NCBI RefSeq assembly: GCF_010727945.1
Contig: NZ_AP022569.1
Coordinates: 744,001-808,000 of the forward strand
Length of the DNA: 64,000 bases
Source: Mycobacterium cookii
GTDB taxonomy: Bacteria; Actinomycetota; Actinomycetes; Mycobacteriales; Mycobacteriaceae
Direction of reading: 5' to 3'
Position numbers and translations under genes: made by a program. Below are positions 1-64,000 of the stretch, in pieces. The notes below the pieces were generated by a model. That model was not told where the DNA came from and did not search any database. It saw nothing but the letters and a program-made list of their open reading frames with translations. How positions within the stretch are numbered: position 1 is the first letter of the stretch; each line of letters starts with the position of its first letter.

Positions 1-98
1 ACGTGTCGGTCAAATGGGCACGGCTGGACAGCGCGCCGTTCACCGACCGCCTGGTGCGTAAATTCCGGCTGCCGGTCACCGGTTGGCGCGGACGGTAA
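1..98 (+). CDS. nadK: NAD kinase, C-terminal fragment
   Basis: This is the last 31 codons of a gene that enters from outside the window, read in the frame starting at base 3 and ending in TAA at 96-98. The tail (residues ...[19 protein letters not shown]) matches the C-terminus I know from mycobacterial NAD kinase (PpnK/NadK, Rv1695), which phosphorylates NAD to NADP in the cytoplasm. The next gene, recN, starts 2 bases after the stop, as in the conserved mycobacterial nadK-recN order. Only the tail is visible, so the call rests on that motif plus synteny. Confidence 0.8.
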
Positions 99-100
99 CG

Positions 101-1873
101 GTGCTCAGTGAGATTCGGATCGAGTCGTTGGGCGCCATCAGCGCCGCAACGGCCGAATTCGGCAGCGGTCTCACGGTTTTGACGGGGGAGACCGGAACGG
201 GCAAGACCATGGTGGTGACCGGGCTGCATCTGCTCGGCGGGGCCCGCGCCGACGCCAACCGGGTTCGCTCGGGAGCTGAGCGGGCAATCGTCGAAGGTCG
301 CTTCAGCACTGGTGATCTCGACGATAAAGCGGCGACGCAGATCGACGAGATGCTGGATGCCTCCGGCGCCGAGCGCGACGAGGACGGCAGCATCATCGCG
401 CTGCGCTCGGTCAGCCGCGACGGTCCGTCCCGGGCCTACCTCGGTGGACGCAGCGTGCCCGCCAAATCGCTCAGCGAGTTCACCACCGAGCTACTCACTC
501 TGCACGGGCAGAACGATCAGCTGCGGCTGATGCGCCCCGATGAGCAACGCGGCGCCCTGGACCGGTTCGCGGCCGTTGGTGCCAAGCTGGAGCGCTACCG
601 CAAGCTGCGCGACGCGTGGCAGTCGGCGCGACGCGACCTCGCCGACCGAAGCGATCGGGCTCGCGAGTTGGCGCAGGAGGCCGATCGGCTGAAGTTCGCG
701 CTGCACGAGATCGACGCCGTCGATCCGGCGCCCGGCGAAGACGATGCGCTGGTTGCCGACATTCGCCGGCTCTCGGAGTTGGACGCGCTGCGCGAGGCGG
801 CGTCCGGGGCGCGCGCTGCGTTGTCCGGTGCGGCAGAGGACACCGCAGATCCGGCCGGCCTGGCCGCGTCGGCGGCGGACGGTGTCGCGCGAGCAAAATC
901 CGCACTGGAGTCGACGGATGACGCCACGCTGCGGGGCTTGGCCGGTCAGCTCGGTGAGGCGTTGGCGGTGGTCGGCGACGTCGCGCGCGAGCTCGGCGGA
1001 TATCTGGGCGAGCTGCCGGCTGACGCCAGCACATTGGACGCCAAGCTCGCCCGCCAAGCCGAGCTGCGCACGCTCACCCGCAAGTACGCAGCAGACATCG
1101 ACGGCGTGCTGCAGTGGTCTGGCGAAGCGCGAGATCGGCTGGCGCACTTGGATGTTTCCGAGGAGGCGCTGGCCGGTCTGCAGCAGCGGGTCGACGATCT
1201 CGCCATGCAATTAGCCAGTGCGGCAACCGAACTCAGCAAGGCACGCGGCCAGGCCGCCAAGCGACTGGCCAAGGACGTCACTGGTGAGTTGTCCGGGTTG
1301 GCGATGGCCGACGCCGAGTTCACCATCACCGTGTCGACCATGCCGGCGGCCGCCGACGATCCCGCGGCGCTGACGCTCGCCTCGGGTACCCGGGCGCACG
1401 CCGGCGGTGACGGCGTCGACCAGGTCGAGTTCGGTTTCGCCGCGCACCGGGGCACGACGGTGCTGCCGTTGTCCAAGAGCGCCTCGGGCGGTGAACTGTC
1501 GCGGGTAATGCTCGCGCTCGAGGTCGTGCTCACCGCGTCGATGGCCGGCACCACGATGGTGTTCGACGAAGTCGACGCGGGGGTCGGCGGCCGCGCGGCA
1601 GTACAGATCGGCCGGCGGCTGGCGCGGCTGGCCCGCAATCGTCAGGTCATTGTCGTGACGCACCTGCCGCAGGTCGCCGCCTACGCCGACGTGCACCTGA
1701 TGGTCGACAGCAACGGACCCAAGGGCGCCAGCGGGGTGCGGCGTCTCGACGGCGATGACCGGGTTGCCGAACTGGCCAGAATGCTGGCCGGGCTGGGTGA
1801 TTCGGATACCGCGCGCGCACATGCCCGTGAACTTCTCGAGGCCGCCGACTGTGACCGGATTGCGACCTCGTAA
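101..1873 (+). CDS. recN: DNA repair protein RecN
   Basis: SMC-like ATPase that acts at DNA double-strand breaks during recombinational repair. The protein is 590 aa, normal for actinobacterial RecN. Walker A (GETGTGKT) is at about residues 29-36. A long Arg/Glu/Ala-rich coiled-coil middle follows, then the ABC signature (SASGGELSR) near 460 and Walker B (FDEVDAGVGG) near 487. I chose GTG at 101, because the protein then begins VLSEIRIESLGAIS like mycobacterial orthologues. An in-frame TTG at 83 would overlap the nadK end. It is probably co-transcribed with nadK. No SOS box was seen upstream. Confidence 0.95.
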   Translation: MLSEIRIESLGAISAATAEFGSGLTVLTGETGTGKTMVVTGLHLLGGARADANRVRSGAERAIVEGRFSTGDLDDKAATQIDEMLDASGAERDEDGSIIALRSVSRDGPSRAYLGGRSVPAKSLSEFTTELLTLHGQNDQLRLMRPDEQRGALDRFAAVGAKLERYRKLRDAWQSARRDLADRSDRARELAQEADRLKFALHEIDAVDPAPGEDDALVADIRRLSELDALREAASGARAALSGAAEDTADPAGLAASAADGVARAKSALESTDDATLRGLAGQLGEALAVVGDVARELGGYLGELPADASTLDAKLARQAELRTLTRKYAADIDGVLQWSGEARDRLAHLDVSEEALAGLQQRVDDLAMQLASAATELSKARGQAAKRLAKDVTGELSGLAMADAEFTITVSTMPAAADDPAALTLASGTRAHAGGDGVDQVEFGFAAHRGTTVLPLSKSASGGELSRVMLALEVVLTASMAGTTMVFDEVDAGVGGRAAVQIGRRLARLARNRQVIVVTHLPQVAAYADVHLMVDSNGPKGASGVRRLDGDDRVAELARMLAGLGDSDTARAHARELLEAADCDRIATS

Positions 1874-1887
1874 GCGTATAGATGCTG

Positions 1888-1912
1888 TTGCAGATGTGAC
1901 AAGATATAACTT
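1888..1912 (+). promoter_or_regulatory. possible promoter of the steA-steB pair
   Basis: The 102-bp gap between recN and steA is AT-rich for this genome and holds TTGCAG at 1888-1893 and an overlapping -10-like TATAAC/TAACTT at 1905-1912. The spacing is shorter than the usual 17 bp, so the -35 part is doubtful. It would place a start site near 1918, with a leader of about 58 bases. Confidence 0.3.
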
Positions 1913-1975
1913 CTGAGGCTGTTGTTACGGCGCGCCTCCCCGCACGATCTCGGGTTGCCCGACAGAATCGCCCCC

Positions 1976-3169
1976 ATGAGCGTCACCACCACACTGTCAG
2001 GTCTGCTGTCTCGCAACACCGACCGACCGGGTCTCGTTGGCACGGCCCGAGTCGACCGCGACATCGACCGACTGCTGCGCCGGGTCTGCCCCGGCGACAT
2101 CGCCGTCCTCGATGTGCTGGACCTCGACCGGATCACGGCCGACGCGCTGGTCGATGCGCAGATCTCCGCGGTGGTCAACGCTTCCACGTCAGTGTCCGGT
2201 CGCTATCCCAACCTGGGCCCCGAGGTCTTGGTGAACAACGGCGTCACCCTGATCGACGACGCGGGCCCCGACGTCTTCAAGAAGATCAAGGACGGCTCGA
2301 AGATCCGGCTGCACAATGGCGGCGTGTACGTCGGAGACCGGCGGCTGATCCGCGGCACCGAGCGCACCGACGAAGAGATCGCCGATCTGATGCAGGAAGC
2401 CAAGACCGGATTGGTCTCGCACCTGGAGGCGTTCGCGGGCAACACCATTGAATTCATCCGGAGCGAGAGCCCGCTGCTGATCGACGGGATCGGGATCCCC
2501 GACGTCGACGTCGAACTGCGTCGTCGGCACGTCGTCGTGGTCGCCGACGACGACGACGCCGCCGAGGACCTCAAACGGCTCAAGCCCTTCATCAAGGAGT
2601 ACCAGCCGGTGCTCATCGGGGCGGGTGCCGGCGCAGATGTGTTGCGCGAGGTCGGATATCGCCCGCAACTCATCGTCGGTGATCCCAGCGAGCTGAGCGC
2701 CGAGGTGCTCAAAAGCGGAGCGCAGGTGGTGCTGCCGGCCGACGCCGACGGCCATGCCCCCGGCCTGGAACGCATCCAGGACCTCGGTATCGGCGCGATG
2801 ACGTTTCCCGCCGCTGGTTCGCCTGCCGACCTGGCGCTGCTGTTGGCCGATCACCATGGCGCCGCTCTGCTGGTGACCGCGGGCCACAAGGCCAACATCG
2901 AGACGTTCTTCGACCGGACCCGCCAGCAGAGCAACCCGTCGACATTCCTCACCCGGCTGCGCGTGGGTGAGAAAGTCGTCGACGCCAAAGCGGTTGCCAC
3001 GCTGTACCACAACCGCATCTCCGGTGGCGCCATCGCGTTGCTGATCTTGACGATGCTGATCGCGGTCATCGCCGCACTGTGGGTGTCGCGCACCGACACC
3101 GTGGTGCTGCACTGGGCCGTCGTGTACTGGAACCACTTCCTTGCCTGGGCGCAGCACTGGATCCATTAA
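1976..3169 (+). CDS. steA: SteA-like cell-separation protein (Rv1697 family)
   Basis: 397-aa protein with a cytoplasmic N-terminal body and one predicted membrane helix near the C-terminus (about residues 350-372, GGAIALLILTMLIAVIAALW). It aligns by eye along its length with Mtb Rv1697 (for example RVCPGDI, RYPNLGPEVL, FIRSESPLLIDGIGIPDVDV). The Corynebacterium orthologue SteA works with SteB in the RipC/FtsEX cell-separation pathway, so a role in cell-wall hydrolase control is inferred from family knowledge. I chose ATG at 1976. The open frame extends to 1922, but the extra N-terminus has no family counterpart. steB follows after 12 bases. Confidence 0.88.
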   Translation: MSVTTTLSGLLSRNTDRPGLVGTARVDRDIDRLLRRVCPGDIAVLDVLDLDRITADALVDAQISAVVNASTSVSGRYPNLGPEVLVNNGVTLIDDAGPDVFKKIKDGSKIRLHNGGVYVGDRRLIRGTERTDEEIADLMQEAKTGLVSHLEAFAGNTIEFIRSESPLLIDGIGIPDVDVELRRRHVVVVADDDDAAEDLKRLKPFIKEYQPVLIGAGAGADVLREVGYRPQLIVGDPSELSAEVLKSGAQVVLPADADGHAPGLERIQDLGIGAMTFPAAGSPADLALLLADHHGAALLVTAGHKANIETFFDRTRQQSNPSTFLTRLRVGEKVVDAKAVATLYHNRISGGAIALLILTMLIAVIAALWVSRTDTVVLHWAVVYWNHFLAWAQHWIH

Positions 3170-3181
3170 GGCGGCACAAAC

Positions 3182-4123
3182 GTGATATCCCTTCGTCAGC
3201 ATGCGATTTCGCTAGCCGCTGTGTTCTTGGCGCTGGCGGTCGGGGTGGTCCTCGGCTCCGGTCTACTCTCCAACACGATGCTGTCCGGGTTGCGTGAGGA
3301 AACGAAAAACCTGCACGGCCAGATCAACACGCTGATCGACGAGAAGAATATCCTGACCGGAAAGCTCAGCGCTGCAAATACTTTCGACACCCAGATGGCG
3401 GGCCGGATGGTGCATGACGCACTCAACGGCAAGTCGGTGGTGATCTTCCGAGCCCCCGACGCCAAGGACGATGACGTCGATGCGGTGTCCAAGCTCATCG
3501 GCCAGGCCGGCGGCGCGGTCACCGGCACGGTGGCGTTGACCCAGGAGTTCGTCGACGCCAACTCCGCCGAGAAGCTGCATTCGGTGGTCAGCTCGTCGGT
3601 CCTGCCCGCCGGCGCACAGTTGAGCACCAAGCTGGTCGACGGCGGCTCGCAGGCCGGCGACCTGCTCGGCATCGCCCTGCTGATCAATCGTGATCCCGCC
3701 GTACCGCCGGTCGACGACGCGCAGCGCGACACCGTACTGGCGTCATTGCGTGACACCGGTTTCATCGGCTACGGGAATCAGCACGTCGGCGCGGCCAACG
3801 CCGCGGCGATCGTCACCGGCGGCTCGCTCGGTAACGACGCCGGCAACCAGGGCGTCAGCGTGGCCCGGTTTGCCGCTGCATTGTCGCCACACGGCTCCGG
3901 TGTGCTGCTGGCCGGGCGGGACGGTTCGTCCGGCGGACCGGCGGCCGTTGCGGTGGCCCGCGGAGACGCCACGGTGACCCCGGCGATCAGCACCGTCGAC
4001 GATGTCGACGTCGAGTCCGGTCGGATCACCGCGATCCTGGGCCTTGCCGACCTGATCAACGGCGGTCACACCAGCCAGTACGGCACCGGTCAACGCAACA
4101 CCGGCCTCACCGTCGCTCAATAG
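3182..4123 (+). CDS. mctB: SteB/MctB-like envelope protein (Rv1698 family)
   Basis: 313-aa protein starting at GTG 3182 (MISLRQHAIS). One N-terminal hydrophobic segment (about residues 8-30) acts as signal or anchor. A short coiled coil follows (about 37-62) and then an Ala/Gly/Asp-rich extracytoplasmic domain. Length and N-terminus match Mtb Rv1698, named MctB for its role in copper homeostasis. The corynebacterial homologue is SteB, partner of SteA in cell separation. Adjacency to steA, 12 bases upstream, supports the SteA-SteB pair. Whether the mycobacterial protein transports copper, supports division, or both cannot be read from sequence. Confidence 0.85.
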   Translation: MISLRQHAISLAAVFLALAVGVVLGSGLLSNTMLSGLREETKNLHGQINTLIDEKNILTGKLSAANTFDTQMAGRMVHDALNGKSVVIFRAPDAKDDDVDAVSKLIGQAGGAVTGTVALTQEFVDANSAEKLHSVVSSSVLPAGAQLSTKLVDGGSQAGDLLGIALLINRDPAVPPVDDAQRDTVLASLRDTGFIGYGNQHVGAANAAAIVTGGSLGNDAGNQGVSVARFAAALSPHGSGVLLAGRDGSSGGPAAVAVARGDATVTPAISTVDDVDVESGRITAILGLADLINGGHTSQYGTGQRNTGLTVAQ

Positions 4124-4183
4124 GCCCCGCAAGGTGCGCGCGCTCTGACGGGCGTGTTAGCGACGAGTCGGCGGAGTGTTTGT

Positions 4184-4189
4184 TAGGGT
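4184..4189 (+). promoter_or_regulatory. candidate -10 element of pyrG
   Basis: In the 154-bp mctB-pyrG gap, TAGGGT at 4184-4189 fits the mycobacterial SigA -10 pattern TANNNT. It would start transcription near 4196, leaving an 80-base leader. No good -35 was seen, which is normal for mycobacterial promoters. Confidence 0.35.
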
Positions 4190-4247
4190 GGGTTTCCGTG
4201 GGTCGGCAGGCCCAAAGCTGGAGATCAGCCCTCAAACAGAGGTCTAG

Positions 4248-6637
<2,390 letters not shown>

Positions 6638-6645
<8 letters not shown>

Positions 6646-6762
6646 CGATGCGGGCCGGAACGGCCCGAGGAGGAGGCGGGCAGTTGAGTCCGAGCCCGGT
6701 GACGATGCGGGCCGGAACGGCCCGAGGAGGAGGCGGGCAGTTGAGTCCGAGCCCGGTGACGA
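6638..6762 (+). repeat. 57-bp in-frame tandem duplication carrying an SD and start codon
   Basis: Two identical 57-bp units lie at 6638-6694 and 6695-6751, followed by the first 11 bases of a third (6752-6762). Each unit holds a GTG in a GGTGACGA context, a strong purine-rich ribosome site (GAGGAGGAGG) and a TTG 7 bases after it. Because 57 is 19 codons, both copies keep the xerD frame. The first GTG (6642) overlaps the stop of the NUDIX gene as GTGA. The repeat therefore duplicates the xerD translation-initiation region. Confidence 0.9.
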
Positions 6763-7703
6763 CGCTGGCGCCGCCCCTGGAAGGCCAGTTGCAGGGATAC
6801 CTCGACCACCTGACGATCGAACGCGGGGTGGCGGCCAACACCTTGAGCTCGTATCGCCGTGACCTTCGCCGCTACTCCGATCACCTCACGTTGCGCGGCG
6901 TCGACGATTTGGCCAAGGTCAGCGAGGACGACGTCAGCGAATTCCTGATGGCGCTGCGGCGCGGTGACCCGGACTCCGGCGTCTCACCCTTGTCGGCGGT
7001 GTCGGCGGCGCGGACCCTGATCGCGGTGCGCGGGCTGCACCGCTTCGCCGCCGCTGAAGGGTTGGCCGAATTCGACGTCGCGCAGGCGGTCAAGCCACCC
7101 ACACCGGGGCGGCGGCTGCCCAAGAGCCTCAGCGTGGATCAGGTGCTCGCACTGCTGGCCGGTGCCGGCGGCGACAGCCCGTCCGATGGCCCGTTGACGC
7201 TGCGCAACCGCGCGTTGCTCGAGCTGCTGTACTCAACCGGCGCAAGGATTTCCGAGGCGGTGGGCCTCGACGTCGACGACATCGACACCCACGCGCGGTC
7301 GGTGCTGCTGCATGGGAAGGGCGGCAAGCAGCGGCTGGTTCCGATCGGGCGCCCCGCGGTGCAGGCGCTGGACGCCTACATGGTGCGGGGACGGTCGGAG
7401 TTGGCCCGCCGCGGCCGCGGTACCCCGGCCATCTTCCTCAATGCGCGAGGCGGCCGGTTGTCACGGCAGAGCGCGTGGCAGGTGCTGCAGGACTCCGCTG
7501 AGCGAGCCGGCATCACGTCGGGTGTGTCACCGCATACGCTGCGGCACTCGTTCGCGACCCACCTGTTGGAAGGCGGCGCCGACGTCCGGGTGGTGCAGGA
7601 GTTACTCGGGCACGCCTCGGTGACCACGACGCAGATCTACACGATGGTCACGGTTCACGCGCTGCGTGAGGTCTGGGCCGAAGCCCACCCCCGCGCGCAT
7701 TAA
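6741..7703 (+). CDS. xerD: tyrosine recombinase XerD
   Basis: Site-specific recombinase that resolves chromosome dimers at dif with XerC and FtsK. The N-terminal SAM-like core-binding domain ([26 protein letters not shown]) precedes the catalytic domain with Arg in [11 protein letters not shown], the [15 protein letters not shown] box, the [14 protein letters not shown] box and nucleophile Tyr about residue 300. I chose TTG 6741, 7 bases after AGGAGG at 6728-6733, giving 320 aa (Mtb 311). In-frame alternatives are GTG 6756, TTG 6684 in the upstream repeat copy, GTG 6642 and GTG 6597. Its TAA overlaps the stop of the convergent methyltransferase. Confidence 0.93.
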
Positions 7704-8455
7704 CTGCCCAAGTACTCCGATTCGAGCACCAGGTCGGGCAGCATCCGCTGATATTCCAGATGCGCCTTGTGCTCGACGGTCTGCCATAGCGTGCCCTGCT
7801 GCCGACGCATGTATTCGCGATATTTCGGGGCACCGGGGACTTTGACGTTGTCGGCCACCACAATCGCGCCGGTGCGCAGCCAGCCACGGTCGAGGATGCT
7901 CAGCAGATCCGTCAGATAAACCGACTTCTCGTGATCGAGGAACAGAAAGTCGAGTGCTCCAGGGGCGAAGCCGTGTTCAGACGCCAATGCGTCCAGGGTG
8001 TGGCCGCCGTCGCCGATCGTGCCCACCACGCAGGTGATCTGGTCGGCGACGCCGGCGTGCGCCCAGATCTGCCGGGCGTTGGCGGCGTTGGCTTCTGACA
8101 GCTCGACGGAATACACCTTGGCGCCCGGCGCGGACCGGGCAATGCGCAGCGCGCTGTAGCCGCAGTAGGTGCCCAGCTCCAACGCCAGCTTCGGGTCGGC
8201 CCGCCGGACCGCGGCGTCGAGCAGCGGACCCTTCTCGTCGCCGATGTTGATCAGCAGCGACTTCTCGTACGCGAACCGGTCAATGGTGGCCAGCACGTCG
8301 TCGATGTCGCCCGGCCGGGCGTGCTCCAGCACGTAGGCGACCGCGGCGGCTTCGCGCCCGTCGCCGAACTGTCCCGTCGTGAAGAAACTCCGGGCGCCGA
8401 CAGCCATCCGCCACACTGACCACCGCAACAGAGGAATGCGCTGCTTCAGACTCAT
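7700..8455 (-). CDS. class I SAM-dependent O-methyltransferase (Rv1703c family)
   Basis: 251-aa methyltransferase of the catechol-O-methyltransferase fold. The SAM-binding motif [15 protein letters not shown] is at about residues 78-92, the acidic motif VYSVELS follows, and [15 protein letters not shown] supplies the metal and substrate acidic residues. Mtb Rv1703c sits next to xerD in the same orientation. I chose ATG 8455 ([10 protein letters not shown]) rather than the upstream in-frame start, whose extra 15 residues are Arg-rich and unlike the family. The natural substrate is unknown. The mobile and PPE genes of the Mtb locus between it and the ParA gene are absent here. Confidence 0.88.
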
Positions 8456-8543
8456 GGTGGTCACCCTAGCTCGCCGCGACGCGTGGCGGTGCCTCGCCAA
8501 ATTCGCTGGTGACGTTGTTGCGGGTCTCCCGGCAGGAGCGTCC

Positions 8544-8557
8544 GTAACCGTTACACT
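8544..8557 (+). promoter_or_regulatory. palindrome overlapping a -10 element upstream of the ParA gene
   Basis: GTAACCGTTAC at 8544-8554 is a perfect inverted repeat around one base. It overlaps TACACT (8552-8557), which fits the mycobacterial -10 pattern. Transcription would begin near 8564, almost on the ATG at 8566. It may be an operator or chance; no regulator is suggested by the neighbours. Confidence 0.3.
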
Positions 8558-8565
8558 TTCGTGCC

Positions 8566-8616
8566 ATGCCCGCCGTTTCCCTATCGCCAGTGATGCGGCT
8601 GACCGCTGATGACTGA
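8566..8616 (+). CDS. possible leaderless 16-codon upstream ORF
   Basis: A short frame encoding MPAVSLSPVMRLTADD starts about 9 bases after a -10-like TACACT, so its mRNA could be leaderless, which is common in mycobacteria. Its stop TGA (8614-8616) lies just inside the ParA gene, whose ATG is at 8609. The overlap would allow translational coupling. There is no homology evidence. It is listed because the ParA gene itself has no clear ribosome site at normal spacing. Confidence 0.25.
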   Translation: MPAVSLSPVMRLTADD

Positions 8617-9472
8617 GCCCGCCGATAGCGGCACCGAAGTCGGCCTCACCGGGCGTCCACCGCGGGCGATCCCCGAACCCAAGCCGCGCACGTCACACGG
8701 GCCGGCCAAAGTCATCGCGATGTGCAACCAGAAGGGCGGCGTGGGAAAAACCACGTCGACGATCAACCTGGGTGCGGCGCTGGCCGAATGCGGTCGTCGA
8801 GTCCTGCTTGTCGACCTCGACCCGCAGGGAGCATTGTCGGCGGGCCTCGGTGTGCCGCACTACGAGCTGGAACACACCATCCACAACCTGCTGGTCGAGC
8901 CCCGGGTGTCGCTCGACAACGTGCTGATGCACACGCGCGTCAAGAACCTGGACCTGGTGCCCAGCAACATCGATCTGTCCGCCGCGGAGATCCAGCTGGT
9001 CAACGAGGTGGGCCGCGAACAGACGCTGGCTCGCGCCCTGCACCCGGTGCTGGATCGCTACGACTATGTTCTGATCGACTGCCAGCCGTCGCTGGGTCTG
9101 CTGACCGTCAATGGTCTGGCCTGCTCAGACGGCGTCATCATCCCGACCGAATGCGAGTTCTTCTCACTGCGCGGCTTGGCCTTGCTGACCGACACCGTCG
9201 AGAAGGTCCGCGACCGGCTTAACCCGAAGCTGGACATCAGCGGCATCCTGATCACTCGCTACGACCCGCGCACGGTGAACTCCCGCGAGGTCATGGCGAG
9301 GGTGGTGGAGCGCTTCGGCGACTTGGTGTTCGACACCGTGATCAGCCGCACTGTCCGATTCCCGGAGACCAGCGTCGCCGGCGAACCGATCATCTCCTGG
9401 GCCCCGAAGTCGGGCGGCGCCGCCGCCTACCGCGCATTGGCCCGCGAGGTGATTTACCGGTTCGGCGCGTGA
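8609..9472 (+). CDS. ParA/Soj-family ATPase (Rv1708-like)
   Basis: 287-aa deviant-Walker ATPase. The P-loop KGGVGKTTS is at about residues 41-49, Walker A' DLDPQG about 70-75, and the switch DCQPSLGLLTVN about 153-164. It is not the oriC-linked ParA. The conserved position directly before scpA and scpB, with a GTGA overlap into scpA, suggests a chromosome organisation role together with condensin. Mtb Rv1708 at the same locus is about 30 residues longer. The start ATG 8609 gives MTEPADSG, followed by a disordered Pro/Arg tail before the ATPase domain. Confidence 0.9.
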   Translation: MTEPADSGTEVGLTGRPPRAIPEPKPRTSHGPAKVIAMCNQKGGVGKTTSTINLGAALAECGRRVLLVDLDPQGALSAGLGVPHYELEHTIHNLLVEPRVSLDNVLMHTRVKNLDLVPSNIDLSAAEIQLVNEVGREQTLARALHPVLDRYDYVLIDCQPSLGLLTVNGLACSDGVIIPTECEFFSLRGLALLTDTVEKVRDRLNPKLDISGILITRYDPRTVNSREVMARVVERFGDLVFDTVISRTVRFPETSVAGEPIISWAPKSGGAAAYRALAREVIYRFGA

Positions 9473-10299
9473 CCGGCGGAGTCGGCTGCGAGGAGGCATC
9501 ACCCCAGAACGGCTTCCAGGTCAGGCTGACCAATTTCGAGGGGCCCTTCGATCTGCTGTTGCAGCTGATCTTCGCCCATCGTCTGGATGTCACCGAAGTG
9601 GCGTTGCATCGGGTCACCGATGACTTCATCGCCTACACCCGCGAGATCGGTCGCGCGCTGGAACTCGAGGAGACCACCGCATTCCTGGTCGTCGCCGCGA
9701 CGCTGCTGGACTTGAAGGCAGCCCGGCTGCTGCCGTCCGGCCAAGTCACCGACGAGGAGGACCTGGCGCTGCTGGAGGTCCGCGACCTGCTGTTCGCCAG
9801 GCTGCTGCAGTATCGGGCGTTCAAGCACGTCGCGGTGATGTTCGGCGAGCTGGAAGCCGCCGCCCTGCGCAGTTACCCGCGTGCGGTGTCGCTGGAGGAC
9901 CGGTTCGCCGACTTGCTGCCCGAGGTGATGTTGGGCGTCGACGCCGAGGTGTTCGCTCAGATCGCCGCGACTGCGTTCCAGCCGCGGCCGGTGCCGACGG
10001 TGGCCACCGAACATCTCCACGATATGCACGTGTCGGTGCCGGAACAGGCCAGGCGACTGCTGTGGTTCCTGGAGCAGCGTGGGATAGGGCAGTGGGCGTC
10101 GTTTTCCGACCTGATCGCCGACTGTCAGCCGATCGAGATCGTCGGTCGCTTCCTGGCGCTGCTCGAACTGTATCGATCGCGGGCGGTAGCATTCGACCAA
10201 GTAGAACCGCTTGGTGTGCTCCAGGTTTCGTGGACCGGAGAACGGCCGACCAACGAAGAATTGCGGGAAGCGGATTCGCCCCCCGATCAAGAAGTGTGA
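9469..10299 (+). CDS. scpA: segregation and condensation protein ScpA
   Basis: 276-aa kleisin subunit of the bacterial SMC-ScpAB condensin. The kleisin N-terminal signature FEGPFDLLLQLI is at about residues 22-33, and LEETTAFLVVAATLLDLKAARLLP follows. The C-terminal winged-helix part (FLALLELYRSRAVAFDQVEPLGVL) contacts the SMC head. The start GTG 9469 overlaps the TGA of the ParA gene. scpB begins 8 bases after its stop, so ParA-ScpA-ScpB form one unit. Confidence 0.95.
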   Translation: MTGGVGCEEASPQNGFQVRLTNFEGPFDLLLQLIFAHRLDVTEVALHRVTDDFIAYTREIGRALELEETTAFLVVAATLLDLKAARLLPSGQVTDEEDLALLEVRDLLFARLLQYRAFKHVAVMFGELEAAALRSYPRAVSLEDRFADLLPEVMLGVDAEVFAQIAATAFQPRPVPTVATEHLHDMHVSVPEQARRLLWFLEQRGIGQWASFSDLIADCQPIEIVGRFLALLELYRSRAVAFDQVEPLGVLQVSWTGERPTNEELREADSPPDQEV

Positions 10300-10307
10300 G
10301 ACCTGTA

Positions 10308-11078
10308 ATGACCGAGCCCATTCGCGCCGGCGACGATGCAGAGCGCAGCGATGAGGAGGAGCGGCGCCATAACCACGCCGGCGACGATGACGTCGACTCC
10401 GCAGCGGACGCCAACCTCGGCATCGACGTCGCGACCGCACCGGAACTCGAGGACACCGAACTGGGCGCGGTGCTCGAAGCGCTGCTGTTGGTCGTCGACA
10501 CCCCAGTGACGGTCGATGCGCTGGCCGCGGCCACCGAGCAACCGGCATACCGGGTGGCGGCCAAGCTGCGCCTGATGGCCGACGAGCTCACCGAACGCGA
10601 CAGCGGCATCGACCTGCGGGAAGCCGGCGGGGGGTGGCGGATGTACACCCGGTCGCGGTTCGCGCCGTATGTGGAGCGGCTGCTGCTGGACGGGTCTCGA
10701 TCGAAGCTGACCCGGGCGGCGCTGGAGACGCTGGCCGTCGTGGCCTACCGCCAGCCCGTGACGCGGGCGCGGGTCAGCGCGGTGCGCGGCGTCAACGTCG
10801 ACGCGGTCATGCGCACGCTGCTGGCGCGCGGCTTGATCACCGAAGCCGGCGCCGACCCCGACACCGCTGCGGTGACGTTCGCGACGACTGAGCTCTTCCT
10901 GGAACGGCTGGGGCTGTCGTCGCTGAACGACCTCCCCGATATCGCACCGCTGCTTCCCGATGTCGACATGATCGAAGATCTCAGCGAATCACTGGATGCC
11001 GAGCCACGTTTCGTGAAACTCGGCGGCGGCTCGGCTGCCAACGATCAGCCGTTGTCGTTCGACGTGGACCAGGAATGA
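10308..11078 (+). CDS. scpB: segregation and condensation protein ScpB
   Basis: 256-aa partner of ScpA, a tandem winged-helix protein that dimerises and binds the kleisin middle. The core (about residues 45-215) contains [18 protein letters not shown] and [33 protein letters not shown], the diagnostic ScpB block. Both ends are acidic and probably disordered; the N-terminus is longer than in Mtb (231 aa). I chose ATG 10308, 8 bases after the scpA stop. The open frame runs upstream inside scpA but without family similarity. Its stop overlaps the next ATG as ATGA. Confidence 0.94.
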
Positions 11079-11830
11079 TGGTCGACACCGGCGAAGACCG
11101 TGGGATTCGCCTGCAGAAAGTGTTGTCGCAGGCCGGAATTGCCTCCCGGCGCAACGCGGAGAAGATGATCAGGGACGGCCGCGTCGAGGTCGACGGGCAG
11201 GTGGTGATCGAGCTGGGCACCCGGGTCGACCCGAACGTGTCGGTGATCCGCGTCGACGGTGCGCGGGTGGTGCTGGACGACTCGCTGGTGTACCTGGCGC
11301 TGAACAAGCCGCGGGGGATGCACTCGACGATGTCCGACGACCACGGGCGGCCGTGTATCGGCGACTTGGTCGAGCATCGAGTCCGGGGCAACAAGAAGCT
11401 CTTTCACGTTGGTCGCCTCGACGCGGACACCGAGGGATTGATCTTGCTGACCAACGACGGCGAACTCGCGCACCGCCTGATGCACCCGTCGTACGAGATT
11501 CCCAAGACGTATCTGGCGACTGTCAACGGGTCGGTGCCGCGTGGGCTCGGCAAAAAATTGCGGGTCGGAATCGAGCTCGACGACGGGCCGGTCGCGGTCG
11601 ACGACTTCGCGGTGGTGGACTCCATCCCCGGCAAAACGCTGATTCGCGTCACGCTGCACGAAGGGCGCAAACGCATCGTGCGGCGAATGTTGGCGGAGGT
11701 CGGATTCCCTGTGCAGGAGTTGGTCCGCACCGACATCGGCACACTGTCGCTTGGGGAGCAGCGTCCGGGCAGCATTCGGGCGTTGCGCCGCAACGAGATC
11801 GGGGACCTCTACAAGGCGGTCGGCTTGTGA
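11075..11830 (+). CDS. RluB/RsuA-type 23S rRNA pseudouridine synthase (Rv1711 family)
   Basis: 251-aa enzyme that isomerises uridine in rRNA. An N-terminal S4 RNA-binding domain ([31 protein letters not shown], about residues 10-42) is followed by the catalytic domain with the RsuA/RluB motif [17 protein letters not shown] (catalytic Asp near 113) and [23 protein letters not shown] 11075 overlaps the scpB stop; a second ATG directly follows at 11078. Its stop overlaps the cmk start (GTGA). Which uridine is modified is inferred from the family only. Confidence 0.92.
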
Positions 11831-12510
11831 GTTCTGTCGTCGTCGCGGTGGACGGCCCCGCGGGCACCGGAAAGTCCTCGGTATCACGAGGTTTGGCCCG
11901 CGCACTGCAGGCCCGCTACCTCGATACCGGTGCCATGTATCGCATCGTCACACTGGCGATGCTGCGCGCCGGAATCGACCCGGCGGACCAAGCCGAGGTT
12001 GCCGCAGCCGTTGCAGACGTCCGGTTGTCGGTGGGCTATGACCCCGACGAGGATCGCAGTTACCTTGACGGCGAAGATGTTTCAGCGGAGATCCGCGGCG
12101 ACGAGGTCACCACGGCAGTGTCGGCAGTGTCGTCCGTCCCGGCAGTGCGCACGCGTCTGGTCGAACTGCAACGCACCATGGCACACGGCCCCGGCGGCGT
12201 CGTGGTGGAAGGACGCGATATCGGCACCGTGGTGCTACCCCATGCCGACGTCAAGATCTTCCTGACCGCATCAGCCGAGACGCGGGCGCGGCGCCGCAAC
12301 GATCAGAACGTCGCCGGCGGACTGCCCGATGACTACGCCGGAGTGCTGGCCGACGTGCGCCGTCGCGACCATCTCGACTCGACGCGAGCGGTGTCGCCGC
12401 TGCGGGCGGCTGCTGATGCAGTGGTCGTCGACACCAGTGACATGACCGAATCCGAAGTGATCGCCCACCTGCTCGATCTGGTGCATCAGCGAAGCGAGGC
12501 GGTCCGGTGA
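11827..12510 (+). CDS. cmk: cytidylate kinase
   Basis: 227-aa (d)CMP kinase. The P-loop GPAGTGKSS is near residues 10-18, followed by LDTGAMYR (CMP-binding) and [13 protein letters not shown]. The C-terminal lid contains RRRNDQ and [12 protein letters not shown], typical of bacterial Cmk. The start is GTG 11827, overlapping the pseudouridine-synthase TGA; the open frame extending further upstream is out of register with any family similarity. The end overlaps der as GTGA. The cmk-der pairing is widely conserved. Confidence 0.97.
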
Positions 12511-13916
12511 GCCCCACCGACGACGGTACCTGGGTCGACGAAAGCGACTGGGAATCAACCGAATTCACTGAACCAACTGATGACGAAACCGCCGGTCCGC
12601 CACCGGTGGTGGCTGTGGTGGGCCGGCCGAACGTCGGCAAGTCGACGTTGGTCAACCGGATCCTCGGCCGGCGTGAGGCGGTGGTTCAGGACGTGCCCGG
12701 AGTGACGCGTGACCGGGTGTCCTATGACGCACTGTGGACCGGTCACCGGTTCGTCGTGCAGGACACCGGGGGATGGGAGCCCGATGCGAAGGGTCTGCAG
12801 CAGCTGGTCGCCGAGCAGGCGTCGGTGGCCATGCGTACCGCCGATGCGGTGATCCTGGTCGTGGATGCCGTCGTCGGCGCGACCGCCGGCGACGAGGCTG
12901 CTGCCCGTATTCTGCGGCGCTCCGGCAAGCCGGTGTTTCTGGCCGCCAACAAAGTTGACAGCGACAAAGGCGAATCCGACGCCGCGGCGCTGTGGTCGTT
13001 GGGCATCGGCGAACCGTTCGCGGTCAGCGCGATACATGGTCGCGGCGTGGCCGATCTGCTCGACGCGGTCGTCGCTGCGTTGCCGGAGGTCGCGGAGTCG
13101 GCCTCGACCCGAGGCGGTCCGCGGCGGGTGGCCTTGGTCGGTAAACCCAACGTCGGCAAGAGTTCGCTGCTGAACCGGTTGGCGGGCGACGAGCGATCGG
13201 TGGTCCACGACGTCGCGGGCACCACCGTCGACCCGGTGGACTCGCTCATCGAGATGGACGGCAAGGTCTGGAGATTCGTCGACACGGCCGGACTGCGCCG
13301 CAAGGTCGGCCAGGCCAGTGGTCACGAGTTCTACGCCTCGGTGCGCACCCACGGAGCCATCGACGCGGCCGAGGTGGTGATCGTGCTGATCGACGGCTCG
13401 GTGCCGCTGACCGAACAGGACCAACGGGTGCTGTCGATGGTCATCGAGTCCGGGCGAGCGCTGGTACTGGCGTTCAACAAGTGGGATCTCGTCGACGAAG
13501 AACGGCGCTACCAGATCGAGAAGGAAATCGACCGCGAGCTGGTGCAGCTGCGCTGGGCTCAGCGGGTCAACATCTCCGCGAAGACCGGTCGGGCGGTGCA
13601 GAAGTTGGTGCCGGCGTTGGAAGGCGCGTTGGCGTCCTGGGATACCCGGATCAGCACCGGCCGGTTGAACTCCTGGATCAAGGAGGTCGTGGCCGCGACG
13701 CCTCCGCCGGTTCGTGGCGGCAAGCAGCCGCGCATCCTGTTCGCCACGCAGGCCACCGCACGCCCACCCACGTTCGTGTTGTTCACCTCCGGCTTCTTGG
13801 AGGCCGGCTACCGCCGGTTCCTGGAGCGACGACTGCGCGAGACGTTCGGTTTCGAGGGCAGCCCGATCCGCATCAACGTGCGCGTGCGCGAGAAGCGTAA
13901 GCCGAAGTCCCGCTGA
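12507..13916 (+). CDS. der: ribosome biogenesis GTPase Der (EngA)
   Basis: 469-aa double GTPase needed for 50S subunit maturation. The first G domain has GRPNVGKST (about 36-44), DTGG and NKVD. The second has GKPNVGKSS (about 212-220), DTAGL and NKWD. A C-terminal KH-like domain follows ([23 protein letters not shown]). The acidic N-terminal tail of about 30 residues is typical of actinobacteria. GTG 12507 overlaps the cmk stop, and this gene ends the conserved Rv1708-Rv1713 block. The next 42 bases hold no clear hairpin. Confidence 0.97.
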
Positions 13917-13958
13917 CACCCCGGTGACGCCGAAACCCAGCCAGCTAAGGTCGATTCG

Positions 13959-14741
13959 GTGTCCCTGTCACACGCGATCCTGATCGTTCTTGCCGGTGTG
14001 GGCGCGGGCACCATCAACGCTCTTGTCGGCTCCGGCACGCTGATCACCTTCCCGACGCTGGTGGCGATGGGCTATCCGCCGGTGACCTCGACCATGTCGA
14101 ATGCGGTGGGCCTGGTCGCGGGCAACGTCTCGAGCACGTGGGCATACCGCCGCGAGTTAAGTGGTCAGTGGGACCGGCTGCGCTGGCAGATACCGGCGTC
14201 AATCATCGGCGCGATCATCGGTGCCGGGCTGCTGCTGCATCTGCCGGAGAAAGTATTCGCTGAGATCGTGCCGGTCCTGCTGATCGCGGCGCTGATCCTG
14301 GTAGTCGTCGGCCCGCGGATTCAGGCGTGGGCGCAAGACCGGGCCCAGAAAGCAGGTCGTGCTGGTGACGAGGTGTCACCGCGCAGGATGGCCGCATTGG
14401 TGTTGAGCACCTTCGCGATCGGAATCTACGGCGGCTATTTCACTGCGGCGCAGGGCATTCTGCTCGTCGGCGTGATGGGTGCACTGTTGCCCGAATCCAT
14501 GCAGCGGATGAACGCGGCGAAGAATCTGCTGACTCTGCTCGTGAATCTTGTTGCAGCGCTGGCCTATACATTCGTGGCTTTCCACCGGATAAGTTGGCCG
14601 GTCGCGGGTCTCATCGCGGTCGGGTCGCTGCTCGGCGGGTGGTTGGGCGCACGCTACGGTCGTCGGTTGTCGCCGAATGCGTTGCGCGCGACGATCGTTG
14701 TCGTCGGGCTGATCGGGGTGTACCGGCTGCTCGCCGTGTAA
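13959..14741 (+). CDS. TauE/SafE-family membrane permease
   Basis: 260-aa polytopic membrane protein with about eight hydrophobic helices, split by a charged loop near residue 130 (QDRAQKAGRAGDEVSPRR). The first half contains GAGTINALVGSGTLITFPTLVAMGYPP, a signature of the TauE/SafE (TSUP) family. Members export or import sulfite, sulfoacetate or related anions; the substrate here is unknown. GTG 13959 gives the expected short N-terminus. Its stop is 3 bases from the stop of the convergent DUF3060-like gene. Mtb synteny ends at this gene. Confidence 0.85.
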   Translation: MSLSHAILIVLAGVGAGTINALVGSGTLITFPTLVAMGYPPVTSTMSNAVGLVAGNVSSTWAYRRELSGQWDRLRWQIPASIIGAIIGAGLLLHLPEKVFAEIVPVLLIAALILVVVGPRIQAWAQDRAQKAGRAGDEVSPRRMAALVLSTFAIGIYGGYFTAAQGILLVGVMGALLPESMQRMNAAKNLLTLLVNLVAALAYTFVAFHRISWPVAGLIAVGSLLGGWLGARYGRRLSPNALRATIVVVGLIGVYRLLAV

Positions 14742-14744
14742 AGA

Positions 14745-15458
14745 TCAGCCCTGGTGGACGACGTTTCCTTCGCCGGATTGCTCGATGTGCGGCGAGCCCT
14801 TGCGGTAGGTGATCTGGTTGCTGAAGCCGGAGGCTTCGATGCTATCGACCGCCTCGACAGTGATCTTGTTCTGCACGCCGGACACCGACAGGCTGGTGCA
14901 GTGGCCCGTGATCACGACCGTGTTGCCCACCCCGCTGATGCTGACGGTGTTCTGGTTGCAGGCGATCGTCCGGTTCTCGTTGATGCCGGAGATGCTGAGG
15001 GTCTCGCCTGACGGCGGCACCGACGGCGCGGCAGCAGGCGCGGTGGGCGTGACGGCGATGGATGGACTCGGGCGGTCGGGGACGAAGCTCGGGGTCGGGA
15101 AGAGTGTGGTCAGACCGCTGTGCGAGACCTGGTGTGCGGTGAAGAACAAGATCGCGACCGGCAAGGCGATCATGCCAATCACGAAGACAGCGGCCACGAT
15201 CCACCACACCCGGTTGTTCGACGACGGCTGCGGTGCTTGCCCGAACATCGAGCCGGTATAGGGCAGCGGCGGGGGTGGCGGTGCGAGCGCGGGACCGCCA
15301 CCGCTGTAGGGCGGCGGTGGCGGCGGAGCCACCGGACCGGACGGGGCAGCCCACTTGCTGGGCGGCTGATTTCCGACGGCTTCGGATGCGCGAGCCGTGT
15401 CCGCCAGCGGTTGCTCCAGCTCCCGAATTCGGGCTTCGGGATCGTCGTCGGATGTCAT
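14745..15458 (-). CDS. DUF3060-like membrane-anchored protein
   Basis: 237-aa protein of unknown function. The order is a charged N-terminus (MTSDDDPEARIRELEQ), a Pro/Gly/Tyr-rich cytoplasmic linker (about 30-85), one membrane helix (VWWIVAAVFVIGMIALPVAILFF, about 92-114), a Pro/Ser/Thr spacer, then an extracytoplasmic repeat domain. The last 80 residues show the short beta-repeat pattern SGxxNxxxI (SGINENRTIAC, SGVGNTVVITG, SGVQNKITVEA, SGFSNQITY) typical of DUF3060. Two Cys in that domain could pair. ATG 15458 is preferred over the start 63 bases upstream. Confidence 0.8.
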   Translation of the reverse strand: MTSDDDPEARIRELEQPLADTARASEAVGNQPPSKWAAPSGPVAPPPPPPYSGGGPALAPPPPPLPYTGSMFGQAPQPSSNNRVWWIVAAVFVIGMIALPVAILFFTAHQVSHSGLTTLFPTPSFVPDRPSPSIAVTPTAPAAAPSVPPSGETLSISGINENRTIACNQNTVSISGVGNTVVITGHCTSLSVSGVQNKITVEAVDSIEASGFSNQITYRKGSPHIEQSGEGNVVHQG

Positions 15459-15522
15459 CCACAGATGCTCCCATACCAAGATCGGGCCGAATAGGCCATT
15501 CGCATTCGGTAGTTTCTGCATC

Positions 15523-16542
15523 GTGCCCGACTTTGCGAACCGCCAGATCCTGCTGCGTCGCCGCCCCAGCGGCCTTGTTCAGTCGGATGACACTGAGCTG
15601 GTGACCACGCCGGCACCCGAGCCGGCCGAGGGTGAAGCGCTCGTCCGCACCACCTACGTCGGCCTCGATGCCGCGGTCCGGACCTGGCTCAACGACCAGC
15701 AGGGCTACCTTCCGCCGGTGCAGCTCGGTGAGGTCATCCGCGCGGCGGGCATCGGCGAGGTGGTGTCGTCACGGTGCGACGCCTACAAGGTCGGCGACGT
15801 GATCACCACGCTGACCGGTTTTCAGGAATACGTGATCATCCGCGACGATGTGTTCAGCACACCGATCCCGGGGGAGAGCGACCAGCTGGCCATCATGTCG
15901 GTCTATGGCCCGACGGGCGCGACGGCATACATCGGGATGACCGACGTCGGGAAGCCGCAAGCCGGCGACACCGTGGTCGTGTCGGCCGCGGCGGGTGCCA
16001 CCGGCTCGATCGCCGGCCAGATCGCCAAGATCGCCGGGGCACGGGTGGTGGGCATCGCCGGCGGGCCGGAGAAATGCCGGGCGGTCGTGGAGGACTTCGG
16101 GTTCGACGCGTGCATCGACTACAAGAACGACGATCTGCAGGCCGCGCTCAAACAGCACTGCCCGCAGCGGGTGAATGTCTACTTCGACAACGTCGGCGGT
16201 CCCATCCTCGACGCGGTACTGGGCCGGTTGGCGATGAACGCACGGGTGGTGCTGTGCGGCGTGATCTCCAGCTACCTCAGCGGCGATCATCCCGGTCCGG
16301 CCAACTACGTGAACATTCTGGCCAAGACCGCGACGATGCAGGGATTCAATGCGCTCGACCAGTGGGGCCGTTTCGACGAGGCCTCGGCTGCGCTCCGGCA
16401 ATGGGAGCATGAGGGCCGAATCAGGCACCGCGAGACCATCTTTGAGGGCATCGAATCCTGCGTCGATGCCCTCAACGGGCTGTTCACCGGCGCCAATATC
16501 GGCAAAATGCTGGTCAAGCTCAGCGAGCCGACGACCGTTTAG
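15523..16542 (+). CDS. CurA/leukotriene-B4-dehydrogenase-type NADP-dependent oxidoreductase
   Basis: 339-aa zinc-free member of the medium-chain reductase family that reduces alpha,beta-unsaturated ketones or aldehydes with NADPH. Evidence: the N-terminus QILLRRRPSGLVQSDD, TYVGLDAAVRTWL, the nucleotide-binding segment VVVSAAAGATGSIAGQIAKIAGARVVGIAGG (about 147-178), then YFDNVGGPILDAVLGRL and VLCGVISSY. GTG 15523 fits the family start. It diverges from the DUF3060-like gene over only 64 bp, so the two promoters must overlap. Its stop overlaps the convergent glyoxalase gene by 4 bases. Confidence 0.88.
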   Translation: MPDFANRQILLRRRPSGLVQSDDTELVTTPAPEPAEGEALVRTTYVGLDAAVRTWLNDQQGYLPPVQLGEVIRAAGIGEVVSSRCDAYKVGDVITTLTGFQEYVIIRDDVFSTPIPGESDQLAIMSVYGPTGATAYIGMTDVGKPQAGDTVVVSAAAGATGSIAGQIAKIAGARVVGIAGGPEKCRAVVEDFGFDACIDYKNDDLQAALKQHCPQRVNVYFDNVGGPILDAVLGRLAMNARVVLCGVISSYLSGDHPGPANYVNILAKTATMQGFNALDQWGRFDEASAALRQWEHEGRIRHRETIFEGIESCVDALNGLFTGANIGKMLVKLSEPTTV

Positions 16543-16949
16543 CCCAACTCCTGAATGCGGATCATGGTGCCTGCGGGGTCGCGGACGGCGCAGTCGCGGA
16601 TTCCGTACGGCTGCTCTGTCGGTTCCTGCACGATGTCGGCGTTGCCCGATTGCAGTCGTTCGAAGGTGGCATCGAGGTCCTTGGTGGCCAGGACGATGGT
16701 CGCGTAGGTGCCCTTGGCCATCATCTCGGCGATGGTCCGTCGTTCGTCATTGGTGAGGCCCGGGTTGGCGCTCGGCGGATTCAAGACGATCGACGTGTCG
16801 GGCTGATTCGGCGGCCCGACAGTGATCCACCGCATCGTGCCCTTGCCGACGTCAAGGCGGACTTCGAAGCCGAGGACGTCGCGGTAAAAGGCCAGTGATT
16901 CTTCCGGATTGTCGTGTGGCACAAAGCTCGAGTGAATGGTGATGTCCAT
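16539..16949 (-). CDS. VOC-family (glyoxalase/bleomycin-resistance-like) protein
   Basis: 136-aa vicinal-oxygen-chelate domain protein. The pattern MDITIHSSFVPHDNPEESLAFYRDVLGFEVRLDVG and the C-terminal GIRDCAVRDPAGTMIRIQE are typical of small VOC proteins; Glu134 near the end is a likely metal ligand. The substrate is unknown. It follows the AraC-type regulator by only 5 bases on the same strand, so they form an operon, and the regulator may control it. ATG 16949 is chosen over an upstream in-frame start that would run into the regulator gene. Confidence 0.85.
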   Translation of the reverse strand: MDITIHSSFVPHDNPEESLAFYRDVLGFEVRLDVGKGTMRWITVGPPNQPDTSIVLNPPSANPGLTNDERRTIAEMMAKGTYATIVLATKDLDATFERLQSGNADIVQEPTEQPYGIRDCAVRDPAGTMIRIQELG

Positions 16950-16954
16950 GGATG

Positions 16955-17404
16955 TCACGGTAGGTGCAGGGCGACCGCGGGTGCTTCTCGATTCCTGACC
17001 GGTCGGGTGACTTGCTTCTCCATGCACGACGGCAGGCCGGCGCTCACCCCTGCTGTCTGGTCCCGATAGACACTGGGCGAGACGCCGACCAGCTCGCTGA
17101 ATCGAGTGCTGAATGTTCCCAGCGACGAGCAGCCCACGGCGAAACAGACTTCGGTGACGCTGAGATCGCCGCGCCGCAGCAACGCCATCGCGCGCTCGAT
17201 GCGTCGTGTCATGAGGTAGGAGTACGGCGACTCGCCGTAAGCGGCTTTGAATTGCCGGCTGAGGTGCCCGGCCGACATGTGCGCGTCGCGGGCCAGCGCT
17301 TCGACGTCCAACGGCTGGGCGTAGTCCCGATCGACCCGGTCACGCACTCGACGCAGCCGGGTCAATTCCCGCAGCCGCTGCGATTCGGCTGGTTGGATCG
17401 CCAC
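16955..17404 (-). CDS. short AraC-family transcriptional regulator
   Basis: 149-aa regulator consisting almost only of the two-HTH AraC DNA-binding domain. Residues 20-115 contain DRDYAQPLDVEALARDAHMSAGHLSRQFKAAYGESPYSYLMTRRIERAMALLRRGDLSVTEVCFAVG and the signature CSSLGTFSTRFSELVGVSPSVYR. No ligand-binding domain is present, so it may sense through a partner or be constitutive. The start is GTG 17404. The tRNA-Pro gene begins 85 bases upstream on the other strand. It probably regulates the VOC gene just downstream. Confidence 0.88.
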   Translation of the reverse strand: MAIQPAESQRLRELTRLRRVRDRVDRDYAQPLDVEALARDAHMSAGHLSRQFKAAYGESPYSYLMTRRIERAMALLRRGDLSVTEVCFAVGCSSLGTFSTRFSELVGVSPSVYRDQTAGVSAGLPSCMEKQVTRPVRNREAPAVALHLP

Positions 17405-17489
17405 CTGCGCGATCGTGCCACGTCGTTCCGGTGGGCGCTACCGCCTGCTGTAGGCTTTCCACCTGCTGCCGTCAGCGGTCGGCGGCGCC

Positions 17490-17563
17490 GGGCTGTGGCG
17501 CAGTTTGGTAGCGCACTTGACTGGGGGTCAAGTGGTCGCAGGTTCAAATCCTGTCAGCCCGAC
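17490..17563 (+). tRNA. tRNA-Pro (anticodon GGG)
   Basis: A complete cloverleaf can be folded by hand. The acceptor stem CGGGCTG pairs with CAGCCCG and is followed by discriminator A. The anticodon stem CTTGA/TCAAG encloses the 7-base loop CTGGGGG, placing GGG at positions 34-36. The T arm is CAGG-TTCAAAT-CCTG. The CCA end is not encoded. The gene ends where the small-gene island begins, and a short copy of its anticodon region is found at 21606-21623. Confidence 0.95.
17519..17536 (+). repeat. left copy of tRNA-derived repeat (candidate attL core)
   Basis: TGACTGGGGGTCAAGTGG in the anticodon stem-loop of tRNA-Pro recurs at 21606-21623 with one difference (T to C at the fifth base; the last 13 bases are identical). 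Integrases often use anticodon-loop or T-arm sequences of tRNA genes as attachment cores. The two copies bracket about 4.1 kb of accessory genes in direct orientation. Confidence 0.4.
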
Positions 17564-17722
17564 ACAGGTCAGAGGCGGTTTTTGACCGTCTGAACGTCCG
17601 TTTTCCGACGTTTGACCCACACGTTTGACCCAAACCAGCTTTCCCGGCACCCGAAAATGTGTTTGCTGGCCGTTTTGGGTGGTCACGGCGGCTGTATCCA
17701 CAGTGGCGGGCAATATGACCCT

Positions 17723-18040
17723 ATGCCGCGCCGCAAACAGGTCTACAAGATCACGTACCCGAACGGGAAAATCTACGTCGGTCTGGACGTCACCGGCACC
17801 TTGGCTTACTTCGGTAGTCCGAGCAACCGAGGCAAAGAACAAATCGCCGCCGACCACATCGACCAGCGACTCGATCTGACGGTGCGAAAGCAAATCCTCT
17901 GGGAGTCGGAGACCGCGACCGACGCCGAGGCCCGCGCAATGGAGGTCAAGCTCATCCGCGAGACGGGCGCGAATAATCCGGCCATCGGCTACAACCTCAG
18001 TCCGCGATGGTCGGAGTTGGGGCCGCTAAGCGGGCATTAA
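17723..18040 (+). CDS. GIY-YIG-like nuclease domain protein
   Basis: 105-aa small protein. The N-terminal VYKITYPNGKIYVGLD fits the GIY-YIG strand pair (here VYK and VYVG-like). The C-terminal MEVKLIRETGANNPAIGYNLSP matches the conserved Glu and Asn-Pro-x-GYN block of small GIY-YIG endonucleases. Such proteins are common in phages and mobile elements, either as homing nucleases or as stand-alone domains. I chose ATG 17723, just before the domain; the frame is open further upstream without recognisable sequence. It lies 160 bases after the tRNA-Pro and is convergent with the next gene, overlapping it by 15 bases. Confidence 0.6.
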   Translation: MPRRKQVYKITYPNGKIYVGLDVTGTLAYFGSPSNRGKEQIAADHIDQRLDLTVRKQILWESETATDAEARAMEVKLIRETGANNPAIGYNLSPRWSELGPLSGH

Positions 18041-18364
18041 CCAGTCGTCCGCCGACAGGATGAACCAATCATGTTCACGGCTGTCATACGGTGCCCACCC
18101 GTGCGCCTCGGCGGGAAGCCACCACCGCGGGAACCGCACCGGCTGGAATGCCAACAGTTCATCAACTTGGTAGAGCACGGTCGGTGAGTATTTCGGCGCG
18201 GTCGCCGCTACCCTCTCGTATTCGACCGGGTCATCTTTGACCAGCCACAGTCGCGGGTCCGGTGAGAATGCCAGCTTCAATTCCTTGGCGCGGATCTTTT
18301 CGTACAGACCGGGCACGTGCAACCGAGGACATTGTTCAGCGGACGCGAACCCATCACGCACCAT
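18026..18364 (-). CDS. hypothetical protein, island
   Basis: 112-aa soluble protein that I do not recognise. It is rich in Trp, Pro and Tyr toward the C-terminus (FPRWWLPAEAHGWAPYDSREHDWFILSADDWL). There are no membrane helices or Cys motifs. It starts inside the end of the phage-like gene 18354-18716 (11-base overlap, same strand), so the two are a translation-coupled pair. The small size, pairing and neighbours suggest a mobile-element gene of unknown role. Confidence 0.55.
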   Translation of the reverse strand: MVRDGFASAEQCPRLHVPGLYEKIRAKELKLAFSPDPRLWLVKDDPVEYERVAATAPKYSPTVLYQVDELLAFQPVRFPRWWLPAEAHGWAPYDSREHDWFILSADDWLMPA

Positions 18365-18716
18365 CCATCCGGGCTTTGGCCGCGTTGTGTTGCGCCCACC
18401 GCGACCGGGCGGCGGCTTGCTTGATCGGGTCCTTGGTGCCAGGGCCGTCCAGCTTCAGCGACGAAATTAATTTCGCCAGCGCCGCACGTTGCAACCTGAG
18501 TTCGACCACACAGCCATGCACAACGACCCGGCCATCCTTCAGCACAACCGTCCGGCCCTCGTCCTCGACGACAGACTTCAGCCGTTCGATCTCGTCCGCG
18601 ATATCCGCGACCACCGAAAACAATTCCCGGTCCCGCTGATCAGGTTCCAATTGATGCGCGGCCATGTCGGCGATGACCCGCTCCACAAGCAGCCCGCCAC
18701 AAGACAATTCAGCCAT
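18354..18716 (-). CDS. putative phage-derived protein, possibly small-terminase-like
   Basis: 120-aa helical, charged protein. The order VADIADEIERLKSVVEDEGRTVVLKDGRVVVHGCVVELRLQRAALAKLISSLKL is reminiscent of the C-terminal part of P27-type phage small terminase subunits: helix, gly-rich turn, then a val-x-leu-arg-x-gln-arg helix. The end is basic (KQAAARSRWAQHNAAKARM). The similarity is judged by eye only. I chose ATG 18716 (MAELSCGGLLVERV); upstream in-frame sequence is low-complexity Pro/Thr/Arg. It could equally be an uncharacterised DNA-binding protein of the island. Confidence 0.45.
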   Translation of the reverse strand: MAELSCGGLLVERVIADMAAHQLEPDQRDRELFSVVADIADEIERLKSVVEDEGRTVVLKDGRVVVHGCVVELRLQRAALAKLISSLKLDGPGTKDPIKQAAARSRWAQHNAAKARMDGA

Positions 18717-18967
18717 ACCAGCCAGTCTCTCACGCGCGGGGAAGCGTTTTGCATTCCAGCCAGCCCTTTCTTCGGATTGGGCCGTGGCGGGGAGGGTGAT
18801 CGGGGGAGGGATGGTCGGCGGGGCGGTCGCCAGTGTGGCTGTGCGCCGGTCGGTTTGGGGCCTCGGCGGCGTCTTGGCTTTGGAGTCTCGGGTGTCGATT
18901 GCTGTGGCTGAGCGCAACGCTGGCGGCTGTTCGGGCTGTAGGAGGTGGTTTTAAGAATCCCCCATCT

Positions 18968-19252
18968 CTAGTCGATGCGCACCGTGGTCTGGATGTCTGT
19001 TCGGACATTGTTTTGTGTTGTCTCGGCGACGTTGTTGTCGTCGGAGAATGTAGTGACCACTACCCAAGTGTCTTGAGCTTGCGGAACGCAAGTGACTTGC
19101 ACGAATACGGAGTTGTCGGCCGCGCTGGCAACCGTCGTATATCCCTCAGTTAGGCGGACGATCAAGTTGAAGCTCGCGAACGCACTCTGGGTATACGCCA
19201 GGCATGTTTGCGGGTCGTCGGGCTTGGTGAAAGTGTTGTAATACCAGTACAT
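18968..19252 (-). CDS. hypothetical small protein, island
   Basis: 94-aa protein rich in Thr, Val, Asn and Tyr, predicted to be mostly beta strand (FNLIVRLTEGYTTVASAADNSVFVQVTCVPQAQDTWVVVTTFSDDNN). It has no signal peptide. Two Cys (CLAY and VTCVP) could pair. ATG 19252 is preceded by a good ribosome site (GGAGG with AAGGA on the minus strand), which supports real translation. The amino-acid use is AT-richer than the core genes. Function unknown. It is separated from its neighbours by 105 and 251 bases. Confidence 0.55.
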   Translation of the reverse strand: MYWYYNTFTKPDDPQTCLAYTQSAFASFNLIVRLTEGYTTVASAADNSVFVQVTCVPQAQDTWVVVTTFSDDNNVAETTQNNVRTDIQTTVRID

Positions 19253-19357
19253 GATCCTTGCCTCCGTTCGCTTTTTCGTAGTGACTTCGGACAGCCGTAT
19301 TTGGTTGTGCTTCGCAGGAAATCAAGGTACCGCGCTAAAGGATTACCGTTCGTCGAT

Positions 19358-19876
19358 CTAGCCGTAGTCGCCTAGCCCTGGGAGGTTGTCAAGGTCCAGC
19401 GTCCCGCCCTTCGGTACTCCAAGTTCTTCACGAATTGCCTCTAGCAAACCGTGGACCGCTTTCCTTGCACGCCATTCCAGCTCCCCGCTTTGCTTACCCT
19501 CGCTCTGTGCCCGTGCCCAAGTCAGAACGAGATCGAGGGCCAAATCGGCTAGGGTCACGATCTTGTCTGTTCCATACACCGCGATATCCGGAAAATGTTC
19601 GAATATCTCGTCGCGCCAATCTTCGAAAGGGAATGGCTGGTTTTCGTCTAACTCTTGTATGCGCGACGAGAGCGTGCGTAGCCTCCGGTACAGCTCGACG
19701 TAGGCTTCGCGGCGGTGCTCGAATGTCCTCGCCTCATCCTCGCGCAACCACTGTGCGTGCTCTCGCTGACGGGAAGCGCGTTGCTGGATGAGCATTCCAC
19801 CGATGGTGCCGCCAGCCGTACCAATGACACCGATCAGTGCGACGACCAGCGGGACCCACAACGGTGTGGTGCTCAT
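19358..19876 (-). CDS. hypothetical single-pass membrane protein, island
   Basis: 172-aa protein. A short N-terminus leads into one membrane helix (PLWVPLVVALIGVIGTAGGTIGGMLI, about residues 5-30). A strongly basic and acidic helical stretch (QQRASRQREHAQWLREDEARTFEHRREAYVELYRRLRTL, about 31-70) and a soluble helical cytoplasmic domain follow. I chose ATG 19876 because it places the helix at the N-terminus. The architecture is similar to the divergent gene at 20015-20773, 138 bases away. Function unknown. Confidence 0.6.
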   Translation of the reverse strand: MSTTPLWVPLVVALIGVIGTAGGTIGGMLIQQRASRQREHAQWLREDEARTFEHRREAYVELYRRLRTLSSRIQELDENQPFPFEDWRDEIFEHFPDIAVYGTDKIVTLADLALDLVLTWARAQSEGKQSGELEWRARKAVHGLLEAIREELGVPKGGTLDLDNLPGLGDYG

Positions 19877-20014
19877 CTGGAGGTGCGGCCCCCGATCCAT
19901 TCCCTCATCACGCAGCCACACACTAGCGCCCCGGTCGGTTCAATTTAAGGAGTCGGCCTAGTCCCGGGCGTGTCTGCAAGCTCATGCAATTCAGCCTTTG
20001 CTTGACTTTTGAGT

Positions 20015-20773
20015 ATGGAAGAACCTAACCGGACAGACTCGCCCAACTGGTGGCTGGCGGCGCTCGGCACAGTCGGTGCTCTCGCGCTGATCTTCTTCTT
20101 GGGCGTCGGCTACGGACAAGAGTGGGGTGCACCGCAATGGGGACCGCTAGCCGAATGGCTTGCCGGTGGATTCACGTTCGCCGCTGTGGTCGTCGCGCTC
20201 CGTGCGGCGATATACGCACAACGCGAATCGGCCCGCGCCGAACGCAGCCGATTGGTGGACCACGAACTCCAACGCCGCCGAGAAAATATCCGTAGCTTGA
20301 GCGGTCTTTGGGCTGCGATCGTCTCAATGGGCATCGACTTGGCGAGTTTCACGGCCTACATGAAGAACTTGCCTCCGACCTTCGACCCAAACAGACCCCG
20401 ATCGGATATCGCACCGCCGGAGCCGGGAGACATACCAGGAGAGCCGGTCTGTTACCAATTTGGTCGGGTGTATCAGACATTCGCCGACAAATGGTTCCAG
20501 ACGATCGAACCGCCCTTGTTCTCTGCGTTGGCAATACTGAACGGCTCAGCGCTCGACGAGGCGGTCAAGTCCCTCAACGTCAAACTCCGCGAGATCACGG
20601 AGAAGTGCTTGCCGCTACTGAGCGCGGATTTCGCAAGAGGTCGTCGTCCCGATGTGACCGCCATCGAGACGACATGGAAAGACGCGGGTCGGCGGCGGCA
20701 GGCGCATCTCGACCTCGCCCGACAGCATTTCAGCTTGAAGCTTGACGATGTAGAACAGCACTTGTTCGGCTGA
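20015..20773 (+). CDS. hypothetical membrane protein with cytoplasmic helical domain, island
   Basis: 252-aa protein. Two N-terminal membrane helices (about 13-33, LAALGTVGALALIFFLGVGYG, and about 47-66, LAGGFTFAAVVVALRAAIYA) are followed by an Arg/Glu-rich coiled-coil-like stretch (QRESARAERSRLVDHELQRRRENIRSL) and a soluble alpha-helical domain. ATG 20015 is preferred over a TTG 6 bases earlier. Together with the divergent single-pass gene it may form a membrane pair; proteins of this layout are frequent in phage-related islands. No catalytic motif is visible. Confidence 0.65.
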   Translation: MEEPNRTDSPNWWLAALGTVGALALIFFLGVGYGQEWGAPQWGPLAEWLAGGFTFAAVVVALRAAIYAQRESARAERSRLVDHELQRRRENIRSLSGLWAAIVSMGIDLASFTAYMKNLPPTFDPNRPRSDIAPPEPGDIPGEPVCYQFGRVYQTFADKWFQTIEPPLFSALAILNGSALDEAVKSLNVKLREITEKCLPLLSADFARGRRPDVTAIETTWKDAGRRRQAHLDLARQHFSLKLDDVEQHLFG

Positions 20774-20990
20774 TCAAAACGGTATTTGGCCCCGATGCCC
20801 GCGAACCCGGAACCATCGCCAGCCTTGGCGGCACCTTTCACAGCGTTGATGGGACCAACGGACACCGGGGGGAGCCTTTTTGATTTAACTACCGCTGGCC
20901 TGAACTTTCACGATGGCCTTGTGCCACGGATAACCGAACCCAACACGAGCAGTTACCGACGGTGCCCTTTAGTCGTTGCCCATCCGCCGA

Positions 20991-21254
20991 TCATGCGTCG
21001 CGGCGGGATCTCACTTCGCGCCTCAGCTTGATCACCTCTTTTTCGAGGTCGATGACACCCTTTGCGCACATAGCAGTTAGGCCGATGAGTTTCACGACGG
21101 CGGCCCAGAGAGGGTTCTTTCCGGTAAAGGACTGGTCGAGCTCAGCGAACCGGTCGCGGAGCTCCTTGCCCACGACGGATTCAGGGTCAAGCTCGATCTC
21201 TCTCATCCTGTGGAACGGCGAGAAGTCGGGGAGTGCCTCTGGTTCGGCTGCCAT
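20991..21254 (-). CDS. hypothetical small helical protein, island
   Basis: 87-aa protein of unknown function. It has an acidic N-terminal half (DPESVVGKELRDRFAELDQSF), a hydrophobic middle (LWAAVVKLIGLTAMCAKGVI) too polar for a clear membrane helix, and a basic C-terminal helix (EKEVIKLRREVRSRR). Codon use is coding-like. It is the last gene of the accessory stretch before the candidate right attachment site. Confidence 0.5.
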   Translation of the reverse strand: MAAEPEALPDFSPFHRMREIELDPESVVGKELRDRFAELDQSFTGKNPLWAAVVKLIGLTAMCAKGVIDLEKEVIKLRREVRSRRDA

Positions 21255-21605
21255 GGAGAAGAAGTTTAGGCCTGAAAGTCCCAGAGTCGCAGAGAAACCG
21301 AGCCGCAGTACGCAATCCGGGCTGCCGCTGCGCGGGGAGAGCGGTGGAGGAAGGCGGTGCCATTAACGCACTGATGCCGGTCGTCGAGCAGGCTGTAGCG
21401 GTCGGCTCACCGAGTCGGCGTTCGAACTGGACTACGCGGAAGTGCGCAATTAAGCGCGCACGTGTTTGATGAGGCCTGCTGAGTACGCCTATGTTGACTC
21501 GCTCGCATGAGTTGGTCGGCATTCAGCTTTCAGTTGCGTTTCGGCTGGGCCTGTGATCAGAGCATGTCGGGAGTCATTGCAAGACAATCGAAATTGTCCA
21601 ATGTC
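21255..21605. other. non-coding stretch at the island's right end
   Basis: These 351 bases contain only short frames without recognisable protein patterns. A fragment on the plus strand (about 21397-21457) reads LTESAFELDYAEVRN before a stop and may be the eroded end of a lost gene. No tRNA, IS end or strong hairpin was seen. It runs up to the tRNA-derived repeat at 21606. Confidence 0.5.
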
Positions 21606-21623
21606 TGACCGGGGGTCAAGTGG
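21606..21623 (+). repeat. right copy of tRNA-derived repeat (candidate attR core)
   Basis: TGACCGGGGGTCAAGTGG matches tRNA-Pro 17519-17536 in 17 of 18 bases, in the same orientation, including 13 identical consecutive bases. It lies 4 bases before the end of the next chromosomal gene. The rest of the tRNA 3' half is not conserved here, so if this is an attachment site it is a short or eroded one. Confidence 0.4.
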
Positions 21624-21627
21624 AAGT

Positions 21628-22416
21628 TCATGCTCGGGCGGCTCGAGGTGAGAAACGTCTGGGCAGCATGAGCAGGGCGGCAATCAGGAAGCACAGCGCC
21701 CCGACGAAGGTACCAGCGTTGGCCAGCAGGGCGTCGTCGGTGACGCCTGTCTTCGTGATGAAGGCGCCGACCGCCGAGGCGCCGAAGGCGATTGAGCCGA
21801 TCATGTTGGTCCACGCTGCCAACCATTCGCGTGATTTCAGTTGAGCGAGCCCGACCGTGCGGGTTACTGCCACGACCCCAAGTGCCCCGCTAATAAGGAA
21901 TGCGACCGAACCCGTCGCGTCCGGCCACCACACCAAGTGCTGGCGCGCAAGTATTCGATGCGCCCACAACGCTGCACCGGTGCTGACATTGAAGCGCAGG
22001 GTGCCGACGAACTGCGTTGCCGCCGATAGGAATTCAGCTCGTATTGAGGGCGTTTCCCACGATCGACTCGTCGACGGTCTGCTAAGCAGCAGTTGGATCA
22101 GTGCCGCGCTGGTGAAAAACCAAGAGCCGATGAAACACAGTAGGTTGGTGGCGCCAGCACCGCCCACCATGGCGAATCCCGGAGCCGTGCCGATCGCGAA
22201 TAATGACGAACCGATCGCGAATAACCAGCACTGGCGCCGCAGCATGTGAGTGCTCGGCTGGCTGTCGATAGCTTGCGCATTCTCCGAAGTCCGTCGCCAC
22301 CGCGTCACAGACCCCCATTCGAGCACCGAAGTGAAACCGAAGCAAATGGAATTGGCAACTGCCGCGGATACGGTCAGCGGCGGCGACCCACTGTGCGGCG
22401 GTGTTGTAGACGGCAT
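21628..22416 (-). CDS. multi-pass membrane protein, possibly YrhK-like
   Basis: 262-aa polytopic membrane protein with about six hydrophobic helices: WLFAIGSSLFAIGTAPGF, NLLCFIGSWFFTSAALIQLLL, HLVWWPDATGSVAFLISGALGVVAV, MIGSIAFGASAVGAFI and TFVGALCFLIAALLML. The helix pairs separated by IGSxxF motifs resemble the YrhK-type family, common in mycobacteria as unassigned proteins. The exact start is uncertain; an internal ATG at MLRRQCWLF would remove the first 57 residues. It lies outside the candidate island boundary. Confidence 0.55.
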   Translation of the reverse strand: MPSTTPPHSGSPPLTVSAAVANSICFGFTSVLEWGSVTRWRRTSENAQAIDSQPSTHMLRRQCWLFAIGSSLFAIGTAPGFAMVGGAGATNLLCFIGSWFFTSAALIQLLLSRPSTSRSWETPSIRAEFLSAATQFVGTLRFNVSTGAALWAHRILARQHLVWWPDATGSVAFLISGALGVVAVTRTVGLAQLKSREWLAAWTNMIGSIAFGASAVGAFITKTGVTDDALLANAGTFVGALCFLIAALLMLPRRFSPRAARA

Positions 22417-22561
22417 TGCCGCTGTAGTTCGCAGCCCAGGCGTAGTCAGCGGGCCAGAAGGTATCTGTGGGCGGCATGGAACTGCCGCTCGTCTGTGCCA
22501 GTCATCCGCGGGTAACTGATTTGTCGTAGCTCGGCCACGTGCGGGCGCTAAGTTGCTTCGA

Positions 22562-22819
22562 ATGGCGAAGCACTACGCGACCACCGAAATCCGCGTCGAG
22601 GACGTGGAGATCGGTTTTGAGTTGCTCATGCCGTCTGGCATGGACGGCGTACCGCCTGCGAACTTCGTCGTCGACGGGGTCAAGCTAATCCACGATCAGG
22701 GTGCTGGAGAACCGCCGAAGATCCGGCTGACATCGGATTTTCCTGAAGGACCGTACACCGTCGAGTTCCCGCGCGACGCGATCGTCACCATGATTCTCGA
22801 GCCTCGGGACGACGACTGA
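22562..22819 (+). CDS. hypothetical small protein
   Basis: 85-aa acidic soluble protein, probably mostly beta strand (IRVEDVEIGFELLMPSG, PPKIRLTSDFPEGPYTVEFPRDAIVTMILEP). It is not recognised. ATG 22562 (MAKHYATTEIRVED) is preferred over a start 9 bases earlier. Its stop is 58 bases before a secreted-protein gene on the same strand. Confidence 0.55.
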   Translation: MAKHYATTEIRVEDVEIGFELLMPSGMDGVPPANFVVDGVKLIHDQGAGEPPKIRLTSDFPEGPYTVEFPRDAIVTMILEPRDDD

Positions 22820-22877
22820 GTTTCCGTGCCGCCAATTCGGTCCGAGCAGATGGCGTGGACGGGATTAAAATCTTGTC

Positions 22878-23309
22878 GTGCGCACTGGCAGTACCAGCAT
22901 TGCAGACGCTCTGATTACCGCCGCGGTGGTGCTGACCGCCGCAATGATTTGCGCGGGCGCGGCGAGCGCCGACCCAAGCCAGCAGGATCAGTTTGTGGAC
23001 TTGCTCGAACAAGATCAGGTTCCGGTCATGGACAACTTGCCTGCCCTGGTCGCCCGAGCCCATCAAATCTGTAACGAACTCAATCACGGCACTTCGGTCT
23101 ACACCGTGGTGGACGAAGAGATGAACGGCATGTTCGAGGATGATCCGGCTCTGCGCCAACAGACCGCTCGGGTTCATAGAACCGCGATCAGATTCATCGC
23201 CGTATCAGCGCAGGTCTACTGCCCAAGCCACCTGACCGATCCATATGTAAGCGACGATGTCGGCTTCTCCATCCACGATCCAGCGGCAGCGGTATTTGAC
23301 CAGATTTAG
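22878..23309 (+). CDS. DUF732-like secreted protein
   Basis: 143-aa exported protein. A signal peptide with hydrophobic core ALITAAVVLTAAMICAGAASA (about residues 10-31) ends at an ASA-D cleavage site, giving a mature start near DPSQQDQF. The mature domain follows the DUF732 pattern: FVDLLEQDQVPV, a Cys in AHQICNEL, and a second Cys in AQVYCPSHL close to the end. DUF732 proteins are small mycobacterial secreted proteins of unknown function. Start GTG 22878. A second member is at 24502-24855. Confidence 0.78.
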   Translation: MRTGSTSIADALITAAVVLTAAMICAGAASADPSQQDQFVDLLEQDQVPVMDNLPALVARAHQICNELNHGTSVYTVVDEEMNGMFEDDPALRQQTARVHRTAIRFIAVSAQVYCPSHLTDPYVSDDVGFSIHDPAAAVFDQI

Positions 23310-23349
23310 CCGGGTTTGTTGTGGGGCAGCGGGTCTCACTGACACCGAG

Positions 23350-23508
23350 TCATTGAGACTGGTGGACCGTGATGACGGAAGATGTCGCGGCGGAAGAGAA
23401 GTCATCGTCGCCGTCGGTATGTGCGTGGGGCGCCGCCAGTAACCCCACGACCAGCGCCACCAGGAGCGCCAACAGTGCGAGGCCCGCGGCCAACACGTTT
23501 CGCTTCAT
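23350..23508 (-). CDS. small membrane or exported peptide
   Basis: 52-aa protein starting at ATG 23508 (MKRNVLAAGLALLALLVALVVGLLAAPHAH). One strong hydrophobic helix (about residues 5-26) is followed by a His/Asp-rich tail (HAHTDGDDD) that might bind metal. The open frame extends 25 codons upstream, but that part lacks structure. It could be a membrane peptide or a precursor cleaved after LLAAPHA. No neighbour suggests a role. Confidence 0.45.
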   Translation of the reverse strand: MKRNVLAAGLALLALLVALVVGLLAAPHAHTDGDDDFSSAATSSVITVHQSQ

Positions 23509-23652
23509 ACCAACCGAAGTTAGGCCCCCAACCTCTGCTGGCGAACGTGGCGAAAGTCCTCGTGTACGCGTGCCGTTGGTCATCGCCGGCAGGGAGGCGG
23601 CCAGGCCTAGTGATGCTCACGAATTCGCAATGATCAAGTTCGCGCGCGAGAG

Positions 23653-23889
23653 TCACATCCGGCCGAGCTGACCTGACACGGTCCGCTGAGATGCAGGCGC
23701 CACGCCAAAATAGCGCTGCCGCAGCGTGTCGATGTGGGACTGAGCCTCGTTGACGTCGCGGCGTAGCGCCAAGGCGTCCATCTGAGAACCGTGCTTTTCC
23801 AGCCGCCTCATCTGGCTGATCAACTTATCTCGCACATCGGACAAAGCCCGTATCAACACTTCAGCTTGGAGTGCATCGCGATCCCCCAT
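23653..23889 (-). CDS. hypothetical helical protein
   Basis: 78-aa soluble protein made mainly of two predicted coiled-coil helices (RDALQAEVLIRALSDVRDKLISQMRRLEKHG and MDALALRRDVNEAQSHIDTLRQRYF). I chose ATG 23889 (MGDRDALQ); the frame continues upstream without a helical pattern. No ribosome site is obvious. Function unknown. Confidence 0.5.
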   Translation of the reverse strand: MGDRDALQAEVLIRALSDVRDKLISQMRRLEKHGSQMDALALRRDVNEAQSHIDTLRQRYFGVAPASQRTVSGQLGRM

Positions 23890-24074
23890 GCGGGGGATTG
23901 TGCCACCTGCCCGCGACCACCGCCGCATGGACCAACCCGCGATTGGACGGCGCTTCGAACGTGGATTAGCGGACCACCAGGCTTGCTCAACATGTGTGTT
24001 ATAGACGCTGCGGTTCGGGTAACCGGTATTGCACGTTGGTGTCCGCTCGGGGCGCTGCTACGACAGGAGTTGGA

Positions 24075-24413
24075 ATGATCGGATCAATAATCCTTGCACT
24101 CATCGTGGGCGCGGTCATCGGTGTGGTGGCACGTCTCGTCATGCCGGGTAGGCAGGACATCGGGATGCTCCCGACAGTTCTCATCGGCGCCCTGGGTGGC
24201 TTGATCGGCTCTGCGGTGGCTAGCCAATTCGGATACCACAATGCCAATGGTGGAGTCGCGTGGATTCCGTTCTTCGTCGGAGTCGTGGCTGCCGTCGTTC
24301 TCATCGCGATCTACGAATCCGTGACGGGTCGGCGCGGCGGCGGCGGTTTGTTGGGCCGGCGTGGCGGCACTGGCCTGATGGGTCGGCGTACGCGTACCCG
24401 CTTCTTCGGCTAG
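24075..24413 (+). CDS. GlsB/YeaQ/YmgE-family membrane protein (transglycosylase-associated)
   Basis: 112-aa membrane protein with three helices. The N-terminal GSIILALIVGAVIGVVARLVMPGRQDIGMLPTVLIGALGGLIGSAVA is the GlsB/YeaQ signature (GxxAxxxMPGxxxxG). An Arg/Gly-rich basic cytoplasmic tail follows (RRGGGGLLGRRGGTGLMGRRTRTRFFG), longer than usual for the family. ATG 24075 has a good AGGAG ribosome site 5 bases upstream. These proteins are linked to general stress in other bacteria; the mechanism is unknown. Confidence 0.85.
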   Translation: MIGSIILALIVGAVIGVVARLVMPGRQDIGMLPTVLIGALGGLIGSAVASQFGYHNANGGVAWIPFFVGVVAAVVLIAIYESVTGRRGGGGLLGRRGGTGLMGRRTRTRFFG

Positions 24414-24455
24414 CCGGGTGAAATCCGCGGACCCTGCACCGCGCGACGAAAAGCT

Positions 24456-24487
24456 GGAAATGCCGCGACCCGGGTCGCGGCATTTCC
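24456..24487. terminator. bidirectional hairpin between convergent genes
   Basis: A perfect 32-base palindrome (16-bp arms, centre CCCGGG, ends GGAAAT/ATTTCC) lies between the GlsB-like gene (+) and the DUF732-like gene (-). It has no U-tract but is very stable. Its location between converging stops points to a shared terminator. Confidence 0.75.
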
Positions 24488-24501
24488 TTGCTGAATAGCG
24501 G

Positions 24502-24855
24502 CTACTGCGTCGGGAGCGGAGTTGGCGGGGCATGGGTGATCTGTTGCCCCATGTGTTGTGGGCAGTAAGCGCTGGCCGCGATCATGGTGAACTGGGCCGC
24601 GGCGTCGCTGCTGAAGCCCGGATTACTCGATGACACGCTATTGATCACGCCGACTTGCGGATTGCCCTGGTCCATCAGCTCGCATGCCTTTTTGGCGGCC
24701 GCGACGGCAACACTTGGGTCCTGATAGGTGATGCCGGCCTTGTTGAGCGCCGCCAAGAAGCTGGCGTCGGGACCCGAGCTACTCGGATCGGCGTGTGCCG
24801 GCGTGGCCACCCCGAGCGCGGCGGCGAAGCCCGCAAGCATCACAAGAAATCGCAT
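24502..24855 (-). CDS. DUF732-like secreted protein
   Basis: 117-aa exported protein. The signal peptide MRFLVMLAGFAAALGVATPAHA-D ends after about residue 22. The mature DUF732 domain has the usual features: FLAALNKAGITYQDPSVAVAAAKKACELMDQG, then FTMIAASAYCPQH, with the two conserved Cys near residues 58 and 99. A short Pro/Thr tail follows. It was read from ATG 24855. It is similar in plan to the gene at 22878-23309. Function unknown. Confidence 0.85.
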   Translation of the reverse strand: MRFLVMLAGFAAALGVATPAHADPSSSGPDASFLAALNKAGITYQDPSVAVAAAKKACELMDQGNPQVGVINSVSSSNPGFSSDAAAQFTMIAASAYCPQHMGQQITHAPPTPLPTQ

Positions 24856-25006
24856 GGCTTCATCCTCGTACAGAGTGGCGTCGATGTCTCGACCGATCTC
24901 AGGCGATGACCGTTACCGATGAACTCGCAGTAGCCACGGGATGGCGGTTCGGCGTGCCGTGCGGTGATTGCCCACCGGCGTGACCGGCGCACGTTATGAA
25001 TCAACG

Positions 25007-25306
25007 ATGCACAACCACCATGTGAACCTGACCCAGCAGGAGAATTCGCTGATCGGCGAGAGTCATCCCGACGCTCTGGATCGCATGAACGTGAAGCAGC
25101 TGAAGGATCTCCAGAGCCGGCTCAGAACGTTGCGCGAGAAGAACTTCAGCCTGTTGCGGCGACAGGGTGCGGCGCGAGTGGAGGCCGAGGGTGCTCGAGG
25201 GTCCGCCCAGCCGGCCAACGAAAAGCGCGGCGAGAAGGTGGAAATCTTCGACGAGGCGCTGGCCCGGGTGAACCAGCGCCTCGAAGTTGTCACCGACGCC
25301 GAATAG
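25007..25306 (+). CDS. hypothetical charged helical protein
   Basis: 99-aa soluble protein, rich in Arg, Glu and Gln, predicted to form long helices (MNVKQLKDLQSRLRTLREKNFSLLRRQGAARVEAEGARG and KVEIFDEALARVNQRLEVV). His residues cluster at the start (MHNHHVN). It might be a DNA- or ribosome-associated basic protein, but I recognise no family. ATG 25007 is used. Confidence 0.55.
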   Translation: MHNHHVNLTQQENSLIGESHPDALDRMNVKQLKDLQSRLRTLREKNFSLLRRQGAARVEAEGARGSAQPANEKRGEKVEIFDEALARVNQRLEVVTDAE

Positions 25307-25317
25307 CAGCCTCCGAT

Positions 25318-25512
25318 TCAGTAGCCGCTCTGGCCGGGCGCGTGCGGTGGTTCGGCGATCACCTGCATCCACTGGCCGGGCGCGTGGTATTCGGTCGACT
25401 TTGCCTTGTTGGCGGCGTACACGATCGACAGCACGCCGCCCTCCAGGAAGTTGTACGAGTCGCCCGTGTCGTAGTCGTTGAACTTGTCGGTGAATCGCAC
25501 TTTGAATGCCAT
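25318..25512 (-). CDS. hypothetical small protein
   Basis: 64-aa protein (MAFKVRFTDKFNDYDTGDSYNFLEGGVLSIVYAANKAKSTEYHAPGQWMQVIAEPPH). It looks like a small all-beta domain common in actinobacteria and of unknown function. ATG 25512 is chosen because upstream in-frame sequence lacks coding character. It converges with the previous gene and precedes the stop of the Rieske operon by 67 bases. Confidence 0.6.
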   Translation of the reverse strand: MAFKVRFTDKFNDYDTGDSYNFLEGGVLSIVYAANKAKSTEYHAPGQWMQVIAEPPHAPGQSGY

Positions 25513-25579
25513 ATCAGAGAGCCTGCCATTGATGACCGCGATCGGCACAGTTGCGGCGACGCGCGGCAATTCGAGCGGG

Positions 25580-26665
25580 CTAACCCTTCACGGGTTGACG
25601 CGGGCTGAGCGAGTCCCGCCGGCTGGTGGGCGCGAGGCCGGGTCGGATCGCCGACCGGCCCGCTTCCTTGGCCAGCATCACCCCGACAATCCGGCGCGCG
25701 CGCAAGGCGGCGGCGTCAGCCTGAAATTCCACGCCACCCCGCCAGCCGTCGTATCCGACGTGCGCGGATGCCATCTCCAGGATCGACGTGTCGCGCTCGG
25801 CAACCCCGGCCAGGAACGACGTGAGCCGGTCTGTCACCGCATGGTCGTCGAGTCCGTAGTTGCGTGACGCTTGTAAGAACACGTGTGTCGACGTTTCCGT
25901 CTCGGGCGTGATGCCGTGGGTTCGGGTGGTGGTGTACCGCTCGCCATTCGCGGTCGCGAGCTCCCAGTACTGACGGTGCATCGCGGGGGAGACGAAGGTT
26001 CCGCTCTCGCGGCGCTTGTAGGTCACGTCGCGATCCAGTCCGGTCGCGTCGGCCTCCCAGTCGACGAGTTGCGCATCGGGCAGCAGCCGGGTGTAGGAGA
26101 CGGTCGTCTCGGTGACCTCGATGTCGTTAAACGCTGGCATGCTGTCGATCTCGGCGGGCACATCACGCCTGTGCAGGATGGGGGCGTAGCTGAAGTCCAT
26201 GTAGTGTTCGTGGACCATCATGTAATTCGCGTTGACGTGCCAGGCGCTGCCGAACGTCGACCACCCTGGATCGCTGGTCCACGGATTGCGCGGCGGTTCG
26301 CTCCCACCGGAAGCGCCCGGGGGCCCCAGCCAGATCCAGACGAACGGCGGCTCCTCAAGAAGCGGAAACACCGGCACCCGCATCCCAGTCGGCACCTTCG
26401 GCTGGCTCGGCGTATACACGCAGTTGCCATCGGAGTCGTAGGTGCACCCGTGATAACCACAGACCAGCCGATCTCCGTCGATTCGACTGTGCGACAACGG
26501 GAACGACCTATGCGCGCAACGGTTTTCGAATGCGTTGACGCTGCCGCTGGCGCCGCGCCACAACACCACGTCGCGGCCGAGCAACCGGCGCCCGAGTGGC
26601 ACTTCGCCGAGTTCGGCGCAGTTCGCCGCCACGTACCAGCACTTCAACGGATAGTTGCTTCTCAC
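25580..26665 (-). CDS. Rieske non-heme iron oxygenase, VanA-like, with altered iron-site motif
   Basis: 361-aa oxygenase subunit of the VanA/phthalate-oxygenase type. The N-terminus (YPLKCWYVAANCAELGEVPLGRRLLGRDVVLWRG) and the Rieske cluster motif CAHRS...CGYHG (two Cys, two His) are intact. The non-heme iron motif D-x2-H-x4-H reads D157-F-S-Y160-A-P-I-L-H165, so the first His is Tyr, which is unusual. GTG 26665 overlaps the TGA of the reductase gene (GTGA). It is last in the apparent operon P450, ALDH, reductase, Rieske. The substrate is unknown; demethylase or hydroxylase activity is a family-level inference. Confidence 0.85.
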   Translation of the reverse strand: MRSNYPLKCWYVAANCAELGEVPLGRRLLGRDVVLWRGASGSVNAFENRCAHRSFPLSHSRIDGDRLVCGYHGCTYDSDGNCVYTPSQPKVPTGMRVPVFPLLEEPPFVWIWLGPPGASGGSEPPRNPWTSDPGWSTFGSAWHVNANYMMVHEHYMDFSYAPILHRRDVPAEIDSMPAFNDIEVTETTVSYTRLLPDAQLVDWEADATGLDRDVTYKRRESGTFVSPAMHRQYWELATANGERYTTTRTHGITPETETSTHVFLQASRNYGLDDHAVTDRLTSFLAGVAERDTSILEMASAHVGYDGWRGGVEFQADAAALRARRIVGVMLAKEAGRSAIRPGLAPTSRRDSLSPRQPVKG

Positions 26666-27657
26666 AGGTCCAGCACCAGCCTCTCGGTGCGGGAGCGCGA
26701 TACGCACGGCATCATCACTTCGCAACTTGCTCTCTCGGCATCGGTCAGCACGGAGTCCCGGTGAGCCGGGATGCCCTCCAGCACCTTGGCCTCACATGTT
26801 CCGCAGACGCCTTCATAACAGCTGCCCAAGATCGGGATGTCTGATTCCTCAAGGACTTCCAGAACCGACTGCTCCGGCCCGATCTCGAAACTGGCCCCGG
26901 ACCGCTGGCACACCACCTCGAAGTGGTCGAGGGCCTCAGCGGTTTCCTCCGCCGACTGCGCCCGCGGCGCAAACCGTTCGATATGAAGCACTCCGCTTGG
27001 CCAATGGGCGCACTGCTGCTCCATCGCCGCGAGCAAGGGCTCAGGCCCGCAGCAGTACACCAACGTATTGTCCTGGGGCTTTTCGAGCAGCGATTTGAGG
27101 TCGAGCAGACCGCGTTCATCCTGGGGCCACAACGTAACCCGCGAGGGATAGCGCTCGGCAAGATCTTCCGCGAACGCCATCGAAGCCCGCGTCCGGCCAC
27201 CGTAGAGCAGCGTCCAGTCACCGCCGGCGCGCTGCACGGCCTCGATCATCGCGGAGATCGGCGTGATGCCGATACCACCGGCGACGAATTTGTAGTGCAA
27301 CGCGTCGACGAGCGGGAAATGGTTGCGCGGGCCGCGAACTCGGACCGTCGCTCCTTCGTGAAGCTTTTCGTGAACGTATTGCGAGCCGCCCCGACTGTGG
27401 GTTTCGAGCAGTACCCCGATGCGCCAGACGCCCGCGTCGCGCGGATCACCGCACAGCGAGTACTGACGCGTCACCCCGTCGTCGAGCATCAAGTCGATGT
27501 GAGCGCCCGGCCCCCAGCGCGGCAGCTCTTCGTCTGCCGGATGCGCGAGGTCAAGCACCACCACGCCTTCTACCGGCGTGCTGCGCTGCCGCACCGTCAG
27601 CTCGGTGGTGAACTCATGCACGTTGGCGCTGGGCGCGGTGACGGCGGGCGCAGACAT
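26662..27657 (-). CDS. phthalate-dioxygenase-reductase-type flavin/[2Fe-2S] oxidoreductase
   Basis: 331-aa electron-transfer partner of the downstream Rieske oxygenase. The FMN-binding motif RQYSLCGDP is near residue 78 and the NAD(P)-binding part KFVAGGIGITPISAM near 120. A C-terminal plant-type ferredoxin domain has ligands in SCYEGVCGTCEAKVLEG and a distal Cys (MMPCVSRS). This FNR-then-ferredoxin order is that of VanB and phthalate dioxygenase reductase. I chose ATG 27657 (MSAPAVTAP), 8 bases after AAGGAG. It is translationally coupled to the oxygenase. Confidence 0.93.
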   Translation of the reverse strand: MSAPAVTAPSANVHEFTTELTVRQRSTPVEGVVVLDLAHPADEELPRWGPGAHIDLMLDDGVTRQYSLCGDPRDAGVWRIGVLLETHSRGGSQYVHEKLHEGATVRVRGPRNHFPLVDALHYKFVAGGIGITPISAMIEAVQRAGGDWTLLYGGRTRASMAFAEDLAERYPSRVTLWPQDERGLLDLKSLLEKPQDNTLVYCCGPEPLLAAMEQQCAHWPSGVLHIERFAPRAQSAEETAEALDHFEVVCQRSGASFEIGPEQSVLEVLEESDIPILGSCYEGVCGTCEAKVLEGIPAHRDSVLTDAERASCEVMMPCVSRSRTERLVLDL

Positions 27658-27705
27658 GTCTCCTTGCTCCGATCGTGACACGAAATCAGCTCAGCTCCAG
27701 TCGAA

Positions 27706-29178
27706 CTACAACTGCGTGGCCTGTTGCTGGTCGGGAACCGGTGGCAGGTAGATGGTCTTGTACACCTGGAACGCGTGCAGACCTTCCGGACCGAGTTCGC
27801 GACCCATCCCGCTTTGCTTGATGCCGCCGAACGGGGCAACGGGATCGTTGACGTAGTGGTTGATCCCTACGGTCCCGGAACGAACCCGGCGAGCAACGCT
27901 GGTGGCGTGTTCGGCATCCGAAGACCACACCGTGCCGCCAAGGCCGTAGACACTGTCGTTGGCGATCGCGATCGCTTCCTGCTCGTCGGAGTAGGGGATG
28001 AGGGAGAGTACCGGACCGAAGATCTCCTCCCTCGAGATCGTCGCGTTGTTGTCCAAGTCGGCGAAGATGGTCGGCGACAGAAACCAACCCCGGTCGAATG
28101 GCCGAGAGCCGCCGGTGGTCATCCGAGCGCCTTCGCTCTTGCCCTGGGCGATGTAGCCTTCGACGCGGTCACGCTGCCGCTGCGACACCAGCGGGCCAAT
28201 CTTGGTTTCCGGATCGAGCGGGTCGCCGATCGTCAGTGAACGCGCGAGATCTGTTATTGTGTCGACGATTTCGTTGTACCTGCTGCGCGGAGCCAGGACT
28301 CGGGTGTTCAGCCAACATATCTGACCGTTGTTCAGCAGAGTGCAGCCGAAGAAGGACTCGAGCGAGGCGGCGAGGTCAGTGTCGTCGAGGATGATGGCGG
28401 CCGACTTGCCACCCAGTTCAAGAGTGACCGGTCGTAGCAGTCGTCCGCAGGTTTCAGCGATCCACCGACCCGCAGCGGTGGAGCCGGTGAACGACACCTT
28501 GTCCACGCCAGGATGTTCGACGAGGTAGGCACCTACCTCACGACCGCCGGGGACAACGTTGAGCACACCGTCGGGCACGCCCGCGGCGGCCGCGGCCTCA
28601 GCCATGAGGAATGCGTCGAGCACGGTTTCCTCGGCTGGCTTGAGCACCACGGAGCAGCCGGCTGCCAGGGCGGGTGCGAGTTTCAGAAATGAAATCCCTT
28701 GCGGGACATTCCAGGGCACTATGGCGCCCACCACGCCGACGGGCTGCTTGGACACCAGCGATGCGCCACCGAGCATGCCGACGCGTGGTTCCTCGACCGG
28801 CGCACTGGTCATCAGGTCGCTGTAGTAGCGCAACAGCAACGGCGGGAAGCCGGCCTCGAATTGCTGGGCGAGCCAGATCGGCATGCCGTTCTGCATCGAC
28901 ACCCGTCGGGCCGTTTCAGCGCCGCGCGCTTCCAGCTCCACCGCGAATCGTTCGAGGACGTCGGCGCGCTCCTTGGGATCCCAGTTCGCCCAACCGTCCG
29001 GGGCGTCGAACGCCGTTCTGGCAGACGAGACAGCCGCGTCGATATCGGCTTCGGTGCCCCTGGGTACCGAACCGATGCGATTTTCTGTTGCAGGCGAATA
29101 GACCCCGATGCTGTCGTGACCGGCGGGAGCTCGCCACGTGCCGCCGATGTAGAGCTGGGGATAGTCGATGGTTGTCAT
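27706..29178 (-). CDS. NAD(P)-dependent aldehyde dehydrogenase
   Basis: 490-aa enzyme of the ALDH superfamily, full length. NAD-binding and active-site features are present: PWNVPQGISFLKLAPALAAGCSVVLKPAEET (about 145-175), the FTGSTAAGRWI glycine motif, ELGGKSA with the general base Glu, and the catalytic Cys in NNGQICWLNTRVL (near 286). EIFGPVL lies near 385. It begins 17 bases after the P450 stop. It probably oxidises an aldehyde made by that P450 or by one of the nearby alcohol dehydrogenases. Confidence 0.93.
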   Translation of the reverse strand: MTTIDYPQLYIGGTWRAPAGHDSIGVYSPATENRIGSVPRGTEADIDAAVSSARTAFDAPDGWANWDPKERADVLERFAVELEARGAETARRVSMQNGMPIWLAQQFEAGFPPLLLRYYSDLMTSAPVEEPRVGMLGGASLVSKQPVGVVGAIVPWNVPQGISFLKLAPALAAGCSVVLKPAEETVLDAFLMAEAAAAAGVPDGVLNVVPGGREVGAYLVEHPGVDKVSFTGSTAAGRWIAETCGRLLRPVTLELGGKSAAIILDDTDLAASLESFFGCTLLNNGQICWLNTRVLAPRSRYNEIVDTITDLARSLTIGDPLDPETKIGPLVSQRQRDRVEGYIAQGKSEGARMTTGGSRPFDRGWFLSPTIFADLDNNATISREEIFGPVLSLIPYSDEQEAIAIANDSVYGLGGTVWSSDAEHATSVARRVRSGTVGINHYVNDPVAPFGGIKQSGMGRELGPEGLHAFQVYKTIYLPPVPDQQQATQL

Positions 29179-29195
29179 CTGAAAGTGCCGGCGGC

Positions 29196-30527
29196 TCAGG
29201 AGATCTTGACTTTGGCGGGCAGGTGCTTGAGACCGCCGACGAAGTTCGTCTGCGTCACGCTGCCGGGCCCTAGGACCTCGATCGAGTCCAGTCGGGGGAG
29301 CAGTTCCTCGAACATCACCTTCAATTCCTGCTTGCCCAGGTGCTGTCCGACACAGGTGTGCGCGCCGAACCCGAACGCGAGGTGGTTGTTCGGCTTGCGG
29401 TCGATGTTGAACTCGTCGGGGTGGTCGAAGACGTCCTCGTCGCGGCAGCCCGACTGGAACAACGGCATCAAACGATCACCGGCTTTGATCGTCTGACCGT
29501 GCAACGTGAAGTCCGTCAACGCTTTGCGCATGAAGTGTTTGACCGGTGCCACATAACGCAGACCCTCCTGGATCAGGTCAGGGATCAGACTCGGGTCGGC
29601 TTTGACGCGCGCCAGAATGTCGGGGTGTTTAGCCAATTGCTGGAGCGTGCCGGCCAGGGTTGCCGATGTGGTGTCGTGCCCAGCGGTGAAGATGGCCGTG
29701 TACCAGCCGTAGACGAAGGACTTGGGCCAGTACTCACCGTCCGCCCCCTTCGCGCAGGCGACCACCGTGGCCAGGTCGTCGCGAGGGTTGGCGCGGCGGT
29801 CTTCGGCGAGAGCGTCGAAGTAGCCGAAGAAGTCCTGGATGGTGGCCGAGAACTGTTGGGCCATCGCCTCCGGGGACAGCACCTCGACGTCGTCGCGCTG
29901 ATGCTCCGGGTCGGCCGCGCCGAAGAACTCCTGGGTAAGCGCCATCATCCGCGGCTCGTCCTCGCGCGGCACGCCCACCAACGTCATCATCACGTGCAGT
30001 GGGTAGCCCAGCGCCCAGTCGTCGACGAGATCGATCTCGCCGCGGGCCGACACCTGCTTGAGTTGCTCGATCGACTCCCTTGCGAGCTCGCGAATCTGGT
30101 CCTCCAACTTCTTGACCGAATTGGGCTTGAAGTAGTTGAACGCCATGTTCTTGGCGTGAGTGTGCTCGGGTGGGTCGATGTAGGGGAGTGCGTCGAGGAT
30201 GCGCAGGCTGCCACCGAGGAGTTGCTTGGTGAACCCGTCACCGGCGAGGTTCTGCAGGATCGGGTTGTGCGAGCCGGGATTGTCGGCGCCACCGCCCGCG
30301 GCGAATACCTCCGAGAGGCTTTCCACTTCCTGGATGTCGGCGTGCTTGCTGATCAACCAGACCGGGTCGTAGCCATCGACGACTGCCTTGGCCACCGGCA
30401 TGTTGTGGCGCAGCCATTTGTAGGCCTCGTGCAGCGCGGTGAGATCGGAGTGGCCTTCGGGGAGCACCACGCGTCGCGCGATCTCGTCTGGAAGAACGGC
30501 TGACTCGGTGTGTTCGGTAATCGTCAT
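29196..30527 (-). CDS. cytochrome P450
   Basis: 443-aa soluble bacterial-class P450. The I-helix oxygen-activation motif is AGHDTTSA (near 280), the K-helix is [14 protein letters not shown] (near 325), and the heme-binding loop [17 protein letters not shown] carries the Cys ligand near residue 392. I chose ATG 30527 (MTITEHTES). It leads the operon with the aldehyde dehydrogenase, reductase and Rieske gene. A 72-bp block upstream (30583-30654) is duplicated upstream of the neighbouring gene at 30697. The overall pattern resembles terpene or lipid hydroxylases of actinobacteria, but a CYP family cannot be assigned by eye. Confidence 0.93.
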
Positions 30528-30612
30528 CTCGGGTGTCCTGTTCCTACTGCCTTGAGTGACCAACGTGGCTGCCTACGGCTGTTTCAAGTCTCATCGCGTG
30601 AGGCTTCTTTGT

Positions 30613-30654
30613 GCGTCACCATGACGGGGGGTCATCACTGCCACGTTGGGGGTA
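30613..30654 (-). promoter_or_regulatory. shared 42-bp upstream element, copy 1 (P450 operon)
   Basis: On the plus strand the element is GCGTCACCA, 26 bases, then GGGGGTA; on the minus strand it reads TACCCCC-N26-TGGTGACGC. Inside it, ATGAC-GGGGG-GTCAT is a perfect inverted repeat. It ends 85 bases before the P450 start at 30527. Together with flanking bases it forms a 72-bp block (30583-30654) about 83% identical to 31051-31122. Confidence 0.65.
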
Positions 30655-30696
30655 ATCGGGTCCGCGATGGCTGTTCAGACCAGGATTTCGCGCTGG

Positions 30697-31026
30697 TCAA
30701 TCCGCCGGGCAGCCGTCGTCGATCCACTGCTCGATGCGGTCGATGTCCTCCGCCGGGACCGGATCGAGGTAGGCCGGCATGCGAGGGATCACTGCGCCGA
30801 CGGGCGGGTCGTCCAGGTCGGAGCCAAACGGTGCTTCGCCTTTCAACGACAACACCAGGTTTGAGCCGGCGCCGTCGCCGAGGACGACGAGCTTTCTTCC
30901 GCCGACCTTCATGTCAACGAATCGGTCTCGCGTGACATCGCGCCAGAAGGGGCCGTGCGACACCACATCGGCGTCGGCACCGCCGACCGAGTTGTCCAGT
31001 ATTGCAACGACGTCCTTGAAGTTCAC
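30697..31026 (-). CDS. small protein resembling the C-terminal part of a cytochrome c domain, without heme motif
   Basis: 109-aa soluble protein. The C-terminal half (GRKLVVLGDGAGSNLVLSLKGEAPFG ... IPRMPAYLDPVPAEDIDRIEQWIDDGCP) follows the pattern of c-type cytochrome domains found in large bacterial oxidoreductases (MP followed by ...I..I..WID.GC). However, there is no CxxCH, no signal peptide and a single Cys near the end. Starts at GTG 31026 and is preceded by copy 2 of the shared upstream element. It sits between two P450 genes. The function is not known; an accessory or ligand-binding role is a guess. Confidence 0.6.
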   Translation of the reverse strand: MNFKDVVAILDNSVGGADADVVSHGPFWRDVTRDRFVDMKVGGRKLVVLGDGAGSNLVLSLKGEAPFGSDLDDPPVGAVIPRMPAYLDPVPAEDIDRIEQWIDDGCPAD

Positions 31027-31080
31027 GATGCCCCTTCCCGCATTCCCGGCTTCAAGTCTTAGCGTGACGGCCTTCTTCGC

Positions 31081-31122
31081 GCGTCACCATGACGGGGGGT
31101 CATCGCTGCCACCATGGGGGTA
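31081..31122 (-). promoter_or_regulatory. shared 42-bp upstream element, copy 2
   Basis: It has the same layout as copy 1 (TACCCCC-N26-TGGTGACGC on the minus strand) and differs from it at 3 of 42 bases. It includes the ATGAC-GGGGG-GTCAT inverted repeat. It ends 54 bases before the GTG of the gene at 30697-31026. Confidence 0.65.
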
Positions 31123-31161
31123 AGAGCAAGCCAAATCAGTTGGCGCTCCGGCATTTCAGCG

Positions 31162-32419
31162 TCATTCGGGCGTCCAGGTCGCCGGAAGCCGCTTGACGCC
31201 GGTCATGAAGTTCGACAGCAGCAGCTCTGGTTCCGCCGACTGAAGATTCTTCATCCGGGTGTAGACCTGCCGCATCTGAGACTTCAAATACCGCCTTGCC
31301 CAGCGCATGGCCGATGCAGTAGTGCGGACCGCCGCCGCCGAACGCCTGGTGAGGATTGTGCTTTTGGGTGCGGCTGATGTCGAACGTGTCGGGGTGGTCG
31401 AAGACATCTTCGTCCCGGTTGCCGGAGATGTACCACATCACCACCTTGTCGCCCTTCTTGATGGTGACGTCATCCAGTTGGTGGTCGCGCAGAGCGGTCC
31501 GGCGGAAGTGCATCAGCGGCGGTTCCATCCGCAAGGACTCGTTGACCGCGTCGTCGGCCCGGCCTTCGAAATCCTCCATGAGATAAGCGAGTTGGTCGGG
31601 GTTGTGCTGGAACAGCGTGATGACGTGCGCCATCGCGTGGCGGGTGGTGTCGTTGGCGCCGGCGGCAAGAAGCGCGAAGAAGACCCCGACTTCTCCGGTG
31701 GTCAGTTTGTGACCCTCGTACTCCGCTTGGGCCACCCACGTGAGCAGGTCGTCGCCGGGATTGCGCTTGCGTTCCTCGGCAAGTTCCAGGGCGAGTGTCG
31801 CAAGCTTGTTCGAGGCGTCGGCGAACACCATCAACGGTGAGCCGATGTGCGCCCATTCAGGGTCGGCCCACCCGGCGAACTGTTCGGCGGCGTCCATCAC
31901 GTACTCGATGTGATCGGGGTCGTGGATGCCCATGAAGTTGGCGAAGACCCGGCCGGGCACTTCCTTGGTGATCAGTTGACACAGGTCCCCTTCGCCCAGC
32001 GGCGCAACCTTGTCGATGATCTTCTCCACCAGCCCGTTGATCTGATCGACCATCTTATTGATGTTGCGCGGGGCGAACGCGACGTTGACGATGTTGCGCA
32101 TCTCGGTGTGCCGCGGTGGGTCGGTCACGATGAACGACAGCATCGTCTCCAACTGAGGGAAGTCGTCGATGAAGACGCCCTCGGCGGAGCTGAAGATCTC
32201 CGGGTGCCGCGAAACCTCTTGTATGTGGCGATTTTTGACGACTGACCAGAACCCTTTGGCGTTGTCGAGGTTGGGATCCAGTGCCTCGGGAGCATTGTTC
32301 CAACTGATCGGCTGGTTGGCCCGAAGCCACTTGAACGTCCGGTGGTGTTCGGGGCGGGGCTGCGCCCAGAACGACATCGTGTTCAGGTCGGTTCTGACGA
32401 CTTCATCCGTTACGGCCAT
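31162..32419 (-). pseudogene. cytochrome P450, C-terminal frameshift
   Basis: The P450 reads normally from ATG 32419. The I-helix AGANDTTRHAM, the K-helix ESLRMEPPLMHFRR and the heme loop FGGGGPHYCIGHALGK (Cys about residue 368) are all present. After residue 376 an extra G (minus strand, plus-strand base about 31291) shifts the frame. The shifted frame continues YLKSQMRQVYTRM...SNFMTGVKRLPATW, a normal P450 tail, to TGA at 31162-31164. The unshifted frame runs to 31136 with an unrelated Ala/Arg tail. Corrected length would be about 418 aa. It may be a real pseudogene or a sequencing error; the heme ligand precedes the shift. Confidence 0.8.
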
Positions 32420-32650
32420 GATCAGTTCCCATCGTCTTCATCGCCGATACGAACGATCGGCGTCTTAACAGCCGACGGTAGGTCGCTGTGATCTGCGGCA
32501 CCTCTCCCATCCGGGCTAACTTTCCTACCCCTAGATCGGTATTTGTCGCCTGATGGCAGCAAAAACACCCCGTTGGAGAGATGCGGTGCGAAGGTGAGGC
32601 GTGACCACAATTCGGTGACGTGGTCGTGAGGGTGATGGAGGGTTGTGGAC

Positions 32651-33757
32651 ATGAAGACCAAAGCCGCGCTGTTGTGGGGCCCGGGTGAGAAGTGGCAAGT
32701 CGAAGAAGTCACTCTCGACCCACCCGGACCCAACGAGGTCATGGTCAAGATGACGGCGTCCGGCTTGTGCCATTCCGACTACCACCTGGTCACCGGCGAT
32801 ATACCGATACCGTTTCCGGTCGTCGGCGGACATGAGGGCGCCGGCGTCGTAGCCGCTGTCGGACCCGGCGTCAGCGACATCGGCGAGGGCGACTCGGTTG
32901 TCCTGAGCTTTCTGCCCGCGTGTGGGAAATGCTCGTACTGCGCGCGCGGCATGACGAATTTGTGCGATCTCGGCGCCGCGATAATTCAGGGTCCGCAGCT
33001 TGACGGGACATATCGTTTTCACGCCCGCGGCGCCGGCGTGGGCCAAATGTGTCTACTAGGAACATTTTCTGAATACACGGTGGTGCCTACCGCGTCAGTG
33101 GTGAAAGTCGACGCCGGTAGTCGGCTGGATCGGGCGGTGCTGATCGGATGCTGTGTGCCAACGGGTTTCGGCAGCGTCGTCAACACCGCTCAGGTCAGGC
33201 CGGGCCAAACCGTCGTCGTGCTCGGTGTGGGAGGAATCGGCAGCAATGCCATTCAGGGCGCGAAAGCCGCAGGAGCGCGCCACATTGTCGCGGTGGACCC
33301 GGTGGCCTACAAGCGGGACCGGGCCGTTGATTTCGGCGCCACCCACACCTCTGCGACAGTCGAAGAGGCGCAGGGCCTGATCGCCGATCTGACCCGTGGA
33401 CAGCTCGCGGACGCCTGCATCATCACCACCGACGTGGCAGAGAGTGCATACGTGGGCCAGGCGCTGAGCTTGGTCGGCAAACGCGGCAAGGTGATCGTCA
33501 CCGCTATCGGTCACCCGACCGATTTGTCGATCAGCGGCTCGCTGTTCGAATTGACGCTGTACGAGAAGTCAATTCACGGTTCGCTGTTCGGATCGTCGAA
33601 CCCGCGCCACGATATCCCGCGCTACCTGGAGATGTACAACCTCGGTCAGCTGAAGCTCGACGAACTGGTGACCATCGAATACTCGCTGGACGACATCAAC
33701 ACCGGGTATGAGGACATGCTGGAGGGCCGCAACATACGCGGCGTGATCCGATTCTGA
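32651..33757 (+). CDS. zinc-type alcohol dehydrogenase, mycofactocin/NDMA-dependent-like
   Basis: 368-aa medium-chain dehydrogenase. The catalytic zinc site is visible (SGLCHSDYH, GGHEGAGVV), and the structural zinc Cys quartet reads CGKCSYCARGMTNLC. The Rossmann motif is VVVLGVGGIGSNAIQGAK (about 188-205). The N-terminus MKTKAALLWGPGEKW, the PTGFGSVVNTAQVRPG segment and the C-terminus YEDMLEGRNIRGVIRF match the actinobacterial NDMA-dependent alcohol dehydrogenases, which hold NAD tightly and use mycofactocin. I chose ATG 32651; a GTG 6 bases earlier is also possible. It is divergent from the frameshifted P450 across 231 bp. Confidence 0.88.
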   Translation: MKTKAALLWGPGEKWQVEEVTLDPPGPNEVMVKMTASGLCHSDYHLVTGDIPIPFPVVGGHEGAGVVAAVGPGVSDIGEGDSVVLSFLPACGKCSYCARGMTNLCDLGAAIIQGPQLDGTYRFHARGAGVGQMCLLGTFSEYTVVPTASVVKVDAGSRLDRAVLIGCCVPTGFGSVVNTAQVRPGQTVVVLGVGGIGSNAIQGAKAAGARHIVAVDPVAYKRDRAVDFGATHTSATVEEAQGLIADLTRGQLADACIITTDVAESAYVGQALSLVGKRGKVIVTAIGHPTDLSISGSLFELTLYEKSIHGSLFGSSNPRHDIPRYLEMYNLGQLKLDELVTIEYSLDDINTGYEDMLEGRNIRGVIRF

Positions 33758-33763
33758 ACTACG

Positions 33764-34870
33764 TCAATTGACGATGTGGTGATACTTGGCAACGGCTTCG
33801 GTGCGATTTGCCGCTCCAAGCTTCCTCAGTACGTGCTTGACATGGGTTTTGACGGTCCCCTCGGCAACGAACAGGCTGATCGCGATTTGCGCGTTGGTCT
33901 TTCCCGCAGCGATTCCGTGCAACACGTCCCATTCCCGGCGGGTCAGCGTCTCCGCAGCGCCGCCGTCGCGTTCGCGAGGAGGGGCAGGTTCGAGGGGCTC
34001 ACCGAGGGCCGCGCTTTCCATCACCGCAACGGTGACGTCGTCGACGACCGCATTGACGTCGCGCGCGTAGTCGTTACAGGCCTGCTGCACCGACTTGAGT
34101 CTGTCCAGCAACAGATTGCGCTCGAATGCGATACCCAGCCCTTCGGCGAACACGGCCAGCACGTCGCGGTCCGACTCGTCCACCAGCGCCGACTTCGCCT
34201 GCCGGTCAGCGTGCAGTAGACCGATGGGCTGGCCCCAAGCGAGTACCGGCGCCGCGACATAGGCCTCCGTTTCGGTGAGGGCGACCAATTCGGTGTACAC
34301 CCGTGGGTTCGACTGAGGATCACGAACCACCATCGGTGCGCCACGGCGCACCATCTCTGCCTAAAGGAGAGCGCCGTTGAGTTTGCGCGGATGTGCCAGC
34401 CCCACTTCGATCAAGGTGTGCGCAAACCCCTCATCGGTGCCGGCGTACGCCGAAGACGCCAGCCAGAATCCATGATCGATGCGCGAGAACAAGATTCGGT
34501 CGAACCCCATGTACTGGGCTTCCGCGGCCGCCCGCTCGATGAGCTCCGCCGTGCTTCCCGCTTGTCGGAGCCGCCCCACCGCATCGCGGACCATGAGGAC
34601 CTTGGCTGCCCGCCGGTCAAGCAGTGCATCGAGGACTTCGGCCTGCGCACGTTCCGATCGCACCAGCAGCGCCGCTATCTGCACGGCCCGGGCGGGATCG
34701 GTGTCGCTGGCGCCAGCGGTCAGTCGCTCGCTAAGCGCGCGGCGAGTCGCCGACAACGCGGCAGCCGCCGCGTCGAGATCGTCGTCGCCGAATCCGGGAC
34801 TGATCGTGCCGCTGCCGACCACTTCTTCGGCGGCGCTGAGGACTTCGCGAGCCTGCTCGACGCTCTCCAT
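33764..34870 (-). pseudogene. GAF/LuxR-type transcriptional regulator split by an in-frame amber codon
   Basis: From ATG 34870 the frame encodes an N-terminal helical part and the first half of a GAF-like sensor domain. It is then interrupted by TAG at 34361-34363 (codon 170), directly followed in the same frame by AEMVRRGAPMVVRDPQ..., the second half of the GAF domain, and the C-terminal LuxR HTH (LTRREWDVLHGIAAGKTNAQIAISLFVAEGTVKTHVKHVLRKLGAANRTEAVAKY). Total length without the stop is 368 aa, close to the two intact LuxR genes at 52.7-54.9 kb (384 and 358 aa). An ATG 7 bases after the stop (34354) could allow restart. It starts 1 base after the WS/DGAT stop. Confidence 0.8.
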
Positions 34871-34871
34871 G

Positions 34872-36293
34872 TCAGCCGCTTTTCGCCAGGGCGAGCACTT
34901 CGTCGAAGCCCTCGCGCAGGCATATCGCAAATGCCGTGGCGTCGACGACGGCATCGGGATCGAAGTTGACTGCGATACAACATGTTCCGTCGTAAGTCAC
35001 CATCGCGACCATGGCGGGAATGCCTGGCCGAGGACCCATCGGGTAGATGTGGGTGACCCGTGCGCCGGCCAAATACAGCGGGCGACTGACCGCCCCAAGG
35101 TTGGAAGCCTGCAGATCGGATAGGCCGGTCATCCCGCCGGCGATGCGGGTGAGGACAAATCCCGGCAGCCGGCTCAGGACCGGCGCGAGAAGGTCCAGGA
35201 AGCCCAGCGCGGGCTCCATCCGCGCGTCGGCGATGAATTCGTGGATGGCAGCGATGCGGGCCTCGGGATCCGGTTCGCCGACCGGCGCCACGAACCGCGC
35301 GCCGGCGAACTTGTTCGCGCCCATCGGGTCGGCGTCGGTGCGCAGGCTGACCGGAACTGCCATCGGTATGTAATCGACTGTCAACGAGAGCTTTTCGTGA
35401 TAACGGCGAAGCCCACCGAGTAGAGCGGCCAGGAACGCATCGTTGACCGAACCGCCGGCCGCCTTGCCGGCAGCCTTCAGGCCGTCGAAAGGTACGTCGA
35501 AGGTATCCAGCCGGTAGCCGGATCCGCTGCCTGTCAATGCGGGAGAATGCGGAGCGTCGGGCGGAGTGAGCACTCGTCGCAGTGACATGGCGAATTTGAC
35601 TGCTTCGCTTGCGGTTCCGATCGGGTCGGTGGCCAGCCGACTGGCGACGTGGAAGACTTCGCGCACAGCGTCACCGGGCGCGCCGACGACCTTGTCGGCC
35701 AATCGGTGTAGCAGCAGCCCTTCGGGGGACTCCTGCCGACGCGGCTCGGGTACTGGCCGCAGGTCGGTGGGCCCGGGCTCCCGGCTGTGCCCATGGGCGA
35801 GGTCCAACAGCTGCAGCAAGCCGATGCCGTCACTGAGGCTGTGATGCGGCTTGAAGAGATAGGCGGCCTGGCCGCCAGCCACGCCGAGCACCAACAGCGA
35901 CTCCCACGGGGGACGTTCGGGGTCGAGCGGACGGGCGGCGAATTGTGCCGCCAGCGCGTGTAGTTCGTCCATCGACCCGTCACCCGGGAGCCGCACTCGT
36001 TGCAGGTGGTAGCTCAGGTCGAACCGGGGGTCGGGCGACCAGGCCGGCGTCACCAAGGGAAGCACGGGTTCGACAACGCGTTCGCGCAGCCGCGGTACCA
36101 GCCGGGTCAGGCGATCGTGGGCGGCGACCAGGCGATCCCAATCCGGCTCGGTGTCAAGCATTTCGACGACCACGCCGGTCGAGCGGGTGCGGTAGTCGTT
36201 GCCGGTACGCCACATCAACGCTTCCCAGGCGCTGAGGTCTTGGCCGCCACCCCACGAGGCGAGGTCGTCAGTTTCTTTGCCGGGCAAGACCAT
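34872..36293 (-). CDS. WS/DGAT-family O-acyltransferase (wax ester synthase/diacylglycerol acyltransferase)
   Basis: 473-aa acyltransferase that esterifies alcohols or diacylglycerol with acyl-CoA. The active-site motif HHSLSDG is at about residues 149-155. The N-terminus (DLSAWEALMWRTGN) and the C-terminal NFDPDAV and TYDGTCCIAVNFD blocks are typical. I chose ATG 36293 (MVLPGKETDDL), which overlaps the end of the hydrolase gene by 26 bases. It belongs to a tight minus-strand operon: alcohol dehydrogenase, alpha/beta hydrolase, WS/DGAT, LuxR. Mycobacteria carry many paralogues; storage lipid or wax synthesis is the likely role. Confidence 0.9.
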   Translation of the reverse strand: MVLPGKETDDLASWGGGQDLSAWEALMWRTGNDYRTRSTGVVVEMLDTEPDWDRLVAAHDRLTRLVPRLRERVVEPVLPLVTPAWSPDPRFDLSYHLQRVRLPGDGSMDELHALAAQFAARPLDPERPPWESLLVLGVAGGQAAYLFKPHHSLSDGIGLLQLLDLAHGHSREPGPTDLRPVPEPRRQESPEGLLLHRLADKVVGAPGDAVREVFHVASRLATDPIGTASEAVKFAMSLRRVLTPPDAPHSPALTGSGSGYRLDTFDVPFDGLKAAGKAAGGSVNDAFLAALLGGLRRYHEKLSLTVDYIPMAVPVSLRTDADPMGANKFAGARFVAPVGEPDPEARIAAIHEFIADARMEPALGFLDLLAPVLSRLPGFVLTRIAGGMTGLSDLQASNLGAVSRPLYLAGARVTHIYPMGPRPGIPAMVAMVTYDGTCCIAVNFDPDAVVDATAFAICLREGFDEVLALAKSG

Positions 36294-37245
36294 CACCTCC
36301 CGGTGTCGAGGCTGCCGCGTCGTCGACGGCACGGGTCACTTCGAGGATCAACTCGGCGACACCGGCGGGGTCGTCGGACATCGGCACGTGGCCGACACCG
36401 CTGAGGCGGATGAGCTCCGCTCCCGGCAGGCGTTCGAGCATGGGCGAGCCGAAGTGCTTGAACGGCAGGATGCGATCGCGTTCGGCCCACACCAGGCGCA
36501 CGGGGTAGTCCCGGTCCGCGGGCAATGGGTCTACCGGGGTGAGGTGGAGCACCCGCAACAGTGGCTCGACGACCGGGGACTGACCGCTGGCATGGATGTA
36601 GGTCACCAACGTCTCGCGGGGCACCCGATGCGGATGCGCCACCTGGGCGGCCAACATCGCCCAGCGCATCACGCGCCGTGCGGCGATCGCTTCTGCCCGC
36701 GACGAATTGCGGGCGAGCGCGCCGAACGAGAACCTGATGCCGTGCGCGGTCGCCCGGAGTCGGCGAGGCGAACGCCAAGCCCCGGCCGGGCTGAGCAGAA
36801 CGAGTGACCGAGCGCGTCCCCGGCGGGCAAGCTCGATGCCGATCCACCCGCCGAGTGAGTTGCCGGCGATGTGCACGGTCGGCAGGCCCAGCCGATCGAG
36901 CTCGGCCTCGATGCCGTCCACCAGCGCTTGGACTGATGGCACCACGCCGGAGTCCAGCGCCGGGCCGCCCGCGTGTCCGTGAAGGGTCGGCACGATCACA
37001 TCGTGGTGCGGTTCCAGGTATGGCAGCACCGGCGACCAGGCTTGCCAAATGCCCCCGATCCCGTGCAGCAACAGCAGCGGCGTGCCCGTCCCGGCGCGGT
37101 GGTTCGGGGTCAGATCCAGGACGGACACTGTTGCGCGGGGCTCGGCGGAGCGGCGCCGGACGAGCGCGGCTCGCGCCGCCGCGGCGGTTCCGCCGAGCAG
37201 GGCCGCGGTCAGGATGGTCGCCCGTCGGTGCGAGTTGCTCGCCAT
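36268..37245 (-). CDS. alpha/beta hydrolase
   Basis: 325-aa hydrolase, probably membrane-attached. The N-terminus (ATILTAALLGGTAAAARAAL) is a weak signal or anchor. The oxyanion motif LLLLHGIGG is near residue 57, the nucleophile elbow GNSLGG near 125, the acid Asp in WAERDRILP, and the His in GVGHVPMSDDP near 305. The start is ATG 37245. It is 19 bases downstream of the alcohol dehydrogenase and overlaps the WS/DGAT gene. An esterase acting on the same lipids is plausible, but the substrate is unknown. Confidence 0.88.
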   Translation of the reverse strand: MASNSHRRATILTAALLGGTAAAARAALVRRRSAEPRATVSVLDLTPNHRAGTGTPLLLLHGIGGIWQAWSPVLPYLEPHHDVIVPTLHGHAGGPALDSGVVPSVQALVDGIEAELDRLGLPTVHIAGNSLGGWIGIELARRGRARSLVLLSPAGAWRSPRRLRATAHGIRFSFGALARNSSRAEAIAARRVMRWAMLAAQVAHPHRVPRETLVTYIHASGQSPVVEPLLRVLHLTPVDPLPADRDYPVRLVWAERDRILPFKHFGSPMLERLPGAELIRLSGVGHVPMSDDPAGVAELILEVTRAVDDAAASTPGGDGLARQRN

Positions 37246-37264
37246 GGAAGTGAGTCGGCTCCGA

Positions 37265-38365
37265 TCAGGGTGTCAGTACGACCTTGAGGACTTCGCCGCG
37301 GTGCTGGGCGGCGACCGCCTCGTTGATCTGTGCCATCGGCATCGTCGTGATCAGCTTGTCGAACGGGAATTTGCCCTGACGATGAAGATCCAGCAGGTAG
37401 GGGATGAAGGTCTGCGGATCGGAGTCGCCCTCGACGATGCCTCGAATGGTGAGCCCGAGCAACGGCGGCTGGAACAGGCCGACCGAGAAGACCGCGTCGG
37501 GATCGGCCGGTACACCGATCAGCCCGAGCATTCCCCGCATCCCGAGGGAGGCCAGCAGCTGTTCGACGACCGGGGTCACGGCGGTGGTGTCGATGGCGTA
37601 ATCGACTCCGGCCGGCACGATCTCCCGGATCTGGTCGGCCAGCGGACCGGCTTGCGGATCGATGGTGTGGGTGGCGCCGAGCTCGGTGGCCAGCGTCCGC
37701 CTGCTTTCGTGGAGGTCGACAGCAATGATCGAGCTGGCCTCGCGGACCACCGCGGCCATCACGGCCGACAGGCCCACCGCTCCCGCGCCGGCGACCACCA
37801 CCGCCGACTCGGGTTGCACGTCAAGCGAATTGAATACTGCGCCGGCGCCGGTCTGGATCCCGCAGCCAAGAGGTCCGACCAATTCGACGGGTACGTCCGA
37901 CGGCAACTTGACCACGTTGCGTTCGTGGGCGAGCGCATGGGTGGCCAGCGACGACTGGCCGAAGAAATTTGCACCCAATTTGGTGCCGGCGGAAGTCAGT
38001 CCGGAGGTTCCGTCCGAGCGCACTCCGCTGAAGTTGTATTCGAGGAAGTTGTGGCAGTACGCCGATTCGCCCATGGCGCACCGAGGACACATACCGCAGC
38101 TGTTGAAGCTGATCGCGACATGGTCACCGACGGCAACCGCCGTGACGTCGCCACCGACCGAGACCACGGTTCCGCTGCCTTCGTGGCCCAGGACGCCTGG
38201 CAGTTGAAACGGCAGATGGCCTTCCTTGACCGCGATGTCGGTGTGGCAGATGCCGACTCCGGCGATCTGTACCAGCACTTCGTCGGATGCCGGTTCTTGA
38301 AGTTCGACATCGGCCATGCTGAACGGCGCTCCCACCTCCTGCACTACTGCGGCTGAAATGTGCAT
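37265..38365 (-). CDS. zinc-dependent alcohol dehydrogenase
   Basis: 366-aa class III-like medium-chain dehydrogenase. The catalytic zinc ligands lie in GICHTDIAVKEG and GHEGSGTVVSVG, the structural Cys quartet in CGMCPRCAMGESAYC, and the Rossmann motif in VVVAGAGAVGLSAVMAAV (about 190-207). The N-terminus MHISAAVVQEVGAPFSMADVEL fits aryl or benzyl alcohol dehydrogenases. I chose ATG 38365. It heads the operon with the hydrolase, WS/DGAT and LuxR genes. Copy 3 of the shared upstream element lies 91 bases before the start. Confidence 0.92.
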   Translation of the reverse strand: MHISAAVVQEVGAPFSMADVELQEPASDEVLVQIAGVGICHTDIAVKEGHLPFQLPGVLGHEGSGTVVSVGGDVTAVAVGDHVAISFNSCGMCPRCAMGESAYCHNFLEYNFSGVRSDGTSGLTSAGTKLGANFFGQSSLATHALAHERNVVKLPSDVPVELVGPLGCGIQTGAGAVFNSLDVQPESAVVVAGAGAVGLSAVMAAVVREASSIIAVDLHESRRTLATELGATHTIDPQAGPLADQIREIVPAGVDYAIDTTAVTPVVEQLLASLGMRGMLGLIGVPADPDAVFSVGLFQPPLLGLTIRGIVEGDSDPQTFIPYLLDLHRQGKFPFDKLITTMPMAQINEAVAAQHRGEVLKVVLTP

Positions 38366-38456
38366 CCGGCTGCCTCTTTTCCGTTCGCTGGCACGCGGGC
38401 ACGGTGCGAGTACCCACGCGCGTGCTGATGAGTGTGGCCGACCGACCGATGCCACC

Positions 38457-38498
38457 GCGTCACCACATCGGGCAGTTCTCTACCCCGCAGAGGGGGTA
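38457..38498 (-). promoter_or_regulatory. shared 42-bp upstream element, copy 3 (alcohol dehydrogenase operon)
   Basis: GCGTCACCA-N26-GGGGGTA recurs here with the same 26-base spacing as copies 1 and 2, although the inner 26 bases differ. Within it, TACCCC-GCAGA-GGGGTA is a second inverted repeat (about 38481-38498). It lies in the divergent region between the alcohol dehydrogenase (-) and the HAD/acyltransferase gene (+). Confidence 0.5.
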
Positions 38499-38593
38499 TT
38501 TCCTTTCCAACCCCTTGGCGCGGTCCGCGCAAGTCCTCATATTGGGATGGTCGCAACCTTGTTTGCAGCCACCGGCCGGAAGTGAGAAATGAG

Positions 38594-40108
38594 ATGACCG
38601 GCACGCCAGCACCGGTGATCGCTGTCGACGAATTGATCGAGCGCATCAAGACAGGACCTGCCGGTCGGAGCGTGGCGGCGTTCTTCGACTTCGACGGAAC
38701 GTTGATCCAGGGGTACTCGGCCGGCGCGCTCTACGCGCACCGCGCCCGCAATCTCGAACTCGGACCCGACGAGCTCATCCGGACATTGCGCGCCGCGATC
38801 GGCGGTCCCCTCACCGAGGAGGCATTCAAAGACCTTGTCACGCAGGGCATCCGGGGCTGGGTCGGACGCCAAGACGACGACCTCATGGAATTGGGCGAGC
38901 AACTCTTCGCTCAGCAGATCGCCGGCGCGCTCTTTCACGGGGCGTGGCGATTGGTACGCGCCCACCAGAATCGCGGCCACACCGTTGTCATCGCGACCTC
39001 GGCGACGCGGATGCAGGCGCAGCCCATTGCCCGGGAATTGGGTGTCGAGCATGTCTTGTGCACCGAGCTCCAGACCGAGCACGGCGTGCTCACCGGTGGC
39101 GTCGTGGGACGTCCGCCGTGGGGGGAGGGCAAACTCGCCGCGGTCAAGGAGTTCGCCAGACGTCGACGCATCCCGCTGAAAAACAGCCATGCCTACGCCA
39201 ACGGCGCCGAGGACGTCCCGCTGCTCGAAGGTGTCGGGTTCCCCCACCCGGTCAACCCGGAGCCGCTGCTGGCCCGTCGAGCAGAAGAGCGCGGGTGGCA
39301 ACTCCTGCGGTTTTCCGGCAAGCGAAGCCGCCTGCATCCCGTGGCGCTGGCCAGGACGTCGGCGTTGTTCGGGAGCTTCGCCGCGGCGGTGGGCGTGGGC
39401 GCGCTGGCCGGGGCGTTGACCGTGGATCGCCGCCACGGGGTCGACGCGGCCACGCGGCTGTTCGGCCGTGTCGGTGGACAATTGAGCAACGTCCGGGTCA
39501 CGGTCCTCGACGAGCATCACAGCACGCGACGGCCGGCGGTGTTTCTCATCAACCATCAGAGCACGTTGATCGACGCACTGGTCACCTCGCGGGTGGTCCA
39601 GCGCGGCTTCAGCGTCATGGCCAAAGCCGAAGTGAAACAGATCCCGGTGCTCGGGCAGTTGCTCACGCTGGCCGATGTCGCGTTCGTCGACCGGGCAAAC
39701 ACGTCTCAGGCCATCTCGGCAATGCAGCCCGTGGTGGAAAAGCTACGCGCCGGGATCTCGATCGTGTTGGCGCCCGAAGGCACTCGGTCGCTGAGCCCGC
39801 GCGTCGGCGCATTCAAAAAGGGCGGCTTTCACCTGGCCCGCGACGCCGGGGTGCCGATCGTTCCGATCGTCATTCGCAACGCAGGCGAGATCATGTGGCG
39901 CAATGCCAAGGTGGTTCAGGAAGGCACGATCGAAGTCGTTGTCCACGAACCGGTTCCGACCACCGACTGGACGCGGGACGACCTGAACGAATGGGTGTCG
40001 CGGACGCGCCAGTTGTATGTCGACACATTGGACGATTGGCCGGGTATCGACGCGGCAAAGAGGTGGTCGGATGCGATCGCGCAGGGATCCGGAGCGGTGC
40101 AGCGATGA
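38594..40108 (+). CDS. HAD-IB phosphatase fused to 1-acylglycerol-3-phosphate acyltransferase (PlsC-like, Rv2483c type)
   Basis: 504-aa bifunctional protein. Residues about 20-235 form a HAD-IB phosphatase (motif I FFDFDGTL, TSATRMQAQPIARELG, and NSHAYANGAEDVPLLEGVG for motifs III/IV). Residues about 295-490 form a PlsC acyltransferase (NHQSTLID, FVDRANTSQAI, EGTRSLSPRVGAFKKGGFHLA). The first acyltransferase motif reads H-x5-D instead of the usual H-x4-D. The role is phospholipid or triacylglycerol precursor synthesis. I chose ATG 38594 (MTGTPAPVIAVDEL). Its stop overlaps the ATG of the next acyltransferase. Confidence 0.9.
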   Translation: MTGTPAPVIAVDELIERIKTGPAGRSVAAFFDFDGTLIQGYSAGALYAHRARNLELGPDELIRTLRAAIGGPLTEEAFKDLVTQGIRGWVGRQDDDLMELGEQLFAQQIAGALFHGAWRLVRAHQNRGHTVVIATSATRMQAQPIARELGVEHVLCTELQTEHGVLTGGVVGRPPWGEGKLAAVKEFARRRRIPLKNSHAYANGAEDVPLLEGVGFPHPVNPEPLLARRAEERGWQLLRFSGKRSRLHPVALARTSALFGSFAAAVGVGALAGALTVDRRHGVDAATRLFGRVGGQLSNVRVTVLDEHHSTRRPAVFLINHQSTLIDALVTSRVVQRGFSVMAKAEVKQIPVLGQLLTLADVAFVDRANTSQAISAMQPVVEKLRAGISIVLAPEGTRSLSPRVGAFKKGGFHLARDAGVPIVPIVIRNAGEIMWRNAKVVQEGTIEVVVHEPVPTTDWTRDDLNEWVSRTRQLYVDTLDDWPGIDAAKRWSDAIAQGSGAVQR

Positions 40109-41952
40109 CGTCGCTGCACGACCGGTTCACCAGGGTGCTCGGTGCGAAAGCGTCCGCCGGCCGGTCGTCAGACGAAGCCGAGGCACTGCTCGGGTCTGAC
40201 GACTTTCATCGCGCCACAACGCAATTAGCTTCGCAACTGGGCCGCGATGCGACCGACGTGCACGCCGAGGCGGTCGGCTATGTACGCGAGATGGCGGCCA
40301 CTCATGTCCCATCCGTCGTGCGCACCTGGAAAGCATTGTCCGCATGGATGGTTCGTGGCTTTCAGGTCGTCGTCGACGACGACGAGGTGGCCCGACTGCG
40401 GGCCCTCGACCGCGACCACGCATTGATCTTCTTGATCTCGCACCGGTCTTACCTGGATCAGTTCTCGTTTCCGCCGCGCCTCACCCGGGAAGGTATCTCG
40501 CCGACCTTCGGGCTCGCCGGCGCCAACCTCAACTTTTTCCCGCTGGGCACGATGGCCCGACGCAACGGATTCATCCCGGTCCGGCGCTCGACGGGCGACG
40601 TACCGGTGTATCGGTTGGCCCTGCGCGCGCTCGTCGGCCAGATGGTGGCCAGTGGCCGCAACCTGGTGTGGTCGATCGAAGGGGGCCGCACACGCACCGG
40701 CAAGTTGCGGACCCCGCGGTACGGATTGCTGCGGTATGTCACCGATGCCGTCGAATCCGTGGGCTCACAGCAGACGCTCGCCGTTCCCGTCTCGATTCTC
40801 TTCGACCAGTTGCCGCTGCACGAAGTCAAACTGATGACAGAGGAATCGCGTGGGCTTCCCAAGAAGCCCGAGAACGCGCGCTGGTTGTTGAGTTACGCAC
40901 GCGGCCTTCGGTATCGGCTGGGCCATATCTACATCAACTTCGCTGCGCCGGTGCCGCTGTACGAGCGCATGGTGGCGTTGCGCGCCGAGGGGCTGAACGA
41001 CCGGCAAATCGTCGAGCGGATCGCGCTCGACATCTGCCACCGCCTCAACCAGGTCACACCGGTGACTGCGACAGCCGCGGTGTGCGTTGCGATGCTCGGT
41101 GAAGACCGTGCCCTGACACTCGACGAAGTGTGCGCCACGGTCGCGCCGCTGGCCCGGTACCTGCGCGCCCGCGGCTGGCCCGTCGCCGGGAGGGCCGACC
41201 TCACCGACCGCGCTACGGTCTCGCGGACGCTGCGCGACTTGGTCGGCTCCGGGGTGTTGTCGTGCTACTCCGAAGGGCCGAGCACGGTGTGGGGGATCGG
41301 CGGCGACCAGCATCTGATCGCGGCGGTCTACCGCAACAGCGCGGTCCATGTCCTGGTGATGAGGGCGATCGCCGAGCTTGCCTTGCTGGCCATCGTCCGG
41401 ACGCCGGGGGCCACCAAGCGCACGGGATGGGAAAGGGCGTCGGCGGTCCGCGAACTGCTCAAATTCGACTTCTTCTTCGCCGGGCGTGCCGAGTTCGCCG
41501 ACGAATTGTGGAATGAGTTCGCGATCATGACCGGCCGCGGCCACGACCCCGGGGCGCCGCTGGATCCCGATGAGGCGATGCGCAGTTTGACCGAAAGCGA
41601 GCTACTTGTAGCACATCTCGTGCTCAGGCCCTTCATCGACGCGTACCGGGTGATGGCTGAGGAGTTGCTCAGCAGCGGCACTGTGCGCGACGTGGACGAG
41701 CCCGCGCTGCTCGAGAGGTGTCTTCGGCTCGCTCGTCAGTGGTCCCTGCAGCACCGCATCACCGAAGAGTCGGTGTCGGCCGATATGTTCACCGCCGCCC
41801 TGAAGATGGCCCGTCACCGCGGGCTTCTCGACCCCGCTGCCGCGGAGTCCGATATTGCCGTCGGTCGGGAAGCCCTTGTCGCCGAGCTCGACGACCTGCA
41901 GCGGTCAATCGGTGAACTGGCCCAGCTGCGTCGGGACTTCGTGACGGTATGA
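40105..41952 (+). CDS. PlsB-type glycerol-3-phosphate acyltransferase
   Basis: 615-aa acyltransferase for the first step of glycerolipid synthesis. Motif I HRSYLD is at about residues 113-118, motif II GTMARRNGFIPVRR near 147-160, motif III SIEGGRTRTGKLRTPRYG near 190-207, and motif IV ISILFDQLPL-like near 232. The long C-terminal helical region is typical of PlsB; the length is close to Mtb PlsB1 (621 aa) rather than PlsB2 (789 aa). ATG 40105 overlaps the previous stop as ATGA, so both acyltransferases are coupled. The frame is open far upstream, but that part is a shadow of the PlsC gene. Confidence 0.9.
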   Translation: MTSLHDRFTRVLGAKASAGRSSDEAEALLGSDDFHRATTQLASQLGRDATDVHAEAVGYVREMAATHVPSVVRTWKALSAWMVRGFQVVVDDDEVARLRALDRDHALIFLISHRSYLDQFSFPPRLTREGISPTFGLAGANLNFFPLGTMARRNGFIPVRRSTGDVPVYRLALRALVGQMVASGRNLVWSIEGGRTRTGKLRTPRYGLLRYVTDAVESVGSQQTLAVPVSILFDQLPLHEVKLMTEESRGLPKKPENARWLLSYARGLRYRLGHIYINFAAPVPLYERMVALRAEGLNDRQIVERIALDICHRLNQVTPVTATAAVCVAMLGEDRALTLDEVCATVAPLARYLRARGWPVAGRADLTDRATVSRTLRDLVGSGVLSCYSEGPSTVWGIGGDQHLIAAVYRNSAVHVLVMRAIAELALLAIVRTPGATKRTGWERASAVRELLKFDFFFAGRAEFADELWNEFAIMTGRGHDPGAPLDPDEAMRSLTESELLVAHLVLRPFIDAYRVMAEELLSSGTVRDVDEPALLERCLRLARQWSLQHRITEESVSADMFTAALKMARHRGLLDPAAAESDIAVGREALVAELDDLQRSIGELAQLRRDFVTV

Positions 41953-41994
41953 GCACGTCGCCGCGTCTGGCGCCGGCTGGCGTCGCTTTGGTAA

Positions 41995-42009
41995 TATGGT
42001 AAGACCATA
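41995..42009 (+). promoter_or_regulatory. FadR-type palindromic operator, site 1
   Basis: TATGGTAAGACCATA is a 6-bp inverted repeat around 3 bases with the GT-N3-AC core of FadR-family GntR operators. It overlaps a -10-like TAATAT (41992-41997), which places a repressor directly on the promoter of the ring-hydrolase operon. The ATG is 58 bases downstream. Confidence 0.7.
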
Positions 42010-42067
42010 AACGAGTGGCTTTCAGGACCTTCTGACTTGCCGGGCTTTCAATGAGGAGAGGCAACCG

Positions 42068-42862
42068 ATGACCGAGTTCACCGACATTTCCTACGAGGTC
42101 GACCGTGGTCTGGCCTGGATCACGATCAACAGGCCCGAACGCTACAACGCGTTTCGGGCGCGCACGCTCGACGAGCTGATTCGGGCCTTCAAATTGGCTT
42201 GGGGCAGTTCGGAAGTCGGCGTGATCTGCCTGACGGGGGCGGGCGAGAAAGCCTTCTGCACCGGTGGCGACCAGAAGCAGCGCGCCGAGACCGGTGACTA
42301 CGGCCCGTCCGAAACCGGGTTGTTCGAGGTGGATACGTTGCATCGGGTCATCCGGGACGTGCCGAAGCCGGTGATCGCGGCGGTCAACGGATTCGCGATC
42401 GGCGGCGGTCATGTTCTGCACGTGCTGTGCGACCTGACGATCGCCGCCGACACCGCGCTGTTCGGTCAAAACGGTCCGCGAGTCGGCTCGTTCGACGCGG
42501 GCTTCGGAACCGGCTACCTCGCGCGTGTGGTCGGCGAGAAGCGCGCACGCGAGATCTGGTTCCTGTGCCGCAGGTATTCCGCTCAGCAGGCCTACGACTG
42601 GGGACTGGTCAACAAGGTCGTACCGCCCGACCAGCTCAAGTCCGAAGTCCGCGCATGGGCCGACGAAATCCTGCAGCTTTCCCCGACCGCGTTGAAGGTT
42701 CTCAAGCAGTCGTTCAACACCGACACCGAACAATTCGCGTCGGTGGGTCAGATGGCGTACTCGACGCTGAAGATGTTCGGCGACACTCCCGAAGCGCAGG
42801 AAGGCATCACCGCCTTCAACGAGAAGCGCAGCCCCGAATTCGCTGCCTACCGGGGCAACTGA
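42068..42862 (+). CDS. BadI/MenB-like enoyl-CoA hydratase/isomerase family ring hydrolase
   Basis: 264-aa crotonase-fold enzyme. The oxyanion-hole segments are AFCTGGDQKQRA and FAIGGGHVLHVLCDLTIAAD. The block QNGPRVGSFDAGFGTGYLARVVGEKRAREIWFLCRRYSAQQAYDWGLVNKVV is the MenB/BadI pattern (naphthoyl-CoA synthase, 2-ketocyclohexanecarboxyl-CoA hydrolase). Since the gene is followed by acyl-CoA dehydrogenase, SDR and MaoC genes, hydrolytic opening of a beta-keto alicyclic ring thioester (BadI role) is more likely than menaquinone synthesis. A GAGGAG ribosome site precedes ATG 42068. Confidence 0.85.
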   Translation: MTEFTDISYEVDRGLAWITINRPERYNAFRARTLDELIRAFKLAWGSSEVGVICLTGAGEKAFCTGGDQKQRAETGDYGPSETGLFEVDTLHRVIRDVPKPVIAAVNGFAIGGGHVLHVLCDLTIAADTALFGQNGPRVGSFDAGFGTGYLARVVGEKRAREIWFLCRRYSAQQAYDWGLVNKVVPPDQLKSEVRAWADEILQLSPTALKVLKQSFNTDTEQFASVGQMAYSTLKMFGDTPEAQEGITAFNEKRSPEFAAYRGN

Positions 42863-42864
42863 GC

Positions 42865-43992
42865 ATGTTCACGGCCGAGCAGTCGGAGTTCGCGGCCGCG
42901 ATCGAACGATTCTGTGCCGACAACTGCGCCACCTTCGAACAGCGCGCGCAGTTGACCAACGGCCTGTCCAACAGCTCCGAACTGCTGCGACGGTTTGCCG
43001 AACTCGGCTGGCTCGGTGTGTCGATTCCCGTCGCATACGGCGGCGGGGGAGCGGGGATGGTCGAAGAGTGCATCTTCTTGGAGGAGACCGCGCGCGGCCA
43101 GGCGCCAATCCATGCCTACGGCACGGGATTGACTGCGGCACAGACCTATTTGCGACACGGCACCGAACAGCAGAAGAAGGAGGTCGTCGGCAACCTGTGC
43201 GCCGGGCACTTTGAAGCGATCGCGTTGTCCGAACCCGGCGCGGGGTCCGATCTCGCGGGGGTCCGCACCCGAGCGGTCCGCGACGATCACCGCTTCATCG
43301 TCAACGGCCAGAAGACCTGGATCACCGCGGCACATCTGGCCGATCACCTGCTGGTCCTCACCCGCACCGATCCCGACGCCGCAAAACACCACGGCCTGAC
43401 ACTGCTGTACCTGCCGACCTCGACGCCAGGACTGGATATCAAGGCGATCCAGACCATGGACGGCCACACCGTCAACGACGTGTTCTTCACCGACGTCGTC
43501 GTACCCGTCGACAACGTCGTCGGCGGGATCGGTGACGCCTGGCATCGGTTGATGCGCGGGCTCAACGTCGAGCGACTCATCATCGCCGCGATGTCGCAGG
43601 GCGCCGCACGCCGATCTCTGCAAGACACCATCGGCTATGTGCGCACCCGCGAACAGTTCGGCAGGCCCATCGGTACGTTCCAGGCCGTCCGCCATCGGCT
43701 GGCCGATCTGGCCGCCGAGATCGACTGCTGCCGCGCGTATGTGTATCAGGTGGCCGCTCAGATCGACGCCGGACTGGAAGACCAACTCGCCCGGGAAGGT
43801 TCGATCGCGAAACTCAAGTGCACCGAAGTGGCCAAACGTGCCGCGCTCGAGGGTGTGCAACTGATGGGCGGCAATGGCTACAGCGTCGAATTCGGCATGG
43901 AGGCGCAGGTCCGGAAAGCATTGGCACCACCGATCTACGGCGGCGCCAACGAGATTCAGCGCGAGATCATCGGGAAGAGCTTGGGACTATGA
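42865..43992 (+). CDS. acyl-CoA dehydrogenase
   Basis: 375-aa FAD enzyme of the acyl-CoA dehydrogenase family. The N-terminal helical domain, the substrate and FAD strand segment ALSEPGAGSDLAGVRTRA and GQKTWITAAHLADHLLVLTRT (about 125-170), and the C-terminal RTREQFGRPIGTFQAVRHRLADLAAEI and QLMGGNGYSVEFGMEAQVRKALAPPIYGGANEIQREIIGK are all present. The usual catalytic Glu position falls in YGGANEIQRE. ATG 42865 is 2 bases after the ring-hydrolase stop, and the end overlaps the SDR gene (ATGA). It may desaturate an alicyclic acyl-CoA. Confidence 0.93.
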   Translation: MFTAEQSEFAAAIERFCADNCATFEQRAQLTNGLSNSSELLRRFAELGWLGVSIPVAYGGGGAGMVEECIFLEETARGQAPIHAYGTGLTAAQTYLRHGTEQQKKEVVGNLCAGHFEAIALSEPGAGSDLAGVRTRAVRDDHRFIVNGQKTWITAAHLADHLLVLTRTDPDAAKHHGLTLLYLPTSTPGLDIKAIQTMDGHTVNDVFFTDVVVPVDNVVGGIGDAWHRLMRGLNVERLIIAAMSQGAARRSLQDTIGYVRTREQFGRPIGTFQAVRHRLADLAAEIDCCRAYVYQVAAQIDAGLEDQLAREGSIAKLKCTEVAKRAALEGVQLMGGNGYSVEFGMEAQVRKALAPPIYGGANEIQREIIGKSLGL

Positions 43993-44882
43993 CGCGCATC
44001 TTCGATCCGAGGGTGCTCGATGGCAAGCGCATTCTGATCACCGGCGGCGGTACTGGGCTGGGTCGCGGAGTCGCCCAGCGGTTGGTCGCCCACGGTGCCC
44101 ATGTGCATTTGTGGGGGCGGCGCGAATCTGTGCTGGCCGAGGCGGCCGCCGACATCGCGACCGGATATCCCGGCGCGATTCACTATCAGACGGTCAACGT
44201 TCGAGAATTCGACGCGGTCGACGCCGCGGTCGCCGAGATATGGGACCGGCACGGCCCGTTGACCGGAGTGTTGAACAATGCGGCTGCGAATTTCATTGCG
44301 CCGACGGTCAGTCTGAGCCCGCGTGCTTTCGACGCGATCACCTCGACGGTCATGACGGGTTCCTTCAATACGACGCTGGCCGTGGGCAGACGCTGGATTG
44401 CTGCGGGGCTGCCCGGATCGGTGCTGTCGAATCTGACGACGTGGGTGTGGAGCGGTTCGGCCTTCGTCGTCCCTTCGGCCATGGCGAAAGCTGCCGTGCA
44501 CGCGATGACGATGTCGCTGGCAGTCGAGTGGGGTCCGTACGGAATTCGCCTCAACGCCCTTGCGCCGGGGCCGATTCCGACCGAGTTCGCCTGGGAGATG
44601 CTCAATCCGACCGACAAGAGCTCGACCGGGGCCACTCAGCCCGAACAGATTCCGCTGCGCCGGTCGGGAACCATCGGCGAACTGGCGAACCTGACGATTT
44701 TCGCGTTCTCGGATGCGTGCGACTATCTCACCGGGGAGACGATCGCGATGGACGGAGGCCAGCGGCTCGCCGGCCCCAACACCTTCGCCGGCTTGTCGGT
44801 CATGAGCGAAGACGACTGGGTGCAGGCCCGCGCGCACAGTAAAGCGGCCTCCGCGTCGGCCAAGTCCGCCCGCTCGGTGTAG
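43989..44882 (+). CDS. short-chain dehydrogenase/reductase
   Basis: 297-aa SDR, similar in plan to 2,4-dienoyl-CoA reductases. The cofactor motif ILITGGGTGLGRG is near residues 16-28 and NNAAANFIAPT near 95. The catalytic Tyr of the usual YxxxK is not clear: the expected segment reads SNLTTWVWSGSAFVVPSAMAKAAVHAMT, where Lys is kept but Tyr is replaced by Val/Pro context, as seen in dienoyl-CoA reductases. It could equally act as a beta-hydroxyacyl-CoA dehydrogenase of the ring pathway. The start ATG 43989 overlaps the acyl-CoA dehydrogenase stop. Confidence 0.85.
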   Translation: MTRIFDPRVLDGKRILITGGGTGLGRGVAQRLVAHGAHVHLWGRRESVLAEAAADIATGYPGAIHYQTVNVREFDAVDAAVAEIWDRHGPLTGVLNNAAANFIAPTVSLSPRAFDAITSTVMTGSFNTTLAVGRRWIAAGLPGSVLSNLTTWVWSGSAFVVPSAMAKAAVHAMTMSLAVEWGPYGIRLNALAPGPIPTEFAWEMLNPTDKSSTGATQPEQIPLRRSGTIGELANLTIFAFSDACDYLTGETIAMDGGQRLAGPNTFAGLSVMSEDDWVQARAHSKAASASAKSARSV

Positions 44883-44895
44883 GCCCGTCACGAAC

Positions 44896-45357
44896 ATGAC
44901 CCGAATAATTTCCTCCATCGACGATGCCGTCGGCGCTGTCGGCGAAGAATTGGGCGTCTCCGACTGGTTGACCGTCGATCAGGATCGCATCGACGCGTTC
45001 GCTGATGCCACCGGCGACCACCAATGGATCCATGTCGACGTCGAGCGAGCCCGCAGCGATAGCCCGTTCAAAACGACTATTGCCCACGGCTTCTTGACGC
45101 TGTCGCTGATCCCGGGCTTGAGCAAGGCCAATTACCGGGTCGAGAACGCGAAGATGGGCATCAACTACGGGCTCAACAGGGTGCGCTTTCTCGCGCCGGT
45201 TCGGGTGGGCAGTCGCGTCCGGGTCCGATCTGACCTCGTCAACGCCGTCAAGGCCGGCGACTCGACGATCGATCTGACCGTCCGGCACACCGTTGAACTC
45301 GATAATTCCGACAAGCCGGCGGCCGTAGCCGAGCTGATCGCGAGAATGGTGTTCTGA
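44896..45357 (+). CDS. MaoC-type (R)-specific enoyl-CoA hydratase
   Basis: 153-aa hot-dog-fold hydratase. The active-site signature DAFADATGDHQWIHVDVERA carries the catalytic Asp and His of R-hydratases (about residues 37-50), followed by TIAHGFLTLSLIPGL. The length is normal for single-domain MaoC proteins. It lies 13 bases after the SDR gene and ends the operon of ring hydrolase, acyl-CoA dehydrogenase and SDR. It would hydrate an enoyl-CoA made by the dehydrogenase. Confidence 0.92.
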   Translation: MTRIISSIDDAVGAVGEELGVSDWLTVDQDRIDAFADATGDHQWIHVDVERARSDSPFKTTIAHGFLTLSLIPGLSKANYRVENAKMGINYGLNRVRFLAPVRVGSRVRVRSDLVNAVKAGDSTIDLTVRHTVELDNSDKPAAVAELIARMVF

Positions 45358-45452
45358 GCTGTTACGGACCACGTTCGACCGGATTTACCCGCAAATAGGC
45401 TAACCTTAGTGATAGGCCTTACCTTTAAGCCGAAGTCTGGGGGACCACAGCG

Positions 45453-46235
45453 ATGGCACAAGGTGAAACGAACGGCGGGACGAGCTCGGCGCCGACACGG
45501 TCGACGCTCCTGCTGAAACCGGTCGACGTTCCCAAAGCGTCCGACGTGTTGGCGCGTGAGCTGCGCGAGCGGATCCTCAGCGGCGAACTCCCCGAGGGAA
45601 CAGCGCTTCCGGCGGAGCGCGAATTGGTCAAGCAAACTCAGATGAGCCGGGCCACGGTGCGAGAAGCATTGCGAATCCTCGAGGTTCAAAATCTGGTGCG
45701 GGTCAGAGCGGGCCGGGCCGGTGGTGCGTTCGTCCAACGTCCGACCACGACGTCGATGGCCAGTTCGGTGAGCATGCTGATCCGGGGGCAACGGATCAAA
45801 CTGGCGGATCTGATGGAGACGCGCGAGGCGCTGGAACCGTTCTGCGCCGAATTGGCCGCCCGTAAACGAACCGACGAGGACCTGGCCGTGTTGGACCGGG
45901 CGAACAACGACATCGCCGACCTCGACTCCGACCTGTCGGCATTTCTGCAGGCCAACCTCGACTGGCATGTCGGGGTGGCGATGGCCAGCCACAATGAGTT
46001 ACTGATCGGATTCATGACCGCGTTGTCGCAAGCGATTTATGCGGGCACCGAGAACGCGGCCTTCGTCGATGAGAACGTGCGAACGGTCACGGCGCGAGCG
46101 CATAAATCGATCACCAACGCGATCCGCAGCGGCGACGCCGAGGCGGCGGCCCGGCGGATGCGCCGCCATGTGCACAGTTACGCCAAGGCCGCCCTCGCGA
46201 TGGATGACCGGCAGGCAATCAGCGTCGACGATTGA
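45453..46235 (+). CDS. GntR-family (FadR subfamily) transcriptional regulator
   Basis: 260-aa regulator. After a 25-residue tail comes the winged-helix GntR domain (VPKASDVLARELRERILSGELPEGTALPAERELVKQTQMSRATVREALRILEVQNLVRVRAGRAGGAFVQRP, about 28-98). An all-helical FCD ligand-binding domain follows (about 115-250) with the metal/ligand His pattern DLDWHVGVAMASHN and ARRMRRHVHSY. FadR-type proteins bind GT-N3-AC palindromes; five such sites lie in the surrounding 17 kb. It is the only GntR gene in the window. Its own promoter lacks the palindrome, so autoregulation is not indicated. Confidence 0.93.
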   Translation: MAQGETNGGTSSAPTRSTLLLKPVDVPKASDVLARELRERILSGELPEGTALPAERELVKQTQMSRATVREALRILEVQNLVRVRAGRAGGAFVQRPTTTSMASSVSMLIRGQRIKLADLMETREALEPFCAELAARKRTDEDLAVLDRANNDIADLDSDLSAFLQANLDWHVGVAMASHNELLIGFMTALSQAIYAGTENAAFVDENVRTVTARAHKSITNAIRSGDAEAAARRMRRHVHSYAKAALAMDDRQAISVDD

Positions 46236-46245
46236 CCGGCGGGCA

Positions 46246-46887
46246 TCACGCCACTGCTGGAAGCGCAAGCGGCGCTTCGGTTTTCGAAACAATCTCGTCA
46301 ACAGTGACGCCGGGCGCCGTCTCGATCAGGTGCAGACCGTCGTCGGCGACATCGATCACGGCGAGATCGGTGAAGATACGGTGCACGCAGCGTTTGCCGG
46401 TCAGGGGCAGCGTGCATTGCTCGACGATCTTGGCGCTGCCGTCCTTCGCGGTGTGCTCCATCATCACGAAGATCTGTCCGACGCCGTGCACCAGGTCCAT
46501 CGCCCCGCCCATGCCTTTGATCATCTTGCCGGGGATCGTCCAGTTGGCGAGGTCCCCGGCGGCCGAGACCTGCATGGCGCCCAGCACCGCGATGTCGAGG
46601 TGGCCGCCGCGGATGATCCCGAACGAGGACGACGAGCAGAAGAATGCCGCACCCGGCAAGGTGGTGACCGTCTCCTTACCAGCGTTGATCAGGTCGGCGT
46701 CGAGGTCCTTGCGCCGAGGGTACGGCCCGACGCCGAGAATCCCGTTTTCCGAATGCAAGACGACGGTGATGTCGGCAGGGATGTGGCCGGGGATCAGGGT
46801 GGGCAACCCGACGCCGAGGTTGACGTACTGCCCGTCGTGCAACTCGGCGGCAACCCGCGCCGCCAGTTCGTCTCGACTCCAGGTCAT
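46246..46887 (-). CDS. 3-oxoacid CoA-transferase, subunit B
   Basis: 213-aa beta subunit of a two-gene CoA-transferase (ScoB/PcaJ family). The catalytic Glu is in [11 protein letters not shown] (about residue 47). Other family blocks are [37 protein letters not shown] and [12 protein letters not shown]. It moves CoA between succinate or acetate and a 3-oxoacid. It follows subunit A by 28 bases on the same strand. It converges with the GntR gene across 10 bases. Confidence 0.94.
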
Positions 46888-46915
46888 ATGGCGCCACTCC
46901 TCCTCATCGCTGTAC

Positions 46916-47662
46916 TCATGTCCGCATCGTCTCCTTTTCGATCTGCTTCACCGGGTTGGCCACGTGTACCACCCGCTGAACGTAGATCCCCGGCGTATGT
47001 ACGTGGGCGGGTTCGATCTCGCCCGGTTCGACCAGGTGCTCCACCTGCGCGATGGTGATGCGGCCCGCCACGGCACAGTCCGGATTGAAGTTCGCGGCCG
47101 CCGCGTGATACACCAGGTTGCCATGCCGGTCCCCTTTGACGGCGTGCACCAGCGCGAAGTCGGTCCGGATGGCCCTCTCCAGAACGTAAGCACGCCCGTC
47201 GAATTCGCGGATCTCCTTCGGCGGTGAGGCGACGGCCACCGTACCGTCGTGGTGGTAGCGCCAGGCCAGACCGCCGTCGGCCACCTGAGTCCCGACTCCG
47301 GCAGGCGTGTAGAAGGCGGGGATCCCGGCCCCGCCGGCACGCAGCCGCTCGGCCAGCGTGCCCTGCGGGGTCAGTTCGAGCTCGAGTTCACCCGCCATGT
47401 ACTGCCGGGCGAATTCCTTGTTCTCTCCCACATATGAGTTGACTGTGCGCCGGATCCTCTTGTGTTCCAGGAGTATTCCCAGGCCGACCCCGTCGACGCC
47501 CAGGTTGTTCGAGACCGTCTCGAGGTCGCTCACCCCGAGGTCGAGGACCGCCGCGATCAACGCCTGGGGAATGCCGCACAGCCCGAACCCCCCTACAGCC
47601 AGCGACGATCCGTCTGTCACGTCGGATACTGCCTCTGCCGTCGTCGCCACGACTTTATCCAT
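46916..47662 (-). CDS. 3-oxoacid CoA-transferase, subunit A
   Basis: 248-aa alpha subunit (ScoA/PcaI family). The N-terminal glycine motif [20 protein letters not shown], the block [28 protein letters not shown] and [14 protein letters not shown] are typical. A GTG 6 bases upstream of ATG 47662 is an alternative start; the spacing to AGGAGG favours the ATG. It is adjacent to subunit B and follows the acyl-CoA dehydrogenase gene by 22 bases, so it belongs to the CoA ligase operon. It probably activates a beta-keto or dicarboxylic acid released by the ring pathway. Confidence 0.93.
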
Positions 47663-47684
47663 CGTCACGATCCTCCTCGGTGTG

Positions 47685-48878
47685 TCAGCTCTTCGGCATG
47701 CCGAGAATGCGCTCGGCGACGATGTTGCGCTGGATGAACGTCGACCCGCCGGCGATGGCGGTTCCCCTCGCCTGATACGCCAGCCGCAGCCACCGCTGCT
47801 GAGACGCCGTCGACGCGTCCGCGATGCCTTTCTCGGCGAGGGCGAACTGCCCGCCCATCTCGTCGAGCTCCAGACCGAAATCGGCGATGTCTTCGACCAG
47901 CGGACAGAAGAACAGCTTCCCGATGGAGGTGACCGGGCCCGGCGGTTCGCCCTCGGCGGCCCCGGTGATCACCCGCTGTCCGATCAGGTAGTGCATCAGG
48001 GCACGCCCGTAGAGGTCGGCGATCCGTTGGCGCACCAGCGGATCGGCGCCCAGCGGGGTGCCGTCGTCGGCGCTTCGAGCTGCAATCTCGCGAATCAGAT
48101 CGTTGACCGCGCCGGTGGTGTTCACCCGCCCGGTGGCGATACCCACCCGCTCGAAGGCCAGGGTGCCCATCGCCACCTGCCAGCCGCTGTCTACCTCGCC
48201 GAGAACGCAGTCATCGGGAACGAACACGTCGTCGAGGAACACCTCGTTGAACTCCGACTCGCCCAGCATGTGCGCCAGCGGGCGCACCTGGATGCCCGGG
48301 CTGGTCATGTCGAGCAGGAAGTACGTGATCCCGCGGTGCCGCGGTCCGCCACCGGTGCGGGCCAGCAAGATCGCCTGGGACGCCAGTTGGGCACGGCTGG
48401 TCCATATCTTCTGCCCCTGAATTCGCCAACCGCCGTCGACGTTGGTGGCAGAGGTACGCAACGAGGCCAGGTCCGAACCGGCCTCCGGCTCGGAGAACAA
48501 CTGGCACCAGATTTCGTTGCCGGTGAGTATTTCTCGCAGATAGCGCTGATGCTGTGCCGGCGTACCGAACTGGATGATCGTAGGTCCGGCGAAGTCTTCG
48601 CCGATGATGTTGAGCCGCTCCGGCGCGCCGGCTCTGTCGAGCTCCTCGTTGAACACCGCCCGCAGCTTGGCATCCGCGCCGCCGCCGCCGTGTTCCTTGG
48701 GCCATGACAGCCCGGCATACCCGGCGTCGTAGAGCAGCCGCTGCCAGGCGCGCCAGTAGTCGAGTTTGTCCTCAAGGCGTGCCGGTTCAGCGCCACCGAG
48801 ACGCGGGAGCGTGTCCTGCAACCACACCCGCACGCGGGCACGGAATTCCGCCTCGGCGGGACTGTCCTTCAATTCCAT
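47685..48878 (-). CDS. acyl-CoA dehydrogenase
   Basis: 397-aa FAD enzyme of the FadE17/FadE-like branch. YAGLSWPKEHGGGG (about 54-67), QLFSEPEAGSDLASLRTSA, GQKIWTSRAQLASQAILLART and the C-terminal GGSTFIQRNIVAERILGMPKS are diagnostic. In this branch the catalytic base often differs from classical fatty-acyl-CoA dehydrogenases, and such enzymes frequently act on cyclic or branched acyl-CoAs. The start ATG 48878 overlaps the ligase stop by one base, so the ligase and dehydrogenase are coupled. Confidence 0.93.
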   Translation of the reverse strand: MELKDSPAEAEFRARVRVWLQDTLPRLGGAEPARLEDKLDYWRAWQRLLYDAGYAGLSWPKEHGGGGADAKLRAVFNEELDRAGAPERLNIIGEDFAGPTIIQFGTPAQHQRYLREILTGNEIWCQLFSEPEAGSDLASLRTSATNVDGGWRIQGQKIWTSRAQLASQAILLARTGGGPRHRGITYFLLDMTSPGIQVRPLAHMLGESEFNEVFLDDVFVPDDCVLGEVDSGWQVAMGTLAFERVGIATGRVNTTGAVNDLIREIAARSADDGTPLGADPLVRQRIADLYGRALMHYLIGQRVITGAAEGEPPGPVTSIGKLFFCPLVEDIADFGLELDEMGGQFALAEKGIADASTASQQRWLRLAYQARGTAIAGGSTFIQRNIVAERILGMPKS

Positions 48879-50581
48879 CAGCTGGCGCCCGCAACTTCCT
48901 TGGCTCGCGCGGCTTCCTCGTCGAGGCGCCTTTCGATGTCTTTGCGCAGTTCGTGTTTGAGGACCTTGCCGGTCGCCGTCATCGGTAGCGACTCGATGAC
49001 GACGACGCGCTCGGGTGTCTTCTGGATCGGCATACCGCGCTCGAGCAGAAATTCGCGGATGTCGTCGACCGTGGGCGCCTCATGGCCCAGCGCCGCGACC
49101 ACGAAGCAGCACACCCGCTCGCCGAGGCGCTCGTCGGGCATTCCGACGACTGAGAAGGCCTGTAGTGCGGGATGATTCGCCAGATGCTCCTCGATTTCGC
49201 GGACGCTGATGTTCATCCCACCGCGGATGACGATGTCTTTCGTTCGACCGGTCACCCGCACATAGCCATCCGGGGTCATCGTCCCGAGATCTCCCGACTT
49301 GGAAAAGCCGTCGTCGGTGAACAGTGCCGCGGTTTCCACGGGATTGGCGAGGTATTCGATCATGTGAGCCGGTCCGCGGTAAGCGATGTCACCTTCCGCG
49401 CCGCGAGGCACCTCGGCGCCGTCCGCGTTGACGATCTTGATCTCTGAGCCCGGCATCGCCCGGCCGTCCGACGTCAATGCGCGCGACACGTCATCCGTGA
49501 CCGAACACGTCGAGGTGACCAGGTTTTCGCTGCGCCCGTAGAGACTGAGCACCTTCATGCCCGGCAGCGTTGCGCCGGCCCGCTCGACGACCGCCGCGGG
49601 GATCGGGGCACCCGCACATGTCCAGAGCCGCAACGTCGACAGGTCGTGGCGCTCAACGTCGTAGGCGGATAGCAAGGTGTGCAGAAACGTCGGTGCGGTC
49701 ACCGCGGCGGTGCAGCCGAAGCGCTGGATCTCCTCGATGCCGCGCGCTGGATCCCATCTGGCCATGATGTGCGTCGACGCTCCGGTCAGCATCGGCAGCA
49801 AGACGCTGGTGACCAGCCCGGTGGTGTGCGCGATGGGGGAGGGACCGAACTGAACGTCGGTTTCGGAGTATCCGAACGGCCCGATCAGCTGACGTGAGCC
49901 CGAACAGTAGGTGTTGAACGTGTGCACACACCCCTTCGGTCGCGATGTGGTCCCGGAGGTGTAGACGATTACAAACGGGTCATCCGGACCCGCCGCGGCG
50001 TCGAGTTCCTCTCTGGCGCTGGTGTCGTCGGTATCGACTTCCAGATTCTGCAGAGAGAACACATCGCTGTGCGCACCGATGACATCGTCAGCGGCCGCGT
50101 CGGGGCGGGCCACGACGATCGTCAGGTCGGGATGGTCTTCACGCAGACCGAGATACATGTTCAGATAATCGAATTCAGCGAACCGGGCCGGAGCGAAGAC
50201 TGCCCGCACCCCTGCGTTGGACAGCACGTAGCCGACGTCTTCGCGTCGATAGATCGGCATGATCGGGACCATGATGACGCCCAGGCGCGACACTGCGGTC
50301 AGCACCTGAATGAACTCCACCCAGTTGGGCAACTGCACGGCGACGGTGTCACCGCTTCGCAGTCCATAGCGGTGCAGACCGACGGCCAGCCGTTGGCCGG
50401 CATCGAAAAGCTCTCGATAGGTCAGCGATCGCGTTCCGTCGGTCGCAAACACCTTGTCAGGGTTGTCGTCGAGGCGCCGCAGCAGGAGGTCGTGGAACGT
50501 ATCGGTGCTCCACAACCCCGCGCGGTAGTACTGCTCGATTTCTTGAGTTGTGTACCGGGCGGTGTGGGGACTCGGCTTCAT
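48878..50581 (-). CDS. acyl-CoA synthetase, cyclohexanecarboxylate-CoA ligase (AliA)-like
   Basis: 567-aa adenylate-forming CoA ligase. The AMP-binding loop VYTSGTTSRPKGCVHTFN is near residues 200-217, SLYGRSENLVTST near 355, and the hinge and C-terminal GDLGTMTPDGYVRVTGRTKDIVIRGGMNISVREIEE near 430-465, with the catalytic Lys in PMTATGKVLKHELRK. The N-terminus (ARYTTQEIEQYYRAGLWSTDTFHDLLLRRL) and NWVEFIQVLTAVSRLGVIMVPIMPIYRR resemble AliA-type ligases. It leads the operon ligase, acyl-CoA dehydrogenase, CoA-transferase A and B, with a FadR-type operator and a TATACT -10 upstream. Confidence 0.9.
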   Translation of the reverse strand: MKPSPHTARYTTQEIEQYYRAGLWSTDTFHDLLLRRLDDNPDKVFATDGTRSLTYRELFDAGQRLAVGLHRYGLRSGDTVAVQLPNWVEFIQVLTAVSRLGVIMVPIMPIYRREDVGYVLSNAGVRAVFAPARFAEFDYLNMYLGLREDHPDLTIVVARPDAAADDVIGAHSDVFSLQNLEVDTDDTSAREELDAAAGPDDPFVIVYTSGTTSRPKGCVHTFNTYCSGSRQLIGPFGYSETDVQFGPSPIAHTTGLVTSVLLPMLTGASTHIMARWDPARGIEEIQRFGCTAAVTAPTFLHTLLSAYDVERHDLSTLRLWTCAGAPIPAAVVERAGATLPGMKVLSLYGRSENLVTSTCSVTDDVSRALTSDGRAMPGSEIKIVNADGAEVPRGAEGDIAYRGPAHMIEYLANPVETAALFTDDGFSKSGDLGTMTPDGYVRVTGRTKDIVIRGGMNISVREIEEHLANHPALQAFSVVGMPDERLGERVCCFVVAALGHEAPTVDDIREFLLERGMPIQKTPERVVVIESLPMTATGKVLKHELRKDIERRLDEEAARAKEVAGAS

Positions 50582-50617
50582 CGCGTTGTTCCTCGGTTCT
50601 CAGGATCCGCCGACCGT

Positions 50618-50623
50618 AGTATA
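50618..50623 (-). promoter_or_regulatory. -10 element of the CoA ligase operon
   Basis: The minus strand reads TATACT here, a near-perfect SigA -10, 37 bases upstream of the ligase start. A GGAGG-type inverted repeat (50624-50641) and FadR-type site 2 (50651-50661) lie directly upstream. Confidence 0.55.
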
Positions 50624-50641
50624 CGGAGGCGTAATCCTCCG
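50624..50641. promoter_or_regulatory. inverted repeat between -35 and -10 of the ligase promoter
   Basis: CGGAGG-CGTAAT-CCTCCG forms perfect 6-bp arms around 6 bases, exactly in the promoter spacer region next to TATACT. It is unlike the FadR-type sites, so a second regulator may bind here. A role as a terminator hairpin of the upstream enoyl-CoA hydratase gene is less likely, since it has no U-tract and lies 60 bases past that stop. Confidence 0.4.
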
Positions 50642-50650
50642 AATTGTAGA

Positions 50651-50661
50651 ATGGTCAGACC
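50651..50661. promoter_or_regulatory. FadR-type operator, site 2
   Basis: ATGGTCAGACC keeps the GGTCAGACC core of the palindrome; the outer bases of the second arm are lost (CGA instead of AT). It lies about 70 bases upstream of the CoA ligase start and just above its promoter. Confidence 0.55.
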
Positions 50662-50699
50662 GAAAGTGGCAAGGGTCCCGACGAATCGAAGCGGGGCGC

Positions 50700-51518
50700 T
50701 CACGCATTGCGCCACTGTGGTGCGCGCTTTTCTTTGAAGGCCCGCACGCCCTCCGCGAGGTCTTCGGTGGTGAATGCCAGAGCGAGCTGGGCCTGCAGGT
50801 AGTCCAGCGCCGAATCCATCGGGAGATCCCGGGTCGCCGCCAAAGCCCGCTTGCCCATGCCGAGCAACAGGGGCGACTTGACCGCGATGCCGGCAACCCA
50901 TTGGCGCACGGTGTCGTCGAACTCGGCGTCGTCCACCACCTTGTTGACCAGCCCGGCCGCCGCCGCCTCGAAAGCGTCGATCAGGCGACCGGTCATCATC
51001 AGCTCGTTGGCGATCAACCTGCCGGTGGCGCGGAATATCAATGCCGAGATCATGAATGGGAAGGCGCCGACATTGATTTCCGGGCAGCCCAACCGAATTG
51101 ACGACTTGGCGATGATCAGGTCGCAGGCCAACGCGATGCCCAGCGCACCGGCCAGCACGTCGCCGTTCGCGGCGCAGACGATCGGCTTGTCGATCTCGGT
51201 GAGGGTGCGGAAGAGGTTGGGAAAGCGGTTCAGGCCTTCGTATTTGGTGATCGTCGGCCGGTCGTCGGCGAATGCGTCAAGGTTGCCCCCAGACGAGAAG
51301 ATCCGCGGGTGCGAGGACGTCAGCACGATCACCCTGACCTGCGAATCGGATCCAGCGCGCCGCAGCAGGCCGCTCAGCTGATCGAGCAGGGCGTCGGACA
51401 GCGCGTTACGCCGGTCGGGATCGTTGAGCGTCAGATAGGCGACCATGGCGGTGCCGTCGTCGCGGTCGGCGAGCGCCGGTTCGAGTCGGTAGGTGACCAG
51501 TTCGGGGGATTCGGTCAC
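50700..51518 (-). CDS. enoyl-CoA hydratase/isomerase family protein
   Basis: 272-aa crotonase-fold protein. The oxyanion segments are RIFSSGGNLDAFAD (near 72-85) and ANGDVLAGALGIALACDLIIA (near 117-137), followed by PEINVGAFPFMISALIFRATG, MMTGRLIDAFEAAAAGLVNKVV and a C-terminal AFKEKRAPQW. It probably hydrates a ring or chain enoyl-CoA of the same pathway. It follows the quinone-oxidoreductase-like gene by 10 bases on the same strand. Confidence 0.9.
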   Translation of the reverse strand: MTESPELVTYRLEPALADRDDGTAMVAYLTLNDPDRRNALSDALLDQLSGLLRRAGSDSQVRVIVLTSSHPRIFSSGGNLDAFADDRPTITKYEGLNRFPNLFRTLTEIDKPIVCAANGDVLAGALGIALACDLIIAKSSIRLGCPEINVGAFPFMISALIFRATGRLIANELMMTGRLIDAFEAAAAGLVNKVVDDAEFDDTVRQWVAGIAVKSPLLLGMGKRALAATRDLPMDSALDYLQAQLALAFTTEDLAEGVRAFKEKRAPQWRNA

Positions 51519-51528
51519 GGCGCGCCTC

Positions 51529-52509
51529 CTAGTCGATTGTCAGAACACATTTGCCGAACGTGCGTCCGCGTTCGAGGTAGTCGTGCGCCTCGGCCGCGCG
51601 GTCCAACGGAAACGCCCGATCGATGACCGGCGGACGCATCGAGCAGCGATCGATCATGTCGAGCAATCCGGCGAAATCCCGGCTGCTGCCCATGGTGGTT
51701 CCGAGCAGATCGAATTGACCGAAATAGAAGCGACGGATATCCATCTGCGCGGTGTCGGCGGCGTTCGCGCCCAGCACCACGAGCCGGCCGCCGGGCCGCA
51801 GCGCTTGCACGGATTCGCTCCAGCGGCCGACCGGGTCGAGGATCAGATCGAATCCGGCACCGCCGGGTGACAGGGTTCGCGCGTGTTCGGGCCATTCGGG
51901 TTCGCTGTGCAGCACGCCGCCGCATGCGCCGGCGGACACCGCACGCTCGACGGTGCCAGTCGATGACGAGGTCACCGCGATGCTGGCGCCGGCAGCGACC
52001 GCGAGTGCGATCGCCATGGTGGAGATCCCGCCGCCGGCGCCGATCACCAGCATCGACTCGCCCGCCCGCAAGCGTCCGCGGGAAAACAGCGCGCGGTAGG
52101 TGGTGACTCCGACGAGCGGCAGGGCCGCGGCTTCGGTCCAGCTCAGTCCCGCGGGTTTGGCGGCCAGACAACCGGTCGGCACGCTGAGCAGCTCCGCGTA
52201 GGTGCCCGGCACGTGATCGCCCAGAATCTGCCAGCCGCTGCCGGGTGCCTCTTCGCGATCGCCCCAGTCGAGCGACGGCAGAATCACCACTTCCTCGCCG
52301 GTGTCGGTACGCACGCCGGCACCGTCAGCGCCGATGATGTGCGGCAGTGGTGAACGGTAGCGACCCTGGCGCACCAGGACGTCATGCCAGTTCAGTGCGC
52401 TTGCGCGCAGGGCGACGGTGGTCCAGCCCGGGCGCGTGGCCGGGTCCGGATGTTCGCCCGGCCGCAGTACCGCGGCGGTGCCGAACTCGTTCATGATCAC
52501 AGCGTGCAA
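51529..52509 (-). CDS. quinone-oxidoreductase-like medium-chain dehydrogenase
   Basis: 326-aa zinc-free medium-chain reductase. The N-terminal domain (HPDPATRPGWTTVALRASALNWHDVLVRQGRYRSPLPHIIGADGAGV) and the Rossmann motif SMLVIGAGGGISTMAIALAVAAGASIAVTSSS (about 154-185) are clear. It likely reduces an enone or enoyl-CoA with NADPH. The start TTG 52509 sits 5 bases after AGGAGG (52515-52520); an internal ATG at 52494 is possible. A FadR-type site lies directly upstream. It leads a two-gene operon with the enoyl-CoA hydratase. Confidence 0.88.
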   Translation of the reverse strand: MHAVIMNEFGTAAVLRPGEHPDPATRPGWTTVALRASALNWHDVLVRQGRYRSPLPHIIGADGAGVRTDTGEEVVILPSLDWGDREEAPGSGWQILGDHVPGTYAELLSVPTGCLAAKPAGLSWTEAAALPLVGVTTYRALFSRGRLRAGESMLVIGAGGGISTMAIALAVAAGASIAVTSSSTGTVERAVSAGACGGVLHSEPEWPEHARTLSPGGAGFDLILDPVGRWSESVQALRPGGRLVVLGANAADTAQMDIRRFYFGQFDLLGTTMGSSRDFAGLLDMIDRCSMRPPVIDRAFPLDRAAEAHDYLERGRTFGKCVLTID

Positions 52510-52520
52510 GCCAACCTCCT

Positions 52521-52533
52521 ATGGCCTGACCAT
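52521..52533. promoter_or_regulatory. FadR-type operator, site 3
   Basis: ATGGCCTGACCAT matches the ATGGTCNGACCAT palindrome with one mismatch. A further half-site (GACCAT, 52536-52541) follows after two bases. It lies 11 bases upstream of the TTG of the quinone-oxidoreductase-like gene, at its ribosome site, so binding would block the start of that operon. Confidence 0.65.
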
Positions 52534-52625
52534 TAGACCATTGTCGGTTGCGTCGGACAAGGCCGACCCGGCGGACGCAGAGGTTGGCCGCCGACTGTCG
52601 AGGCGCAAGCAAATTGCCGAATCCG

Positions 52626-52655
52626 TTGTGTGACGCGCGACACCTGATCTATGCT
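52626..52655 (+). promoter_or_regulatory. promoter of the LuxR gene pair
   Basis: TTGTGT (52626-52631), 18 bases, then TATGCT (52650-52655) make a well-spaced SigA-type promoter. Transcription would start near 52662, right at FadR-type site 4 (52663-52675). Confidence 0.5.
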
Positions 52656-52662
52656 CGGTCTA

Positions 52663-52675
52663 ATGGTCTGACCAA
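52663..52675. promoter_or_regulatory. FadR-type operator, site 4
   Basis: ATGGTCTGACCAA matches the 13-bp palindrome at 12 positions. It sits directly after the -10 TATGCT, at the expected transcription start of the LuxR pair. Together with site 3 it brackets the divergent promoter region 52510-52716. Confidence 0.7.
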
Positions 52676-52716
52676 TGGACACAGTTTGGGCGGTCCCGAG
52701 CAGAGAAAGAGAAGCG

Positions 52717-53871
52717 ATGGTTTCACAAATGCTGACGGCGTCGATCGCGGAAGACCCGCTGGTGATTGCGCGTGCCGAGGCAGTTGTCGCGGCTGCCGCC
52801 GACCACCTCGAGGTGGCGCCTCCCGATCTGACGCCGACTGCGTTGGGGCACCAGCTGGACAACCTGAGGCAACGACTCGAGCAACGCATCGCGTTGACGG
52901 CTGAGCCGCGAGATGACTCGGCGGCGACGGCCGAAATCCTGATCTCGATTCTGCGGTTGCAGTGCGAACTGCTCGACCACGATCTGGCCCGACGGCTCAA
53001 AAGCATGTCGGAAATCAGTCAGGCGCTCGGGCAGCTACGGGGTCTGCCGCCGCGCAAAATGATCTTCGCCGCACCGGAAGTGCTCAGCAGGGAACTGGCT
53101 TTCGCCCGGGCGATGATCTCCACGGTGCGGGGTTCACTCTGGCTCCCTCTGCACATGCACATCGAAGACGAAGCGGCCGATCCACATTCGCGGCAGTTCC
53201 ACGAATACGTGGCGGGCCGCCACATCCAGCTGGGCGACGCTCCACTGGAGACAGAACTCGTCCGCAAGCGATGCGGCGCCTTCGCCCCGTCACCGATGGA
53301 CGACAAGCGCACCTTCAAGGAGATCGTCAAAGTCAGTAACAGCTTCGGCTACATCGCCGCCCCCATCACCGTTCAGGGCAGGGCGGTCGGAATCCTGCAC
53401 GCGGACCGTCCCGAACCCCACGGACTGGTGACGATGGAGCATCTCGAGCAGCTGGAGGCTTTCGCCGAATGTCTCTCGGTGGCTTTCGAGAGTGCGGCCC
53501 TCGACGAAAAGGCCGCGCAACAGCGCGTGGAAATCGACAGTCTCAGCGGCAACATCGACGAGCTGCTCGGTAGGTCGCCACGATCGGTGCTGTGGTCATC
53601 GCAGGGTGCGGCGCGCGGACCGCGATACGACACCGGCCGCCATCATGATCAGCCCGGCGCCCCCGAACTGACCTCACGCGAGCGGGAGATCATGTCGCAC
53701 GTGGCGACCGGGGCCACCAACGGTCAGATCGCCCGCTGCCTTGTGATCTCCGAAGGGACGGTGAAGTCGCATCTGAAGCACATCGCCAAGAAGCTAAACA
53801 CCACCAGCAGGGCGGCGGCGGTGGCAACCTACGCCGGTGTCGCCACGGCCGACGCCGGAATGCCGCGATGA
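52717..53871 (+). CDS. GAF-domain LuxR-family transcriptional regulator
   Basis: 384-aa regulator. It has an N-terminal helical region, a GAF-like sensor domain (about 110-260, including EIVKVSNSFGYIAAPITVQGRAVGILHADRPEPHG) and a C-terminal LuxR HTH (LTSREREIMSHVATGATNGQIARCLVISEGTVKSHLKHIAKKLNTTSRAAAVATY, about 315-370). I chose ATG 52717 (MVSQMLTASIA) after a purine-rich stretch, because the upstream in-frame ATG 52675 touches the operator. It overlaps the next LuxR gene as ATGA. It is a paralogue of the broken regulator at 33.8-34.9 kb. Confidence 0.9.
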   Translation: MVSQMLTASIAEDPLVIARAEAVVAAAADHLEVAPPDLTPTALGHQLDNLRQRLEQRIALTAEPRDDSAATAEILISILRLQCELLDHDLARRLKSMSEISQALGQLRGLPPRKMIFAAPEVLSRELAFARAMISTVRGSLWLPLHMHIEDEAADPHSRQFHEYVAGRHIQLGDAPLETELVRKRCGAFAPSPMDDKRTFKEIVKVSNSFGYIAAPITVQGRAVGILHADRPEPHGLVTMEHLEQLEAFAECLSVAFESAALDEKAAQQRVEIDSLSGNIDELLGRSPRSVLWSSQGAARGPRYDTGRHHDQPGAPELTSREREIMSHVATGATNGQIARCLVISEGTVKSHLKHIAKKLNTTSRAAAVATYAGVATADAGMPR

Positions 53872-54944
53872 ACGCTCGCGCGATGGTGGCCCGGCTGAAC
53901 GAGCTCGACGAGCAGTTGTGCTCCGCGTTCGGGATCCCGCGAGCAGAGGACGCAACGACACTCGACGCGGCGATCACGATGTCGGCCGCGACCACCGAGC
54001 GGCTCATGGCCCACGAACGCGGCCTTCGCGACGAATCGCCGATTGGGCCGACTATCCTGGCCGCGTTCCTGCAGTCGCAGGTGGAAGCGCGCCAGATGAA
54101 AGCCGGCGACCGCGCCGACGTGGTGCGGTCGTTGACCGATGGCGTCCGTCGGATGAAGAAGGCCGGATCGCTGCAAGGCCTCGGACATCAGGCGTGTACC
54201 GAACTGTGCGAGATGCTCGGCTTCGACAGCGCGTTGATGTCGTTCGTCGAGGACGACGGATTCGTGGTCGAGGAATCCGATCACAGCCTTGGTGGCCCCA
54301 CGGTGATCCCGCGTCGTCACTGCACAGTGGAAAAAGCATGTATTCGCCTGCGTGAGATCACCGGGACGAATGGCGCCGACATGCTCGTGTCACCCGGTTA
54401 TGGCGAGCTGCTCGGCACGACGGACTATCTCGTGGCTCCCGTCATCACGAATTCGCAAGTGGTTGCCCTCATTCACGTCGGGCGCCGCGGCGACGACGGT
54501 GTCTCGCGCGTCGACGTCGACGTGTTCGATGCGTTCGCATCCGCCTATTCGTTGCTTCATGAGCGGATGCTGAATACCGAACGCGTACAACAACAACGGA
54601 CCTCGATTGCCCGCGCGGCAGCGCGGCTGACGGAGCAGGCGGACCGCATCGCCGCCGCGGCCATCAGCTTCGATGTGGAAGACGACACTCGCGTTGAGCC
54701 ACCGAGCATTCCGGCGGACTCGGCGTTGGCGGCGACCCTCTCGCACCGGGAGCGCCAAGTCTTCGAGAGACTGGTGCTCGGAGCTTCCAATGCCGAGATC
54801 GCCGACGACCTCGTCATCACCATTGAAACGGTCAAGACACACGTGAAGCGGATTCTGCGCAAGATCGGCGCCATCAACCGGTCGGAGGCGATAGCGCTCT
54901 ACCTGGACGACACCAAGACCACGTCACGGCGACGCGGTCAATAG
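53868..54944 (+). CDS. GAF-domain LuxR-family transcriptional regulator
   Basis: 358-aa regulator of the same architecture as the preceding gene: an N-terminal helical part, a GAF-like domain (about 100-225, LGHQACTELCEMLGFDSALMSFVEDDGFVVEE) and a LuxR HTH (LSHRERQVFERLVLGASNAEIADDLVITIETVKTHVKRILRKIGAINRSEAIALYL, about 288-345). ATG 53868 overlaps the previous stop, so the pair is co-translated and may form a heteromer. Likely targets are the surrounding CoA ligase and dioxygenase operons, but no binding motif can be assigned. Confidence 0.9.
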   Translation: MNARAMVARLNELDEQLCSAFGIPRAEDATTLDAAITMSAATTERLMAHERGLRDESPIGPTILAAFLQSQVEARQMKAGDRADVVRSLTDGVRRMKKAGSLQGLGHQACTELCEMLGFDSALMSFVEDDGFVVEESDHSLGGPTVIPRRHCTVEKACIRLREITGTNGADMLVSPGYGELLGTTDYLVAPVITNSQVVALIHVGRRGDDGVSRVDVDVFDAFASAYSLLHERMLNTERVQQQRTSIARAAARLTEQADRIAAAAISFDVEDDTRVEPPSIPADSALAATLSHRERQVFERLVLGASNAEIADDLVITIETVKTHVKRILRKIGAINRSEAIALYLDDTKTTSRRRGQ

Positions 54945-54975
54945 CCGTTGGGCGACAATCTCTTTCCCGCCCGGC

Positions 54976-55776
54976 CTATGCCGCGGAGATGCCGCCGTTG
55001 ACGCTGATCGCCTGCCCTGTCAGGCGGGCGGCCGCCGGGCCACACAAGAACACGGCCAGCGCCGCGATGTCCTCGGCAGTCGGCACCCCGAGCTGAGCCT
55101 GCTGGGCTGCTCGGGCGAAGAGCTTGCCGCTGAAGCCATCAGCGGTGATGCGTTCGGTCGAAGCGGTGCCGTGCACCAGCGAAGGCGTCATCGCGTTGGC
55201 GCGGATACCGAAGCGCTTCTCCTCGATGGCGATCGTCCGGGTGAACATCACGATCGCCGCCTTGGCCGCACCGATCAGCGCCTCGCCCGGGGTGGCGGTT
55301 TTGGCCGCATCGGAGGCCACGTTCACGATGACGCCGCCTCGGCGACGCCGCATGCCCCGCAGCACCTCGCTGGCCATGTGCATGGACGGCAGCGCCAATT
55401 GCGTAACTATGTGAGCGATATCGGGGGTTGGGATGTCGATGAAAAGCTCCGGCCGGACGTCCGCGGCGGTGCTGCACATCAGGATGTCGATACCCGAGAG
55501 GATCTCATCGGCCCGTGCCGCAATGAGCGCCGCGGCATGGGGATCGGTGGCGTCACCTGCGACGAAATGTGCGTCGGCGCCGAGTTCGGCGATCGACTTC
55601 GCGGCGAGTTCGCCCCGCTCGGCGTTGCGGCCGACGATGACGATCCGCGGCACGCCGGCGGTGACGAGTGCCCGAGCTGACGCCAACCCGATGCCGGCGG
55701 TTCCGCCGACGATCAGCGCGGTGGATGCGTCGAGGTCCTTGGGAGCAGGCAGCTCGGTCTTGCGGTCATCAGTCAT
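54976..55776 (-). CDS. short-chain dehydrogenase/reductase
   Basis: 266-aa classical SDR. The cofactor motif ALIVGGTAGIGLASA is near residues 20-34 and MCSTAADV in place of NNAG near 105. The catalytic region around residue 160-185 is ASDAAKTATPGEALIGAAKAAIVMFTRTIA: the expected YxxxK reads E-ALIGAAK, so the Tyr is missing while Lys remains. It may be a non-canonical SDR or use another residue. The C-terminus GQAISVNGGISAA is standard. It follows the enoyl-CoA hydratase gene by 55 bases on the same strand. Confidence 0.87.
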   Translation of the reverse strand: MTDDRKTELPAPKDLDASTALIVGGTAGIGLASARALVTAGVPRIVIVGRNAERGELAAKSIAELGADAHFVAGDATDPHAAALIAARADEILSGIDILMCSTAADVRPELFIDIPTPDIAHIVTQLALPSMHMASEVLRGMRRRRGGVIVNVASDAAKTATPGEALIGAAKAAIVMFTRTIAIEEKRFGIRANAMTPSLVHGTASTERITADGFSGKLFARAAQQAQLGVPTAEDIAALAVFLCGPAAARLTGQAISVNGGISAA

Positions 55777-55831
55777 CGTTTCGTCCTTGCGGTCGTTGAG
55801 GTTTCAGGCGGTTGAGCTTCAATTCTCGGCC

Positions 55832-56644
55832 TCACAGGGGAGTCGACGTAGCACCGACCCGGCCGCGATCGACCTTGTCGAAGAAGTTCTGCGACCGCTC
55901 TTGCACGGTGGCGTTGCCGCCGCACAATGCATAGCCCCACATCGCTTCGACGCGCAGCTGGTCGTGCAGCGGACGGCCGATGATCTCTAACACCGTCTCC
56001 TTCGCCGATTCGACGGCGGCTTGGTCGCACCGCAGGATTCGTTGGACCACCGCGTCGGTTTCGGCCATCAGCTTTTCGTGTGGCACCACCCGGGCAACCA
56101 TGTTGGCCGTCAGTGCCCGCTCAGCGGATATCGGTTCACCGGTCAGCAGCAATTCCAGCGCGACCCCGACGCCACATGTGTTGACCAGACGCACAATTCC
56201 ACCGTCTGCGGGGTGCATGCCGCGGCGCACCTCGAAGGTGCCGAACTGCGCACGCTCAGAGGCGATGCGGATGTCGCAGGCCATCGCCAGCTCGACGCCG
56301 TGCCCCACGCACCAGCCGTTGATCGCGGCGACGATCGGCTTGCTGACGCGCGACAACGGTCCCCGGGTGATCCCGCAGAGACCGTCCTCGAGGCGCTCGC
56401 GGCCGACCATCGGCCCGACCGTCTGCCATTCCGGCGCATGGGTTTTCAAGTCGGCGCCCGCGGTGAACGCGTCGCCGGTTCCGGTGATGACCGCGACCCG
56501 CAGCGCTGGGTCGTCGCGGAAGTCGCGCCAGGCAGCGCACAGCAGCTCGTGGCATTCGATGTCGATCGCGTTCTTGACCTCTGGACGATTAAGCGTGATG
56601 TAGGCGACCGCATCGCGTTTTTGGTAGAGAACTTTTGCTGACAT
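55832..56644 (-). CDS. enoyl-CoA hydratase/isomerase family protein
   Basis: 270-aa crotonase. DAFTAGADLKTHAPEW (about 56-71) and INGWCVGHGVELAMACDIRIASERAQFGTFEVRRGMHPADGGIVRLVNTCGVGVALELLLTG (about 108-170) supply the oxyanion hole and the active-site loop. The segment RRGMHPADGG replaces the usual hydratase Glu pair with Asp-Gly, so true hydratase activity is not certain. It lies 15 bases after the SDR gene on the same strand, in the operon led by the second CoA ligase. Confidence 0.9.
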   Translation of the reverse strand: MSAKVLYQKRDAVAYITLNRPEVKNAIDIECHELLCAAWRDFRDDPALRVAVITGTGDAFTAGADLKTHAPEWQTVGPMVGRERLEDGLCGITRGPLSRVSKPIVAAINGWCVGHGVELAMACDIRIASERAQFGTFEVRRGMHPADGGIVRLVNTCGVGVALELLLTGEPISAERALTANMVARVVPHEKLMAETDAVVQRILRCDQAAVESAKETVLEIIGRPLHDQLRVEAMWGYALCGGNATVQERSQNFFDKVDRGRVGATSTPL

Positions 56645-56659
56645 AGCAGAACCTTTCGC

Positions 56660-57547
56660 TCAATGCTGGTTCGACGCGGTGACGTCGAGGATGGCAGGGC
56701 TTGCGGCACGGTGGAATCCGTCGAAGGGGGTGTTGTGGTGCACGGGTTGCAGCTCCCACCAACCCGGTTTGGCGTTGGGCGCTCCACCGTCGACGCGCAC
56801 ACAGGTTCCGGCGATGAAGCTGGCAGCAGGTGACAGCAAGAACACCACCGCGGCGGCAACTTCGGCCTCGGTCCCGAACCGCTGCAGCGGGATTTCGCGG
56901 GCAACCTGGTTGCGGATGAAGTCGGTGTCTTTGCTGTCGTAGGTGTCGAGTCCGCTCGATGCGATAGAGCCCGGTGCGATGGTGTTGACCCGTACACCGG
57001 CGGCGGCCCACTCGGTGGCGGCCGATTCACTCAGCGTCAACATTCCGCCGCGGGCAGCCGCCGAATGGGCGAAGTGCGGCCAGCCGTGCCAGATGTCGGC
57101 GATCATGTTGACCACGGCACCGCCGTGCTGCTTGAACCATTTAACGTAGATCTCGCGCATGACTATGAAGCCGCCGGTCAGATTGTTTCGCACGACCGCC
57201 TCGAAACCCTTGGTGGTAATGGTTTCCAGGGCCGCCCGGTACTGTCCGCCGGCGTTGTTGAACAAGCCGTCGATGCGTCCGTGCTCGGCGAGGACCGCGT
57301 CGACCACATCGCTGACGGCAGCCTCGTCGCGGATGTCGGCGGTGTGAACGGAGACGCGGCCGCCGTCGGCGCGGATCTCGGCGCGCACGGCCTCGAGCTT
57401 GTCGGGGTTGCGGCCGACGATCGCGACGTCAGCACCCAACGCGGCGAGTTCGTGAGCGGTGCATCTGCCGATCCCGCTACCACCGCCGGTGATCACAACT
57501 GTCTGACCGGCAAAGAGATCGCTCTTGAATATCGAGTTGTAGCCCAT
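56660..57547 (-). CDS. short-chain dehydrogenase/reductase (2,4-dienoyl-CoA reductase-like)
   Basis: 295-aa SDR. The cofactor motif VVITGGGSGIGRCTAHELAALGADVAIVGRN is near residues 16-46 and FNNAGGQYRAALE near 95. In the active-site region VVNMIADIWHGWPHFAHSAAARGGMLTLSESAATEW the usual YxxxK is replaced by HSAAARG, as in peroxisomal 2,4-dienoyl-CoA reductase-like proteins that use other residues. I chose ATG 57547 (MGYNSIFKSDLFAG). The gene starts inside the 3' end of... the ligase gene region: it begins 21 bases before the ligase stop at 57568, with no overlap. Confidence 0.87.
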   Translation of the reverse strand: MGYNSIFKSDLFAGQTVVITGGGSGIGRCTAHELAALGADVAIVGRNPDKLEAVRAEIRADGGRVSVHTADIRDEAAVSDVVDAVLAEHGRIDGLFNNAGGQYRAALETITTKGFEAVVRNNLTGGFIVMREIYVKWFKQHGGAVVNMIADIWHGWPHFAHSAAARGGMLTLSESAATEWAAAGVRVNTIAPGSIASSGLDTYDSKDTDFIRNQVAREIPLQRFGTEAEVAAAVVFLLSPAASFIAGTCVRVDGGAPNAKPGWWELQPVHHNTPFDGFHRAASPAILDVTASNQH

Positions 57548-57567
57548 GCATTGCCTCCTTTGGCTGG

Positions 57568-59112
57568 TCATACTCGTTGCTGCGGATGACTCTGAAGCTG
57601 TTGGCGCAGAGTCGCTTTCTGCACCTTTCCGCTGGCGGTCAGCGGTAGCCCATCGGTCAGGTAAATATTTTTTGGCACCTTGTATCCGGCGATCAGACCG
57701 CGGCAGTGTGCCTCGAGTTCAGCGGCGTCGACATTCGCAGCAGGATGAAGATCAACGAAGGCGACTACCCGTTCACCCCACTTGCTGTCGGGCGCACCGA
57801 CAACGGCGACTGACCGCACCGACGGATGTGTCGCCAGCGCGCGTTCAACCTCGGCTGAGTAGATGTTCTCGCCGCCACTGACAATCATGTCCTTCAGTCG
57901 ATCAACGAGATATAGGTTGCCGTTCTGGTCGCGGATGCCGACGTCGCCCGTGTGGTACCAGCCGTCGACGATCGCGGCGGCGGTCGCCTCGGGCTTGTTC
58001 CAGTAGGCGTTGAGCATCCACGGTGAGCGCACCAACACCTCGCCGGCTTCCTGCGCGGCCAGCTCGCTTCCATCGGTGCCCACGATTCGCAGTTCGACGC
58101 CGGGCATCGGTTGCCCGCAGGATTGCAACAGGTCCGGACTGTCGGGGCGGTGCTGCTCGGGTCGCAGCAGCGTGATGATGAATGTCTCTGTGGTGCCATA
58201 GAACTGCACGAAATCGCAGCCGAACACCTCGAGTGCCCGCCGCAAGGTGTGCTGCCCGATCGGCGAACCGGCGTAAAGTATTCGGCGCAGCGACGAGAAG
58301 TCACCCTGATTTGGCGAAGCGTCGTCAAGCAGCATCTGCATCGCCGTCGGAACAAGGCAGGTTACGGTCGGGCGAAGCGCTGCGACCGCGGCCTTGAAGG
58401 CCCGGGGATCGAATGCGGGCAAAATCGCTAGGGCCGCACCGTGATACAGCGCCGGTAACGAGACCAAGGTTCCGGCCAGGTGGAAGTTCGGCATCGCCAT
58501 CAGGCCGATGTCCTCGGAGGTCCAATTCACTGATGGTTCCATCGCGGCGGCATCGAACCAGCGCATCAGGGCGCCGTGCGAAATCGGGACACCCTTGGGG
58601 GCGGCGGTAGTGCCCGACGTATAGGCCAATAGCGCAGTAGCCTCGGCGGTCAATGCAATCCTTGGTCCTGCCTCGTCGACACCAGAGGCCCACGTGTCCA
58701 ACTCGTCTTCGGGGACGATAGTCACGCTGATCCCCGCTGCCGTGCACACCCGCTCGGCGACTTCGGTGAAGTCACGGCCGACGAAGATCAGGGGGACATT
58801 CGCGTCCCGCACGACTTCCACCAGTTCCGCTGGTGCGCTGCGCCAGTTCAGCGGGGTGAGCGCGGATCCCGCTTTCGTCACGCCTATCCAGATCTCAAAG
58901 AACGCCGAGGAATTCCTGCCCAGGAAGCCGATGTGCGATCCTGGCCGTATTCCGGCGGCAAGAAGCGCATTGCCGATGCGGTTCGATCGGACGTTCAGTT
59001 GGCCGTATGTGGCCACGCGACCGGAATCGATCAATGCAGCCTTATCCGGTGCCGCGTCCGACCAGGCCTGGGCCATGTCAGGGAGGCAATGGATGTCTGC
59101 GGTGACTGCCAA
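57568..59112 (-). CDS. AMP-dependent acyl-CoA synthetase
   Basis: 514-aa adenylate-forming ligase. The AMP-binding loop LAYTSGTTAAPKGVPISH is near residues 168-185, VQFYGTTETFIITLL near 305, GDVGIRDQNGNLYLVDRLKDMIVSGGENIYSAEVE near 395-430, and the catalytic Lys is in PLTASGKVQKATLRQ near 500. TTG 59112 is used; ATG 59076 would drop 12 residues (ADIHCLPD...). A perfect FadR-type operator lies 28 bases upstream. It heads the operon ligase, SDR, enoyl-CoA hydratase, SDR. It probably activates a carboxylic acid released by the neighbouring meta-cleavage pathway. Confidence 0.9.
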   Translation of the reverse strand: MAVTADIHCLPDMAQAWSDAAPDKAALIDSGRVATYGQLNVRSNRIGNALLAAGIRPGSHIGFLGRNSSAFFEIWIGVTKAGSALTPLNWRSAPAELVEVVRDANVPLIFVGRDFTEVAERVCTAAGISVTIVPEDELDTWASGVDEAGPRIALTAEATALLAYTSGTTAAPKGVPISHGALMRWFDAAAMEPSVNWTSEDIGLMAMPNFHLAGTLVSLPALYHGAALAILPAFDPRAFKAAVAALRPTVTCLVPTAMQMLLDDASPNQGDFSSLRRILYAGSPIGQHTLRRALEVFGCDFVQFYGTTETFIITLLRPEQHRPDSPDLLQSCGQPMPGVELRIVGTDGSELAAQEAGEVLVRSPWMLNAYWNKPEATAAAIVDGWYHTGDVGIRDQNGNLYLVDRLKDMIVSGGENIYSAEVERALATHPSVRSVAVVGAPDSKWGERVVAFVDLHPAANVDAAELEAHCRGLIAGYKVPKNIYLTDGLPLTASGKVQKATLRQQLQSHPQQRV

Positions 59113-59130
59113 AGCTGCGCCTAGATCTCG

Positions 59131-59152
59131 ACTATAATAATGGTCAGACCAT
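59131..59152 (-). promoter_or_regulatory. promoter with perfect FadR-type operator, site 5
   Basis: ATGGTCAGACCAT (59140-59152) is a perfect 13-bp palindrome. On the minus strand the -10 TATAGT lies at 59131-59136, so the operator fills the spacer between -35 and -10 of the ligase promoter, the classic place for repression. Confidence 0.75.
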
Positions 59153-59203
59153 ACTGACAGCGGGTCTGAAAGTCAACGATCCGGGAGCCGACGAGCTGTC
59201 GCG

Positions 59204-60007
59204 TCAGCGTCCTCCGATCACTGGGGCGAAAGACACTTCGACCGAGCCGATTTGGTCGATAAGAGCGGCATACGCGCTTCCGGGCCGCACCGGAACCATG
59301 GGGCCGAGCGCGCCGGACAGCACAATGTGGCCGGCACGCAAAGGCGAACCGTTTTCGATGGCCCTGCGGGCGAGCCACCGGAGCGCGTTGAGCGGGTCGC
59401 CCAGGCAATCCGAGCCCCGCCCGGTGGAGACCGCGATCCCGTCCTGCGTGAGCTGCATTGTGCGCGCGGCGAAGTCCAGATCGTCTGCGGCCACCGCGTT
59501 CGAACCAAGCACGAACAGTGCCGAGGAGCCGTTGTCGGCGATGGTGTCGACAATGCTGATCGACCAGTCACGCACCCGCGAATCGACGATTTCGATCGCG
59601 GGCATCGCGATACCGGCGGCGGCTCTGATCCGCGATTCCGACAGATCGCCGTCGAGGTCCTCGGCGAGGATGAACGCGATCTCGGCCTCGATCTTGGGCT
59701 GCAGCAACGTATTGGTCTCGGCCACCGCGCCATTAGCCACCCGCATGTCCGCGAACAGCACGCCCGAGTCGGGCTGATCGACACCCAGTTGGTGCTGCAC
59801 GGCCGGCGATGTCAGGCCGATCTTGTGCCCAACGATCGTGCGCCCTCGCGCGAGTGAGTCGTCGGTCAGCAGGCGCTGTACTGCATAGGCCGCCGCGATG
59901 TCGGTCCCGCTGAGGATGTCACGCACCGGATCGCACTGCAGCGGTCCTGCTGCGGCTGCGATAAGCCGATCGGCGGCAGTGCGGAGTCCAGTTGTGCTGA
60001 GCGTCAT
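59204..60007 (-). CDS. 2-hydroxypenta-2,4-dienoate hydratase (2-keto-4-pentenoate hydratase family)
   Basis: 267-aa hydratase of the MhpD/HsaE/TesE family, which adds water to the dienoate left after meta-cleavage. Diagnostic segments are IVGHKIGLTSPAVQHQLGVDQPDSGVLFADM (about 58-88), the metal site Glu pair in PKIEAEIAFILAEDL (about 104-118), AIEIVDSRVRDWSISIVDTIADN and the C-terminal VLSGALGPMVPVRPGS. It is the last gene of the dioxygenase operon. The following aldolase and acylating aldehyde dehydrogenase of a complete meta pathway are not found in the window. Confidence 0.9.
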   Translation of the reverse strand: MTLSTTGLRTAADRLIAAAAGPLQCDPVRDILSGTDIAAAYAVQRLLTDDSLARGRTIVGHKIGLTSPAVQHQLGVDQPDSGVLFADMRVANGAVAETNTLLQPKIEAEIAFILAEDLDGDLSESRIRAAAGIAMPAIEIVDSRVRDWSISIVDTIADNGSSALFVLGSNAVAADDLDFAARTMQLTQDGIAVSTGRGSDCLGDPLNALRWLARRAIENGSPLRAGHIVLSGALGPMVPVRPGSAYAALIDQIGSVEVSFAPVIGGR

Positions 60008-60043
60008 CAGGTTCGGCCCTTCAGGTTATGGGGCCTCATGCCA

Positions 60044-60808
60044 TCAGCCCATGCTGCTGCCGCCGTTGACGTACATCGTTTGCCCGGTGATGAACCGGCT
60101 GTCCTCGCCGGCCAGGAAGGCGACAGCTGCGGCGACCTCGGCAGGATCGCTCGGGCGCCCGAGCGGGACGATGGCCGTTGCTTCCTCGATGACGTGCCTC
60201 AGACGTGCCGGAGCATCCGGGGAGTCGAGCAGCCTGGCCACCTCGCGTGTTCGCACGTAGCACGGCGCCACGGTGTTTGCGGTGATGCCGGCGGCGGCGA
60301 ACTCGCGCGTTAGGCCGGTGACCATCGCGTGCACGCCGCCCTTCGCGGCGTTGTACATCGCGTGATCCACCAGTCCGGTACGCACCGAATCCGCGCCGAT
60401 GTTGACAATACGACCGTGTCCGCGAGACACCATGTGCGGCAGCACCGCTCGCACGCAGTAGATCGTCGTCCACAGGTTGTTGTCGACGGTGGCGCGCAGC
60501 GTCTCCTCGGTGTGATCGAGGGTCGCCAGGATCACGCCGCCGCCCGCATTGTTGACCAGGACGTCGACGTGGCCCAGCGTCGCGACCGCCGACTCCACCA
60601 TGTCGTCGGCCGCACCGGGTTGGTGGAGTTCGCCGACGAATCCGCCGGCGATCGCCGCCTGCTCGTACACGAGCTCGAGGTCGTCCTTGTCGCGGGTTGC
60701 CGCGAAAACCACTGCGCCGTCGGCGATCAGCCGCTCGGTGATGCCCAGGCCGATGCCGGATGCGGCCCCGGTCACGATCGCTGTCCGACCGTCCAGCGCA
60801 CCGCTCAT
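60044..60808 (-). CDS. short-chain dehydrogenase/reductase, possible cis-dihydrodiol dehydrogenase
   Basis: 254-aa classical SDR with a complete catalytic set: TGAASGIGLGI (about 13-23), NNAGGG near 88, Ser in VNIGADSV and YNAAKGG with Tyr and Lys near 153-157, and the C-terminal GQTMYVNGGSSMG. It lies between the dioxygenase beta subunit (4-base overlap) and the hydratase (36-base gap). The position suggests dehydrogenation of the cis-diol formed by the dioxygenase, yielding the catechol for LigB-type cleavage. This is inferred from context. Confidence 0.88.
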   Translation of the reverse strand: MSGALDGRTAIVTGAASGIGLGITERLIADGAVVFAATRDKDDLELVYEQAAIAGGFVGELHQPGAADDMVESAVATLGHVDVLVNNAGGGVILATLDHTEETLRATVDNNLWTTIYCVRAVLPHMVSRGHGRIVNIGADSVRTGLVDHAMYNAAKGGVHAMVTGLTREFAAAGITANTVAPCYVRTREVARLLDSPDAPARLRHVIEEATAIVPLGRPSDPAEVAAAVAFLAGEDSRFITGQTMYVNGGSSMG

Positions 60809-61308
60809 ATGATGATCGCCACGTCGGAGACGGAACGAAGGTCCGTCATGTCCAATTCCGCTCGCTTGGAGGCGATCCGGAAGCCGCCGTCACTGTGTCG
60901 GAGTCGGTAGCGGTATTGCCCGACGTAGCAGCTGCTGCGTCCCGCGCGGAATCGCCACACCGTGAACGAGGCGGTCACCGACACCGCGTCGGCTGGTCCG
61001 TCCAGCACCCGCACATTGCACACCTGGTGATTCGTTCGGGAGTGCGGGTACTCGCGGTGAGCGCGTCGGCTGTTGAGCCGGGCGACCCTGGCCGTCAGCC
61101 GCACGTAGTTGTCGTCGATGAGGAGCAGGTCGTGGGCTGGATCGGCGTCGAGTGCGTCGTTGCACGGCACTTCGTATTTGGCATCCGCGTCGAAAAGCTG
61201 CAGCCACTCGTCGAGCGCCCACGCGTCCAGCAATGCCGCCTCGGCGTAGAGGAAGTCCTCGACCTGCTGCCTCAACAAGACGTGCTGCTGCCACGCCACG
61301 GCGGTCAC
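60805..61308 (-). CDS. aromatic-ring-hydroxylating dioxygenase, beta subunit
   Basis: 167-aa small subunit (SnoaL/NTF2-like fold) of a two-subunit ring-hydroxylating dioxygenase. VEDFLYAEAALLDAWALDEWLQLFDADAKYEVPC (about 12-45) and the C-terminal SCYVGQYRYRLRHSDGGFRIASKRAELD are typical. It has no catalytic metal and stabilises the alpha subunit. GTG 61308 overlaps the alpha subunit TGA (GTGA). Longer in-frame extensions upstream are shadows of the alpha gene. Confidence 0.93.
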   Translation of the reverse strand: MTAVAWQQHVLLRQQVEDFLYAEAALLDAWALDEWLQLFDADAKYEVPCNDALDADPAHDLLLIDDNYVRLTARVARLNSRRAHREYPHSRTNHQVCNVRVLDGPADAVSVTASFTVWRFRAGRSSCYVGQYRYRLRHSDGGFRIASKRAELDMTDLRSVSDVAIII

Positions 61309-62615
61309 CGGGCACCTGCCAGGTCCGCCGCAGTTCCCATTTGTTGCTGCCAGCGACGCCAGAACACCCGCATCTGCTCTTCGTCGTTCGCCACCGGCGT
61401 TCGCCCCATGCCGCGGGAGATGTCGTTCCATTCGACGCCACCGCTGGCGAAGCCCTGCTGGCACGACTCCAACGCTTCCATGTCGTCGGGGGTGGCGAAA
61501 CCGCCCGGGCCCAGGAACGTCAGGAAGCTGTCGAGCCGGCGGTGACGCAGGGATGCCGGCTCGTTGCGGGGAGCCAAAGCCCACGCGGTGACGTCCACGG
61601 CGTCGGGCGTAGGCGGATAGAAGGTGCGCACCGTCACGGCCATGATGTCGTTGATGATGAGGTTCGGATAGATCAGCAGATTACGGTTGACCTCCGCCAT
61701 CGCGTGCGCCCGCTGCTCGCCGTGCCGCGCGACCAGATCCGCACGTAGCCGGTCGATTTCGGTGTGCGCGTCCGGACCGAACAGCGGCTCCCATTTCGCG
61801 ACCGGACGTCCCCACGGGGAACTGTATTCGATCACCGCGTGACCGTTGCCCAAGTCGACGGCTCCACCGCTGACACCGCCGCGCAGATCGGTGCCGATCG
61901 ACACCAGATACTTGAAGTAGGTATCGTGCGTCGACTCCGCGTGGTATCCGTCGAAACTGTTCTCCACCAGAAGCTTCCAGTTGGCGCCGAAGCTGTATTG
62001 GTTGGTGCCGCGGGCCATCTCGACTGACCCACCACAGCCGTCGACGACGAGGTCGATGTAGTCCTTTGCACCGGCCAGGTAATCGGTCAGGTCTTCGATG
62101 GCAGGGTCGAAACAGGCAAAAACGAAGCCGCGGTAGGACTCCGCGCGCGCTACCCGTTTGAGCCCCAGATCATCGAAGTCGACGCCGCCGGCGTAGGCAT
62201 CGCGATCGGGCACCCCCTTGAGCCTGCCTTCGGAATCGAAGGTCCAGGCGTGGTAGAAGCACTGGAATACCTTGGAATTGCCGGAATCCTGCCGGCACAC
62301 CAAAGCGCCACGGTGCGTGCAGGTGTTGTGGAACACGTTGACGTTGCCGGTCTTCACGCCGCGGACCATGAAGATCGGCCGCCCGCCGACCTGCCGCCGG
62401 ACGAAGTCACCCGGTTCGGGGATCTCCGATTCGTGTCCGACATAGAGCCACGACTTGCCGAAGATCCGCTCAACCTCTGCGCGGTGCACCGCCGGCGACG
62501 TCATCGCCGAGCGGTGCACCTGAAAGCGTTGCGCCGCAGCGTCGTCGACGACTATCGGTAGATCGGCCGCTTCTTCGCTCGCCCGGCCGACCCGTGGCTC
62601 GGTACCGGTGCTCAT
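61305..62615 (-). CDS. aromatic-ring-hydroxylating dioxygenase, alpha subunit
   Basis: 436-aa catalytic subunit. The Rieske [2Fe-2S] motif is CTHRGALVC...CFYHAWTF (about 96-120). The mononuclear iron motif ENSFDGYHAESTH has the expected D-x2-H-x4-H. It inserts O2 into an aromatic ring. ATG 62615 overlaps the hydrolase stop (ATGA). The ferredoxin and reductase that must feed electrons are not in this operon as far as visible; they may lie beyond the window end or be shared with other systems. The long frame reaching 63500 is a shadow of the hydrolase. Confidence 0.93.
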   Translation of the reverse strand: MSTGTEPRVGRASEEAADLPIVVDDAAAQRFQVHRSAMTSPAVHRAEVERIFGKSWLYVGHESEIPEPGDFVRRQVGGRPIFMVRGVKTGNVNVFHNTCTHRGALVCRQDSGNSKVFQCFYHAWTFDSEGRLKGVPDRDAYAGGVDFDDLGLKRVARAESYRGFVFACFDPAIEDLTDYLAGAKDYIDLVVDGCGGSVEMARGTNQYSFGANWKLLVENSFDGYHAESTHDTYFKYLVSIGTDLRGGVSGGAVDLGNGHAVIEYSSPWGRPVAKWEPLFGPDAHTEIDRLRADLVARHGEQRAHAMAEVNRNLLIYPNLIINDIMAVTVRTFYPPTPDAVDVTAWALAPRNEPASLRHRRLDSFLTFLGPGGFATPDDMEALESCQQGFASGGVEWNDISRGMGRTPVANDEEQMRVFWRRWQQQMGTAADLAGAR

Positions 62616-63448
62616 CGGCGTGCCAGGTAGTCGCCGACCAGCGTGGAGAACTCGTCCGCGCGCTCGATCTGGGTCCAGTGTCCGCATGCGCTGAACACAT
62701 GCAGGTCGGCGTTTGGCAGCAGCCCCAGCATTGTGACGGAGACTTGCATCGGAACCACCTTGTCCTCTCGACCGTGCACCAGTAATGCGGGTGTGGCTAT
62801 GGCGCGCACCTCGGCCTCGCTGATGCCGAGCTCCGATCCGGCGTGCCTCGGATCGAAAAACATTGCACGGTAGGCCTCGTAAGCGCCTCCGGCGATACTG
62901 GCCTCGTACCGGATTGCGACGAGGTCGTCGGTGATCATTGTCGGATCGACCGCGAAGTAATTGCGCAGCAGATCGCGCATCGCGCCATGTGACGGCTCGT
63001 ATGCCCGCAACGCGGCAAGCCCTTCGGTCGGCGTCATGCCCACACCCGGTGCACCCATCAGCACCATCTTGATGATCCGATCCGGTCGGTCGGTGGCCAT
63101 CTGCAGCGCGATGCGCCCGCCGAGCGAGTTGCCGACAATTGCGGTCGTCTCGATGCCAAGTGCGTCCAGGAACGACCAGATGTGATCGGTCCAGGTGCGC
63201 AACGAATACACGACGTCGTCGGGCCGGTGGGTCGCACCGAAGCCGACGATGTCCGGAGCGAGCACCCGGAATCGCTGCGACAGCGCTCCAATGTTGTGCT
63301 GCCAGTTGGCCAACGCTGACACACCTGGGCCCGAACCGTGCAGCATGACGAGTGGTTCGCCATGACCGGCCTCGAGGTAGCTGGTCTGGATACCGCCGGC
63401 CTCGACGGTCCTCGCTTCCGTCGCGATCCCTGCCACTGCTGACGTCAT
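62612..63448 (-). CDS. meta-cleavage product C-C hydrolase (alpha/beta hydrolase)
   Basis: 278-aa serine hydrolase of the MhpC/BphD/HsaD type, which cleaves the C-C bond of the ring-fission product. The oxyanion motif LVMLHGSGPGVSALANW is at about 33-49, the nucleophile GNSLGGRIALQMA near 107-119, the Asp in LLVHGREDKVVPMQ near 222, and the His in FSACGHWTQIERADEF near 255. Ser, Asp and His are all present. The HGSGPG motif and GHW are specific to the C-C hydrolases. ATG 63448 overlaps the dioxygenase stop; its own stop overlaps the alpha subunit start. Confidence 0.93.
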   Translation of the reverse strand: MTSAVAGIATEARTVEAGGIQTSYLEAGHGEPLVMLHGSGPGVSALANWQHNIGALSQRFRVLAPDIVGFGATHRPDDVVYSLRTWTDHIWSFLDALGIETTAIVGNSLGGRIALQMATDRPDRIIKMVLMGAPGVGMTPTEGLAALRAYEPSHGAMRDLLRNYFAVDPTMITDDLVAIRYEASIAGGAYEAYRAMFFDPRHAGSELGISEAEVRAIATPALLVHGREDKVVPMQVSVTMLGLLPNADLHVFSACGHWTQIERADEFSTLVGDYLARR

Positions 63449-64000
63449 CACGCGCCTCCTTCGTTGAAGACCGCAAAACATTTGTTGGAGTTGAAGACAT
63501 CGGTGGTGACCAGTTCTGACCACGAAAGGTCCAGCCCGAGTTCGTCGACCGCCCCGGTCAGGCAGAACCAATTGAGCATTTCGTGCTGACCGGCGTCGAC
63601 GATGTCGCGGCTCGGGGTGGCTTGCCACGTGTCGTACTCATGGTCGACGAACAACTGATACAGCCGGCGGTCGGCTGCGGTGTCGGGCGTGATGTGCCAT
63701 GTCTTGTCAGTGAGGAACGCGTGCGACCAACTGGAGGAGGCCACCAACGCAACCCGCAGGTCGGTGCTTGTGAACGCCTGGGCGACCGCGCGGCCCAACG
63801 CAAAACAGCGCGCTGGTGTCGGGCCGCTGGGGTCGAGTCGTTCATCGGCGATGGCGGCGAATCGGGCCAGCCCGCCGCGGCGGGCGATCGCATGCTGCCC
63901 GTAGCAGTTGACCGTGATCGGGATCATCGGGTATTCGAAGCGCGCGCCGGCGTTGGGATAGTCAAGGAACAGTTGGGTATTGAGGATCGCGTGCGGAAAT
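63448..64000 (-). CDS. LigB-type extradiol ring-cleavage dioxygenase, C-terminal part
   Basis: Partial gene entering from beyond 64000 on the minus strand; about 184 codons are visible. The sequence FPHAILNTQLFLDYPN...YPMIPITVNCYGQHA, ALVASSSWSHAFLTDKTWHITPD and HEMLNWFCLTGAV matches the C-terminal half of class III (LigB/protocatechuate-4,5-dioxygenase beta-like) extradiol dioxygenases. The SSWSHAF His is a likely active-site residue. The first His ligands would be outside the window. It cleaves the catechol made by the upstream enzymes. Its stop overlaps the C-C hydrolase start. Confidence 0.88.
   Translation of the reverse strand, partial: FPHAILNTQLFLDYPNAGARFEYPMIPITVNCYGQHAIARRGGLARFAAIADERLDPSGPTPARCFALGRAVAQAFTSTDLRVALVASSSWSHAFLTDKTWHITPDTAADRRLYQLFVDHEYDTWQATPSRDIVDAGQHEMLNWFCLTGAVDELGLDLSWSELVTTDVFNSNKCFAVFNEGGA

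Follow-up and report, generated by a model that had tools for sequence, protein, structure and literature searches.

The window analysed here, 64,000 nucleotides of the Mycobacterium cookii genome, raises the question of whether a few short palindromes in front of its catabolic genes form a single regulatory circuit and which protein reads them. A preliminary description had reported five such sites, and all are located where it put them: O1 (ATGGTAAGACCAT, 41996-42008), O2 (ATGGTCAGACCGA, 50651-50663), O3 (ATGGCCTGACCAT, 52521-52533), O4 (ATGGTCTGACCAA, 52663-52675) and O5 (ATGGTCAGACCAT, 59140-59152), with 1, 2, 1, 1 and 0 mismatches in 12 specified positions, respectively; at least 11 positions are matched in four of the five, and O5 is perfect. 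The palindromes are real and not due to chance, and with a probability of roughly 0.8 we take them to be the operators through which a FadR-subfamily GntR circuit controls a single CoA-dependent catabolic pathway of ring degradation.

Scanned loosely, at up to 3 mismatches in the window, the 13-mer gives 25 places against 24.0 expected; because no enrichment is seen at this level, strict thresholds and conservation were used. At no more than 1 mismatch, ATGGTCNGACCAT has 13 distinct places in the 5.32 Mb genome, 4 of which fall within 17.2 kb, where simple arithmetic from the other nine predicts ~0.03; at this stringency the excess is large. At up to 2 mismatches, the genome contains 129 places versus 62 for the reversed pattern. 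The extended motif TWATGGTCNGACCATWA, which was written after the sites had been seen, occurs at 6 genome places with up to 2 mismatches, all inside 48.6 kb (four of the five window sites and two outside the window), compared with 0 for the reversed control; with up to 3 mismatches it occurs at 13, 7 of them in the cluster, compared with 15. A weight matrix, trained on 72 gene/site entries exclusively from promoters of relatives and using a 400 kb sample of the M. cookii genome as background, scores the seven M. cookii sites (the five plus the two outside the window) at 23.3-28.0 (27.3, 23.3, 24.8, 27.0 and 28.0 for O1 to O5), values that are not wholly independent of the earlier consensus because it guided the choice of both the training sites and the extended pattern. 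The next-best place in 104 kb reaches 9.3 and the best of the 400 kb background 11.5; O5 attains its score although the training set had no ligase-b site, and when the tested gene family was left out of training the M. cookii sites still scored 19.7-28.0 versus at most 12.6. In the training sites, both the central base and position -6 are A or T.

As had been claimed, each palindrome lies in a promoter position, a short distance 5' of the start of a gene, and falls outside every called gene; some are covered by mechanical open reading frames in other frames. A -10/-35 consensus scan of 17.4 kb yields 3 promoter-like matches versus 2.1 expected by chance, each of which overlaps a site (50651 once, 59140 twice), and these are consensus matches only.

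O1 precedes a plus-strand unit that starts with a crotonase-fold, MenB/BadI-like enzyme presumed to be a ring hydrolase (42068-42862; NCBIfam menB-type 5e-106 and badI 2e-102, all below equivalog cut-offs, with the MenB type providing the nearest solved structures) and continues with an acyl-CoA dehydrogenase (42865-43992; Pfam, from a scan of the longer frame 42427-43992), a short-chain dehydrogenase (43989-44882; Pfam, likewise from a longer frame, 43818-44882) and a MaoC-like hydratase (44896-45357; Pfam); the regulator gene gntR1 (45453-46235, plus strand) follows and is probably co-transcribed. O2 lies 5' of a minus-strand set made of acyl-CoA ligase a (48878-50581; second-best model cyclohexanecarboxylate-CoA ligase, below cut-off), an acyl-CoA dehydrogenase (47685-48878; closest to the model of the pimeloyl-CoA dehydrogenase large subunit, though below its cut-off) and CoA-transferase subunits A (46916-47668; TIGR02429 above cut-off, scanned as 46934-47668) and B (46246-46887; TIGR02428 above cut-off). 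O3 faces a minus-strand zinc-type alcohol dehydrogenase/quinone oxidoreductase-like gene (qor, 51529-52509) and an enoyl-CoA hydratase family gene (50700-51518), both identified by profile match, and O4 stands before the plus-strand genes of GAF-LuxR regulators 1 (52675-53871) and 2 (53868-54944; both Pfam). O4 shares one base with the called luxR1 ATG; a later ATG at 52718, behind AGAGAAAGAGAAG, looks better and may be the true start. Looping through the paired O3/O4 was considered and rejected, for the two lie 142 bp apart here but 147-148 bp apart in two relatives, so that helical phase is not kept. Finally, O5 precedes minus-strand acyl-CoA ligase b (57568-59112), an overlapping short-chain dehydrogenase (56660-57571) and an enoyl-CoA hydratase family gene (55832-56644) presumed to belong to the same operon (all Pfam). 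The island also holds a Rieske/extradiol set and an mce operon, and because of this shared location the substrate of the pathway is probably larger.

In a promoter survey of 31 named loci, with up to 2 mismatches allowed, related mycobacteria again carry sites at the equivalent promoters: before badI, the counterpart of O1, in 12 of 13 cases, before fadD_a, the counterpart of O2, in 22/22, and before acad3, acad4 and gntR2 in 17/17, 18/18 and 7/7, respectively. For luxR1 the figure is 9/10, where either O3 or O4, in the intergenic region that it shares with qor, is the best match, and for qor it is 10/22, with luxR1 also found in 9 of those 10 loci; the place of O5 is matched by a perfect site in G047 and by one with 2 mismatches in G081. 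Further sites of relatives lie before genes outside the query set (for example G081:118623, G018:60650, and G043:53007 and 58682). Elsewhere the motif is far from equally frequent, as presumed internal genes are nearly empty of it (ech2 0/22, acad2 1/23, maoC 0/12, thiolase 0/17) and 153 of 4000 random 220-nt stretches carry it.

The regulator is found in 8 of 148 sampled genomes (E <= 1e-40), which have a mean of 4.1 extended sites each versus 0.68 in the 140 lacking it, two of the latter carrying 4 sites and so equalling the mean of the GntR genomes; three of the six extended sites of G047, and both of those of G145, are on other contigs. At a score of at least 20, sites are present before 7/7 badI-like and 7/7 acad3 genes of GntR genomes, several of these rows being training strains, and before none of 31 homologs from GntR-less genomes (badI-like 0/8, acad3 paralogs 0/23), which are diverged homologs (65-67%, 81-83%) rather than clear orthologs. 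The idea that the palindromes are chance matches, or a habit of promoter sequence without any regulator, agrees with the chance-level count at 3 mismatches in the window but is contradicted by concentration, conservation of position and control genes, and is left with practically no probability. Homologous promoters, matrix and control genes support the earlier proposal that the ring-hydrolase operon, both CoA-ligase operons, the quinone-oxidoreductase-like operon and the LuxR pair belong to one regulon, whose operators number at least seven.

Which protein reads these operators? The adjacent GntR1 combines an N-terminal winged helix (PF00392, 59.4 bits versus a cut-off of 27) with an FCD domain (PF07729), and the sites show what is expected of FadR-subfamily operators, a palindrome with a GT-Nx-AC core at target promoters. 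The base- and backbone-contacting residues of FadR are listed in PMC4494728; in our own alignment, FadR E34/R35/R45/R49 correspond to GntR1 E55/R56/R66/R70, which, together with S65, are invariant in 21 of 21 proteins, while the place of FadR Thr46 is taken by Ala and His65 is not kept. A FadR-subfamily GntR encoded beside the sites is the most likely reader. The preliminary description had placed the regulon around one GntR gene: GntR1 is indeed the only FCD-type GntR found in the window, but a 78%-identical paralog, GntR2, is encoded 45 kb downstream (genome 834653-835399), outside the window and behind two more operators. The recognition helix, QTQMSRATVREALRILEVQNL, is identical in the two M. 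cookii proteins and, because GntR2 with this same helix lies behind two further operators, GntR1 cannot be named as the sole regulator; as judged from the sequences, the operators are most likely read by the pair of sister GntR repressors.

The distribution of sites before the gntR genes themselves bears on whether both sisters take part. The best place in the gntR1 promoter (45413-45425) scores 9.3, below the background maximum of 11.5, and is probably non-functional, and 2 of 12 named clade I (GntR1) genes have an own-promoter site at up to 2 mismatches, in comparison with all seven gntR2 promoters of named relatives. Clade III GntR genes have one in 11/11 cases with enough upstream sequence and group with GntR2 in a tree that was midpoint-rooted for drawing only; in these mycobacteria, which include Mycolicibacterium pyrenivorans, a single GntR copy appears to serve operators of this kind. 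GntR2 might on these grounds be the sole reader, with GntR1 freed for another role or other sites, but this is unlikely given the identical helices and the presence of GntR1 in 8/8 strains in which GntR2 was found. Moreover, the scan showed no GntR2 in 5 of 12 named clade I strains, and for this reason GntR1 may act alone in those five.

A third, divergent FCD GntR, GntR3, is encoded between the other two (L017:1674-2447, genome 809674-810447) and is kept at 79-91% identity, in the same islands, in 6/6 other genomes examined over at least 40 kb. As reader of the operators it was rejected as highly improbable: it has R/S/P/N at the places of the FadR contacts E34/R35/R45/R49 (as given in PMC4494728), and no site with up to 2 mismatches is present in its 320 nt upstream plus 30 nt of gene in 6/7 genomes, the site near it in the seventh being that of the divergent badI. 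A factor other than a GntR could also bind the palindrome, as the LuxR pair itself sits behind a site and the genome has 135 TetR_N matches; however, the motif shows the GT and AC cores of the FadR subfamily and none of the TetR matches listed lies at 785-836 kb of G000, which makes such a factor quite improbable. The LuxR pair in particular was discarded, since the 40-kb stretches of G018, G067, G043 and G098, all of which carry sites, yielded no luxR.

The sensor domain lends no support to the CoA thioester previously presumed to be the effector. GntR1 matches FCD at 91.5 bits (cut-off 24.3), far above its FadR_C score (PF07840, 22.2 bits, under the cut-off of 23.6), and is not a member of the NCBIfam FadR equivalogs (TIGR02812, 44.7 bits versus 249.2; NF003444, 47.7 versus 189). 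Equivalents of metal ligands, mapped through an alignment with CGL2915 and the description of TM0439 in PMC6608401, form the set N168/H172/H217/H239, which is invariant in 21/21 proteins; according to PMC6608401 and PMC7797058, such an arrangement characterizes metal-binding, small-ligand FCD regulators. Because of this FCD assignment and the conserved ligand residues, a small carboxylate is at least as good a candidate for the effector as a CoA thioester. A structure model (pLDDT 79.4, pTM 0.65) is helical, the wing being followed by seven helices (H99-110 to H229-250), but supports the fold only, because it is of moderate quality and its 50 listed PDB matches have TM-scores of 0.35-0.51 by query length and rmsd values of 5-14 over both domains.

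Since shared sites precede ring-degrading genes and are likely read by sister GntRs, the cluster probably works as a single co-ordinated catabolic circuit. In the model that we infer, each half-site of the 13-bp core ATGGTC(A/T)GACCAT, flanked by A/T, would receive one winged helix of a GntR dimer, and the dimer would act as a repressor at the promoter or close to it; a metabolite of the pathway, on entering the presumed metal-containing FCD pocket, would release it. The seven operators would govern ~21 genes in the putative units badI-acad-sdr-maoC, ligase a-acad-CoA transferase, qor-ech, the LuxR pair and ligase b-sdr-ech in the window and, outside it, acad3-sdr-thiolase-CoA transferase and the divergent acad4/gntR2 pair, with GntR1 and GntR2 sharing these operators in M. 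cookii. We only tentatively entertain the further idea that the two, while sharing at least seven operators, sense different intermediates, GntR1 from its place in the ring-opening operon and GntR2, under its own control, beside the β-oxidation block, so that the pathway would open only when both ends signal.

For a ring-degradation pathway that a minority of mycobacteria possess (regulator in 8/148 sampled genomes), these results name operators, regulators and genes that can be put to the test. They unite ~21 genes, several without an assigned step, in a single pathway and offer a clean natural example of paralogous repressors whose recognition helix has been kept the same. No paper describing this regulon was found by title or abstract opening in the open PMC literature, although one may exist, and the type of circuit is probably familiar. 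The operators resemble the E. coli FadR consensus, a palindrome with a TGGTCNGACCA core, and the winged-helix residues E34, R35, R45 and R49 of FadR are matched in GntR1; differences are the FCD sensor (above its Pfam cut-off, with FadR_C sub-threshold), an identity of ~20%, the predicted ring-cleavage targets, and the A or T at the centre and at -6 of the training sites. With the metal-binding FCD regulators (LldR/CGL2915, TM0439, NanR, HypR, Atu1419), GntR1, which has 6az6, CGL2915 (2di3), NanR and Atu1419 among its best matches in sequence and fold, shares the predicted histidine ligands, with Asn at the Asp place, but its pathway is different. The cyclohexanecarboxylate steps of the bad/ali pathway and a Rhodococcus set are described in PMC4591350. 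With this pathway of Rhodopseudomonas palustris and Rhodococcus the cluster has in common a BadI-like hydrolase, an AliA-like ligase and a pimeloyl-CoA-dehydrogenase-like enzyme, all three below equivalog cut-offs and the hydrolase scoring slightly higher as MenB. In KstR2-type regulons of mycobacterial ring catabolism, one repressor presides over several CoA-dependent ring-degradation operons; this layout is shared by the circuit proposed here, and acad4 resembles IpdE2, below cut-off, whereas KstR2 is a TetR-type protein with a different operator.

A local regulon of FadR-type operators, as proposed in the preliminary description, is well supported by the concentration of the sites in the genome, their conservation at promoters, weight-matrix scores and controls in GntR-less genomes. 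The five palindromes (O1–O5, window positions 41996, 50651, 52521, 52663 and 59140) are present with 1, 2, 1, 1 and 0 mismatches to ATGGTCNGACCAT, respectively, and their placement in promoter regions holds, each having a gene start directly downstream: badI (MenB/BadI-like, presumed ring hydrolase), fadD_a (ligase a), qor, luxR1 and ligase b. With at most one mismatch, ATGGTCNGACCAT occurs at 13 distinct places in 5,318,517 bases, four of which lie within 17.2 kb (window 41996-59152). Once up to three mismatches are allowed, the window has about as many matches as chance predicts (25 places, 24.0 expected), so that only near-perfect copies are informative. A longer form, TWATGGTCNGACCATWA, composed once the sites had been seen, is found with at most two mismatches at six places, all within genome 785994-834620: four of the five palindromes and two places beyond the window (genome 833409 and 834606). 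The called luxR1 start overlaps O4 by one base (window 52675-52720), and an ATG at 52718, preceded by a purine-rich stretch, is a better-looking start.

The sites recur at the same promoters in related mycobacteria, being present before the same genes in seven further GntR-carrying genomes (one known from a 5.2-kb contig alone). Among 31 named loci whose GntR is 75–89% identical to GntR1 (window 45453-46235), the 200 nt preceding each recognisable gene, together with 20 nt of the gene itself, contain a site with at most two mismatches before fadD_a (22/22), acad3 (17/17), acad4 (18/18) and gntR2 (7/7; one operator is common to the last two genes), badI (12/13), luxR1 (9/10) and qor (10/22). 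At presumed internal genes of these loci such sites are absent (ech2 0/22, maoC 0/12, luxR2 0/9, coatB 0/7, acad1 0/4, sdr1 0/4, and thiolase, sdr5 and coatX 0/17 each) or rare (acad2 1/23, coatA 1/7), and 220-nt stretches drawn at random from these loci, with the real sites left in, yield 153 in 4000.

A symmetrised weight matrix built on 72 gene/site entries from relatives, own genome excluded, scores seven M. cookii sites at 23.3–28.0; it is not wholly independent, as training sites were picked by the originally proposed consensus and some represent one operator read from both sides. Nothing else in the 104 kb scored exceeds 9.3, the value of the eighth-ranked place, located in the gntR1 promoter, and the top score in 400 kb of background is 11.5. 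With the tested gene family excluded from training, the sites score 19.7–28.0, versus at most 12.6 elsewhere.

Two of the seven operators lie outside the window: one between gntR2 (genome 834653-835399, 45 kb downstream), which encodes a 78%-identical paralog of GntR1, and the divergent acyl-CoA dehydrogenase gene acad4 (IpdE2-like, model match below cut-off), the other before acad3-sdr-thiolase-CoA transferase. Adjoining each other under two operators (L018:4189-6540, downstream of the window), acad3 and acad4 may encode a heteromeric acyl-CoA dehydrogenase of steroid type. The stretch between GntR1 and GntR2 contains genes for two dioxygenases (one Rieske, one LigB-type) and for a hydratase-like protein, as well as an mce operon and the gene of a third FCD GntR (GntR3). 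Its window part adjoining the regulon (59204-63927), with the genes for both dioxygenases, a dehydrogenase and a 2-keto-4-pentenoate-hydratase-like protein, contains no operator above background, and the aromatic-ring step therefore seems to be controlled apart from the GntR regulon.

In genomes without the GntR (E <= 1e-40), upstream regions score at least 20 at 0/8 badI-like genes (65–67% identical) and 0/23 acad3-paralog loci returned (81–83% identical), as against 7/7 for each in GntR genomes; the homologs serving as controls are diverged, and training strains supply several of the GntR-genome rows. Counted over 148 genomes, the extended motif has a mean of 4.1 places per genome where the GntR is present (8 genomes) and of 0.68 where it is absent (140 genomes; Mann-Whitney P 4e-7, ignoring kinship and the manner of pattern choice); two GntR-less genomes have 4. 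Every place is on the cluster's contig in G098, G018, G081, G043 and G067, with 3/6 off it in G047 and 2/2 in G145. A different recurrent palindrome, TACTGGTCGGACCAGAA, appears among the matches listed in a number of Mycobacterium genomes without this GntR (for example G037:C2:539066, G085:C1:3793939, G146:C1:1352665) and also in G047 (C22:83334), which carries it; nearer than the regulon motif to the E. coli FadR operator, this palindrome may be recognised by a different conserved GntR. A second near-palindrome, TAATGGTTAGAGCATTA, is letter-for-letter identical in six genomes among the matches listed (G108:C3:579439, G007:C66:3906, G120:C220:8137, G006:C1:6755861, G045:C1:6308537, G047:C112:115417).

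FadR residues that contact DNA (PMC4494728, PMC7797058) include E34, R35, R45 and R49; their counterparts E55, R56, R66 and R70 are invariant in 21/21 proteins, and GntR3 has R, S, P and N. A FadR-subfamily GntR, with these contact residues kept, is the most likely reader of the sites, and the single regulator first proposed gives way to two paralogs, GntR1 and GntR2. As their recognition helices are identical, both should, judging from sequence, read one common operator set. GntR3 (L017:1674-2447, genome 809674-810447), co-conserved in the island, with an altered recognition helix and adjoining an mce-type transport operon (L017:2738-12058), is likely a separate regulator, perhaps of that transporter.

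The GntR tree comprises clades I (GntR1, 13 rows), II (GntR2, 8) and III (12). All 8 strains with GntR2, M. cookii included, also hold GntR1; in 5 of 12 named clade I strains the scan, which used GntR1 words, detected no GntR2, and four clade III genomes have a single GntR copy at E <= 1e-40. An own-promoter site precedes clade III GntR genes (11/11 with enough upstream sequence), gntR2 (7/7) and 2/12 clade I GntR1 genes. On a contig assigned by binning to Pseudonocardia (MAG RYN_179; L051:82-852), a clade III GntR occurs together with a badI gene that has a site-like sequence of 3 mismatches, through either lateral transfer or a binning error.

Most sites lie ~6–90 bp before the start, the shared qor-luxR1 region aside, and the sites before the two ligase genes (a and b) overlap promoter-like matches to consensus, which fits with repression: the GntR would act at sites close to or over putative promoters. 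Because GntR1 follows maoC, the last gene of the badI operon, after a gap of 95 bp, it is probably co-transcribed with that operon, and its level would then depend on O1.

The sensor domain of GntR1 scores 91.5 bits as FCD, FadR_C falling just below cut-off, and its invariant N168, H172, H217 and H239 correspond in alignment to metal ligands in CGL2915 and TM0439; the effector may thus be other than the CoA thioester presumed earlier. FCD metal pockets of this type are described as fitting a small organic compound (PMC6608401). A carboxylate is the somewhat likelier effector; a CoA ester is the alternative, as the acyl-CoA-regulated FadR is placed in the same wider subfamily (PMC7797058). The system joins a large class, the catabolic regulons under FadR-subfamily regulators.
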